Assembly (NCBI GenBank): GCA_935421135.1
Contig: OW285195.1
Location: 372,001 to 436,000, forward strand
DNA from: Bugulina stolonifera
Lineage: Eukaryota; Bryozoa; Gymnolaemata; Cheilostomatida; Bugulidae
Length of the DNA: 64,000 nucleotides
Direction of reading: 5' to 3'
Part shown: piece after piece, positions 1-64,000 of the stretch
How positions within the stretch are numbered: the first letter of the stretch is position 1
Layout: each line of letters starts with the position of its first letter
Translations under genes and position numbers: made by a program
The notes under the pieces: model-generated
Seen by the model: only the letters and a program-made list of their open reading frames with translations
Told to the model about the DNA's origin: nothing
Databases searched by the model: none

Positions 1-3000
1 GCACTCTATGCATAGAATACATAGAACTCTATGTCTTCTATGTATTCTATGCATTCTATGCATGGAATATATAGAATACATAGGTTGCATTCCATGCACT
101 CTATACATTCCATGTAATCTATGCGTTCTATGCATAGAATACATAGATTGCATTCTATGCATAGAATATATTGATCACATAGAATGCATTCTGTGCACTC
201 TATACATTCCATGTAATCTATGCGTTCTATGCATGGAATACATTCTATGCACTATATGCGTTCCATGTAATCTATGCGTTCTATGCATAGAATACATAGA
301 TTGCATTTTATGCATTCTATGCATTCTATGCATAGAATACATAGAAGACATAGAATGCATTATGTGCATAGAATACTTATAATTCTATATCTTCCATGTG
401 TTCTATGCATCATTCTATGCATAGAATACATAGATTGCATTCTATGCATAGAATATATTGATCACATAGAATGCATTCTATGCACTCTATACATTCCATG
501 TAATCTATGCATTCTATGCATAGAATACATTCTATGCACTCTATGCATTCCATGTAATCTATGCGTTCTATGCATAGAATACATAGAATACATTGATTAC
601 ATAGAAGGCATTGTATGTAATCAATGTATTTTATGCATTCTATGCATAGAATACATAGATTGCATTCTATGCGTAGAATACATTGATCACATAGAATGCA
701 TTCTGTGCACTCTATGCATTCAATGTAACCTATGCATTCTATGCATAGAATACATAGATTGCATTCTATGCATTCTATGCATTCTATGCATAGAATACAT
801 AGAAGACATAGAATGCATAAAATGCGTTCCATGTAATCTATGCACTCTATGCATAGAATACATAGAACTCTATGTGTTCTATGTATTCTATGCATTATAT
901 GCATGAAATATACAGAATACATTGGTTGCATTCTATGCACTCTATGCATTCCTTGTAATCTATGCATTCTATGTATTCTATGGTATTGATGCATAGAATA
1001 CCTTTTTATGCATAGAATGCATAAAATACATTTATCACAAAGAATGCATTCTATGCACTCTATGCATCCCATGTAATCTATGCATTCTATGCATAGAATA
1101 CATAAATTGCATTCTATGCATTCTATGCATGAAATACATAGAAGACATAGAAGACATAGAATGCATAGAATGCGTTCCATGTTATCTATGCACTCTATGC
1201 ATAGAATACATATATTGCATTCTATGCATTCGATGCATAGAATACATAGAATACATTGATTACATAGAAGGCATTGTATGTGGTCAATGTATTTTATGCA
1301 TTCTATGCATAGAATACATAGATTGCATTCTATGCGTAGAATACATTGATCACATAGAATGCATTCTGTGCACTCTATGCATTCAATGTAACCTATGCAT
1401 TCTATGCATAGAATACATAGATTGCATTCTATGCATTCTATGCATTCTATGCATAGAATACATAGAATACATAGAAGACATAGAATGCATAAAATGCGTT
1501 CCATGTAATCTATGCACTCTATGCATAGAATACATAGAACTCTATGTCTTCTATGTATTCTATGCACTGTATGCATAGAATACGTAGATCGCATTCTATG
1601 CATAGAATATATTGATCACATGGAATGCATTCTGTGCACTCTATACATTCCATATAATCTATGCGTTCTATGCATAGAATACATTCTATGCACTATATGC
1701 ATTCCATGTAATCTATGCGTTCTATGCATAGAATACATAGATTGCATTCTATGCATTCTATGCATTCTATGCATAGAATACATAGAAGACATAGAATGCA
1801 TAAAATGCGTTCCATGTAATCTATGCACTCTATGCATAGAATACATAGAACTCTATGTCTTCTATGTATTCTATGCATTCTATGCATGGAATATATGGAA
1901 TACATAGGTTGCATTCTATGCACTCTATGCATTCCTTGTAATCTATGCATTCTATGTATTCTATGGTAATGATGCATAGAGTACTTTTTATGCATAGAAT
2001 GCATAGAATACATTTATCACAAAGAATGCATTCTATGCACTCTATGCATCCCATGTAATCTATGCATTTTATGCGTAGAATACATAGATTCCATTCGATG
2101 CATTCTATGCATGAAATACATAGAAGACATAGAATGCATAGAATGCGTTCCATGTAATCTATGCACTCTATGCATAGAATACTTAGAACTCTAAGTCTTC
2201 TATGTATTCTATGCACTCTATGCATGGAATACATAGAATACATTGATTACATAGAAGGCATTGTATGTAATCAATGTATTTTATGCAATCTATGCATAGA
2301 ATACATAGATTGCATTCTATGCATAGAATATATTGATCACATAGAATGCATTCTGTGCACTCTATACATTCAATGTAATCTATGCGTTCTATGCATAGAA
2401 TACATTCTATGCACTATATGCATTCCATGAAATCTATGCGTTCTATGCATAGAATACATAGATTGCATTCTATGCATTCTATGCATTCTATGCATAGAAT
2501 ACATAGAAGGCATAGAATGCATTATGTGCATAGAATACTTATAATTCTATATCTTCCACGTATTCTATGCATCATTCTATGCATAGAATACATAGATTGC
2601 ATTCTATGCATCCGATGCATAGAATACATAGAATACATAGAATGCATAGAATGCGTTCCATGTAATCTATGCACTCTATGCATAGAATACATAGATTGCA
2701 TTCTATGCATTCTATGCATAGAATACATAGAATGCATAGAATGCATAAAATGCGTTCCATGTAATCTATGCACTCTATGCATAGAATACATAGAACTCTA
2801 TGTCTTCTATGTATTCTATGCATTCTATGCATGGAATATATAGAATACATAGGTTGCATTCCATGCACTCTATACATTCCATGTAATCTATGCGTTCTAT
2901 GCATAGAATACATAGATTGCATTCTATGCATAGAATATATTGATCACATAGAATGCATTCTGTGCACTCTATACATTCCATGTAATCTATGCGTTCTATG

Positions 3001-4660
3001 CATGGAATACATTCTATGCACTATATGCGTTCCATGTAATCTATGCGTTCTATGCATAGAATACATAGATTGCATTTTATGCATTCTATGCATTCTATGC
3101 ATAGAATACATAGAAGACATAGAATGCATTATGTGCATAGAATACTTATAATTCTATATCTTCCATGTGTTCTATGCATCATTCTATGCATAGAATACAT
3201 AGATTGCATTCTATGCATAGAATATATTGATCACATAGAATGCATTCTATGCACTCTATACATTCCATGTAATCTATGCATTCTATGCATAGAATACATT
3301 CTATGCACTCTATGCATTCCATGTAATCTATGCGTTCTATGCATAGAATACATAGAATACATTGATTACATAGAAGGCATTGTATGTAATCAATGTATTT
3401 TATGCATTCTATGCATAGAATACATAGATTGCATTCTATGCGTAGAATACATTGATCACATAGAATGCATTCTGTGCACTCTATGCATTCAATGTAACCT
3501 ATGCATTCTATGCATAGAATACATAGATTGCATTCTATGCATTCTATGCATTCTATGCATTCTATGCATAGAATACATAGAAGACATAGAATGCATAAAA
3601 TGCGTTCCATGTAATCTATGCACTCTATGCATAGAATACATAGAACTCTATGTGTTCTATGTATTCTATGCATTATATGCATGAAATATACAGAATACAT
3701 TGGTTGCATTCTATGCACTCTATGCATTCCTTGTAATCTATGCATTCTATGTATTCTATGGTATTGATGCATAGAATACCTTTTTATGCATAGAATGCAT
3801 AAAATACATTTATCACAAAGAATGCATTCTATGCACTCTATGCATCCCATGTAATCTATGCATTCTATGCATAGAATACATAAATTGCATTCTATGCATT
3901 CTATGCATGAAATACATAGAAGACATAGAAGACATAGAATGCATAGAATGCGTTCCATGTTATCTATGCACTCTATGCATAGAATACATATATTGCATTC
4001 TATGCATTCGATGCATAGAATACATAGAATACATTGATTACATAGAAGGCATTGTATGTGGTCAATGTATTTTATGCATTCTATGCATAGAATACATAGA
4101 TTGCATTCTATGCGTAGAATACATTGATCACATAGAATGCATTCTGTGCACTCTATGCATTCAATGTAACCTATGCATTCTATGCATAGAATACATAGAT
4201 TGCATTCTATGCATTCTATGCATTCTATGCATAGAATACATAGAATACATAGAAGACATAGAATGCATAAAATGCGTTCCATGTAATCTATGCACTCTAT
4301 GCATAGAATACATAGAACTCTATGTCTTCTATGTATTCTATGCACTGTATGCATAGAATACGTAGATCGCATTCTATGCATAGAATATATTGATCACATG
4401 GAATGCATTCTGTGCACTCTATACATTCCATATAATCTATGCGTTCTATGCATAGAATACATTCTATGCACTATATGCATTCCATGTAATCTATGCGTTC
4501 TATGCATAGAATACATAGATTGCATTCTATGCATTCTATGCATTCTATGCATTCTATGCATAGAATACATAGAAGACATAGAATGCATAAAATGCGTTCC
4601 ATGTAATCTATGCACTCTATGCATAGAATACATAGAACTCTATGTCTTCTATGTATTCTA
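1..4660. repeat. 2.77-kb tandem duplication within satellite array 1
   Basis: Positions 1 to about 1,880 recur at about 2,770 to 4,660. The offset is 2,769 bp at first and becomes 2,778 bp after one extra 9-mer near 3,550 (one more CATTCTATG in the second copy). The copies agree even at rare variants, so the duplication acted on an already diversified array. Confidence 0.85.
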
Positions 4661-5639
4661 TGCATTCTATGCATGGAATATATAGAATACATAGGTTGCA
4701 TTCCATGCACTCTATACATTCCATGTAATCTATGCGTTCTATGCATAGAATACATTCTATGCATTCCATGTAATCTATGCGTTCTATGCATAGAATACAT
4801 AGATTGCATTCTATGCATCCGATGCATAGAATACATAGAAGACATAGAATGCATAAAATGTGTCCATGTAATCTGTGCACTCTATAGAATGCATTATGTG
4901 CATAGAATACTTATAATTCTATATCTTCCATGTGTTCTATGCATCATTCTATGCATAGAATACATAGATTGCATTCTATGCGTCCGATGCATAGAATACA
5001 TAGAATACATAGAATGCATTGTATGTAATCAATGTATTTTATGCAATCTATGCATAGAATACATCGATTGCATTCTATGCATAGAATGCATTGATCACAT
5101 AGAATGCATTCTGTGCACTCTATGCATTCAATGTAACCTATGCATTCTATGCATAGAATACATAGATTGCATTCTATGCATTCTATGCATTCTATGCATA
5201 GAATACATAGAATACATAGAAGACATAGAATGCATAAAATGCGTTCCACGTAATCTATGCACTCTATGCATAGAATACATAGAACTCTATGTCTTCTATG
5301 TATTCTATGCATTCTATGCATGGAATATATGGAATACATAGGTTGCATTCTATGCACTCTATGCATTCCTTGTAATCTATGCATTCTATGTATTCTATGG
5401 TATTGATGCATAGAGTACTTTTTATGCATAGAATGCATAGAATACATTTATCACAAAGAATGCATTCTATGCACTCTATGCATCCCATGTAATCTATGCA
5501 TTTTATGCGTAGAATACATAGATTGCATTCGATGCATTCTATGCATGAAATACATAGAAGACATAGAAGACATAGAATGCATAGAATGCGTTCCATGTAA
5601 TCTATGCACTCTATGCATAGAATACATAGATTGCATTCT

Positions 5640-8600
5640 ATGCATAGAATATATTGATCACATAGAATGCGTTCTATGCACTATATACATTCCATGTAAT
5701 CTATGCGTTCTATGCATAGAATACATTCTATGCACTCTATGCATACCATGTAATCTATGCGTTCTATGCATAGAATAAATAGAATACATTGATTACATAG
5801 AAGGCATTGTATGTAATCAATGTATTTTATGCATTCTATGCATAGAATACATAGATTGCATTCTATGCATAGAATATATTGATCACATAGAATGCATTCT
5901 GTGCACTCTATACATTCCATGTAATCTATGCGTTCTATGCATGGAATACATTCTATGCACTATATGCGTTCCATGTAATCTATGCGTTCTATGCATAGAA
6001 TACATAGATTGCATTTTATGCATTCTATGCATTCTATGCATAGAAGACATAGAAGACATAGAATGCATTATGTGCATAGAATACTTATAATTCTATATCT
6101 CCCATGTGTTCTATGCATCATTCTATGCATAGAATACATAGATTGCATTCTATGCATAGAATATATTGATCACATAGAATGCATTCTATGCACTATACAT
6201 TCCATGTAATCTATGCATTCTATGCATAGAATACATTCTATGCACTCTATGCATTCCATGTAATCTATGCGTTCTATGCATAGAATACATATAATACATT
6301 GATTACATAGAAGGCATTGTATGTAATCAATGTATTTTATGCATTCTATGCATAGAATGCATAAATTGCATTCTATGCGTAGAATACATTGATCACATAG
6401 AATGCATTCTGTGCACTCTATGCATTCAATGTAACCTATGCATTCTATGCATAGAATACATAGATTGCATTCTATGCATTCTATGCATAGAATACATAGA
6501 ATACATAGAAGACATAGAATGCATAAAATGCGTTCCACGTAATCTATGCACTCTATGCATAGAATACATAGATTGCATTCTATGCATTCGATGCATAGAA
6601 TACATAGAATACATTGATTACATAGAAGGCATTGTATGTAATCAATGTATTTTATGCATTCTATGCATAGAATACATAGATTGCATTCTATGCATAGAAT
6701 ATATTGATCACATAGAATGCGTTCTATGCACTATATACATTCCATGTAATCTATGCGTTCTATGCATAGAATACATTCTATGCACTCTATGCATACCATG
6801 TAATCTATGCGTTCTATGCATAGAATAAATAGAATACATTGATTACATAGAAGGCATTGTATGTAATCAATGTATTTTATGCATTCTATGCATAGAATAC
6901 ATAGATTGCATTCTATGCATAGAATATATTGATCACATAGAATGCATTCTGTGCACTCTATACATTCCATGTAATCTATGCGTTCTATGCATGGAATACA
7001 TTCTATGCACTATATGCGTTCCATGTAATCTATGCGTTCTATGCATAGACTACATAGATTGTATTTTATGCATTCTATGCATTCTATGCATAGAATACAT
7101 AGAAGACATAGAATGCATTATGTGCATAGAATACTTATAATTCTATATCTCCCATGTGTTCTACGCATCATTCTATGCATAGAATACATAGATTGCATTC
7201 TATGCATAGAATATATTGATCACATAGAATGCATTCTATGCACTATACATTCCATGTAATCTATGCATTCTATGCATAGAATACATTCTATGCACTCTAT
7301 GCATTCCATGTAATCTATGCGTTCTATGCATAGAATACATAGAATACATTGATTACATAGAAGGCATTGTATGTAATCAATGTATTTTATGCATTCTATG
7401 CATAGAATACATAGATTGCATTCTATGCGTAGAATACATTGATCACATAGAATGCATTCTGTGCACTCTATGCATTCAATGTAACCTATGCATTCTATGC
7501 ATAGAATACATAGATTGCATTCTATGCATTCTATGCATTCTATGCATTCTATGCATAGAATACATAGAATACGTAGAAGACATAGAATGCATAAAATGCG
7601 TTCCATGTAATCTATACACTCTATGCATAGAATACATAGAACTCTATGTGTTCTATGTATTCTATGCATTCTATGCATGGAATATACAAAATACATTGGT
7701 TGCATTCTATGCACTCTATGCATTCCTTGTAATCTATGCATTCTATGTATTCTATGGTATTGATGCATAGAATACCTTTTTATGCATAGAATGCATAAAA
7801 TACATTTATCACAAAGAATGCATTCTATGCACTCTATGCATCCCATGTAATCTATGCATTCTATGCATAGAATACATAAATTGCATTCTATGCATTCTAT
7901 GCATGAAATACATAGAAGACATAGAAGACATAGAATGCATAGAATGCGTTCCATGTTATCTATGCACTCTATGCATAGAATACATATATTGCATTCTATG
8001 CATTCGATGCATAGAATACATAGAATACATTGATTACATAGAAGGCATTGTATGTGGTCAATGTATTTTATGCATTCTATGCATAGAATACATAGATTGC
8101 ATTCTATGCGTAGAATACATTGATCACATAGAATGCATTCTGTGCACTCTATGCATTCAATGTAACCTATGCATTCTATGCATAGAATACATAGATTGCA
8201 TTCTATGCATTCTATGCATAGAATACATAGAATACATAGAAGACATAGAATGCATAAAATGCGTTCCATGTAATCTATGCACTCTATGCATAGAATACAT
8301 AGAACTCTATGTCTTCTATGTATTCTATGCACTGTATGCATAGAATACGTAGATCGCATTCTATGCATAGAATATATTGATCACATGGAATGCATTCTGT
8401 GCACTCTATACATTCCATATAATCTATGCGTTCTATGCATAGAATACATTCTATGCACTATATGCATTCCATGTAATCTATGCGTTCTATGCATAGAATA
8501 CATAGATTGCATTCTATGCATTCTATGTATTCTATGCATAGAATACATAGAATGCATAGAATGCATAAAATGCGTTCCATGTAATCTATGCACTCTACGC

Positions 8601-11290
8601 ATAGAATACATAGAACTCTATGTCTTCTATGTATTCTATGCATTCTATGCATGGAATATATAGAATACATAGGTTGCATTCCATGCACTCTATACATTCC
8701 ATGTAATCTATGCGTTCTATGCATAGAATACATAGATTGCATTCTATGCATAGAATATATTGATCACATAGAATGCATTCTGTGCACTCTATACATTCCA
8801 TGTAATCTATGCGTTCTATGCATGGAATACATTCTATGCACTATATGCGTTCCATGTAATCTATGCGTTCTATGCATAGAATACATAGATTGCATTTTAT
8901 GCATTCTATGCATTCTATGCATAGAATACATAGAAGACATAGAATGCATTATGTGCATAGAATACTTATAATTCTATATCTTCCATGTGTTCTATGCATC
9001 ATTCTATGCATAGAATACATAGATTGCATTCTATGCATAGAATATATTGATCACATAGAATGCATTCTATGCACTCTATACATTCCATGTAATCTATGCA
9101 TTCTATGCATAGAATACATTCTATGCATTCCATGTAATCTATGCGTTCTATGCATAGAATACATAGATTGCATTCTATGCATCCGATGCATAGAATACAT
9201 AGAAGACATAGAATGCATAAAATGTGTCCATGTAATCTGTGCACTCTATAGAATGCATTATGTGCATAGAATACTTATAATTCTATATCTTCCATGTGTT
9301 CTATGCATCATTCTATGCATAGAATACATAGATTGCATTCTATGCGTCCGATGCATAGAATACATAGAATACATAGAATGCATTGTATGTAATCAATGTA
9401 TTTTATGCAATCTACGCATAGAATACATCGATTGCATTCTATGCATAGAATGCATTGATCACATAGAATGCATTCTGTGCACTCTATGCATTCAATGTAA
9501 CCTATGCATTCTATGCATAGAATACATAGATTGCATTCTATGCATTCTATGCATAGAATACATAGATTGCATTCTATGCATTCTATGCATAGAATACATA
9601 GAATACATAGAAGACATAGAATGCATAAAATGCGTTCCACGTAATCTATGCACTCTATGCATAGAATGCATAGATTGCATTCTATGCATTCGATGCATAG
9701 AATACATAGAATACATTGATTACATAGAAGGCATTGTATGTAATCAATGTATTTTATGCATTCTATGCATAGAATACATAGATTGCATTCTATGCATAGA
9801 ATATATTGATCACATAGAATGCGTTCTATGCACTATATACATTCCATGTAATCTATGCGTTCTATGCATAGAATACATTCTATGCACTCTATGCATACCA
9901 TGTAATCTATGCGTTCTATGCATAGAATAAATAGAATACATTGATTACATAGAAGGCATTGTATGTAATCAATGTATTTTATGCATTCTATGCATAGAAT
10001 ACATAGATTGCATTCTATGCATAGAATATATTGATCACATAGAATGCATTCTGTGCACTCTATACATTCCATGTAATCTATGCGTTCTATGCATGGAATA
10101 CATTCTATGCACTATATGCGTTCCATGTAATCTATGCGTTCTATGCATAGACTACATAGATTGCATTTTATGCATTCTATGCATTCTATGCATAGAATAC
10201 ATAGAAGACATAGAATGCATTATGTGCATAGAATACTTATAATTCTATATCTCCCATGTGTTCTACGCATCATTCTATGCATAGAATACATAGATTGCAT
10301 TCTATGCATAGAATATATTGATCACATAGAATGCATTCTATGCACTATACATTCCATGTAATCTATGCATTCTATGCATAGAATACATTCTATGCACTCT
10401 ATGCATTCCATGTAATCTATGCGTTCTATGCATAGAATACATAGAATACATTGATTACATAGAAGGCATTGTATGTAATCAATGTATTTTATGCATTCTA
10501 TGCATAGAATACATAGATTGCATTCTATGCGTAGAATACATTGATCACATAGAATGCATTCTGTGCACTCTATGCATTCAATGTAACCTATGCATTCTAT
10601 GCATAGAATACATAGATTGCATTCTATGCATTCTATGCATTCTATGCATTCTATGCATAGAATACATAGAATACGTAGAAGACATAGAATGCATAAAATG
10701 CGTTCCATGTAATCTATGCACTCTATGCATAGAATACATAGAACTCTATGTGTTCTATGTATTCTATGCATTCTATGCATGGAATATACAAAATACATTG
10801 GTTGCATTCTATGCACTCTATGCATTCCTTGTAATCTATGCATTCTATGTATTCTATGGTATTGATGCATAGAATACCTTTTTATGCATAGAATGCATAA
10901 AATACATTTATCACAAAGAATGCATTCTATGCACTCTATGCATCCCATGTAATCTATGCATTCTATGCATAGAATACATAAATTGCATTCTATGCATTCT
11001 ATGCATGAAATACATAGAAGACATAGAAGACATAGAATGCATAGAATGCGTTCCATGTTATCTATGCACTCTATGCATAGAATACATATATTGCATTCTA
11101 TGCATTCGATGCATAGAATACATAGAATACATTGATTACATAGAAGGCATTGTATGTGGTCAATGTATTTTATGCATTCTATGCATAGAATACATAGATT
11201 GCATTCTATGCGTAGAATACATTGATCACATAGAATGCATTCTGTGCACTCTATGCATTCAATGTAACCTATGCATTCTATGCATAGAAT
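5640..11290. repeat. 1.05-kb and 3.10-kb nested duplications in satellite array 1
   Basis: About 5,680-6,210 recurs at 6,730-7,260 (offset 1,050). About 6,600-8,190 recurs at 9,700-11,290 (offset 3,102). Variant-level agreement, such as the TAGACTACATAG variant near 7,048 and 10,150, shows that the 3.10-kb event came after the variants arose. Confidence 0.8.
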
Positions 11291-14113
11291 ACATAGATTG
11301 CATTCTATGCATAGAATATATTGATCACATAGAATGCATTCTGTGCACTCTATACATTCCATGTAATCTATGCGTTCTATGCATGGAATACATTCTATGC
11401 ACTATATGCGTTCCATGTAATCTATGCGTTCTATGCATAGAATACATAGATTGCATTTTATGCATTCTATGCATTCTATGCATAGAATACATAGAAGACA
11501 TAGAATGCATTATGTGCATAGAATACTTATAATTCTATATCTTCCATGTGTTCTATGCATCATTCTATGCATAGAATACATAGATTGCATTCTATGCATA
11601 GAATATATTGATCACATAGAATGCATTCTATGCACTCTATACATTCCATGTAATCTATGCATTCTATGCATAGAATACATTCTATGCACTCTATGCATTC
11701 CATGTAATCTATGCGTTCTATGCATAGAATACATAGAATACATTGATTACATAGAAGGCATTGTATGTAATCAATGTATTTTATGCATTCTATGCATAGA
11801 ATACATAGATTGCATTCTATGCGTAGAATACATTGATCACATAGAATGCATTCTGTGCACTCTATGCATTCAATGTAACCTATGCATTCTATGCATAGAA
11901 TACATAGATTGCATTCTATGCATTCTATGCATTCTATGCATAGAATACATAGAAGACATAGAATGCATAAAATGCGTTCCATGTAATCTATGCACTCTAT
12001 GCATAGAATACATAGAACTCTATGTGTTCTATGTATTCTATGCATTCTATGCATGAAATATACAGAATACATTGGTTGCATTCTATGCACTCTATGCATT
12101 CCTTGTAATCTATGCATTCTATGTATTCTATGGTATTGATGCATAGAATACCTTTTTATGCATAGAATGCATAAAATACATTTATCACAAAGAATGCATT
12201 CTATGCACTCTATGCATCCCATGTAATCTATGCATTCTATGCATAGAATACATAAATTGCATTCTATGCATTCTATGCATGAAATACATAGAAGACATAG
12301 AAGACATAGAATGCATAGAATGCGTTCCATGTTATCTATGCACTCTATGCATAGAATACATATATTGCATTCTATGCATTCGATGCATAGAATACATAGA
12401 ATACATTGATTACATAGAAGGCATTGTATGTGGTCAATGTATTTTATGCATTCTATGCATAGAATACATAGATTGCATTCTATGCGTAGAATACATTGAT
12501 CACATAGAATGCATTCTGTGCACTCTATGCATTCAATGTAACCTATGCATTCTATGCATAGAATACATAGATTGCATTCTATGCATTCTATGCATTCTAT
12601 GCATAGAATACATAGAATACATAGAAGACATAGAATGCATAAAATGCGTTCCATGTAATCTATGCACTCTATGCATAGAATACATAGAACTCTATGTCTT
12701 CTATGTATTCTATGCACTGTATGCATAGAATACGTAGATCGCATTCTATGCATAGAATATATTGATCACATGGAATGCATTCTGTGTACTCTATACATTC
12801 CATATAATCTATGCGTTCTATGCATAGAATACATTCTATGCACTATATGCATTCCATGTAATTTATGCGTTCTATGCATAGAATACATAGATTGCATTCT
12901 ATGCATTCTATGCATTCTATGCATAGAATACATAGAAGACATAGAATGCATTATGTGCATAGAGTACTTATAATTCTATATCTTCCATGTATTCTATGCA
13001 TCATTCTATGCATAGAATACATAGATTGCATTCTATGCATCCGATGCATAGAATACATAGAATACATAGATTGCATTCTATGCATAGAATATATTGAGCA
13101 CATAGAATGCATTCTATGCACTCTATACATTCCATGTAATCTATGCATTCTATGCATAGAATAAATTCTATGCACTCTATGCACACCATGTAATCTATGC
13201 GTTCTATGCATAGAATAAATAGAATACATTGATTACATAGAAGGCATTGTATGTAATCAATGTATTTTATGCATTCTATGCATAGAATACATAGATTGCA
13301 TTCTATGCATAGAATATATTGATCACATAGAATGCATTCTGTGCACTCTATACATTCCATGTAATCTATGCGTTCTATGCATGGAATACATTCTATGCAC
13401 TATATGCATTCCATGTAACCTATGCATTCTATGCATAGAATACATAGATTGCATTCTATGCATTCTATGCATAGAATACATAGAATACATAGAAGACATA
13501 GAATGCATAAAATGCGTTCCATGTAATCTATGCACTCTATGCATAGAATACATAGAACTCTATGTCTTCTATGTATTCTATGCATTCTATGCATGGAATA
13601 TATAGAATACATAGGTTGCATTCCATGCACTCTATACATTCCATGTAATCTATGCGTTCTATGCATAGAATACATTCTATGCATTCCATGTAATCTATGC
13701 GTTCTATGCATAGAATACATAGATTGCATTCTATGCATCCGATGCATAGAATACATAGAAGACATAGAATGCATAAAATGTGTCCATGTAATCTGTGCAC
13801 TCTATAGAATGCATTATGTGCATAGAATACTTATAATTCTATATCTTCCATGTGTTCTATGCATCATTCTATGCATAGAATACATAGATTGCATTCTATG
13901 CGTCCGATGCATAGAATACATAGAATACATAGAATGCATTGTATGTAATCAATGTATTTTATGCAATCTATGCATAGAATACATCGATTGCATTCTATGC
14001 ATAGAATGCATTGATCACATAGAATGCATTCTGTGCACTCTATGCATTCAATGTAACCTATGCATTCTATGCATAGAATACATAGATTGCATTCTATGCA
14101 TTCTATGCATTCT

Positions 14114-17100
14114 ATGCATAGAATACATAGAATACATAGAAGACATAGAATGCATAAAATGCGTTCCACGTAATCTATGCACTCTATGCATAGAATACAT
14201 AGAACTCTATGTCTTCTATGTATTCTATGCATTCTATGCATGGAATATATGGAATACATAGGTTGCATTCTATGCACTCTATGCATTCCTTGTAATCTAT
14301 GCATTCTATGTATTCTATGGTATTGATGCATAGAGTACTTTTTATGCATAGAATGCATAGAATACATTTATCACAAAGAATGCATTCTATGCACTCTATG
14401 CATCCCATGTAATCTATGCATTTTATGCGTAGAATACATAGATTGCATTCGATGCATTCTATGCATGAAATACATAGAAGACATAGAAGACATAGAATGC
14501 ATAGAATGCGTTCCATGTAATCTATGCACTCTATGCATAGAATACATAGATTGCATTCTATGCATTCCATGCATAGAATACATAGAATACATTGATTACA
14601 TAGAAGGCATTGTATGTAATCAATGTATTTTATGCATTCTATGCATAGAATACATAGATTGCATTCTATGCATAGAATATATTGATCACATAAAATGCGT
14701 TCGATGCACTATATACATTCCATGTAATCTATGCGTTCTATGCATAGAATACATTCTATGCACTCTATGCATTCCATGTAATCTATGCGTTCTATGCATA
14801 GAATACATAGAATACATTGATTACATAGAAGGCATTGTATGTAATCAATGTATTTTATGCATTCTATGCATAGAATACATAGATTGCATTCTATGCATAG
14901 AATATATTGATCACATTGAATGCATTCTGTGCACTCTATACATTCCATGTATTCTATGCGTTCTATGCATAGAATACATTCTATGCATTCCATGTAATCT
15001 ATGCATTCTATGCATAGAATACATAAATTGCATTCTCTGCATTCTATGCATAGAATACATAGAAGACATAGAAGGTATAGAATGCATAGAATGCGTTCGA
15101 TGTAATCTATGCACTCTGTGCAAAGAATACATAGAATTCTATGTCTTCTATGTATTCTATGCATTCTATGCATTCTATGCATAGAATATATTTTATGCAC
15201 TCTATGCATTCCATGTAATCCATGCATTCTATGCATAGAATACATAGATTGCATTCTATGCATTCGATGCATAGAATACATAGAATACATTGATTACATA
15301 GAAGGCATTGTATGTAATCAATGTATTTTATGCATTCTATGCATAGAATACATAGATTGCATTCTATGCTTGGAATATATTGATCACATAGAATGCATTC
15401 TATGAACTATATACATTCCATGTAATCTATGCGTTCTATGCATAGAATAAATAGAATACATTGATTACGTAGAAGGCATTGTATGTGATCAATGTATTTT
15501 ATGCATTCTATGCATAGACTACATAGATTGCATTCTATGCATAGAATATATTGATCACATAGAATGCATTCTGTGCACTCTATACATTCCATGTAATCTA
15601 TGCGTTCTATGCATAGAATACATTCTATGCACTATATGCATTCCATGTAATCTATGCGCTCTATGCATAGAATACATAGATTGCATTCTATGCATTCTAT
15701 GCATAGAATACATAGAAGACATAGAATGCATTATGTGCATAGAATACTTATAATTCTATATCTTCCATGTGTTCTATGCATCATTCTATGCATAGAATAC
15801 ATAGATTGCATTCTATGCGTCCGATGCATAGAATACATAGAATACATAGAATACATAGAATGCATTGTATGTAATCAATGTATTTTATGCAATCTATGCA
15901 TAGAATACATCGATTGCATTCTATGCATAGAATACATTGATCACATAGAATGCATTCTGTGCACTCTATGCATTCAATGTAACCTATGCATTCTATGCAT
16001 AGAATACATAGATTGCATTCTATGCATTCTATGCATTCTATGCATAGAATACATAGAATACATAGAAGACATAGAATGCATAAAATGCGTTCCATGTAAT
16101 CTATGCACTCTATGCATAGAATACATAGAACTCTATGTCTTCTATGTATTCTATGCATTCTATGCATGGAATATATAGAATACATAGGTTGCATTCTAGG
16201 CACTCTATGCATTCCTTGTAATCTATGCATTCTATGTATTCTATGGTATTGATGCATAGAGTACTTTTTATGCATAGAATGCATAGAATACATTTATCAC
16301 AAAGAATGCATTCTATGCACTCTATGCATCCCATGTAATCTATGCATTCTATGCATAGAATACATAGATTGCATTCGATGCATTCTATGCATGAAATACA
16401 TAGAAGACATAGAAGACATAGAATGCATAGAATGCGTTCCATGTAATCTATGCACTCTATGCATAGAATACATAGACTGCATTCTATGCATAGAATACAT
16501 TGATCACATAGAATGCATTCTGTGCACTTTATGCATTCAATGTAACCTATGCATTCTATGCATAGAATACATAGATTGCATTCTATGCATTCTATGCATT
16601 CTATGCATAGAATACATAGAATACATTGAAGACATAGAATGCATAAAATGTGTCCATGTAATCTATGCACTCTATGCATAGAATACATAGATTGCATTCT
16701 ATGCATTCGATGCATAGAATACATAGAATACATTGATTACGTAGAAGGCATTGTATGTAATCAATGTATTTTATGCATTCTATGCATAGAATACATAGAT
16801 TGCATTCTATGCATAGAATATATTGATCACATAGAATGCATTCTGTGCACTCTATACATTCCATGTAATCTATGCGTTCTATGCATGGAATACATTCTAT
16901 GCACTATATGCATTCCATGTAACCGATGCATTCTATGCATAGAATACATAGATTGCATTCTATGCATTCTATGCATAGAATACATAGAATACATAGAAGA
17001 CATAGAATGCATAAAATGCGTTCCATGTAATCTATGCACTCTATGCATAGAATACATAGAACTCTATGTCTTCTATGTATTCTATGCATTCTATGCATGG

Positions 17101-20100
17101 AATATATAGAATACATAGGTTGCATTCCATGCACTCTATACATTCCATGTAATCTATGCGTTCTATGCATAGAATACATTCTATGCATTCCATGTAATCT
17201 ATGCGTTCTATGCATAGAATACATAGATTGCATTCTATGCATCCGATGCATAGAATACATAGAAGACATAGAATGCATAAAATGTGTCCATGTAATCTGT
17301 GCACTCTATAGAATGCATTATGTGCATAGAATACTTATAATTCTATATCTTCCATGTGTTCTATGCATCATTCTATGCATAGAATACATAGATTGCATTC
17401 TATGCGTCCGATGCATAGAATACATAGAATACATAGAATGCATTGTATGTAATCAATGTATTTTATGCAATCTATGCATAGAATACATCGATTGCATTCT
17501 ATGCATAGAATGCATTGATCACATAGAATGCATTCTGTGCACTCTATGCATTCAATGTAACCTATGCATTCTATGCATAGAATACATAGATTGCATTCTA
17601 TGCATTCTATGCATAGAATACATAGAATACATAGAAGACATAGAATGCATAAAATGCGTTCCACGTAATCTATGCACTCTATGCATAGAATACATAGAAC
17701 TCTATGTCTTCTATGTATTCTATGCATTCTATGCATGGAATATATGGAATACATAGGTTGCATTCTATGCACTCTATGCATTCCTTGTAATCTATGCATT
17801 CTATGTATTCTATGGTATTGATGCATAGAGTACTTTTTATGCATAGAATGCATAGAATACATTTATCACAAAGAATGCATTCTATGCACTCTATGCATCC
17901 CATGTAATCTATGCATTTTATGCGTAGAATACATAGATTGCATTCGATGCATTCTATGCATGAAATACATAGAAGACATAGAAGACATAGAATGCATAGA
18001 ATGCGTTCCATGTAATCTATGCACTCTATGCATAGAATACATAGATTGCATTCTATGCACTCGATGCATAGAATACATAGAATACATTGATTACATAGAA
18101 GGCATTGTTTGTAATCAATGTATTTTATGCATTCTATGCATAGAATACATAGATTGCATTCTATGCATAGAATATATTGATCACATAGAATGCGTTCGAT
18201 GCACTATATACATTCCATGTAATCTATGCGTTCTATGCATAGAATACATTCTATGCACTCTATGCATTCCATGTAATCTATGCGTTCTATGCATAGAATA
18301 CATAGAATACATTGATTACATAGAGGGCATTGTATGTGGTCAATGTATTTTATGCATTCTATGCATAGACTACATAGATTGCATTCTATGCGTAGAATAC
18401 ATTGATCACATAGAATGCATTCTGTGCACTCTATGCATTCAATGTAACCTATGCATTCTATGCATAGAATACATAGATTGCATTCTATGCATTCTATGCA
18501 TTCTATGCATAGAATACATAGAATACATAGAAGACATAGAATGCATAAAATGCGTTCCATGTAATCTATGCACTCTATGCATAGAATACATAGAACTCTA
18601 TGTCTTCTATGTATTCTATGCACTGTATGCATAGAATACGTAGATCGCATTCTATGCATAGAATATATTGATCACATGGAATGCATTCTGTGCACTCTAT
18701 ACATTCCATATAATCTATGCGTTCTATGCATAGAATACATTCTATGCACTATATGCATTCCATGTAATTTATGCGTTCTATGCATAGAATACATAGATTG
18801 CATTCTATGCATTCTATGCATTCTATGCATAGAATACATAGAAGACATAGAATGCATAAAATGCGTTCCATGTAATCTATGCACTCTATGCATAGAATAC
18901 ATAGAACTCTATGTCTTCTATGTATTCTATGCATTCTATGCATGGAATATATAGAATACATAGGTTGCATTCCATGCACTCTATACATTCCATGTAATCT
19001 ATGCGTTCTATGCATAGAATACATTCTATGCATTCCATGTAATCTATGCGTTCTATGCATAGAATACATAGATTGCATTCTATGCATCCGATGCATAGAA
19101 TACATAGAAGACATAGAATGCATAAAATGTGTCCATGTAATCTGTGCACTCTATAGAATGCATTATGTGCATAGAATACTTATAATTCTATATCTTCCAT
19201 GTGTTCTATGCATCATTCTATGCATAGAATACATAGATTGCATTCTATGCGTCCGATGCATAGAATACATAGAATACATAGAATGCATAAAATGCGTTCC
19301 ACGTAATCTATGCACTCTATGCATAGAATACATAGAACTCTATGTCTTCTATGTATTCTATGCATTCTATGCATGGAATATATGGAATACATAGGTTGCA
19401 TTCTATGCACTCTATGCATTCCTTGTAATCTATGCATTCTATGTATTCTATGGTATTGATGCATAGAGTACTTTTTATGCATAGAATGCATAGAATACAT
19501 TTATCACAAAGAATGCATTCTATGCACTCTATGCATCCCATGTAATCTATGCATTTTATGCGTAGAATACATAGATTGCATTCGATGCATTCTATGCATG
19601 AAATACATAGAAGACATAGAAGACATAGAATGCATAGAATGCGTTCCATGTAATCTATGCACTCTATGCATAGAATACATAGATTGCATTCTATGCATTC
19701 GATGCATAGAATACATAGAATACATTGATTACATACAATGCCTTCTATGTAATCAATGTATTTTATGCATTCTATGCATAGAATACATAGATTGCATTCT
19801 ATGCATAGAATATATTGATCACATAGAATGCGTTCTATGCACTATATACATTCCATGTAATCTATGCGTTCTATGCATAGAATACATTCTATGCACTCTA
19901 TGCATACCATGTAATCTATGCGTTCTATGCATAGAATAAATAGAATACATTGATTACATAGAAGGCATTGCATGTAATCAATGTATTTTATGCATTCTAT
20001 GCATAGAATACATAGATTGCATTCTATGCATAGAATATATTGATCACATAGAATGCATTCTGTGCACTCTATACATTCCATGTAATCTATGCGTTCTATG

Positions 20101-21790
20101 CATGGAATACATTCTATGCACTATATGCGTTCCATGTAATCTATGCGTTCTATGCATAGAATACATAGATTGCATTTTATGCATTCTATGCATTCTATGC
20201 ATAGAATACATAGAAGACATAGAATGCATTATGTGCATAGAATACTTATAATTCTATATCTCCCATGTGTTCTATGCATCATTCTAGGCATAGAATACAT
20301 AGATTGCATTCTATGCATAGAATATATTGATCACATAGAATGCATTCTATGCACTCTATACATTCCATGTAATCTATGCATTCTATGCATAGAATACATT
20401 CTATGCACTCTATGCATTCCATGTAATCTATGCGTTCTATGCATAGAATACATAGAATACATTGATTACATAGAAGGCATTGTATGTAATCAATGTATTT
20501 TATGCATTCTATGCATAGAATACATAGATTGCATTCTATGCGTAGAATACATTGATCACATAGAATGCATTCTGTGCACTCTATGCATTCAATGTAACCT
20601 ATGCATTCTATGCATAGAATACATAGATTGCATTCTATGCATTCTATGCATTCTATGCATTCTATGCATAGAATACATAGAATACATAGAAGACATAGAA
20701 TGCATAAAATGCGTTCCATGTAATCTATGCACTCTATGCATAGAATACATAGAACTCTATGTGTTCTATGTATTCTATGCATTCTATGCATGGAATATAC
20801 AGAATACATAGGTTGCATTCTATGCACTCTATGCATTCCTTGTAATCTATGCATTCTATGTATTCTATGGTATTGATGCATAGAATACCTTTTTATGCAT
20901 AGAATGCATAAAATACATTTATCACAAAGAATGCATTCTATGCACTCTATGCATCCCATGTAATCTATGCATTCTATGCATAGAATACATAAATTGCATT
21001 CTATGCATTCTATGCATGAAATACATAGAAGACATAGAAGACATAGAATGCATAGAATGCGTTCCATGTTATCTATGCACTCTATGCATAGAATACATAT
21101 ATTGCATTCTATGCATTCGATGCATAGAATACATAGAATACATTGATTACATAGAAGGCATTGTATGTGGTCAATGTATTTTATGCATTCTATGCATAGA
21201 ATACATAGATTGCATTCTATGCGTAGAATACATTGATCACATAGAATGCATTCTGTGCACTCTATGCATTCAATGTAACCTATGCATTCTATGCATAGAA
21301 TACATAGATTGCATTCTATGCATTCTATGCATTCTATGCATAGAATACATAGAATACATAGAAGACATAGAATGCATGAAATGCGTTCCATGTAATCTAT
21401 GCACTCTATGCATAGAATACATAGAACTCTATGTCTTCTATGTATTCTATGCACTGTATGCATAGAATACGTAGATCGCATTCTATGCATAGAATATATT
21501 GATCACATGGAATGCATTCTGTGCACTCTATACATTCCATATAATCTATGCGTTCTATGCATAGAATACATTCTATGCACTATATGCATTCCATGTAATC
21601 TATGCGTTCTATGCATAGAATACATAGATTGCATTCTATGCATTCTATGCATTCTATGCATAGAATACATAGAAGACATAGAATGCATTATGTGCATAGA
21701 GTACTTATAATTCTATATCTTCCATGTATTCTATGCATCATTCTATGCATAGAATACATAGATTGCATTCTATGCATCCGATGCATAGAA
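14114..21790. repeat. 7.7-kb segment, copy A of the 9.8-kb offset duplication
   Basis: This segment recurs at about 23,881-31,611. The offset is 9,767 bp up to about 15,438, then 9,821 bp because copy B carries 54 extra bp near 25,200. Alignment is near-identical apart from scattered substitutions and the flipped palindrome core at 19,736-19,745. The segment 13,001-15,338 also recurs at 31,559-33,878 (offset 18,558, then 18,540). Confidence 0.85.
19720..19761. repeat. Palindrome with flipped core in satellite
   Basis: 16-bp arms ATACATTGATTACATA and TATGTAATCAATGTAT surround a 10-bp core. Here the core reads CAATGCCTTC. In the duplicate at 29,541-29,582, and in most other copies on this strand, it reads GAAGGCATTG, the exact reverse complement. 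The same flip is present at 22,626-22,667 (its 1,728-bp partner at 24,354 is unflipped) and at 62,875-62,916. Confidence 0.9.
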
Positions 21791-23880
21791 TACATAGAAG
21801 ACATAGAATGCATAAAATGTGTCCATGTAATCTGTGCACTCTATAGAATGCATTATGTGCATAGAATACTTATAATTCTATATCTTCCATGTGTTCTATG
21901 CCTCATTCTATGCATAGAATACATAGATTGCATTCTATGCGTCCGATGCATAGAATACATAGAATACATAGAATGCATTGTATGTAATCAATGTATTTTA
22001 TGCAATCTATGCATAGAATACATCGATTGCATTCTATGCATAGAATGCATTGATCACATAGAATGCATTCTGTGCACTCTATGCATTCAATGTAACCTAT
22101 GCATTCTATGCATAGAATACATAGATTGCATTCTATGCATTCTATGCATTCTATGCATAGAATACATAGAATACATAGAAGACATAGAATGCATAAAATG
22201 CGTTCCACGTAATCTATGCACTCTATGCATAGAATACATAGAACTGTATGTCTTCTATGTATTCTATGCATTCTATGCATGGAATATATGGAATACATAG
22301 GTTGCATTCTATGCACTCTATGCATTCCTTGTAATCTATGCATTCTATGTATTCTATGGTATTGATGCATAGAGTACTTTTTATGCATAGAATGCATAGA
22401 ATACATTTATCACAAAGAATGCATTCTATGCACTCTATGCATCCCATGTAATCTATGCATTTTATGCGTAGAATACATAGATTGCATTCGATGCATTCTA
22501 TGCATGAAATACATAGAAGACATAGAAGACATAGAATGCATAGAATGCGTTCCATGTAATCTATGCACTCTATGCATAGAATACATAGATTGCATTCTAT
22601 GCATTCGATGCATAGAATACATAGAATACATTGATTACATACAATGCCTTCTATGTAATCAATGTATTTTATGTATTCTATGCATCGAATACATAGATTG
22701 CATTCTATGCATAGAATATATTGATCACATAAAATGCGTTCGATGCACTATATACATTCCATGTAATCTATGCGTTCTATGCATAGAATACATTCTATGC
22801 ACTCTATGCATTCCATGTAATCTATGCGTTCTATGCATAGAATACATAGAATACATTGATTACATAGAAGGCATTGTATGTAATCAATGTATTTTATGCA
22901 TTCTATGCATAGAATACATAGATTGCATTCTATGCATAGAATATATTGATCACATTGAATGCATTCTGTGCACTCTATACATTCCATGTATTCTATGCGT
23001 TCTATGCATAGAATACATTCTATGCATTCCATGTAATCTATGCATTCTATGCATAGAATACATAAATTGCATTCTCTGCATTCTATGCATAGAATACATA
23101 GAAGACATAGAAGGTATAGAATGCATAGAATGCGTTCCATGTAATCTATGCACTCTGTGCAAAGAATACATAGAATTCTATGTCTTCTATGTATTCTATG
23201 CATTCTATGCATTCTATGCATAGAATATATTTTATGCACTCTATGCATTTCATGTAATCCATGCATTCTATGCATAGAATACATAGATTGCATTCTATGC
23301 ATTCGATGCATAGAATACATAGAATACATTGATTACATAGAAGGCATTGTATGTAATCAATGTATTTTATGCATTCTATGCATAGAATACATAGATTGCA
23401 TTCTATGCTTGGAATATATTGATCACATAGAATGCATTCTATGAACTATATACATTCCATGTAATCTATGCGTTCTATGCATAGAATACATTCTATGCAC
23501 TCTATGCATTCCATGTAAGCTATGCGTTCTATGCATAGAATAAATAGAATACATTGATTACGTAGAAGGCATTGTATGTGATCAATGTATTTTATGCATT
23601 CTATGCATAGACTACATAGATTGCATTCTATGCATAGAATATATTGATCACATAGAATGCATTCTGTGCACTCTATACATTCCATGTAATCTATGCGTTC
23701 TATGCATAGAATACATTCTATGCACTATATGCATTCCATGTAATCTATGCGCTCTATGCATAGAATACATAGATTGCATTCTATGCATTCTATGCATAGA
23801 ATACATAGAAGACATAGAATGCATTATGTGCATAGAATACTTATAATTCTATATCTTCCATGTGTTCTATGCATCATTCT

Positions 23881-26800
23881 ATGCATAGAATACATAGAAT
23901 ACATAGAAGACATAGAATGCATAAAATGCGTTCCACGTAATCTATGCACTCTATGCATAGAATACATAGAACTCTATGTCTTCTATGTATTCTATGCATT
24001 CTATGCATGGAATATATGGAATACATAGGTTGCATTCTATGCACTCTATGCATTCCTTGTAATCTATGCATTCTATGTATTCTATGGTATTGATGCATAG
24101 AGTACTTTTTATGCATAGAATGCATAGAATACATTTATCACAAAGAATGCATTCTATGCACTCTATGCATCCCATGTAATCTATGCATTTTATGCGTAGA
24201 ATACATAGATTGCATTCGATGCATTCTATGCATGAAATACATAGAAGACATAGAAGACATAGAATGCATAGAATGCGTTCCATGTAATCTATGCACTCTA
24301 TGCATAGAATACATAGATTGCATTCTATGCATTCGATGCATAGAATACATAGAATACATTGATTACATAGAAGGCATTGTATGTAATCAATGTATTCTAT
24401 GTATTCTATGCATAGAATACATAGATTGCATTCTATGCATAGAATATATTGATCACATAAAATGCGTTCGATGCACTATATACATTCCATGTAATCTATG
24501 CGTTCTATGCATAGAATACATTCTATGCACTCTATGCATTCCATGTAATCTATGCGTTCTATGCATAGAATACATAGAATACATTGATTACATAGAAGGC
24601 ATTGTATGTAATCAATGTATTTTATGCATTCTATGCATAGAATACATAGATTGCATTCTATGCATAGAATATATTGATCACATTGAATGCATTCTGTGCA
24701 CTCTATACATTCCATGTATTCTATGCGTTCTATGCATAGAATACATTCTATGCATTCCATGTAATCTATGCATTCTATGCATAGAATACATAAATTGCAT
24801 TCTCTGCATTCTATGCATAGAATACATAGAAGACATAGAAGGTATAGAATGCATAGAATGCGTTCCATGTAATCTATGCACTCTGTGCAAAGAATACATA
24901 GAATTCTATGTCTTCTATGTATTCTATGCATTCTATGCATTCTATGCATAGAATATATTTTATGCACTCTATGCATTCCATGTAATCCATGCATTCTATG
25001 CATAGAATACATAGATTGCATTCTATGCATTCGATGCATAGAATACATAGAATACATTGATTACATAGAAGGCATTGTATGTAATCAATGTATTTTATGC
25101 ATTCTATGCATAGAATACATAGATTGCATTCTATGCTTGGAATATATTGATCACTTAGAATGCATTCTATGAACTATATACATTCCATGTAATCTATGCG
25201 TTCTATGCATAGAATACATTCTATGCACTCTATGCATTCCATGTAAGCTATGCGTTCTATGCATAGAATAAATAGAATACATTGATTACGTAGAAGGCAT
25301 TGTATGTGATCAATGTATTTTATGCATTCTATGCATAGACTACATAGATTGCATTCTATGCATAGAATATATTGATCACATAGAATGCATTCTGTGCACT
25401 CTATACATTCCATGTAATCTATGCGTTCTATGCATAGAATACATTCTATGCACTATATGCATTCCATGTAATCTATGCGCTCTATGCATAGAATACATAG
25501 ATTGCATTCTATGCATTCTATGCATAGAATACATAGAAGACATAGAATGCATTATGTGCATAGAATACTTATAATTCTATATCTTCCATGTGTTCTATGC
25601 ATCATTCTATGCATAGAATACATAGATTGCATTCTATGCGTCCGATGCATAGAATACATAGAATACATAGAATACATAGAATGCATTGTATGTAATCAAT
25701 GTATTTTATGCAATCTATGCATAGAATACATCGATTGCATTCTATGCATAGAATACATTGATCACATAGAATGCATTCTGTGCACTCTATGCATTCAATG
25801 TAACCTATGCATTCTATGCATAGAATACATAGATTGCATTCTATGCATTCTATGCATTCTATGCATAGAATACATAGAATACATAGAAGACATAGAATGC
25901 ATAAAATGCGTTCCATGTAATCTATGCACTCTATGCATAGAATACATAGAACTCTATGTCTTCTATGTATTCTATGCATTCTATGCATGGAATATATAGA
26001 ATACATAGGTTGCATTCTAGGCACTCTATGCATTCCTTGTAATCTATGCATTCTATGTATTCTATGGTATTGATGCATAGAGTACTTTTTATGCATAGAA
26101 TGCATAGAATACATTTATCACAAAGAATGCATTCTATGCACTCTATGCAACCCATGTAATCTATGCATTCTATGCATAGAATACATAGATTGCATTCGAT
26201 GCATTCTATGCATGAAATACATAGAAGACATAGAAGACATAGAATGCATAGAATGCGTTCCATGTAATCTATGCACTCTATGCATAGAATACATAGACTG
26301 CATTCTATGCATAGAATACATTGATCACATAGAATGCATTCTGTGCACTTTATGCATTCAATGTAACCTATGCATTCTATGCATAGAATACATAGATTGC
26401 ATTCTATGCATTCTATGCATTCTATGCATAGAATACATAGAATACATTGAAGACATAGAATGCATAAAATGTGTCCATGTAATCTATGCACTCTATGCAT
26501 AGAATACATAGATTGCATTCTATGCATTCGATGCATAGAATACATAGAATACATTGATTACGTAGAAGGCATTGTATGTAATCAATGTATTTTATGCATT
26601 CTATGCATAGAATACATAGATTGCATTCTATGCATAGAATATATTGATCACATAGAATGCATTCTGTGCACTCTATACATTCCATGTAATCTATGCGTTC
26701 TATGCATGGAATACATTCTATGCACTATATGCATTCCATGTAACCGATGCATTCTATGCATAGAATACATAGATTGCATTCTATGCATTCTATGCATAGA

Positions 26801-29800
26801 ATACATAGAATACATAGAAGACATAGAATGCATAAAATGCGTTCCATGTAATCTATGCACTCTATGCATAGAATACATAGAACTCTATGTCTTCTATGTA
26901 TTCTATGCATTCTATGCATGGAATATATAGAATACATAGGTTGCATTCCATGCACTCTATACATTCCATGTAATCTATGCGTTCTATGCATAGAATACAT
27001 TCTATGCATTCCATGTAATCTATGCGTTCTATGCATAGAATACATAGATTGCATTCTATGCATCCGATGCATAGAATACATAGAAGACATAGAATGCATA
27101 AAATGTGTCCATGTAATCTGTGCACTCTATAGAATGCATTATGTGCATAGAATACTTATAATTCTATATCTTCCATGTGTTCTATGCATCATTCTATGCA
27201 TAGAATACATAGATTGCATTCTATGCGTCCGATGCATAGAATACATAGAATACATAGAATGCATTGTATGTAATCAATGTATTTTATGCAATCTATGCAT
27301 AGAATACATCGATTGCATTCTATGCATAGAATGCATTGATCACATAGAATGCATTCTGTGCACTCTATGCATTCAATGTAACCTATGCATTCTATGCATA
27401 GAATACATAGATTGCATTCTATGCATTCTATGCATAGAATACATAGAATACATAGAAGACATAGAATGCATAAAATGCGTTCCACGTAATCTATGCACTC
27501 TATGCATAGAATACATAGAACTCTATGTCTTCTATGTATTCTATGCATTCTATGCATGGAATATATGGAATACATAGGTTGCATTCTATGCACTCTATGC
27601 ATTCCTTGTAATCTATGCATTCTATGTATTCTATGGTATTGATGCATAGAGTACTTTTTATGCATAGAATGCATAGAATACATTTATCACAAAGAATGCA
27701 TTCTATGCACTCTATGCATCCCATGTAATCTATGCATTTTATGCGTAGAATACATAGATTGCATTCGATGCATTCTATGCATGAAATACATAGAAGACAT
27801 AGAAGACATAGAATGCATAGAATGCGTTCCATGTAATCTATGCACTCTATGCATAGAATACATAGATTGCATTCTATGCACTCGATGCATAGAATACATA
27901 GAATACATTGATTACATAGAAGGCATTGTTTGTAATCAATGTATTTTATGCATTCTATGCATAGAATACATAGATTGCATTCTATGCATAGAATATATTG
28001 ATCACATAGAATGCGTTCGATGCACTATATACATTCCATGTAATCTATGCGTTCTATGCATAGAATACATTCTATGCACTCTATGCATTCCATGTAATCT
28101 ATGCGTTCTATGCATAGAATACATAGAATACATTGATTACATAGAGGGCATTGTATGTGGTCAATGTATTTTATGCATTCTATGCATAGACTACATAGAT
28201 TGCATTCTATGCGTAGAATACATTGATCACATAGAATGCATTCTGTGCACTCTATGCATTCAATGTAACCTATGCATTCTATGCATAGAATACATAGATT
28301 GCATTCTATGCATTCTATGCATTCTATGCATAGAATACATAGAATACATAGAAGACATAGAATGCATAAAATGCGTTCCATGTAATCTATGCACTCTATG
28401 CATAGAATACATAGAACTCTATGTCTTCTATGTATTCTATGCACTGTATGCATAGAATACGTAGATCGCATTCTATGCATAGAATATATTGATCACATGG
28501 AATGCATTCTGTGCACTCTATACATTCCATATAATCTATGCGTTCTATGCATAGAATACATTCTATGCACTATATGCATTCCATGTAATTTATGCGTTCT
28601 ATGCATAGAATACATAGATTGCATTCTATGCATTCTATGCATTCTATGCATAGAATACATAGAAGACATAGAATGCATAAAATGCGTTCCATGTAATCTA
28701 TGCACTCTATGCATAGAATACATAGAACTCTATGTCTTCTATGTATTCTATGCATTCTATGCATGGAATATATAGAATACATAGGTTGCATTCCATGCAC
28801 TCTATACATTCCATGTAATCTATGCGTTCTATGCATAGAATACATTCTATGCATTCCATGTAATCTATGCGTTCTATGCATAGAATACATAGATTGCATT
28901 CTATGCATCCGATGCATAGAATACATAGAAGACATAGAATGCATAAAATGTGTCCATGTAATCTGTGCACTCTATAGAATGCATTATGTGCATAGAATAC
29001 TTATAATTCTATATCTTCCATGTGTTCTATGCATCATTCTATGCATAGAATACATAGATTGCATTCTATGCGTCCGATGCATAGAATACATAGAATACAT
29101 AGAATGCATAAAATGCGTTCCACGTAATCTATGCACTCTATGCATAGAATACATAGAACTCTATGTCTTCTATGTATTCTATGCATTCTATGCATGGAAT
29201 ATATGGAATACATAGGTTGCATTCTATGCACTCTATGCATTCCTTGTAATCTATGCATTCTATGTATTCTATGGTATTGATGCATAGAGTACTTTTTATG
29301 CATAGAATGCATAGAATACATTTATCACAAAGAATGCATTCTATGCACTCTATGCATCCCATGTAATCTATGCATTTTATGCGTAGAATACATAGATTGC
29401 ATTCGATGCATTCTATGCATGAAATACATAGAAGACATAGAAGACATAGAATGCATAGAATGCGTTCCATGTAATCTATGCACTCTATGCATAGAATACA
29501 TAGATTGCATTCTATGCATTCGATGCATAGAATACATAGAATACATTGATTACATAGAAGGCATTGTATGTAATCAATGTATTCTATGCATTCTATGCAT
29601 AGAATACATAGATTGCATTCTATGCATAGAATATATTGATCACATAGAATGCGTTCTATGCACTATATACATTCCATGTAATCTATGCGTTCTATGCATA
29701 GAATACATTCTATGCACTCTATGCATACCATGTAATCTATGCGTTCTATGCATAGAATAAATAGAATACATTGATTACATAGAAGGCATTGCATGTAATC

Positions 29801-31611
29801 AATGTATTTTATGCATTCTATGCATAGAATACATAGATTGCATTCTATGCATAGAATATATTGATCACATAGAATGCATTCTGTGCACTCTATACATTCC
29901 ATGTAATCTATGCGTTCTATGCATGGAATACATTCTATGCACTATATGCGTTCCATGTAATCTATGCGTTCTATGCATAGAATACATAGATTGCATTTTA
30001 TGCATTCTATGCATTCTATGCATAGAATACATAGAAGACATAGAATGCATTATGTGCATAGAATACTTATAATTCTATATCTCCCATGTGTTCTATGCAT
30101 CATTCTAGGCATAGAATACATAGATTGCATTCTATGCATAGAATATATTGATCACATAGAATGCATTCTATGCACTCTATACATTCCATGTAATCTATGC
30201 ATTCTATGCATAGAATACATTCTATGCACTCTATGCATTCCATGTAATCTATGCGTTCTATGCATAGAATACATAGAATACATTGATTACATAGAAGGCA
30301 TTGTATGTAATCAATGTATTTTATGCATTCTATGCATAGAATACATAGATTGCATTCTATGCGTAGAATACATTGATCACATAGAATGCATTCTGTGCAC
30401 TCTATGCATTCAATGTAACCTATGCATTCTATGCATAGAATACATAGATTGCATTCTATGCATTCTATGCATTCTATGCATTCTATGCATAGAATACATA
30501 GAATACATAGAAGACATAGAATGCATAAAATGCGTTCCATGTAATCTATGCACTCTATGCATAGAATACATAGAACTCTATGTGTTCTATGTATTCTATG
30601 CATTCTATGCATGGAATATACAGAATACATAGGTTGCATTCTATGCACTCTATGCATTCCTTGTAATCTATGCATTCTATGTATTCTATGGTATTGATGC
30701 ATAGAATACCTTTTTATGCATAGAATGCATAAAATACATTTATCACAAAGAATGCATTCTATGCACTCTATGCATCCCATGTAATCTATGCATTCTATGC
30801 ATAGAATACATAAATTGCATTCTATGCATTCTATGCATGAAATACATAGAAGACATAGAAGACATAGAATGCATAGAATGCGTTCCATGTTATCTCTGCA
30901 CTCTATGCATAGAATACATATATTGCATTCTATGCATTCGATGCATAGAATACATAGAATACATTGATTACATAGAAGGCATTGTATGTGGTCAATGTAT
31001 TTTATGCATTCTATGCATAGAATACATAGATTGCATTCTATGCGTAGAATACATTGATCACATAGAATGCATTCTGTGCACTCTATGCATTCAATGTAAC
31101 CTATGCATTCTATGCATAGAATACATAGATTGCATTCTATGCATTCTATGCATTCTATGCATAGAATACATAGAATACATAGAAGACATAGAATGCATGA
31201 AATGCGTTCCATGTAATCTATGCACTCTATGCATAGAATACATAGAACTCTATGTCTTCTATGTATTCTATGCACTGTATGCATAGAATACGTAGATCGC
31301 ATTCTATGCATAGAATATATTGATCACATGGAATGCATTCTGTGCACTCTATACATTCCATATAATCTATGCGTTCTATGCATAGAATACATTCTATGCA
31401 CTATATGCATTCCATGTAATCTATGCGTTCTATGCATAGAATACATAGATTGCATTCTATGCATTCTATGCATTCTATGCATAGAATACATAGAAGACAT
31501 AGAATGCATTATGTGCATAGAGTACTTATAATTCTATATCTTCCATGTATTCTATGCATCATTCTATGCATAGAATACATAGATTGCATTCTATGCATCC
31601 GATGCATAGAA
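23881..31611. repeat. 7.7-kb segment, copy B of the 9.8-kb offset duplication
   Basis: This is the partner of 14,114-21,790. Its first part is also related at an offset of 1,728 bp to 22,410-23,460. The part from 23,374 to 25,479 is the same register that reappears in the second array at 61,895-64,000. Confidence 0.85.
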
Positions 31612-33876
31612 TACATAGAATAAATAGATTGCATTCTATGCATAGAATATATTGAGCACATAGAATGCATTCTATGCACTCTATACATTCCATGTAATCT
31701 ATGCATTCTATGCATAGAATAAATTCTATGCACTCTATGCACACCATGTAATCTATGCGTTCTATGCATAGAATAAATAGAATACATTGATTACATAGAA
31801 GGCATTGTATGTAATCAATGTATTTTATGCATTCTATGCATAGAATACATAGATTGCATTCTATGCATAGAATATATTGATCACATAGAATGCATTCTGT
31901 GCACTCTATACATTCCATGTAATCTATGCGTTCTATGCATGGAATACATTCTATGCACTATATGCATTCCATGTAACCTATGCATTCTATGCATAGAATA
32001 CATAGATTGCATTCTATGCATTCTATGCATAGAATACATAGAATACATAGAAGACATAGAATGCATAAAATGCGTTCCATGTAATCTATGCACTCTATGC
32101 ATAGAATACATAGAACTCTATGTCTTCTATGTATTCTATGCATTCTATGCATGGAATATATAGAATACATAGGTTGCATTCCATGCACTCTATACATTCT
32201 ATGCATAGAATACATTCTATGCATTCCATGTAATCTATGCGTTCTATGCATAGAATACATAGATTGCATTCTATGCATCCGATGCATAGAATACATAGAA
32301 GACATAGAATGCATAAAATGTGTCCATGTAATCTGTGCACTCTATAGAATGCATTATGTGCATAGAATACTTATAATTCTATATCTTCCATGTGTTCTAT
32401 GCCTCATTCTATGCATAGAATACATAGATTGCATTCTATGCGTCCGATGCATAGAATACATAGAATACATAGAATGCATTGTATGTAATCAATGTATTTT
32501 ATGCAATCTATGCATAGAATACATCGATTGCATTCTATGCATAGAATGCATTGATCACATAGAATGCATTCTGTGCACTCTATGCATTCAATGTAACCTA
32601 TGCATTCTATGCATAGAATACATAGATTGCATTCTATGCATTCTATGCATTCTATGCATAGAATACATAGAATACATAGAAGACATAGAATGCATAAAAT
32701 GCGTTCCACGTAATCTATGCACTCTATGCATAGAATACATAGAACTCTATGTCTTCTATGTATTCTATGCATTCTATGCATGGAATATATGGAATACATA
32801 GGTTGCATTCTATGCACTCTATGCATTCCTTGTAATCTATGCATTCTATGTATTCTATGGTATTGATGCATAGAGTACTTTTTATGCATAGAATGCATAG
32901 AATACATTTATCACAAAGAATGCATTCTATGCACTCTATGCATCCCATGTAATCTATGCATTTTATGCGTAGAATACATAGATTGCATTCGATGCATTCT
33001 ATGCATGAAATACATAGAAGACATAGAAGACATAGAATGCATAGAATGCGTTCCATGTAATCTATGCACTCTATGCATAGAATACATAGATTGCATTCTA
33101 TGCATTCGATGCATAGAATACATAGAATACATTGATTACATAGAAGGCATTGTATGTAATCAATGTATTTTATGCATTCTATGCATAGAATACATAGATT
33201 GCATTCTATGCATAGAATATATTGATCACATAAAATGCGTTCGATGCACTATATACATTCCATGTAATCTATGCGTTCTATGCATAGAATACATTCTATG
33301 CACTCTATGCATTCCATGTAATCTATGCGTTCTATGCATAGAATACATAGAATACATTGATTACATAGAAGGCATTGTATATAATCAATGTATTTTATGC
33401 ATTCTATGCATAGAATACATAGATTGCATTCTATGCATAGAATATATTGATCACATTGAATGCATTCTGTGCACTCTATACATTCCATGTATTCTATGCG
33501 TTCTATGCATAGAATACATTCTATGCATTCCATGTAATCTATGCATTCTATGCATAGAATACATAAATTGCATTCTCTGCATTCTATGCATAGAATACAT
33601 AGAAGACATAGAAGGTATAGAATGCATAGAATGCGTTCCATGTAATCTATGCACTCTGTGCAAAGAATACATAGAATTCTATGTCTTCTATGTATTCTAT
33701 GCATTCTATGCATTCTATGCATAGAATATATTTTATGCACTCTATGCATTCCATGTAATCCATGCATTCTATGCATAGAATACATAGATTGCATTCTATG
33801 CATTCGATGCATAGAATACATAGAATACATTGATTACATAGAAGGCATTGTATGTAATCAATGTATTTTATGCATT

Positions 33877-33895
33877 CTCAACGATGTTAAGGAAA
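33877..33895 (+). repeat. Left terminal inverted repeat
   Basis: CTCAACGATGTTAAGGAAA. It matches the reverse complement of 61,876-61,894 at 17 of 19 positions. The first two bases are also what the satellite would have here. Confidence 0.7.
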
Positions 33896-34101
33896 CACCG
33901 GAAATTCTCCGCTTATGGATTTATCCCCACTACGTATAGGTCAAATTTGGGAGTGATCGCCCCTGATCTTGCTAATATGACGGGAGTTGTGGCATCCTTG
34001 ATCAAAACTGGTGCGAGTGGCGTAAAGCTGGTGTCTGGTGTCGAATTATTCAGGACCGGGTCTGTAAGTGGCCACCCTCGACATATTATATCAGTACTCA
34101 C
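33896..34101. other. GC-richer coding-like remnant next to the left terminus
   Basis: About 200 bp richer in GC than its flanks and open on both strands. On the plus strand a frame reads SNLGVIAPDLANMTGVV onward to a strong donor-like site TCT/GTAAGTGG at about 34,059. On the minus strand an acceptor-like CCACTTACAG precedes a frame ending ...ITPKFDLYVVGINP and a stop. Only one can be real, and I recognise neither. It could be a terminal exon of the element's own gene (minus reading) or an exon cut off by the terminus (plus reading). Confidence 0.3.
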
Positions 34102-35862
34102 TTGGAATTAGTTTCCTCCATATTTAGAAAGTTGTTTTAATGTTTAGTCCTGCTCTTATCTTGGATCCACCTGACTGTAGCAATACTGGTAGTATCCATT
34201 TTATACATCTACTGCGTAGTAGTTCTTTCATTTTTAAAATAATTTATATGTTTCCTATCCTAATATTTGTATTAATATAAATATTCTGCGTTAAAAATTC
34301 ATATTATTAGTTATTATATATAATAATAATATTATAATACCATTATACAGGATAACATGTATATCAATCCAATGCATTCAATTTAAATTTTCATTTACAT
34401 TCCAGCTAGCCAGCTAACCTAACAAATATTGTGTCGTATTAGCACCATTTGGAATTATGGTTTTCTCGGCGACATTCATTTCCTTCGTGTCTCTGTGTGA
34501 GATGATTAAATAATTGTTGAATTTTAAAACTTTCACAATTATTGTACATGTACGTGTACGTGTACCTAATTTTGGTTTACTGAAAATATAAATAAATAAA
34601 AATTTAATTATTCTAAAGTCTTGGTACGCCAGTATCCTAGGTGTTCCTTAATTTGTAGTTACACCTAGTCAGACAGTCAGACACCATTATCAGATCAATG
34701 CAAGCTTGTGGGATATAATTCAACTAGAAGAAAGCTACATGTAAAATCTTTCCTTGGTACAGCTTTATCACTGGTGATTAGGATTTGTTAAAATGTAAGC
34801 TAAGAAATGTTAGAGAAATATTAGGCAAAATTCTGAAACACAAATTGGTTCATGAAATGTGTATTTAGATATAGGAAAATTATATTTATCATTATATTAT
34901 TATAATAGGCCTACGAGTGAGGCTGCAGGGACATTCATCTATTTTTCTATTATATTCCTAACTACATGTAGTTAACAGAATAAAGAAAGACCGCAGATTG
35001 ATAGGAGAAGCAATCCAGCCTTTAACAGTTTAGACCTTTGAATTAATGAAACTGAAAATACACTCTGACACTCTCGGATCTATGACTCTGTAAGTAAAAT
35101 AATATATAATATATCACAGTTTGGGTGACATGTGTGCACACTATGTGACTCTAAAAAGCATAGTCATCTCGCTTACGGAGTTGTCTCTTCTTGAGGTTGA
35201 ATGTGATAACTCCAAAAAGATGTCATCTACATTGAACCAGTTTATTTATGTGTTATCATGCATGCTCAGTGACCCTGGATACCTAGATTTTCACAGGTAG
35301 TCCACCAATAAATATGTACAGTGCCATTAAATCAGGTGTTCAATCAGCAGTGCCTGCATTCTCAACTAAGTTGAATGCAGGAAGAAGACTTTTGAGATTT
35401 TAGTGAAAGGCTCAAGTAAAAAGATATAGTTGTACATACTTTCCTCGAAAGATTAAGCTGCTGCAAGTAGGAGTGAACACCTGGCTGACTCTGGCATTTT
35501 GAATATAGTGGAATGTACAAGATGATTGCATCAGTATCAATTTTCTGTTTCTATAATCAAACATTAAATAACTTTGTAGGTGACCTCAAATGAAGAACCT
35601 CTCATTGTTAACCTGCCAAGTATTGTAATGCACACATATACATGTACATGTAGGCCTACATGGGTGTAATTATTATTATATATTACAGTGGTACATTTCA
35701 GTGTATATATATGTACATGTACCAGTACATGTAGGTACAGTAGATGCAAGGAATATAGGCATATGCAAGTACGTTGTAGGTGTAAAAAGGCTTGTACATG
35801 TATTTATTAGCATAGAGTTCACATTCGGTGGTACATTATCATGTGTCACCTTTTACCTGTAG
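34102..35862. other. AT-rich stretch without a confident gene
   Basis: Contains poly-AT runs, TACATGTA/GTACATGTAC palindromes (34,545-34,566; 35,640-35,650; 35,712-35,735) and TAGGCCTA-type motifs. A short minus-strand open stretch near 34,440-34,500 has weak splice sites and was not called. Otherwise I see nothing. Confidence 0.6.
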
Positions 35863-36170
35863 TTGAGGAAACTTCAGTTTGACAAATAATAAGCAGAGCT
35901 AGTAGGAGAGGCAGCTGTGTATCAGCAGGGAAAGCGAGGATCACATATAGTAGAATCATCTGAGTGTGACTGGAGGTATTGGTGTCCTTCTAGTAAGAAG
36001 ATAGGAGTGGATGGAGATGGTTGTCGTCCTTACGGCATGAGGGTGTAATAGCTGCATTAATTGTTCAGTATGGTGATAAAATAGAAGTGACCCGTTTAAT
36101 ATGATTGCTGAAAAATATGTATATATGTATACAATACGGATATTATGGCTAGCATGTTTACCTGTTTTAG

Positions 36171-36390
36171 CTTATTTGAACTCTCCTGTAGACTGGAGAA
36201 TCTCTACCTACCAGAGGATAAACACAGCTGGTAGGAGAGGTAGCTGTGTATCAGCAGGGGAAGTGTCGATTACTAAAGAGCAAGGATCATATATAATAGA
36301 ATCATCTGAGTGTGACTGGAGGTATTGGTGTTCTTCTTGTGAGAGGATAGGAGTGGATGGAGGTGGTTGTCGTCCCTACGGCATGAGGAG
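36171..36390 (+). CDS. Six-Cys cassette exon, copy 1
   Basis: 220 nt and open throughout. The first cysteine is replaced by Tyr (TAT), leaving five. Ends GMR plus AG before GTAATAG. Confidence 0.5.
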
Positions 36391-36536
36391 GTAATAGATG
36401 CATTAATTGTTCAGTATGGTGATAAAATAGAAATGACCCGTTTAATATGCTTGCTGAAAGATAGCGTATTTGTGTTTATGTATATCATATATGTATATAA
36501 GATGTTTATTATGGCTAGCATGTTTACCTGTTTTAG

Positions 36537-36759
36537 CTTGTTTGAACTCTCCTGTAGACTGGAGAATCTCTACCTACCAGAGGATAAACACAGCTGGTAG
36601 GAGAGGTAGTTGTGTATCAGCAGGGGAAGTGTCAATCACTAAAGACCGATGATCATATATTATAGTAGAATCATCTGAGTGTGACTGAAAATATTGGTGT
36701 CCTTCTTGTGAGAGGATAGGAGTGGATGGAGATGGTTGTCGTTTCTACGGCATGAGGAG
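36537..36759 (+). pseudogene. Six-Cys cassette exon, copy 2 (broken)
   Basis: 223 nt. A stop (TGA) after ITKDR and a 3-nt insertion (TATTATAG) interrupt the frame. Splice sites are intact. Confidence 0.55.
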
Positions 36760-36917
36760 GTAATAGATGCATTAATTGTTCAGTATGGTGATGAAATAGA
36801 AGTGACCCGTTTAATATGATTGCTTAAAGATAGCGTATTTGTGTATACATGTATGTACTGTATATTATATATGTATATAATATGTATATTATGGTTAGCA
36901 CGTTTTACCTGTTCTAG

Positions 36918-37137
36918 CTTGCTTGAGCTCTCCTGTAGACTGGAGAATCCCTACCTACCAGAAGATAAACACAGCTGGTAGGAGAGGTAGCTGTGTATCA
37001 GCAGGGGAAGTGTCGATTACTAAAGAGCGAGGATCATATATAGTAGAATCATCTGAGTGTGACTGGAGGTATTGGTGTCCTTCTTGTGAGAGGATAGGAG
37101 TGGATGGAGGTGGTTGTCGTTCCTACGGCAATAGGAG
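36918..37137 (+). CDS. Six-Cys cassette exon, copy 3
   Basis: 220 nt, open, all six cysteines present, acceptor TTACCTGTTCTAG and donor AGGAG/GTAATAG. A good reference copy for the module. Confidence 0.55.
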
Positions 37138-37286
37138 GTAATAGCTGCAATAATTGTTCAGTATGGTGATAAAATAGAAATGACCCGTTTGATATGATTG
37201 CTGAAAGATAGCCTATATGTGTACATGTACATTATATTATATCTTGTTATGTATATAATATGGCTAGCATGTTTTACATGTTCTAG

Positions 37287-37505
37287 CTTGCTTGAGCTCT
37301 CCTGTAGACTGGAGAATCCCTACCTACCAGAGGATAAACACAGCTGGTAGGAGAGGTAGCTGTGTATCAGCAGGGGAAGTGTCGATTACTAAAGAGCAAG
37401 GATCATAATAGTAGCATCATCTGAGTGTGACTGAAAATATTGGTGTCCTTCTTGTGAGAGGATAGGAGTGGATGGAGGTGGTTGTCGTCCCTACGGCATG
37501 AGGAG
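37287..37505 (+). pseudogene. Six-Cys cassette exon, copy 4 (broken)
   Basis: 219 nt. A one-base loss in GGATCATAATAGTAGC shifts the frame and exposes a stop. Confidence 0.55.
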
Positions 37506-37656
37506 GTAATAGATGCATTAATTGTTCAGTATGGTGATAAAATAGAAGTGACCCGTTTAATATGATTGCTGAAAGATAGCGTATTTGTGTATATGTACTG
37601 TATATTATATATGTATATAATATGGATATTATGGCTAGCACGTTTACCTGTTTTAG

Positions 37657-37883
37657 CTTATTTGAACTCTCTTGTAGACTGGAGAATCTCTACCTACCAG
37701 AGGATAAACATAGGTAGCTGGTAGGAGAGGTAGTTGTGTATCAGCAGGGGAAGTGTCAATCACTAAAGACCGAGGATCATATATTATAGTAGAATCATCT
37801 GAGTGTGACTGAAAATATTGGTGTCCTTCTTGTGAGAGGATAGGAGTGGATGGAGGTGGTTGTCGTCCCTACGGCATGAGGAG
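37657..37883 (+). pseudogene. Six-Cys cassette exon, copy 5 (broken)
   Basis: 227 nt. Extra bases after GATAAACATAGG bring TAG into frame. The first Cys is also Tyr, as in copy 1. Confidence 0.55.
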
Positions 37884-38035
37884 GTAATAGATGCATTAAT
37901 TGTTCAGTATGGTGATAAAATAGAAGTGATCCGTTTAATATGATTGCTGAAAGATAGCGTATTTGTGTATATGTACTGTATATTATATATGTATATAATA
38001 TGTATATTATGGCTAGCATGTTTTACCTGTTTTAG

Positions 38036-38255
38036 ATTGTTTGAACTCTCTTGTAGACTGGACAACATCTACTTACCAGAGGATAAACACAGCTGGTAGG
38101 AGAGGTAGCTGTGTATCAGCAGGGGAAGAGTCGATCACTAAAGAGCGAGGATCATATATAGTAGAATCATCTGAGTGTGACTGGAGGTATTGGTGTCCTT
38201 CTTGTGAGAGGATAGGAGTGGATGAAGGTGGTTGTCGTTCCTACGGCAATAGGAG
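38036..38255 (+). CDS. Six-Cys cassette exon, copy 6
   Basis: 220 nt, open, six cysteines. Diverged around residues 9-12 (DWTTSTYQ rather than DWRIPTYQ). Confidence 0.55.
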
Positions 38256-38407
38256 GTAATAGATGCTTTAATTGTTCAGTATGGTGATAAAATAGAAGTG
38301 ACCCGTTTAATATGATTGCTGAAAGATAGCGTATTTGTGTATATGTACTGTATATTATATATGTATATAATATGTATATTATGGCTAGCATGTTTTACCT
38401 GTTTTAG

Positions 38408-38627
38408 ATTGTTTGAACTCTCCTGTAGACTGCAGAATCCCTACCTACCAGAGGATAAACACAACTGGTAGGAGAGGTAGCTGTGTATCAGCAGGGGAAA
38501 TGTCGATTACTAAAGAGCAAGGATCATATATAGTAGAATCATCTCAGTGTGACTGGGGGTATTGGTGTCCTTCTTGTGAGAGGATAGGAGTGGATGGAGG
38601 TGGTTGTCGTCCCTACGGCATTAAGAG
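38408..38627 (+). CDS. Six-Cys cassette exon, copy 7
   Basis: 220 nt and open. Six standard cysteines plus a seventh where Trp is usual (VDC for VDW). Shared with copy 9, so these two are recent duplicates. Confidence 0.55.
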
Positions 38628-38785
38628 GTAATAGATGCATTAATTGTTCAGTATGGTGATAAAATAGAAATGACCCGTTTATTATGATTGCTGAAAAATA
38701 GCATATATGTGTACATGTACATTATATTATATATTGTTATGTATATAATATGTATATTATGCCTAACATGTTTTACCTGTTCTAG

Positions 38786-39005
38786 TTTGCTTGAGCTCTC
38801 CTGTGGACTGGAGAATCCCTACTTACCAGAGGGTAAACACAGCTGGTAGGAGAGGTAGCTGTGTGTCAGCAGGGGAAGTGCCAATCATTAAATAGCGAGG
38901 ATCACATATAGTAGAATCATCTGAGTGTGACTGGAAGTATTGGTGTTCTTCTTGTGGGAGGATAGGAGTGGATGGAGGTGGTTGTCGTCCCTACGGCAAT
39001 AGGAG
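38786..39005 (+). pseudogene. Six-Cys cassette exon, copy 8 (stop)
   Basis: 220 nt with correct splice sites, but an in-frame TAG (ATCATTAAATAG) lies in the middle. Copy 13 carries a similar stop at the same place. Confidence 0.55.
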
Positions 39006-39157
39006 GTAATAGATGCTTTAATTGTTCAGTATGGTGATAAAATAGAAGTGACCCGTTTAATATGATTGCTGAAAGATAGCGTATTTGTGTATATGTACTG
39101 TATATTATATATGTATATAATATGTATATTATGGCTAGCATGTTTTACCTGTTTTAG

Positions 39158-39377
39158 ATTGTTTGAACTCTCCTGTAGACTGCAGAATCCCTACCTACCA
39201 GAGGATAAACACAACTGGTAGGAGAGGTAGCTGTGTATCAGCAGGGGAAATGTCGATTACTAAAGAGCAAGGATCATATATAGTAGAATCATCTCAGTGT
39301 GACTGGGGGTATTGGTGTCCTTCTTGTGAGAGGATAGGAGTGGATGAAGGTGGTTGTCGTTCCTACAGCAATAGGAG
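39158..39377 (+). CDS. Six-Cys cassette exon, copy 9
   Basis: 220 nt and open. Near-identical to copy 7, including the extra Cys, with a diverged C-terminal stretch (DEGGCRSY). Confidence 0.55.
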
Positions 39378-39528
39378 GTAATAGATGCATTAATTGTTCA
39401 GTATGGTGATAAAATAGAAGTGACACGTTTAATATGATTGCTGAAAGATAGCGTATTTGTGTATATGTACTGTATATTATATATGTATATAATATGGATA
39501 TTATGGCTAGCATGTTTACCGGTTTTAG

Positions 39529-39748
39529 CTTGCTTGAACCCTTCTGTAGACTGGAGAATCTCTACCTACCAGAGGACAAACACAACTGGTAGGAGAGGTA
39601 GTTGTGTATCAGCAGGGGAAGTGTCAATCGCTAAAGACCGAGGATCATATATAGTAGAATTATCTGAGTGTGACTGGAACTATTGGTGTCCTTCTTGTGA
39701 GAGGATAGGAGTGGATGGAGGTGGTTGTCGTTCCTACGGCATGAGGAG
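39529..39748 (+). CDS. Six-Cys cassette exon, copy 10
   Basis: 220 nt, open, six cysteines. Last copy of the first block; array similarity stops shortly after its donor, near 39,765. Confidence 0.55.
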
Positions 39749-39935
39749 GTAATAGCTGCATGACTAGTCTTGCATGTAATACACCAACCTATTTATATGT
39801 TTGCTTACAACTACGCTGTATTTAGCTATATCAGTTACCATAATTTTAATTCTGTGCCATTTAATGTCTCGGTTCCTCACTTTGAATGATCGAGACTTGA
39901 GATGATCTACTGTCTGGGAGAGAAACACCTTTTAG

Positions 39936-40071
39936 TGGAAATGCTCTTTGAAGAATGCAGGAGAGTGGAGAACTTTGTTGTTTGAGTGTGGTGGCACTGG
40001 TAAGAACAGAGCAGCAAAATGCAAATTCTCAGTTGTAAATGAGGTTGTAAATAATTTACCATGTGAAAATG
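39936..40071 (+). CDS. TSR-like (thrombospondin type 1) exon
   Basis: Acceptor AACACCTTTTAG, 136 nt open, donor AATG/GTAAGATA. The 45-residue frame starts WKCSLKNAGEW and contains CGGTGKNRAAKC followed by LPCEN, matching the CGG-x-R-x-C core and final Cys of thrombospondin type 1 repeats, which are extracellular adhesion modules. A TAG at the acceptor fixes the 5' limit. The exon leaves one base over, and the cassette exons need exactly one, so TSR to copies 11-14 is in phase, as is TSR to the candidate exon at 40,263. The Trp pattern is atypical, so the family call is moderate. Confidence 0.45.
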
Positions 40072-40262
40072 GTAAGATAATAAAAATATGTTACAGAATA
40101 TAATAATTATATTAAGCTAATAGAACTGCAACATAACAAAAAAGTCAAATGTTGCGTTGTGTATTGCTGAAAGAAGGAAGTTGAATTAGTTCCCCAGAAG
40201 CTACCAAAGGAAGGTGTGGAAAATTTGTGTGGTAAACTGAACAATAGATTTACCTTTGTAAG
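40072..40262. other. Putative intron after the TSR-like exon
   Basis: AT-rich with no coding signal. It opens with GTAAGATA and ends with TTTACCTTTGTAAG. Confidence 0.4.
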
Positions 40263-40378
40263 GCTCAAGCTGGATGTTGATGTGTGCAGCAGATAGTTCA
40301 GTCAGAGTGACTGTGGCCCAAAACCTAGGAGCAGATATCACAATAGAAAGCTTTGAATGGCTTTGGCTGTCCTACAAG
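40263..40378 (+). CDS. Candidate internal exon (unknown family)
   Basis: Acceptor TTTACCTTTGTAAG and donor-like CTACAA/GTATAA (weak). Entering with two bases, it is in phase with the TSR-like exon and encodes 38 residues including VRVTVAQNLGADITIESFEW. Not recognised. The splice donor is the weakest point. Confidence 0.3.
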
Positions 40379-40856
40379 TATAATATATAGCACATTTGTG
40401 AATGTGCAATCCTTTACTGTACTAAAACCTTTAACTGTTCTGATTAGTAAAAGGAAAATGAACAATTTTACACAAAGTATATTTGTTTATTAATTTCTTA
40501 CTTCTATATTCCTGGAATTGCCATCTTTCTAATCGTTATTTACAGTCACTGTACATTGCTTCTTATACTGTCTGATAAACAATCCTTATATGCACTGTAT
40601 ATATTAAATGATTGTGCACAATATCATTGAGTGGTCATATTGAACTCGAATTTGGAATGAAAAATCAAGACTGGATATATACACAACACAAACACCAAAG
40701 AGTGAGAACCTTTAGCTAGACATTCCTTCCTGGAGTTCCCCGCTTAAATCATTATACTATACAGCATCCTCATTTTCATGTTCCTATCGTTTGAAAACTT
40801 CCCTTGCTAATATACATGTGAATGCAGAATATACCTGTAACATTTTCAATAATCAA
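40379..40856. other. AT-rich spacer before the second cassette block
   Basis: No coding signal or repeat recognised. The cassette array resumes abruptly at about 40,857. Confidence 0.5.
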
Positions 40857-40872
40857 GTTTCACCTGTTCTAG

Positions 40873-41092
40873 CTTGCCTGAACTCTCCGGTAGACTGGAG
40901 AATCCCTACCTACCAGAGGATAAACACAGCTGGTAGGAGAGGTAGCTGTGTATCAGCAGGGGAAGAGTCGATTACTAAAGAGCGAGGATCATATATAGTA
41001 GAATCATCTGAGTGTGACTGTAGGTATTGGTGTCCTTCTTGTGAGAGGATAGGAGTGGATGGAGGTGGTTGTCGTTCCTACGGCATGAGGAG
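40873..41092 (+). CDS. Six-Cys cassette exon, copy 11
   Basis: 220 nt, open, six cysteines. First copy of the second block, downstream of the TSR-like exon and in phase with it. Confidence 0.55.
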
Positions 41093-41241
41093 GTAATAGC
41101 CGCAATAATTGTTCAGCATGGTGATAAAATAGAAATGACCCGTTTATGATGATTGCTGAAAGATAGCCTATATGTGTACATGTACATTATATTATATCTT
41201 GTTATGTATATAATATGGCTAGCATGTTTTACATGTTCTAG

Positions 41242-41461
41242 CTTGCTTGAGCTCTCCTGTAGACTGGAGAATCCCTACCTACCAGAGGATAGACACAGCT
41301 GTTAGGAGAGGTAGCTGTGTATCAGCAGGGGAAATGTCGATTTCTAAAGAGCAAGGATCATATATAGTAGAATCATCTAAGTGTGACTGGAAATATTGGT
41401 GTCCTTCTAGTGAGAGGATAGGAGTGGATGGAGGTGGTTGTCGTCCTTACGACATTGAAAG
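41242..41461 (+). CDS. Six-Cys cassette exon, copy 12
   Basis: 220 nt and open, but Cys5 is Ser (CPSS for CPSC) and the donor context is AAAG/GTAATAG. Confidence 0.5.
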
Positions 41462-41607
41462 GTAATAGCTGCAATAATTGTTCAGCATGGTGATGAAATA
41501 GAAATGACCTGTTTAATATGATTGCTGAAAGATAGCGTATTTGTGTTTATGTATATTATATATGTATATAATATGTTTATTATGGCTAGCATGTTTACCT
41601 GTTTTAG

Positions 41608-41827
41608 CTTGCTTGAACCCTTCTGTAGACTGGAGAATCCCTACCTACCAGAGGGTAAACACAGCTGGTACGAGAGGTGGCTGTGTATCAGCAGGGGAAG
41701 TGCCAATCAATAAATAGCGAGGATCACATATAGTAGAATCATCTGAGTGTGACTGGAGGTATTGGTGTCCTTCTTGTGAGAGGATAGGAGTGGATGGAGG
41801 TGGTTGTCGTCCCTACGGCATGAGGAG
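41608..41827 (+). pseudogene. Six-Cys cassette exon, copy 13 (stop)
   Basis: 220 nt with good splice sites. An in-frame TAG (AATAAATAG) interrupts it, at the same place as in copy 8. Confidence 0.55.
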
Positions 41828-41974
41828 GTAATAGCTGCAATAATTGTTCAGTATGGTGATAAAATAGAACTGACCCGTTTATTTTGATTGCTGAAAGATA
41901 GCAAATATGTGTACATGTACATTATATTATATATTGTTATGTATATTATGGCTAGCATGTTTTACCTGTTCTAG

Positions 41975-42194
41975 CTTGCTTGAGCTCTCCTGTAGACTGG
42001 AAAATCCCTACCTACCAGAAGATAAACACAGCTGGTAGGAGAGGTAGCTGTGTATCAGCAGGGGAAGTGTCGATTACTAAAGAGCAAGGATCATATATAG
42101 TAGAATCATCTGAGTGTGACTGGAGGTATTGGTGTCCTTCTTGTGAGAGGATAGGAGTGGATGGAGGTGGTTGTCGTTCCTACGGCATGAGGAG
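41975..42194 (+). CDS. Six-Cys cassette exon, copy 14
   Basis: 220 nt, open, six cysteines. Its downstream intron sequence ends at about 42,328, inside the minus-strand zinc-motif gene. No plus-strand exon in the needed phase is convincing downstream. Confidence 0.55.
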
Positions 42195-42217
42195 GTAATA
42201 GATGCATTAATTGTTCA

Positions 42218-44444
42218 CTATGGTGATAAAATAGAAGTGACCCGTTTAATATGATTGTTGAAAGATAGCCTATATGTGTACATGTACATTATATTATATA
42301 TTGTTATGTATATAATATGTATATTATTGTTGCTGGAATACACTGCAGCCAGATCTCGTTCAATATTGTCTTTCTCTTCAAGATCTCTTGTCTGCTTAAT
42401 AATTTGTCCCGTAATTGATTTTGGAACGTCACTTACAGTTAATTTCCTTTTTTTTGTTGCAGGTGTACTTTCATCAGCAGATAAAGACAGCCGTGAGATT
42501 GCTGTTTTAGTTGGCTGTTTATAGTTGACAGATACAGACTGAGGTGGTGTCGCATCAACATGTGGTAGAAGTAATTCAACCCTTCGTCTCGATCCAGAAA
42601 ACTCATTTTCAAGTCCAACTGTTTCGCTAGAAGACTGATCAGATGAAGTTGTTCCAGGTGAGGGAATTGTTGCAGAAGTTGATGTCAACAAACTGTCTGC
42701 AGTAGCACTCAACTTGGAGTCACTGTGAGTTTGTACATCTAACAATGAGAATACATTTATTATAGTTTATACAGAAGTAGCACATACATGTAGGCAAAGA
42801 CATTTGTACAATTTTGAGTCAATTGTAAATAGAGAGTAAGTGGTCCTATGTGGTTTCGGACCCATCAGATGTTTGCTATAAAACTCTAGTTAATGTTGGT
42901 TTTGAATCACAGTTATATCTTTTAAACAGCAGCATCCAGATTTAGTTGAATTGTTAAAACTGTAACAGCACTCCAAACGAGGATGGAAGCAGATAATAAA
43001 TAATTCATGGTTTAAAAAATATTGGGTCTGTTAAAACATTCTTAGTAAATAGTTGATGCTTGCAGAAAATCTAGTTCATACCTACTTACCTACAATCTAC
43101 CTACATGTACCTACCTACCAATGTACCTGCCTACCTACACTAATACATTGTAGCTACATGTATAATATAACTATTTCCAAAAGCTGCACTGTTGTACATA
43201 TCTTTGAATGGTTGTGACCCTTGGCTACAGAATATAAAGCAACTAAAAATAATTTTGAGATCACTACAGCACAGCTAACAATGTGTAAAATTCCACAAGT
43301 AAAGCATTTTATCTTTCTGCAATTAAAGAAGATCAGCTCGCTGATTCAATAGTTCGAGAATTGGAAGTTTTAAGTGGCAAATGGTTGAATTGACTACCTG
43401 GTAACTTCTCATATTTTGCAAGAGTGCAAAACACTTTATTTTTCTTCTTCAGTTGAAAGATGTCATTTTTCCCACATCCTCGACAGTTGATGAGTGTGTG
43501 TTCACTCCTCTCTTGTGTTGATAGTGAGGCCCAGCATCCCAAGGAAAAGGTCTTGATGTAGAGGTCCTGTCCCTTTCGACCATCATCATATTGGCTGCTG
43601 AAAAACCAGGTACATGATCTATATGTATACGTATTTCGTAATAGTGAAAATGGGTGCACTGGGCACTTTGGCTCTCAGCAGCATGCTGCTCTATCTGCCA
43701 GTTGTGATTGGTGTGCAACTCTGTTGCTAACCACAACATGTTGGATGAACATTTGATAGAATAGAACCGTTACTTATTAACAATCAGCACCAATATCAGT
43801 CTAATATGATTGGAATCGGAAATCTTGAGCAGAACTGCAATTTATATAATGTAATAGACTGTCAGGGACAATTACACTACAAAGCACCCACATTACTAAT
43901 ACACCGTCACTTAGGAGTTGTGCATAGCCACTATCAATATGTACATATTTTAATAGTGTCCATCATCCAGCTCTAGCAATTGTTGGAATAATACTCCATG
44001 TGATAATCATTACAATATTAGTCAATTACAGTTTAAATAGGCCTAAATTTGTAATTACACTTACATTTAACTGGGAATTTGTTCCAGGTTTTATTGCCTG
44101 TTGGCAACTAAGTACAAAAAATAAAAATAAAATGTGATATTTTGATTTAAGTGATATGGTAAACCGTAATTTTTGCTAATTTGAACATTTGAAAGTTTAA
44201 TCAAGCATTTATAGCAATAATATTGTAGGGTGTTTGATCAGCAGCTCCCCCTAGTTTAATGCACTTACTGTTTCATTAATTGATCTGCCAGTCTGTCTTT
44301 ATGCTTGACCCACACTCCATGTTTAATTTTCATGTTTGGGTGATCTTCCATGAGGTGTTTGTTGTATTGCAGATAGCCCTCATCATCTAAGCTCCACAAA
44401 TAACAGTCAGCGTAACCGCAGAAGACTGGTGCTGATATAGGCAT
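42218..44444 (-). CDS. Three-exon gene with C2H2-like and CxxC zinc motifs
   Basis: Exons at 44,444-44,269 (ends /GTAAGTGC), 43,597-43,398 (acceptor CTGGTTTTTCAG, donor CCAG/GTAGTC) and 42,738-42,218 (acceptor TTCTCATTGTTAG). All junctions agree in phase, which strongly supports the model. Residues C9, C14, H30 and H35 form C-x4-C-x15-H-x4-H. C97-x2-C100 with C116 resembles a zinc ribbon. Residues 127-220 are Ser/Thr-rich, and KKRK at 221-224 looks like a nuclear localisation signal, so a nuclear nucleic-acid-binding role is inferred. I do not recognise the family. From about 42,328 the frame runs into cassette-array intron sequence and stops at 42,218 (about 298 residues), so the natural C-terminus was probably replaced or lies in a further exon. 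The first in-frame ATG is 44,444; an acceptor-like CTACCAG 45 bp upstream would make the exon internal. Confidence 0.65.
43079..43140. repeat. Imperfect CTAC-rich microsatellite
   Basis: Runs of CTAC/CTACC separated by TACATGTA-like pieces, within the second intron of the zinc-motif gene. Confidence 0.7.
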
Positions 44445-44696
44445 TATAGTTCTATGAAACAAAGTTATGCTCTGGTAGGTATAATTCAATGTTGAACTGT
44501 TGCTTACTGAAATTTTTGACAGTTAGGTGTTTCTAGTGTCGAAAGTCTTGCTGGACTGAAGTCTGTCCAAGATAGAAGGATTATATATAGGCCTATAAAG
44601 TAAATTTCTATATTATTTGTAACTAACTAATTACTTTACCCTCTTTTCATTTTTCTAATGGATTATTCAAGTAAATTTGTTCTGATTTATTCACAG

Positions 44697-44830
44697 GTAA
44701 GGTAGACACTGGAACTGAACTGGACTCAACTGATTGCCCTTGCCTCTTCTGTTTTCCTAATATGGGTGATTTCAGTCTAATCCCATCATATTATGTGCAT
44801 GGAGGATCAACAAATATTACACAATTATAG
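44697..44830 (+). CDS. Candidate terminal exon (unknown)
   Basis: Acceptor TTCTGATTTATTCACAG followed by a 43-codon open frame containing DCPCLFCFPN, ending in TAG. Divergent from the zinc-motif gene. No partner exon was found. May be chance. Confidence 0.25.
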
Positions 44831-45691
44831 ACTGTAGTACTGTCACCTACTAGTCTGTTATGCCACATATTCTCACAAGGAAATTTGAGAGACAGAGTTT
44901 TAGCATAACATACAGTTTCTAGCACTAAATACAGAGGGCAGCTTTAGCTGTCTAGAGACAATTTACCATAATCGTAGCATACGTTTAATCAGAGTGTGGA
45001 ATTGGTCTAAATAACTCAATTTGTTCTCAGTAAAACTCCAACCCCTCTGTGTACATGTTTGATATTACTTGTGTTCCATAATATGCCCCATGTAATTTAT
45101 TTAATATATTTCCAGTAGATATAGCTAGATGTGGTTTTGGTGTAAAGTTTCGAAAGCTATTTGGTCATGCATGTACATGCATACATGGTTTATCATTTGT
45201 GGCATCACCTGTGTTCTGCAGTTAACTGTTGCCAACAAGTTAATTATACAGTTTTATATAATAATAATTTGACTACAGTAAACAGGTTGCTGTGAATGAT
45301 TACTTATGATTCCACTCTCTTCTGAGAAATTTTCTATTCAATAGACTTATTTATGTTAGTTAAAGATATGTACCACTGTGCATATTATTTATATGTGTCA
45401 GAATAATCATGTTTACAGTTTTGTTATTTAGTGAGGCAAAGTGGGCTAGCAAGTTCTATTTTCCATCTTGTTTATGCTGTGTTGTAAAACATGACAAGTT
45501 GGAGCTGGGAGTGATTTCAGGTTTCTCCATAAACAGAATAAAAATTGGGATAGGCAGCAGACAGCAATATTAGCATAATGTGACCAAAAAAGTTGTTTCC
45601 TGAGCAGCATGGATTTGTACCATCTGCCCAATTTATCTAAGTATGCAGATGGGCAGACCAGCAAAGTTTCAGTGCCAAAGACTGTATATTT
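44831..45691. other. AT-rich intergenic stretch
   Basis: No convincing exon. The minus-strand open frame at about 45,446-45,787 straddles the repeat boundary, has no splice context and is not called. Confidence 0.5.
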
Positions 45692-46600
45692 TGGTAAAGT
45701 ATAGCATAGAACAGTGTGAATAATAAGTATTTTGTTATTGGTATTTACCCATGAGCACACTGGTTGTTCAGTCAGTGTATGGAGCATCTAGCCCTTTGTG
45801 AGGTGAAAGTACACTATTAGCTATGTCCACTTTCACCAATAATACTATGATACATTAGCAGAAGATGGCGGGATATATTGTTGTCAAATCAACTATCTCT
45901 TTCTCCCTGTCACTGCAATGTGAAATAGTTATACCATGTTATAGCCTGCTTTAGAGCTGCAGTGTGAATTCTTGTATCTGTTGAAATGCTTTAGTATTCT
46001 GCTAGATCTACAGTACATTACATCGTGATAGGAAGTTGGTCTAGTTGTAACGTTTGTTGAAATGAGACTAATTTAAAAATATGAACATCCTTCTATCTAG
46101 ACAAAATGTTTACTAACATCATGGGCTTGTAATATTCTTGCAATTCATGTAATGATTGAGCTTGGGGTAAAGTTTGAGGGCTGCTCACAGTGAGACAGTG
46201 TGTTATGGTGAAGTACATGTATGGCATAGAACAGTTTGAATAATAGGTCCTTTGTTATTGGTATTTATTCAATAATACATGTACAATGGTCAGTCAGTCA
46301 GTGTATGGAGCATCTAGCCCTTTGTGAGGTACAAGTACTAATAGCTATGTCCACTTTCACCAATAATACTATGATACATTAGCAGCAGATGGTGAGATAT
46401 ATTGTTGTCAAATCAACCCTGTCTTTCTCGCTGTCACTGCAATGAGAAATAGTTATACCATGTTATAGCCTGCTTTGGAGCTGAAGTCTGAATTCTTGTA
46501 TTTGTTGAAATGCCTTAGTATCCTGCTAGTTCTACTTTATATTGTGATAGGAAGTTGGTCTACTTGTAACATTTGCTAAAATAAGCCCAATGCTTTCATA
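45692..46600 (+). repeat. Foldback structure, forward units F1-F2
   Basis: Two copies of a roughly 515-525-bp unit, recognised by GGTCAGTCAGTCAGTG, GGAGCATCTAGCCCTTTG and TAATGATTGAGCTTGGGG. F1 (45,692-46,205) is the most diverged. F2 breaks off near 46,600. Confidence 0.8.
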
Positions 46601-46619
46601 GTGCTGCATAGTACTCAAA

Positions 46620-48545
46620 ACATGGGTCAGTTTTCTGTTCATCCAGATACCCCACCTGTCCGAATTACAGATATTACACAATGTCAACACTGTGCACTAG
46701 TTCAAACATTGGTGCTCATGGTAATATTGGTGAAAGTGACTAGCTAATTATAGTACTTGTACCTCACAAAGGGCTAGATGCTCCATACACTGACTGACTG
46801 ACCATTGTAGATATATTATCTAATAAATACCAATAACAAAGGACCTATTATTCAAACTGTTCTATGCTATACACATACTTCACCATAATACACTGTCTCA
46901 CTGTGAGCAGCCCTCAAACTTTACCCCAAGCTCAATCATTACATGAATTGTAAGAATATTACAAGTCCATGATGCTAGTAAACATTTTGTCTAGACAGAA
47001 GGATGTTCATATTTTTAAATTAGTCCCATTTCAACTAAGTTGCAACTAGACCACTTCCTATAACGATGCAATGTACTGTAGATCTAACAGAATACTAATG
47101 CATTTCAACAAATACAAGAATTCACACTGCAGCTCTAAAGCAGGCTATAACATGGTATAACTATTTCTCATTGGAGTGACATGGAGAAAGAGATAATTGA
47201 TTTGACAACAATATTTCTCATCATCTGCTGCTAATGTATCATAGTATTATTGGTGAAAGTGGACATAGCTATTAGTACTTGTACCTCACAAAGGGCTAGA
47301 TGCTCCATACACTGACTGACTGACCATTGTACATGTATTATGGAATAAATACCAATAACAAAGGACCTATTATTCAAACTGTTCTATGCTATACACATAC
47401 TTCACCATAATACACTGTCTCACTGTGAGCAGCCCTCAAATTTTACCCAAAGCTCAATCATTACATGAATTGTAAGAATATTACAAGTCCATGATGTTAG
47501 TAAACCTTTTGTCTAGACAGAAGAATGCTCATATTTTTAAATTAGTCTCATTTCAACCAACGTTACAACTAGACCAACTTCCTATCATGATGCAATGTAC
47601 TGTAGATCTAGCAGAACACTAACGCATTTCAACAAATACAAGAATTCACACTGCAGCTCTAAAGCAGGCTATAACATGGTATAACTATTTCTCATTGCAG
47701 TGACAGCGAGAAAGACAGGGTTGATTTGACAACAATATATCTCACCATCTGCTGCTAATGTATCATAGTATTATTGGTGAAAGTGGACATAGCTATTAGT
47801 ACTTGTATCTCACAAAGGGCTAGATGCTCCATACACCAACTGACTGACCATTGTACTTGTATTATTGAATAAATACCAATAACAAAGGACCTATTATTCC
47901 AGCTGTTCTATGCTATACACATACTTCACCATAATACACTGTCTCACTGCTGAGCAGCCCTCAAACTTTACCCCAAGCTCAATCATTACATGAATTGTAA
48001 GAATATTACAAGTCCATGATGTTAGTAAACATTTTGTCTAGGCAGAAGGATGCTCATATTTTTAAATTAGTCTCATTTCAACCAACGTTACAACTAGACC
48101 ACTTCCTATCACGATGCAATGTACTGTAGATCTAGCAGAATACTAATGCATTTCAACAAATACAAGAATTCACACTGCAGCTCTAAAGCAGGCTATAACA
48201 TGGTATAACTATTTCTCATTGCAGTGACATTGAGAAAGAGATAGTTGATTTGACAACAATATTTCTCATCATCTGCTGCTAATGTATCATAGTATTATTG
48301 GTGAAAGTGGACATAGCTATTAGTACTTGTACCTCAGGAGGGCTAGATGCTCCGTACACCAACTGACTGACCATTGTACATGTATTATTGAATAAACACC
48401 AATAACAAAGGACCTATTATTCCAGCTGTTCTATGCTATACATGTACTTCACCATAACACACTGTCTCACTGTGAGCAGCCCTCAAACTTTACCCTAAGC
48501 TCAATCATTACATGAATTGTAAGAATACTACAAGTCCATGAAGTT
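46620..48545 (-). repeat. Foldback structure, inverted units R1-R4
   Basis: The same unit in reverse orientation, spaced about 522-527 bp (TTCACCATAATACACTG near 46,879, 47,400, 47,924 and 48,450). Its outer end (46,620-46,730, with CCACCTGTCC and GTGCACTAGTTC) is the inverted counterpart of 50,180-50,290. Confidence 0.85.
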
Positions 48546-48627
48546 TAGTAAAAATTTTTTTTCTGGACAGAACTGGTTGGCAAAATATAGTTTTACATCA
48601 GACTTGAATACTTCTTATGGCAAATTA

Positions 48628-50290
48628 TCAGCAGATGATGAGATATATTGTTGTCAAATCAACTATCTCTTTCTCCCTGTCACTGCAAAGAGAAATAGTT
48701 ATACCGTGTTATAGCCTGCTTTAGAGCTGCAGTGTGAATTCTTGTATTTGTTGAAATGCATTAGTATTCTGCTAGATCTACAGTACATTGCATCGTGATA
48801 GGAAGTGGTCTAGTTGTAACGTTGGTTGAAATGAGACTAATTTAAAAATATGAGCATCCTTCTGCCTAGACAAAATGTTTACTAACATCATGGACTTGTA
48901 ATATTCTTACAATTCATGTAATGATTGAGCTTGGGGTAAAGTTTGAGGGCTGCTCAGCAGTGAGACAGTGTATTATGGTGAAGTATGTGTATAGCATAGA
49001 ACAGCTGGAATAATAGGTCCTTTGTTATTGGTATTTATTCAATAATACAAGTACAATGGTCAGTCAGTTGGTGTATGGAGCATCTAGCCCTTTGTGAGAT
49101 ACAAGTACTAATAGCTATGTCCACTTTCACCAATAATACTATGATACATTAGCAGCAGATGGTGAGATATATTGTTGTCAAATCAACCCTGTCTTTCTCG
49201 CTGTCACTGCAATGAGAAATAGTTATACCATGTTATAGCCTGCTTTAGAGCTGCAGTGTGAATTCTTGTATTTGTTGAAATGCGTTAGTGTTCTGCTAGA
49301 TCTACAGTACATTGCATCATGATAGGAAGTTGGTCTAGTTGTAACGTTGGTTGAAATGAGACTAATTTAAAAATATGAGCATTCTTCTGTCTAGACAAAA
49401 GGTTTACTAACATCATGGACTTGTAATATTCTTACAATTCATGTAATGATTGAGCTTGGGGTAAAGTTTGAGGGCTGCTCAGCAGTGAGACAGTGTATTA
49501 TGGTGAAGTATGTGTATAGCATAGAACAGTTTGAATAATAGGTCCTTTGTTATTGGTATTTATTCAATAATACATGTACAATGGTCAGTCAGTTGGTGTA
49601 TGGAGCATCTAGCCCTCTGTGAGGTACAAGTACTATAATTAGCTAGTCACTCTCACCAATAATACTATGATACATTAGCAGCAGATGGTGAGATATATAT
49701 TGTTGTCAAATCAACCCTGTCTTTCTCGCTGTCACTGCAATGAGAAATAGTTATACCATGTTATAGCCTGCTTTAGAGCTGCAGTGTGAATTCTTGTATT
49801 TGTTGAAATGCGTTAGTGTTCTGCTAGATCTACAGTACATTGCATCATGATAGGAAGTTGGTCTAGTTGTAACTTTTGTTGAAATGAGACTAATTTAAAA
49901 AGATGAATATCCTTCTGTCTAGACAAATTGTTTACTAAACAACATGGGCTTGTAATATTCTTGCAATTCAAGTAATGATTGAGCTTGGGGTAAAGTTTGA
50001 GGGCCGCTCACAGTGAGACAGTGTGTTATGGTGAAGTATGTGTATAGCATAGAACAGCTGGAATAATAGGTTCTTTGTTATTGGTATTTATTCAATAATA
50101 CATGTACAATGGTCAGTCAGTCAGTGTATGGAGCATCTAGCCCTTTGTGAGGTACAAATACTATAATTAGCTAGTCACTTTCACCAATAATACCATGAGC
50201 ACCCAGAACTAGTGCACAGTGTTGGCATTGTGTAACATTTGTAATTGGGACAGGTGGAGTATCTGGGTGAAACTAAGTATCCAACCTTTC
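48628..50290 (+). repeat. Foldback structure, forward units F3-F6
   Basis: Forward units with boundaries near 48,974, 49,499 and 50,025 (period 525-526). With 46,620-48,545 they make an imperfect palindrome of about 3.7 kb, centred on a short unrelated spacer at about 48,546-48,627. Known: foldback elements (Drosophila FB, sea urchin TU) have long inverted termini made of tandem repeats. Assignment to that class is an inference; no transposase frame is present. Confidence 0.8.
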
Positions 50291-51170
50291 TCACAACATA
50301 GCAGTATTAATGTTGGTCACCCACTATAAGGTTACCATCACATCCTTGCACTCCAGAGCCAAGAGCTTAGGCTAGGTTGCACATTTGAAGCAACTGATTG
50401 ATTAGTCTGCTTCAGATGAATCTTGCATTTTTGTGACTATGGCACCTTAGCTTTTGAGTCGGATATAACAATATCTTCCAGAAACTGTCCAAATTTTCCA
50501 TAGATCCCCAGTCTGCTCCTAACCCGCTTTACCAACACTTGTATTCAGTATAATAACTCCTGGCTCTTTTTGATAGAAAACAGGCTATAACTGAAAACTG
50601 GTTCAATGCTAATAATATTTCTGTGATACCTACATGTATGTCCTATAAGGAGACTCAGCATTGAGGCTATAACAAAATCGCAAAGTGCAACACCGATATG
50701 GTATGTGTAGCTAATATCAAACTATTCTGTATGCTACTATTATGTCTAATATCTGCATTGTATTACAGGTATCCAATACTTCAACTTTCAATGTTCAGTG
50801 TGTATGCAATACTAAAGGCTCCAATTGCATGAAAAACGTCTCATCAGTAGCTGCTTCTCCCTAATGAGTAGGCCTACTAAGTGAGGTGCATATTTGTATG
50901 TATTAGCTATTTCAATGTGTACCAACCAGTAAGTTCCAACTTGTAAATAATGAGACGGCATGAACGCCATTCTGCCTTCACACCCTGGCTGTTAGTTTCT
51001 GAGAGAACCTAGGCTAAGAGCATAAGGGTTAAGATAACGAATTCTCATCTGTTCAAGTCTAATGTTGTGTGACTTGATTGAGCTCACAAGAACGGCTGAC
51101 TGGTGGCCTATAGAAAAACATTGGTCTGTTTAGACTGAAATTGTGTCAGGTTACTTCTGGCTAAAACTAT
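50291..51170. other. Stretch without confident genes
   Basis: Mostly AT-rich. A minus-strand open stretch near 51,005-50,935 (acceptor-like TTCTCTCAG, frame TNSQGVKAEWRSC...) is exon-like but lacks a good donor. No repeats recognised. Confidence 0.4.
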
Positions 51171-51227
51171 ATGGCTGGAGCCGGAGGGCAGTCTCACAAT
51201 AATATTGTGGCAGAACTTGGCACCAAT
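51171..51227 (+). CDS. Candidate first coding exon, MAGAGGQSHNN...
   Basis: ATG in a locally GC-rich patch, 19 codons (MAGAGGQSHNNIVAELGTN), then donor AAT/GTAAGGAA. Without splicing the frame continues to a stop at 51,275 (34 residues). The minus strand is also open here, so strand is uncertain. No partner exon was found before the minus-strand SGNH gene. Confidence 0.3.
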
Positions 51228-51618
51228 GTAAGGAAAATATTCTGTAATCTGCTTGAAGCAGTAAATTTTGGTTAATGACTTATACTGATAACATTGCAAA
51301 TAAAATCAAACTTTCAAGATCAAGTTTCTAGCAACATGTAAATGTTCCAATATAAAATATAGTTATCTGGCTAACTGGCAATAAAAGAGTAGGAACTGAA
51401 TATAAGAGCAGCATAGCTACTAGATATATTATGTTACGATTTAGGTTATTCAAAAACTGTAAACATCACATATTCAACAGTCATATAATTTCATACTCTT
51501 CACATTCAATTACATGAGTGCTATTAGTACAGTACCACAAATATTTCTCTTACATAAATCCAGATGATGTTAATGGGTAAAGTGAATGTAAATGTAGATT
51601 GCTATTTATGTCATTTGG

Positions 51619-52603
51619 TTATGCATTGTAAATGGAATGATCTCTATGGTCACCTAAATATAATTGTTGGAAAGCTTGCATACCAAATCTCACAGCACGC
51701 TGCAGGCTAAAGAAATAGCGCCGCTGACCCCAATTTGATATAGGGACACCATCAGTATCCATATATCTCACTAGACGTCTGTCAAGAAAGTAAAACTTCT
51801 TAGAGTCAGAAGCATGTACTGTATCTGCGAGCGCCAGATTGAATTGGCGAGCTAGCTCATGAAAGCCTTGCGGCACTCGGCGGGATCCCTCTCTCCTCAT
51901 GACCGAGGTAAACACTATAACTGTTGCTGTGCCCTCAAGTCTTTGCAACAACCTCTTTGCAGCTTCGATAGGGTTGACTTTTCCTATGTCGTTGCCTCCA
52001 CAGCACACAACTATGATGTCCATGTAGTTTTTTGGGATCTGAAACATTGGAACAAACATTCATCTCCAGTGTGTTGAATTTAAAGAAAAACATTATGGAT
52101 TGCTAACATGGAGTGGAGTGGATTTTCGAAACACATGCATCAAAACACAACATTGTTTGTAAGCGGAACTCACAGGACAAGTTGTTACGCGTGCACCAGG
52201 TCGACTTATTAGATTCACATGTGGAGTGTTCTCCAATTGGAAAGCGTATCCATTTTTCTAAAATTAATAACAAAAACAATACATCCTTCAACATCGACAT
52301 TTACAGTACAAGCATGTTCATACAAATTGTGATAGTAAGCTATAATATGCTTTGATCATGGTTTCAGATGGCAATACGACCTCTTGGCTCCCAATAGGTG
52401 CCAAAGTGAATTTACATTGTAAAGGCTACCAATACATGGTTAAAGATTTGCTCCACATAGTTCAATAATATCAAAAATAAATAGTGGCTACATGCAAAAG
52501 AATTACACTGAATGCCATGAACATGACTGTTTATAGTGTTATTTACCTTGATATAGGAAGCAAGTCTTCTTACATAACTGTCTCCAACTGTTGCAATTTT
52601 CAT
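51619..52603 (-). CDS. SGNH/GDSL hydrolase-like protein, three exons, catalytic His missing
   Basis: Exons 52,603-52,547 (donor AAG/GTAAAT), 52,257-52,174 (acceptor ATTAATTTTAG, donor CCT/GTGAGT) and 52,038-51,619 (acceptor TGTTTCAG); all junctions are phase 0, giving 186 residues. ATG 52,603 is the first Met after an in-frame TGA 36 bp upstream. Family motifs in order: GDSYVRRL at 7-14 (nucleophile Ser9, block I), RPGARV at 38-43 (block II Gly), GGND at 61-64 (block III), DGVPISNWGQRRYF at 143-156 (block V). In active relatives block V reads DGxH; here position 146 is Pro, so the Ser-His-Asp triad looks incomplete and hydrolase activity is doubtful. Known: small SGNH proteins of this type occur free and inside mobile elements (Ngaro/VIPER, CR1/L2). 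No signal peptide is seen, so a cytosolic location is likely. Confidence 0.8.
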
Positions 52604-53671
52604 TATTTTAAGCTGTGTAGTTTGTACTATAGATCTTCAAGAATTCAAATTGGTGACACTTGCTAAGCTAAATACCAAACAGTATTAATTAACTTGTATT
52701 AAGCATTAATACGAATATATTTCTTCGCTTGTCCAACAGAGTTGTACCCTTATCGGTAACACAATAGACTAATAGTTTGCACCTCAAACAAAGTAATTAA
52801 ATTAATTTGAAGCTGCATCCTATACGTTGACCAAAACTAATAAAAAAACAACTGGAATTTAACAAAAAGAATTTGCAGCATCGATTTATCACATGTTCAT
52901 GGTGTCATAATGCAATGTTCTATGCTCCAACCTACAATCCGAGAAAAAATTTTCAACTTTACACACTGCAAGTTATACTTGAGACATTTACTACTACATT
53001 TAGAAAATAAAAACATAATATGTACCTTTCTATTTGGCTAACTTTCTTCTGGTTTGACTCTACACGATAAACACACCCAGACTAAAATTTGTCAGAACAG
53101 GCTGTACCTTTATATAGGCAGGTAAATATAATTCAATGAGATGTAATGGAATGTTTAATCCTAGTTTACAGAGATATTGTAGCTGAAATCTTTGGTTAGC
53201 TATGATACCTGTTGTACTTTGCCATCTAAGCAAACACAGAAGGTAATAATTATAGGCTCCCATCTCACCATATCCAACGAAAGTAGTGGAGTCAATCAAG
53301 GACATTTGAAGAGTTAGAAGATAATCTAGACACCAAACCTTCTGAACACTTTGTTTGAAGTATTACAAAGCATAGATTATGAAGATTTGTACTTAGACTT
53401 GGTGCTTAGCGATTATTGAAGTCCCATAAAATGTTCAGCTTTTCCACAACACTGAAATAGTTCAACAATTTGAGGAGTTTTAGCAAGGTAGGATTGGTGT
53501 GTTACTATTCCAAGTTAGCCTCACAAAAGTTAGACTTCCAACTACCTACTAACTAGATAATTCACTCCAAATAGTTAATGAAGTTTTTTTACTCTCAAAA
53601 CCAGAGGATGCTCTGCAGCAAATTAAATATCAACATACATTAGAATGACTCCAACATTCAGATGTGTTGCC
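52604..53671. other. Upstream region of the SGNH gene, no confident gene
   Basis: AT-rich. The minus-strand open frame 53,060-53,305 has no splice context or recognisable motif and is not called. Confidence 0.5.
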
Positions 53672-53875
53672 TTATTCAACTTGATAAAACATGATAGATA
53701 GATAATCAAGGACAACATCCTTCGGTGTCTCTGCCATACCTACAATATATTGCGGTTTAGCACTAGTCACTCTGGTTTTGCAGCAATAACGCAAGTTGCC
53801 TGCAAGGACATAGGTTCCGCCAATGACCTGGAGGGGAGGTTTTTTGTCCCGGAAAATGTTTTCACTCTGTGCCAT
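53672..53875 (-). CDS. Small protein (67 aa) or first exon, unknown family
   Basis: ATG at 53,875 is preceded in frame by TAG and by a GC- and CpG-rich patch (53,900-53,980) suggesting a promoter. The frame reads MAQSENIFRDKKPPLQVIGG onward and contains KPQYIVGMAETPKDVVLDYL. A possible donor (GTAG/GTATGG, about 53,738) would make it a 46-residue first exon. Polar, no transmembrane segment, two adjacent Cys (RYCCKT). Composition and codons look genuinely coding, but I do not recognise it. Confidence 0.5.
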   Translation of the reverse strand: MAQSENIFRDKKPPLQVIGGTYVLAGNLRYCCKTRVTSAKPQYIVGMAETPKDVVLDYLSIMFYQVE

Positions 53876-53899
53876 ATCGAACTATAATGATATCCAGCT

Positions 53900-53985
53900 C
53901 TAGTAGCTGTGGTGGCCCCTCGGCTCGCTCTGCCACTGGGCAGCCGCGTTAAAGAACTGTGTTTGGCCTCACGGATATTATCATT
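53900..53985 (-). promoter_or_regulatory. CpG-rich promoter-like patch
   Basis: A short GC-rich island with several CpGs (CTCGGCTCGCTC, GCCGCGTT) directly upstream of the 53,875 ATG, in otherwise AT-rich DNA. No TATA box is evident. Confidence 0.3.
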
Positions 53986-55247
53986 ATTATTCATTAATTG
54001 ATAGCATCACTTCCTCCAGATTATTCTGAGCAGGGTCTCGGTGCTTTCTGAGAAACTGATGTATTTAAAGTGAAAGTATGGTACTGGACTTTGGGTGCAT
54101 CATTCATAGATATAGCATGTATCATGCTGGTCATTGCTTCAGGTCTGGCTAGTTACACTAATTCCTTAGACAAGGAGACATCAGTTTGAGCTAGGCAACC
54201 AACAAAAGTCAAAGAACTCCTACATTGTATATATAGAAATAATATTACTGCTATTGCATCTGGTTTAATTGTCACACACATAGATGTACATGTAAGTAAT
54301 GTTAATGTACATGTATAATAAGGAAGCACCAAATTTGAATAGCTTGAACAATAGCTACAGTAATGTTATGTTGCTTGTCTGTAAAAAGTACATGTAGACA
54401 AGATACTGAAGCTATCACTTGTGTGTATTGCCCTTGGCCCTACATCAAATGCCAGCACAATTATACACTAGCAAAAATATGAAACTAAATGTTTATGCAC
54501 TTTGTACGATATTGAAATGTTTGACTTGGCCACTGTTAGATTCTGATTGTAAAAATTTTAAATAGCTGACCAGCAGGTTGAATATGCAATACATGTCCTG
54601 TACATGCACATGTATCGCTACTGTGAGCGGTTGAGACCGGCCATGTTTCTAGGTCTGAGCTTGTATACACAATTTCTGACTGCACTAGCTGTACATGTAC
54701 AATAAATTACTGTAGACCGAGAGACTCTAATACACGCAAGTTTCTATTAATAATTAATAGAGAAAGTTCTACATGTAGCTATACTTATTCAGTTCATGTC
54801 GTTATGATAAAATTTAACTGTCTCTCTTTGTATAGGCTAATGTGTTAATTCAAACCACAGCAACTTTCTCTAAAATGGGTAGAAAAATTTGGTTATGATG
54901 ACTTTATGTTTGTTTCTCTAAAAGATTTTAAATCTTTCACTCCTGCACTATGATTATAGTACCATATTTAAAGTGTGATACTGAACAGCTTGGCCTGCAA
55001 CACACGTATTGTACATGTACTACAAATATATTATACTTTAATTGTCTTGCCCACCAAACTCAAATGATTGAGACTGCCAGTAACTCTATGTGATGAATGT
55101 TATAGGTACATGTAGCATTATCGTTCACAAAAAGTTTTCACAATAATAGTAACTTAATTGTGGAAAATACATGTATTTGTGGCAGAATTTTGTTGTTGTA
55201 AATTAACAGAATTTGTGACATGCATGCAATCATGTATTTTGCTATAG
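53986..55247. other. AT-rich stretch without confident genes
   Basis: Frequent TACATGTA motifs (54,290-54,310; 54,595-54,615; 54,690-54,705; 55,010-55,020). A GC-richer spot near 54,610-54,660 holds a minus-strand ATGGCCGG with a weak donor, not called. Confidence 0.5.
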
Positions 55248-55357
55248 ATGTAGATGTTCCTGCTATATGCAGTACTTCTAGCACGGCTGGCATACGAGCA
55301 TTATTGATACAAGAATCTGCAAAATCTGCAAAAAGGGCAGCTCAGACACATTTTATG
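55248..55357 (+). CDS. Candidate internal exon, unknown protein
   Basis: Acceptor TGTATTTTGCTATAG, 110 nt open, donor TTTATG/GTAGGATG. Encodes VDVPAICSTSSTAGIRALL followed by an Ala/Lys-rich IQESAKSAKRAAQTHFM. Enters with two bases and leaves in phase 0, so it can join 56,619-56,690 or 55,426-55,465. Likely part of a plus-strand spliced gene whose 5' end I cannot place. Confidence 0.45.
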
Positions 55358-55425
55358 GTAGGATGCCTTTATAATGAAGTATGCAGCTAAAGAGTGGCAA
55401 ATGTAGTGGTGGACTGTTGCCATAG

Positions 55426-55465
55426 TCACAAGATGACTTCATTCCACGCAAACAGAGAGAAAATA
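55426..55465 (+). CDS. Candidate 40-nt exon
   Basis: Acceptor ACTGTTGCCATAG, phase 0 frame SQDDFIPRKQREN, donor AATA/GTAAGATG. In phase with the preceding candidate exon. Short, so it could be chance. Confidence 0.3.
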
Positions 55466-56618
55466 GTAAGATGAAGTCGGCTTACAGGTTCAACCTCCTC
55501 ACGCTTTGCAGAAAAAAAAAACCTTCAGCTCACTATATAGGCCTACATGTATTTTGGTGCACTGAGTAAGCTAACATGCACTAACAGTTAATCTAAATCG
55601 CTGATGACTGGAACTCAATATTATTAGATTCTGTATAGGATGTTGAACATTACATGTACATGTATGTGCAATGTCTCACTGTTACAGGGTTTATGTCTAT
55701 GTTCAATGCAGCCCCTCTTAGGTTTGTTGATTTTGTGCTACTATAAGCAGAGTTGTGTCCTCTTGCCCAAACTTGACCAGCTAACACTATTCAATGCTGC
55801 TTAGAACACAGTTTTATGAATAAAGCTCAACTGTTTGCTTTATGACTTATATGAAATTTATTGTATTGTGGCCTGCTGTTCTAAATATAGCCTGTAGTGG
55901 AAAAGCATGGAATATGCATGTAAGGTTTTATGTACTTGCTGGTACAGATCTAGAGTAGTGAGATGCTGGTTCCTATGAAACCATAACAGCAATTCATGCT
56001 GCAATACCAGGACCACAACTACATGTAATCTTATCCAAAGAATTGTTTGCTGATAAAACATTGACAGGACTCAACAATGTGATATCATGCGTTACACATG
56101 GTTGTTAAATTAAGTGATTAAGCAGAGTTGCAAACTGAATGATCTGTTATATTTTAGCAAACAATACAGGAAAATTTAAATTGTAATAGAAAATGCCTGC
56201 CCCAATGATGTAATGAAAAGGCAAAGTTTGACTAAAAGTTACATAATCCCAACAGTATTTTAGTATTACAATGTAGTATATTCACATTGTTTTAAAAAAA
56301 TTACAAACGGGAGTTATATAAAGAAGTATTAACAAAACAATGACAATAAATGTAAAATGCCTGATTGAAAATGTATCAGTCAGTATACTACTTGATTAAA
56401 ACATAAATCTAGTACAGATTAGTCCGTTGCAGTATGCTAATTCAATAACAGACTAATAAATTGGCAATGGAAAAATTTTCTAGGCCATGAAATGTAAAAA
56501 AAAATTGAAATACTAAATGTTGCTAATACATGTATGTTGATAAATATGCATGAACCAGTCAAGCTTTGTAGTATGGCTATACTAGTTTCTTGATCCTGGC
56601 CTTTTCATCTACATGTAG

Positions 56619-56690
56619 AAAGATGTAGCAGATCCCACTGGAGCCAAGCTGGTTGGCATCAATCCAGCAAAGTTTCTACTCTCAGTCTAA
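56619..56690 (+). CDS. Candidate terminal exon, ...GAKLVGINPAKFLLSV
   Basis: Acceptor CTTTTCATCTACATGTAG, 23 codons starting KDVADPTGAKLVGINPAKFL, then TAA. It starts in phase 0 and so matches the exit phase of 55,248-55,357. Locally GC-richer and coding-like. Not recognised. Confidence 0.45.
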   Translation, partial: KDVADPTGAKLVGINPAKFLLSV

Positions 56691-58086
56691 AGTTTGCTTA
56701 CCAGTCCACATACACTGGTCACTGCAAACAGACAAGAAAACAGTATTACATTGTACTAAACACATGTCCAACCACAACCAGGTGCTGTTGCAGAGCAACA
56801 GAAACTGCAGATATTTGTATTGGCAAAACTGAAAACAAAACTGCCTGCATTTTAAGGGCTGATCTGAATAGAATTGACAAAAGAGGAGAATATCTTGTTG
56901 GATGTTCAACTATGTCTGAGATAACCTAATCAAAAAACAACCACACCAAGTCATTGCCTGAAGAAATACATGTAGATCTCTATGCGCTACCATTTAGCAA
57001 ACATGATTTTAGGCCATGTTTTCTTATTGTCATACTTGTTCAATTGAATTTACTAAGCAAATTAAAAAGTATTTTGCGATTTCTATGGCAACGACTTGGC
57101 AAGACACTGCTGCTACACGTTGACTTACCCTGCAATGAGGTCACGATTGCTATTTTATGTGGGGCGTGTATGTGTGGGTGTGCGTGGTTATTAAATAAAT
57201 CTGATGTAAATAACCACCATTGATCACAATGGAAGTAGTGATGTGCTCCCTCTCTCCGTTGCTTTCTCTCGATAGACTAAATAGATAATTAGAAAATATT
57301 AACAAAGTAAAAACTGGATTTTATTATAGAATGATGTTTTATCTCGGTTCTACATGAAATATGATATTATCATAGCAGTCTGCCAGTTCGGAAATGACTG
57401 TCTTCACTTTGGTCTGATCAAACACCTCCAACCGTCTCTATTTCTCGCCTTCACTTGCCAACTATATGCTTAGAATTATAATAATTATGCTCTCTCACAC
57501 CCCATACACATAAAAATGTGGAGTGCACAATTTGTAGAGCAAATGAAAATATACATACAATGTACATGTTATAGCTTTCGATCTTGAACATAAAATATCA
57601 AGTGACTTACCTGTTCAATATTGTTCTGCCTACAGAAACAAATGCAATAGAGTGCAGCTAGTGATTCCAACTCAGGTTGATGATGCACTATTCATGAGAC
57701 TTGATCACCCCAATCTATCTCTCAGAAATGATATTATGTTGATGTTGCTTTATGCATCTGTACCTTCAACTGCCAATGCATCATACTATAAATGTACATG
57801 TACATGCAGACACTAAAAAATTAAAAATATGATTTAGTTGCTTGCACAAGGTATAAGATCTACATGTACATATTAAATCTGCAAAGTTTCAACAGTTAGA
57901 ATACCTCATTGATGTACTGCACTTCAACATTAGGTTTAATATAAAGAATGGAAAAAAGACTACAGCATGTGTACCAACATTCTGTCAGATACCATAGAAT
58001 TTGTGCATCTGGGCTAGCTAATGGCTATTGTAAAGAAAGCTTTTTAGCAGGATGTTTGGCAGCCAATATTTAGTTACATTGTTTAG
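56691..58086. other. Stretch without confident genes
   Basis: AT-rich, with a small duplicated element at 57,603-57,776 (listed separately). Plus-strand open frames near 56,954-57,223 and 57,965-58,075 lack convincing splice sites. Confidence 0.45.
57603..57776 (-). repeat. ~175-bp dispersed repeat, copy 1, with a 19-nt microexon-like core
   Basis: Similar to 59,018-59,187 in the same orientation. On the minus strand it contains TTTGTTTCTGTAG, 19 nt (57,629-57,611), then GTAAGTCAC, a textbook donor. Confidence 0.5.
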
Positions 58087-58159
58087 TCAGTATCTTACCT
58101 GCTTATGGAGCTAAGGAGGCATGCAGCATTGTTGAAGAGAGATGACTGGAACAGACCAG
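58087..58159 (+). CDS. Candidate internal exon, ...MELRRHAALLKRDDWNRP
   Basis: Acceptor TTACATTGTTTAG, 73 nt open in phase 0, donor CCAG/GTAATG. Encodes SVSYLLMELRRHAALLKRDD then WNRP, helical and charged. An internal ATG (58,105) would also serve as a start. Partner exons unknown. Confidence 0.35.
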
Positions 58160-59505
58160 GTAATGCTACTAATAGTTACATGTAATACGCTCTGTTGAAG
58201 TGCCTAAAAGTATAAGAAATTTATTTAAAAAATGATAATAATGATATTCACCATGTTCTATCGAGAAAAAACAATATGGTGACATGTTTACATCGCATAC
58301 ATGTACATGACTAGCTCACTCAATTGCAATGTACACAGTGTTTTCCCACCTTAATGCTATATAATGTTTACATCAAAGCCATCTAGTTAAAAGAAGTAAT
58401 CAGAGATAAAATATTATAACTGCTAAAGTCAGTTAGTATTTCAAAGAATACAACATTAACTTATAAGATGAGTCCACCAATCTCAAAGGAGTACAACAGA
58501 ACAACTCCTATTATACTGCAATGTGTGTCTCTCATAAACAGCATTGGCCACACTTGACAGAGTTACGTTCTCTAAGTGTTCGTTCGCTTGGTGCTTGATG
58601 ACATTGACACGGTAAGAATTGGGTTTAATCATAGAATTGCAGGAAATATAATACATATCCTTACAAATATTCTCCCACACCCCACACATGTACATGCATG
58701 TACATGTAGATGATAAAACTTGAAATTTGTGCAACAATTAGTTCAAGTTATACAATTGAGGAAATGCCAATGAATTTTATCCACAGATGAAATTTCGAGA
58801 ATATCATGACATATAACTAATATGTACAGCAACTGCTTCAATAGCATGGGTAAATGTTTAGAAAAATGACTCTTCATCTACATGTATCTACACGTACAAT
58901 GTACATGAATATGCATACTTAATGTGTGTTTGTTCACAGATAAACTATTGGGGGTGTAGTTCTATAAAAATGAGAATAACAAGCAACTCAAATTGAAGCT
59001 CCACTCTTTCAAAAATTGACTTACCTGTTTAGGATTATTCTGTCTACAGTTCCAGATACAATAGCTTAATATAACTAGTAAGTCCAACCCAGAACCATTC
59101 TGCACTATTTATGAGATTAGATCACTCCAATCTCTATCTCAGAAATAATATGTTGGTGTTAGCGCATGCTTCTGTACCTTCAACTGCTCCCGTTTACAGC
59201 TGCTGTTGGAACAGCCACTATCAATGATAAAAAATCATGCATACATGCAGTCTATTTACGAAGGGTAGGATGTACTTATACATGCAAATGTTGAATCTAT
59301 GCAGTTTCAACAAATCATATTCAGATTGAAAATAATGCTTTATACGATACAATAGTATGTAGTGTCAAAATACTTGGAGCCTACAGTGTAACCGAGTGAT
59401 CTACATGTAATTCATCCTTACAGAAATTTGCTTTTGTTTAATGTTTATCTTCTACTTCAGAAGCAATTCCGTTGAATGCTTTAACCAACTTTTTTTCCCG
59501 TTTAC
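58160..59505. other. Stretch without confident genes
   Basis: AT-rich, with GTACATG-type palindromes (58,300-58,310; 58,688-58,710; 58,880-58,910). The minus-strand open frame at 58,483-58,737 includes such a motif and looks spurious. Copy 2 of the small dispersed repeat lies inside. Confidence 0.45.
59018..59187 (-). repeat. ~170-bp dispersed repeat, copy 2, with a 19-nt microexon-like core
   Basis: Diverged copy of 57,603-57,776. The minus strand again shows CTGTAG, 19 nt (59,044-59,026), then GTAAGTCAA, so both splice-like borders and the 19-nt spacing are kept while the core differs. Confidence 0.5.
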
Positions 59506-59683
59506 CTTATGTTGTAGTAGTGATGTTGTAGTAGGGATGTTGTAGTAGTGATGTTGTAGTAGTGATGTTGTAGTAGTGATGTTGTAGTAGTGATGAAAGT
59601 ATCTCTTTTGTAGATCAGGTGCAAGCCAGTCATCGAAAACAAGTTTCCAACAGTGCCAGCCTCACACAGTGCCTGAATGTCGC
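59506..59683 (-). CDS. Candidate exon containing a 14-bp minisatellite
   Basis: Acceptor CACTACTGTTAACAG, 178 nt with a single open frame, donor CATAAG/GTAAACG. The N-terminal half reads DIQALCEAGTVGNLFSMTGL. The C-terminal half is a repeat-encoded stretch with a 14-residue period (ITTTTSLLQHHYYN), because a 14-bp unit cycles through all three frames. Alternative: a plus-strand terminal exon from TATCTCTTTTGTAG (about 59,613) encoding IRCKPVIENKFPTVPASHSA. Strand is therefore uncertain. Confidence 0.35.
59511..59594. repeat. 14-bp minisatellite, six copies
   Basis: GTTGTAGTAGTGAT repeated at 59,511, 59,525, 59,539, 59,553, 59,567 and 59,581. The second unit has one substitution (GTAGGGAT). 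Confidence 0.95.
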
Positions 59684-59699
59684 CTGTTAACAGTAGTGA

Positions 59700-60937
59700 A
59701 AAGTAAATCTACATAAGAAAACAGGTAAAACAATGAGATATATAAAGTGACATAATGGTGATAATCATTTTAATAAGACACACTAACTAAATAGGCAGGT
59801 AACGCACAGGATATTACAGTGATATTACAGATAAAATTAATCTAGACTATTGGTTGTGATTATTTTTAGTCACAAGAGTCTGTAAAATATTGAAAACTGT
59901 ACATACTAAGTGCAATCGCTAGCAAAACAGAAATATATTTCATATTCTAGGTTTTCACCTAACTATTTTTAATTTAAAACCGTCTATTATATGTCTATCA
60001 TATTTTTCGATTAATCTTAGGTGTTACTAGCTATGCCCACTCAGTCCCTGATAGGTTTGACCTGTGGTAATTGGTACTATATTAATGCCAACATCTCGTT
60101 TGCAATGAAAGTAATCAGGACTATTGATTACTTGACATCACTGTTATTGTGCGACTGAGTAACGTCAATTGGCATTTAGAACAGGGGTGGACAACTCCTA
60201 CTAGTAAAATCAGATGCATTTGAAACATTTGTGGCTACCCTTTCGCCATCTAGCATCTCTTTAGATATTAGAATGTATGCTTATAGAGATAACAAGCAAT
60301 GCCAACATAGTGAGTTTGTACAAAATCTCAAATGCTTAAAAATAATTTTAAACTCCATGTATCTCAAGACAACTACTGCATATTCCCTGTTCTACAGGAT
60401 GCCTGTATAACATGTTTCTATTCAAATTCAAAAACACTCACTGTTTATGTTGTAGTGAAGAAAGCAAACTTCCTTGCCTCACCAAGACATTTCCCAATAG
60501 ACAACTTCCAATGGACACCTCCATAATGTAGCCTATTTCTTTCCAATAAACTGAGCAAACCCTTCAATAGATAAAGAACCACTCTTCAATGAATTTAATC
60601 CTAGACAGAGGCAGCAAACATGTAGAATTGAATGACTATTACTAGCCATCATAAATTGGGATTACGCAAAATAGGTCAAAACTAATTTAATGTAGGCTGC
60701 CAAGAGCAGCTCCTAGTAGTAGATAGTATGCTCATCTTAAAAGAGCGGGAAACTACTTAGCTCAATACAAACCACGGAAAATTTAATCATTATGATCATT
60801 TACTTCACTTTGACAAATTTTGGAGATTTTGCAGTAACTGAAATCAACCTACTATTTCCCATAGATATGTTCTGTTGTAGTAAGAAGAATTAGTTTCCTC
60901 ACATGTCTCGAAGATGCATAGAGGAGCTAGAGGCAGA
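59700..60937. other. Stretch without confident genes
   Basis: AT-rich. The plus-strand open frame at 60,332-60,526 has no recognisable motif or clear splice borders. No repeats stand out. Confidence 0.4.
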
Positions 60938-61051
60938 CTAGACTGCAATCAACTTTAACAGAACAACTTTCCATGTGGCACAAACTTTCTCCAATAGCCT
61001 CCAACTGACTCTGATGTTGCTTGTAGAGTGTTCAAGTTGATGCACACTATA
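60938..61051 (-). CDS. Candidate terminal exon after a strong acceptor
   Basis: GTTACTCTATTTTTCAG is a strong acceptor. Two frames are open after it. One gives 37 codons (YSVHQLEHSTSNIRVSW...) ending TAG at 60,938. The other includes SVGGYWRKFVPHGKLFC and ends TAA. I cannot choose between them. The plus strand also has an open frame (61,028-61,255) with two hydrophobic stretches, but it contains a TAGGCCTA motif typical of non-coding DNA here. Confidence 0.35.
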   Translation of the reverse strand, partial: YSVHQLEHSTSNIRVSWRLLEKVCATWKVVLLKLIAV

Positions 61052-61607
61052 CTGAAAAATAGAGTAACCGACAGCAATATTACAAGCTACAAGCGGATGA
61101 CTAGTGTAGACAGCTTCTACATTGTAGTTTTTCTTGTCATCGGCAGACTGATATCAGTCTGTAGGCCAAAGAAACTATCAAAATTTAAAATAAATTTAAT
61201 TACGAGTAGGCCTACAACCATTGTATGCCTACTTCTACTTGTAGTTACTAGTTAAATTTACTGTAACAATGTGCCTAAAAAAGAAAACTCTATCAACTGG
61301 CAAATATGACTAAGATACAACGTTTCTATATAACAATAGCCTAAGTGGAACACATTCATCTACATAGCATTTACATTAACAGCTACAAAAACAACAATGA
61401 AAATTAATTCAAAATGAAAGCAAGGTTGAAATTTTTAGTAGCGTTTTCTCAAGGCAAATACCAGCTAAAGTTATTTGAACACCTAAATTAAAAGCTATCT
61501 AATAACGGTGTTTACAGTACTGGATGACTAACAACACATCAGCTAATAGAGAAGCTAAACAGTATCAGAAAGTATTAATATAGCACTCTCATTGGTAAAG
61601 CTGCTAC

Positions 61608-61724
61608 CTGCGGAGGTAACAATGGCAGCTACATTGACAAGCCGGAAACACAGCACGATGAGGGGCCTAAATGTAGGCCGTGACCCAAGCCAGCCAAATA
61701 TGTGCTGGCCGAGCCACTGGCTGT
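61608..61724 (-). CDS. Alternative 117-nt exon reading
   Basis: Acceptor GTTACCTTCCCCAG, 117 nt open with symmetric phase 1-1, donor CCGCAG/GTAGCAGC. Encodes SQWLGQHIFGWLGSRPTF onward, Trp- and hydrophobic-rich. It overlaps the VWC-like reading of 61,629-61,825 in another frame, so at most one is right. The splice signals are better here; the motif is better there. Confidence 0.35.
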
Positions 61725-61825
61725 CTGGGGAAGGTAACACAACTTCAGAATAGGTAAATATTTAGACTGGTGTCTGCACTGATCACAACAGTTGCGTCCC
61801 GCATTTACGCATGGTGAATCACAGG
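61629..61825 (-). CDS. VWC-like Cys-rich terminal exon reading
   Basis: Acceptor GCACTTTATTTTAG followed by 64 codons to TAG. The first 16 residues, CDSPCVNAGRNCCDQC, fit the closing C-x3-C...CC-x2-C pattern of von Willebrand factor C modules (extracellular). The remainder is unremarkable. It lies within 70 bp of the right terminus of the insertion. The family call rests on this short motif only. Confidence 0.35.
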
Positions 61826-61875
61826 CTAAAATAAAGTGCAGGTGAGGAAAACTCCCAATTTTTTTTCAAAATAAT

Positions 61876-61894
61876 TTTCCTTGACATCGATGAG
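61876..61894 (-). repeat. Right terminal inverted repeat
   Basis: Read inward from the satellite junction this is CTCATCGATGTCAAGGAAA, differing from the left end at positions 5 and 12. The similarity does not clearly extend further inward. Confidence 0.7.
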
Positions 61895-64000
61895 TTCTAT
61901 GCATAGAATACATAGATTGCATTCTATGCTTGGAATATATTGATCACATAGAATGCATTCTATGAACTATATACATTCCATGTAATCTATGCGTTCTATG
62001 CATAGAATACATTCTATGCACTCTATGCATTCCATGTAAGCTATGCGTTCTATGCATAGAATAAATAGAATACATTGATTACGTAGAAGGCATTGTATGT
62101 GATCAATGTATTTTATGCATTCTATGCATAGACTACATAGATTGCATTCTATGCATAGAATATATTGATCACATAGAATGCATTCTGTGCACTCTATACA
62201 TTCCATGTAATCTATGCGTTCTATGCATAGAATAGATTCTATGCACTCTATGCATTCCATGTAATCTATGCACTCTATGCATAGAATACATAGATTGCAT
62301 TCTATGCATTCTATGCATAGAATACATAGAAGACATAGAATGCATTATGTGCATAGAATACTTATAATTCTATATCTTCCATGTGTTCTATGCATCATTC
62401 TATGCATAGAATACATAGAATACATAGAAGACATAGAATGCATAAAATGCGTTCCACGTAATCTATGCACTCTATGCATAGAATACATAGAACTCTATGT
62501 CTTCTATGTATTCTATGCATTCTATGCATGGAATATATGGAATACATAGGTTGCATTCTATGCACTCTATGCATTCCTTGTAATCTATGCATTCTATGTA
62601 TTCTATGGTATTGATGCATAGAGTACTTTTTATGCATAGAATGCATAGAATACATTTATCACAAAGAATGCATTCTATGCACTCTATGCATCCCATGTAA
62701 TCTATGCATTTTATGCGTAGAATACATAGATTGCATTCGATGCATTCTATGCATGAAATACATAGAAGACATAGAAGACATAGAATGCATAGAATGCGTT
62801 CCATGTAATCTATGCACTCTATGCATAGAATACATAGATTGCATTCTATGCATTCGATGCATAGAATACATAGAATACATTGATTACATACAATGCCTTC
62901 TATGTAATCAATGTATTCTATGCATTCTATGCATAGAATACATAGATTGCATTCTATGCATAGAATATATTGATCACATAAAATGCGTTCGATGCACTAT
63001 ATACATTCCATGTAATCTATGCGTTCTATGCATAGAATACATTCTATGCACTCTATGCATTCCATGTAATCTATGCGTTCTATGCATAGAATGCATAAAA
63101 TACATTGATTACATACAATGCCTTCTATGTAATCAATGTATTCTATGTATTCTATGCATAGAATACATAGATTGCATTCTATGCATAGAATATATTGATC
63201 ACATTGAATGCATTCTGTGCACTCTATACATTCCATGTATTCTATGCGTTCTATGCATAGAATACATTCTATGCATTCCATGTAATCTATGCATTCTATG
63301 CATAGAATACATAAATTGCATTCTCTGCATTCTATGCATAGAATACATAGAAGACATAGAAGGTATAGAATGCATAGAATGCGTTCCATGTAATCTATGC
63401 ACTCTGTGCAAAGAATACATAGAATTCTATGTCTTCTATGTATTCTATGCATTCTATGCATTCTATGCATAGAATATATTTTATGCACTCTATGCATTCC
63501 ATGTAATCCATGCATTCTATGCATAGAATACATAGATTGCATTCTATGCATTCGATGCATAGAATACATAGAATACATTGATTACATAGAAGGCATTGTA
63601 TGTAATCAATGTATTTTATGCATTCTATGCATAGAATACATAGATTGCATTCTATGCTTGGAATATATTGATCACTTAGAATGCATTCTATGAACTATAT
63701 ACATTCCATGTAATCTATGCGTTCTATGCATAGAATACATTCTATGCACTCTATGCATTCCATGTAAGCTATGCGTTCTATGCATAGAATAAATAGAATA
63801 CATTGATTACGTAGAAGGCATTGTATGTGATCAATGTATTTTATGCATTCTATGCATAGACTACATAGATTGCATTCTATGCATAGAATATATTGATCAC
63901 ATAGAATGCATTCTGTGCACTCTATACATTCCATGTAATCTATGCGTTCTATGCATAGAATACATTCTATGCACTATATGCATTCCATGTAATCTATGCG
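61895..64000. repeat. Satellite array 2, in register with array 1
   Basis: Same 9-bp motif family. It aligns to 23,374-25,479 at a constant offset of 38,521 with no net insertion or deletion, only scattered substitutions (for example near 62,234-62,273) and two inverted palindromes (62,875 and 63,084). It continues past the window. Confidence 0.95.
63084..63157. repeat. 74-bp inverted segment in satellite array 2
   Basis: Relative to the colinear positions 24,563-24,636 of array 1, the whole 74 bp from GCATAGAATGC to TTCTATGC is the exact reverse complement, including asymmetric variants outside the 16-bp arms (ATAAAATAC on the left, TATTCTATGTATTC on the right). The inversion is therefore larger than the 10-bp core. 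Confidence 0.85.

Follow-up and report, generated by a model that had tools for sequence, protein, structure and literature searches.

The window analysed here, a 64,000-nt stretch of a Bugulina stolonifera contig, contains a satellite array that stops at position 33,876 and restarts at 61,895. This raises the question of what the intervening 28-kb block is and how it came to lie there. The initial annotation had suggested it to be a giant DNA-transposon-like element with 19-bp inverted ends, inserted into an array whose flanks rejoin in register.

Boundaries and empty site of the window copy

The block occupies positions 33,877–61,894 (28,018 bp, plus strand, with the left-type end on the left) and, based on its boundaries, empty site and genome-wide paired ends, is a complete element of the type that we call subfamily A. 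The left terminal inverted repeat (TIR), CTCAACGATGTTAAGGAAA (33,877–33,895, plus strand), and the right one, CTCATCGATGTCAAGGAAA (61,876–61,894, minus strand, read inwards), are identical at 17 of 19 positions, the same figures as initially reported; both are delineated by the match of the ends and by genome-wide occurrences.

For the empty-site test, 400 bp of the left flank and 400 bp of the right flank were joined, minus 2 bp. The resulting construct with a single TT aligns without gaps to 22,976–23,773 and 24,704–25,501 (798 bp, 99.5% identity), and to 63,225–63,999 (775 bp, 99.6%); without the 2-bp removal the alignment requires two gap positions. The satellite array has kept the empty site of the insertion, and the in-register rejoining of the flanks holds in the full alignment. 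The 4-bp overlap (TTCT) of the initial annotation does reflect a duplication at the junction, but the target-site duplication (TSD) is 2 bp long: alignment of the flanks to the array yields TT at 33,875–33,876 and at 61,895–61,896, and CT is common to both sides since the array has CT after TT and the element starts with CT.

Genome-wide distribution and age of the family

The exact TIR occurs 76 times in the 235-Mb genome, compared to approximately 0.007 expected occurrences, in agreement with the earlier claim that the terminal match is very unlikely by chance. Inverted pairs of the ends were predicted to exist elsewhere in the assembly, and we observe 33 adjacent convergent pairs, every one consisting of one left-type and one right-type end; strand shuffling yields on average 10.1 convergent pairs, and the number 33 was reached in none of 2000 shuffles. 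The predicted short flanking duplications are present as well, being 2 bp long at 29 of 33 pairs and 3 bp long at none, with a 2-bp match seen in 163 of 1056 mismatched flanks used as a control. The TSD sequences are TA (eight), CA and AA (five each), TT (four), TG (three), AC (two), AG and CG (one each). A 4-bp flank match (TATA) is found at one pair, and two of the four pairs without a TSD have ordinary length. No left flank is repeated among the 33 pairs, and many of them are localized outside satellite DNA.

All elements terminate in 5'-CTCA..TGAG-3'. Fixed inverted ends, dispersed copies and a constant TSD length are features of TIR (class II) DNA transposons. The other inverted pairs, together with the in-register flanks and the TSDs at 29 of 33 pairs, support the initial interpretation of the window block as a giant DNA-transposon-like element, the term "transposon" being based here on ends, footprints and dispersed copies.

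The family comprises at least two subfamilies, A (18 pairs, 15 of them within 24–37 kb) and B (15 pairs, 14 within 17–25 kb). Two subfamily A pairs on C11, 2.9 Mb apart, are each exactly 31,118 bp long and reside in different targets, with AC and TA as TSDs. Three other A copies are 99.94–99.97% identical to the window copy across 3,438 bp, and nine other B copies are colinear with L013/L014, segments of at least 1 kb showing approximately 93–99.9% identity. The copies are young, and some of them very recent. A 4.6-kb pair (L027) was considered as an internal-deletion derivative and rejected, as a 200-N run lies between its two matched halves and its length therefore is not evidence of deletion; a 60-kb pair includes a 26,193-bp repeat. 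A giant TIR family of this kind is absent from the available text of the literature searched (mostly open-access papers, without Repbase).

Element content and the search for a transposase

Sequence comparison identifies two conserved end regions. The left subterminal region (33,877–34,131, plus strand) is common to A and B, with 78% identity over 255 bp, and is presumed to be a cis-acting end; the right-terminal 4.1 kb (57,810–61,894, minus strand) has patchy similarity of approximately 60–71% to the right end of B and is presumed to be cis-acting at least at its tip. Neither the latter region nor the blocks common to A and B contain a consistent open frame, and among the top 8–10-mers, examined for subterminal repeats, only A/T-rich words recur.

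The bulk of the 28-kb block is devoid of recognisable genes, and Rfam yields no matches across 33,800–62,000. Repeat analysis reveals two tandem arrays of a 372-bp unit (36,115–39,761, 9.8 copies, and 40,857–42,319, 4.0 copies) and a further array (45,846–50,197) in which units of about 525 bp, seven or more in number, occur in either orientation. Subfamily A also carries remnants of two genes, an SGNH-hydrolase-like one and a Cys/His-rich one (gene 2), which are kept, mostly stop-free, in about 20 copies.

The SGNH-like gene is represented by a 146-aa SGNH/GDSL-hydrolase-like open segment (51,622–52,059, minus strand), identified as an ORF and by comparison of copies, and by an open segment with a GDSY motif (52,415–52,636, minus strand), which, given the predicted exon structure, is probably its upstream exon. 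The characteristic blocks of SGNH/GDSL hydrolases are GDS(Y), GxND and DxxH. These are present here with an H to P change in the window copy, whose segment reads DGVP as opposed to the DGVH of six other A copies. The Lipase_GDSL_2 matches, with E=0.0027 in the window and E=0.00014 in a relative from the locus L041, are both below the curated cut-off, and the predicted structure of the segment is weak (pLDDT 53.8), with no fold matches at E 0.001.

Gene 2 includes a Cys/His-rich open segment (44,268–44,522, minus strand) with 22 matches in the genome search, a probable second segment (43,402–43,593, minus strand; predicted exon structure) with a CRGCGKND motif and similarity to the relatives L043 and L044, and a probable third one (42,341–42,766, minus strand), Ser/Thr-rich with KKRK and presumably belonging to the same gene. 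The segments are short, and their substitutions compared to relatives are near neutral, with the exception of one segment having 8 synonymous changes vs 3.3 expected.

No transposase-like Pfam match was found in 110 ORF pieces of the window copy, the one A copy scanned in full, or in 84 pieces of one B copy. The pieces were at least 48 aa long in A and at least 52 aa in B, so that a gene with exons shorter than that could escape detection. The scanned B copy has no recognisable gene, the best Pfam match among its 84 pieces having E=0.0026. None of the pieces in either subfamily matches a CMC-type transposase, a DDE enzyme characterised by C(2)C and H(3-4)H motifs. Out of 35 ORFs of at least 70 aa in one B copy, 11 stay open throughout the copies compared, and the remaining 24 are disrupted in one or more of the others. 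The best of them (L014:7502–7858) is open in eight of eight, with 17 synonymous vs 13 other codon changes; as a conserved exon it was dismissed because gaps disrupt its frame in L005, a related end.

No autonomous partner with the same ends was found among the copies read, and PDB sequence searches gave nothing useful. The genome search for Transposase_21 (PF02992) yielded no matches, as did its controls, and hence is uninformative. The search for the Harbinger-type transposase (PF13359; 150 of 289 candidates scored) yielded at least 157 matches; a by-eye comparison of the matches listed with the 33 pairs places none of them between paired ends. Two PF13359 matches are located near diverged relatives.

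The SGNH-like gene of L041, 30–34% identical to that of subfamily A, resides in the same genome in an unrelated element with a 7-bp TSD; the segment adjoins an 879-aa ORF and the boundary CACTACAAAGGG. Assignment of this element to CACTA was rejected, as its ends TAGGC[A/G]CTACAAA (12 of 13) and the 7-bp repeat CTGGATG identify a different kind of element. Its candidacy as the transposase partner was rejected too: the 879-aa ORF has 41 matches, on C1, C2 and C4, none of them within the 33 pairs by eye. The AlphaFold model of this ORF (pLDDT 37.6) is of no use, and the viral contig collection contains no relative of the protein.

Mobility and relationships of the family

The ends, TSDs, empty site and dispersed near-identical copies are observed directly. 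We suggest, with a probability of roughly 75%, that the window block is a complete giant TIR DNA transposon of subfamily A, moved as a whole unit by a transposase acting in trans. The in-trans mode is proposed since no transposase is recognised in the window A copy or the scanned B copy; the SGNH-like and Cys/His-rich genes would then be accessory cargo, decaying in the window copy. A DDE-type cut-and-paste enzyme would bind the TIRs, probably together with the conserved subterminal regions, excise the whole unit and insert it at a non-specific A/T-rich dinucleotide of the target, the cut there being staggered by 2 bp, and gap repair would produce the 2-bp TSD; the mechanism may be replicative instead.

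The retention of both gene remnants, mostly stop-free, in about 20 copies and the presence of ends and right-terminal blocks common to A and B would agree with autonomy of subfamily A. Its transposase would then be encoded in short or very diverged exons (e.g., those of gene 2 or within the right-terminal 4 kb), with B as the non-autonomous partner. However, the 110 ORF pieces hold no transposase family, the gene 2 segments are short, Cys/His-rich and, except one, near neutral in substitutions, and the A/B-common blocks lack a consistent frame; we consider such autonomy unlikely. An assembly artefact or segmental duplication placing unique DNA in the array is hardly credible: satellite arrays are difficult to assemble, and one pair contains the 200-N run and another the 26,193-bp repeat, but 33 pairs have identical ends, 29 with a 2-bp TSD, many outside satellite and all with different left flanks. 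Virus-derived elements of the Polinton/Maverick or Teratorn type are similar to the family in size (tens of kilobases), TIRs and dispersed copies. The target of Teratorn and piggyBac is TTAA, which is the TSD at none of the 33 pairs. In the available text, Polintons have 6-bp TSDs and long TIRs (PMC8969392), and Teratorn combines a piggyBac-like transposase with herpesvirus-like genes (PMC6431247, PMC10175614), whereas the present family has 2-bp TSDs and a terminal match of 19 bp, and neither a piggyBac-like transposase nor herpesvirus-like genes are seen in it. The Pfam matches (110 A and 84 B pieces) do not include any gene for a polymerase, an integrase or a capsid, and the exact TIR is absent from the viral contig collection; a viral origin is thus very improbable.

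Judged by its 2-bp TSDs, which have no specific sequence, the family leans towards the CACTA/Mirage/Chapaev group, but the CT..AG termini do not fit and membership is unproven. CMC/CMCT elements (SmTRC1, EnSpm, Mirage, Plavaka) share short non-specific TSDs and short TIRs with the family. As far as the accessible text goes, TSDs are 2–4 bp in CMC (PMC4482050), 2–5 bp in CMCT (PMC12730594) and 2 bp in SmTRC1, an animal CACTA relative with CCC ends (PMC1636069), and the TSDs observed here fall in this range, with no fixed sequence. On the contrary, the reported termini are mostly 5'-CA..TG-3', with CCC in animal TRC elements (PMC12730594, PMC1636069), whereas the family has CTCA..TGAG ends, 17–37 kb units mostly without recognisable genes, and no CMC transposase in the scanned ORF pieces. 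Affiliation with a known superfamily, most likely as an animal CACTA/Mirage-type element with unusual ends and extreme size, is compatible with in-trans movement of a giant TIR transposon, and we regard it as a serious possibility at somewhat below even odds. A new superfamily or deep lineage, defined by CTCA..TGAG ends and non-specific 2-bp TSDs, in which the transposase of a rare element efficiently moves mostly non-coding 17–37 kb units in trans, escaping the assumed size penalty, seems doubtful.

Among other systems, partial sources give AT as the TSD of ISL2EU (PMC4482050), found in none of the 29 TSDs, and TA as that of Tc1/mariner, found in only eight. Similarly to MITEs and Pack-MULEs, the family has TIRs and TSDs, no recognised transposase and presumed in-trans movement, but its units are 17–37 kb long and the partner element was not found. 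Enlarged En/Spm elements of Chondrus crispus, 16–20 kb long in the text accessible to us (PMC6431247), are large TIR elements too, but carry 4–5 ORFs.

Class II elements are expected to be small, as transposition efficiency falls with growing TIR distance, according to the passages available (PMC6431247); against this expectation, 29 units, nearly all of 17–37 kb, lie inside exact 2-bp duplications. Each move relocates tens of kilobases, with satellite arrays among the targets, and annotation based on transposase genes could overlook such elements. If polymorphic insertions confirm movement, the family would be a natural system for transposase synapsis of distant ends and a lead for large-cargo DNA delivery.

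SGNH/GDSL genes have also been described, in the parts of the papers at hand, on other mobile elements, namely texim with Helitrons, CR1 and Terminons (PMC4021074, PMC6431247). These share an SGNH-like accessory gene with the family but differ in their mobility systems, since the gene is carried here by a TIR element whose TSDs are 2 bp long.

Empty site and target-site duplications

On both sides of the block 33,877-61,894, which is itself non-satellite, the window contains a satellite with a 9-bp base unit (consensus TCTATGCAT) and longer nested units, and the block ends are inverted repeats matching at 17 of 19 bases, as initially annotated. When 400 bp of the left flank and 400 bp of the right flank are joined and 2 bp removed, the product aligns without gaps at two other array positions over 798 bp (99.5% identity), and at a third one over 775 bp (99.6%). 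With the 2 bp kept, the alignment costs two gap positions, hence the duplicated target is TT. The flanks thus rejoin in register, as the initial annotation had proposed, but its 4-bp overlap TTCT shrinks to TT, the remaining CT being common to the array and the element start. The satellite (1-33876, 61895-64000) has periods nested at 9, 36, 54, and 225 bp as well as long higher-order repeats, with the strongest self-match at an offset of 9,821 bp; both strands are open across hundreds of codons, probably due to composition alone.

The 235-Mb genome (27 contigs), whose size points to a eukaryote, as do genes of intron-like structure, was searched for CTCAWCGATGTYAAGGAAA with at most two mismatches, yielding 46 forward and 43 reverse matches, compared to 9 and 5 for the reversed-pattern control. 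Exact matches to the terminal inverted repeat (TIR) number 76, about 0.007 being expected; 66 of them form 33 pairs, defined as adjacent, convergent, and less than 100 kb apart, and ten are unpaired. In every pair, a single left-type end (CTCAAC) is combined with a single right-type end (CTCATC). Strand shuffling yields 10.1 pairs on average, and 33 were reached in none of 2000 shuffles. The right ends are of two types, which define two subfamilies. Subfamily A (ATC..GTCAAGG) comprises 18 pairs, of which 15 span 24.0-36.6 kb and the remaining three 4.6, 60, and 80 kb; subfamily B (ATC..GTTAAGG) comprises 15, of which 14 span 16.8-25.4 kb and one 46.7 kb.

Flanks of all 33 pairs were read for target-site duplications (TSDs). 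A 2-bp TSD is present at 29 pairs (163 of 1056 for mismatched flank pairs, the control) and a 3-bp TSD at none; for one of the 29, there is a 4-bp match as well. Different dinucleotides are duplicated (TA 8, CA 5, AA 5, TT 4, TG 3, AC 2, AG 1, CG 1), therefore no single fixed sequence serves as the target. The left flank is unique in each of the 33 pairs, an observation that speaks against larger blocks having been duplicated. Four pairs lack a TSD: the 60-kb and 80-kb ones, which look composite, and C11:435847-464911 and C11:8790693-8810874, both of ordinary length. The 60-kb pair, C3:342287-402500, contains three A segments in two copies each, all spaced exactly 26,193 bp, and is a 26-kb tandem duplication inside a subfamily A copy; no TSD is seen at its outer flanks.

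The copies are young. The window copy, which belongs to subfamily A, is 99.94-99.97% identical to three other A copies over 3,438 bp and 98.0-98.3% identical to six further ones over 2.2-3.4 kb. On C11, two A pairs separated by 2.9 Mb share a length of exactly 31,118 bp and differ in flanks and TSDs (AC vs. TA). Each of ten B copies was read as two halves; nine are colinear with the reference one (L013/L014), segments of at least 1 kb being about 93-99.9% identical to it.

Content of the two subfamilies

Three arrays are found in the window copy: two tandem ones with a 372-bp unit, and one with units of about 525 bp, at least seven in number and lying in both orientations. The copy also carries remnants of two genes, both on the minus strand. 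The first remnant resembles an SGNH hydrolase, whose motifs GDSY, GGND, and DxxH it contains; the Pfam match is weak (under the cut-off), and the structure model is too poor to confirm this identity. An SGNH-like segment has 26 genomic matches, of which 18, the window included, are full-length, at least 96% identical, and without stops; where six other A copies keep H, P is found in the window and in the three copies nearly identical to it. The second remnant is Cys/His-rich, with 22 matches to one segment (21 at 93% or more and without stops), 20 to another (15 stop-free), and diverged relatives at two other loci, L043 and L044. The A genes were once coding and look like decaying cargo, as substitutions compared to relatives are near neutral, one segment excepted (8 synonymous vs. 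3.3 expected).

No recognisable gene was found in the single B copy scanned, and 24 of 35 longer ORFs of a B copy are disrupted in one or more of the other copies. The left ends of A and B are 78% identical over the first 255 bp and 68% over about 470 bp, and the right-terminal 4.1 kb of A shows patchy similarity to B (about 60-71%) with no consistent open frame. The end regions common to both subfamilies are probably cis-acting.

Proposed mechanism and known transposons

For this giant TIR family, precise ends, 2-bp TSDs, the empty site, and dispersed near-identical units are demonstrated. A DDE-type transposase would bring the two unlike ends together, excise the whole unit, and insert it at a target with a 2-bp stagger; as none was recognised in the copies scanned, it would probably act in trans. 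We give this scheme as a whole a probability of about three in four, with most doubt falling on the trans step; the copies may instead spread by a replicative route and not by cut-and-paste.

TSDs in the CMC/CMCT group (CACTA, EnSpm, Mirage, Plavaka) are 2-5 bp long and PlavakaB ends are CATCA..TGATG (PMC12730594); the animal element SmTRC1 has CCC ends and, in 7 of 14 copies, 2-bp repeats (PMC1636069). By TSD, this group is the nearest one; however, the CTCA..TGAG ends do not fit it, and since, moreover, no transposase was recognised, we do not place the family there. TSDs exclude ISL2EU (AT) and mariner (TA), and TSD together with the genes seen, Polinton and Teratorn. In the available sections of a giant-transposon review, transposition efficiency falls as TIR spacing grows, En/Spm elements of 16-20 kb with 4-5 ORFs are described in Chondrus, and no mention of long, mostly non-coding TIR elements of this type was found (PMC6431247).

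Related and neighbouring elements

An SGNH-like gene, 30-34% identical to that of the window, is also carried by a 7.7-kb element of another kind, C1:25081116-25088821 (L041:3617-10000 and L085:1-1322), so two kinds of mobile element that are unrelated to each other carry this accessory gene. The 7.7-kb element has ends TAGGC[A/G]CTACAAA, a 7-bp repeat CTGGATG, and an ORF of 879 aa that lacks a significant Pfam match and may encode its transposase. The SGNH-like coding stretch L041:4692-4971 is a near-palindrome, 69% identical to its own reverse complement over 297 columns.

At L028 (C3:143900-150400), an A right end and, 5.7 kb away, a right-type end from a third family (CTCATCAATGTCAAGGAAAC) point towards each other, with no TSD; near C8:4022491-4023207 there is a related right end. 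Harbinger-type (PF13359) open frames are located near diverged relatives: C9:131189-131644, about 7 kb inward from an A-like left end that is unpaired (C9:138946-138964, minus strand), with same-scoring ORFs at five or more other places with no TIR match nearby, and C7:2508431-2508580, about 5 kb from L044. Finally, locus L005 (C2:186881-189899) contains the left end of a further family, with subterminal parts about 75-77% identical to B and no more than about 10 kb of room up to the next element; it could be a smaller relative (C2:178018-188399), perhaps autonomous.
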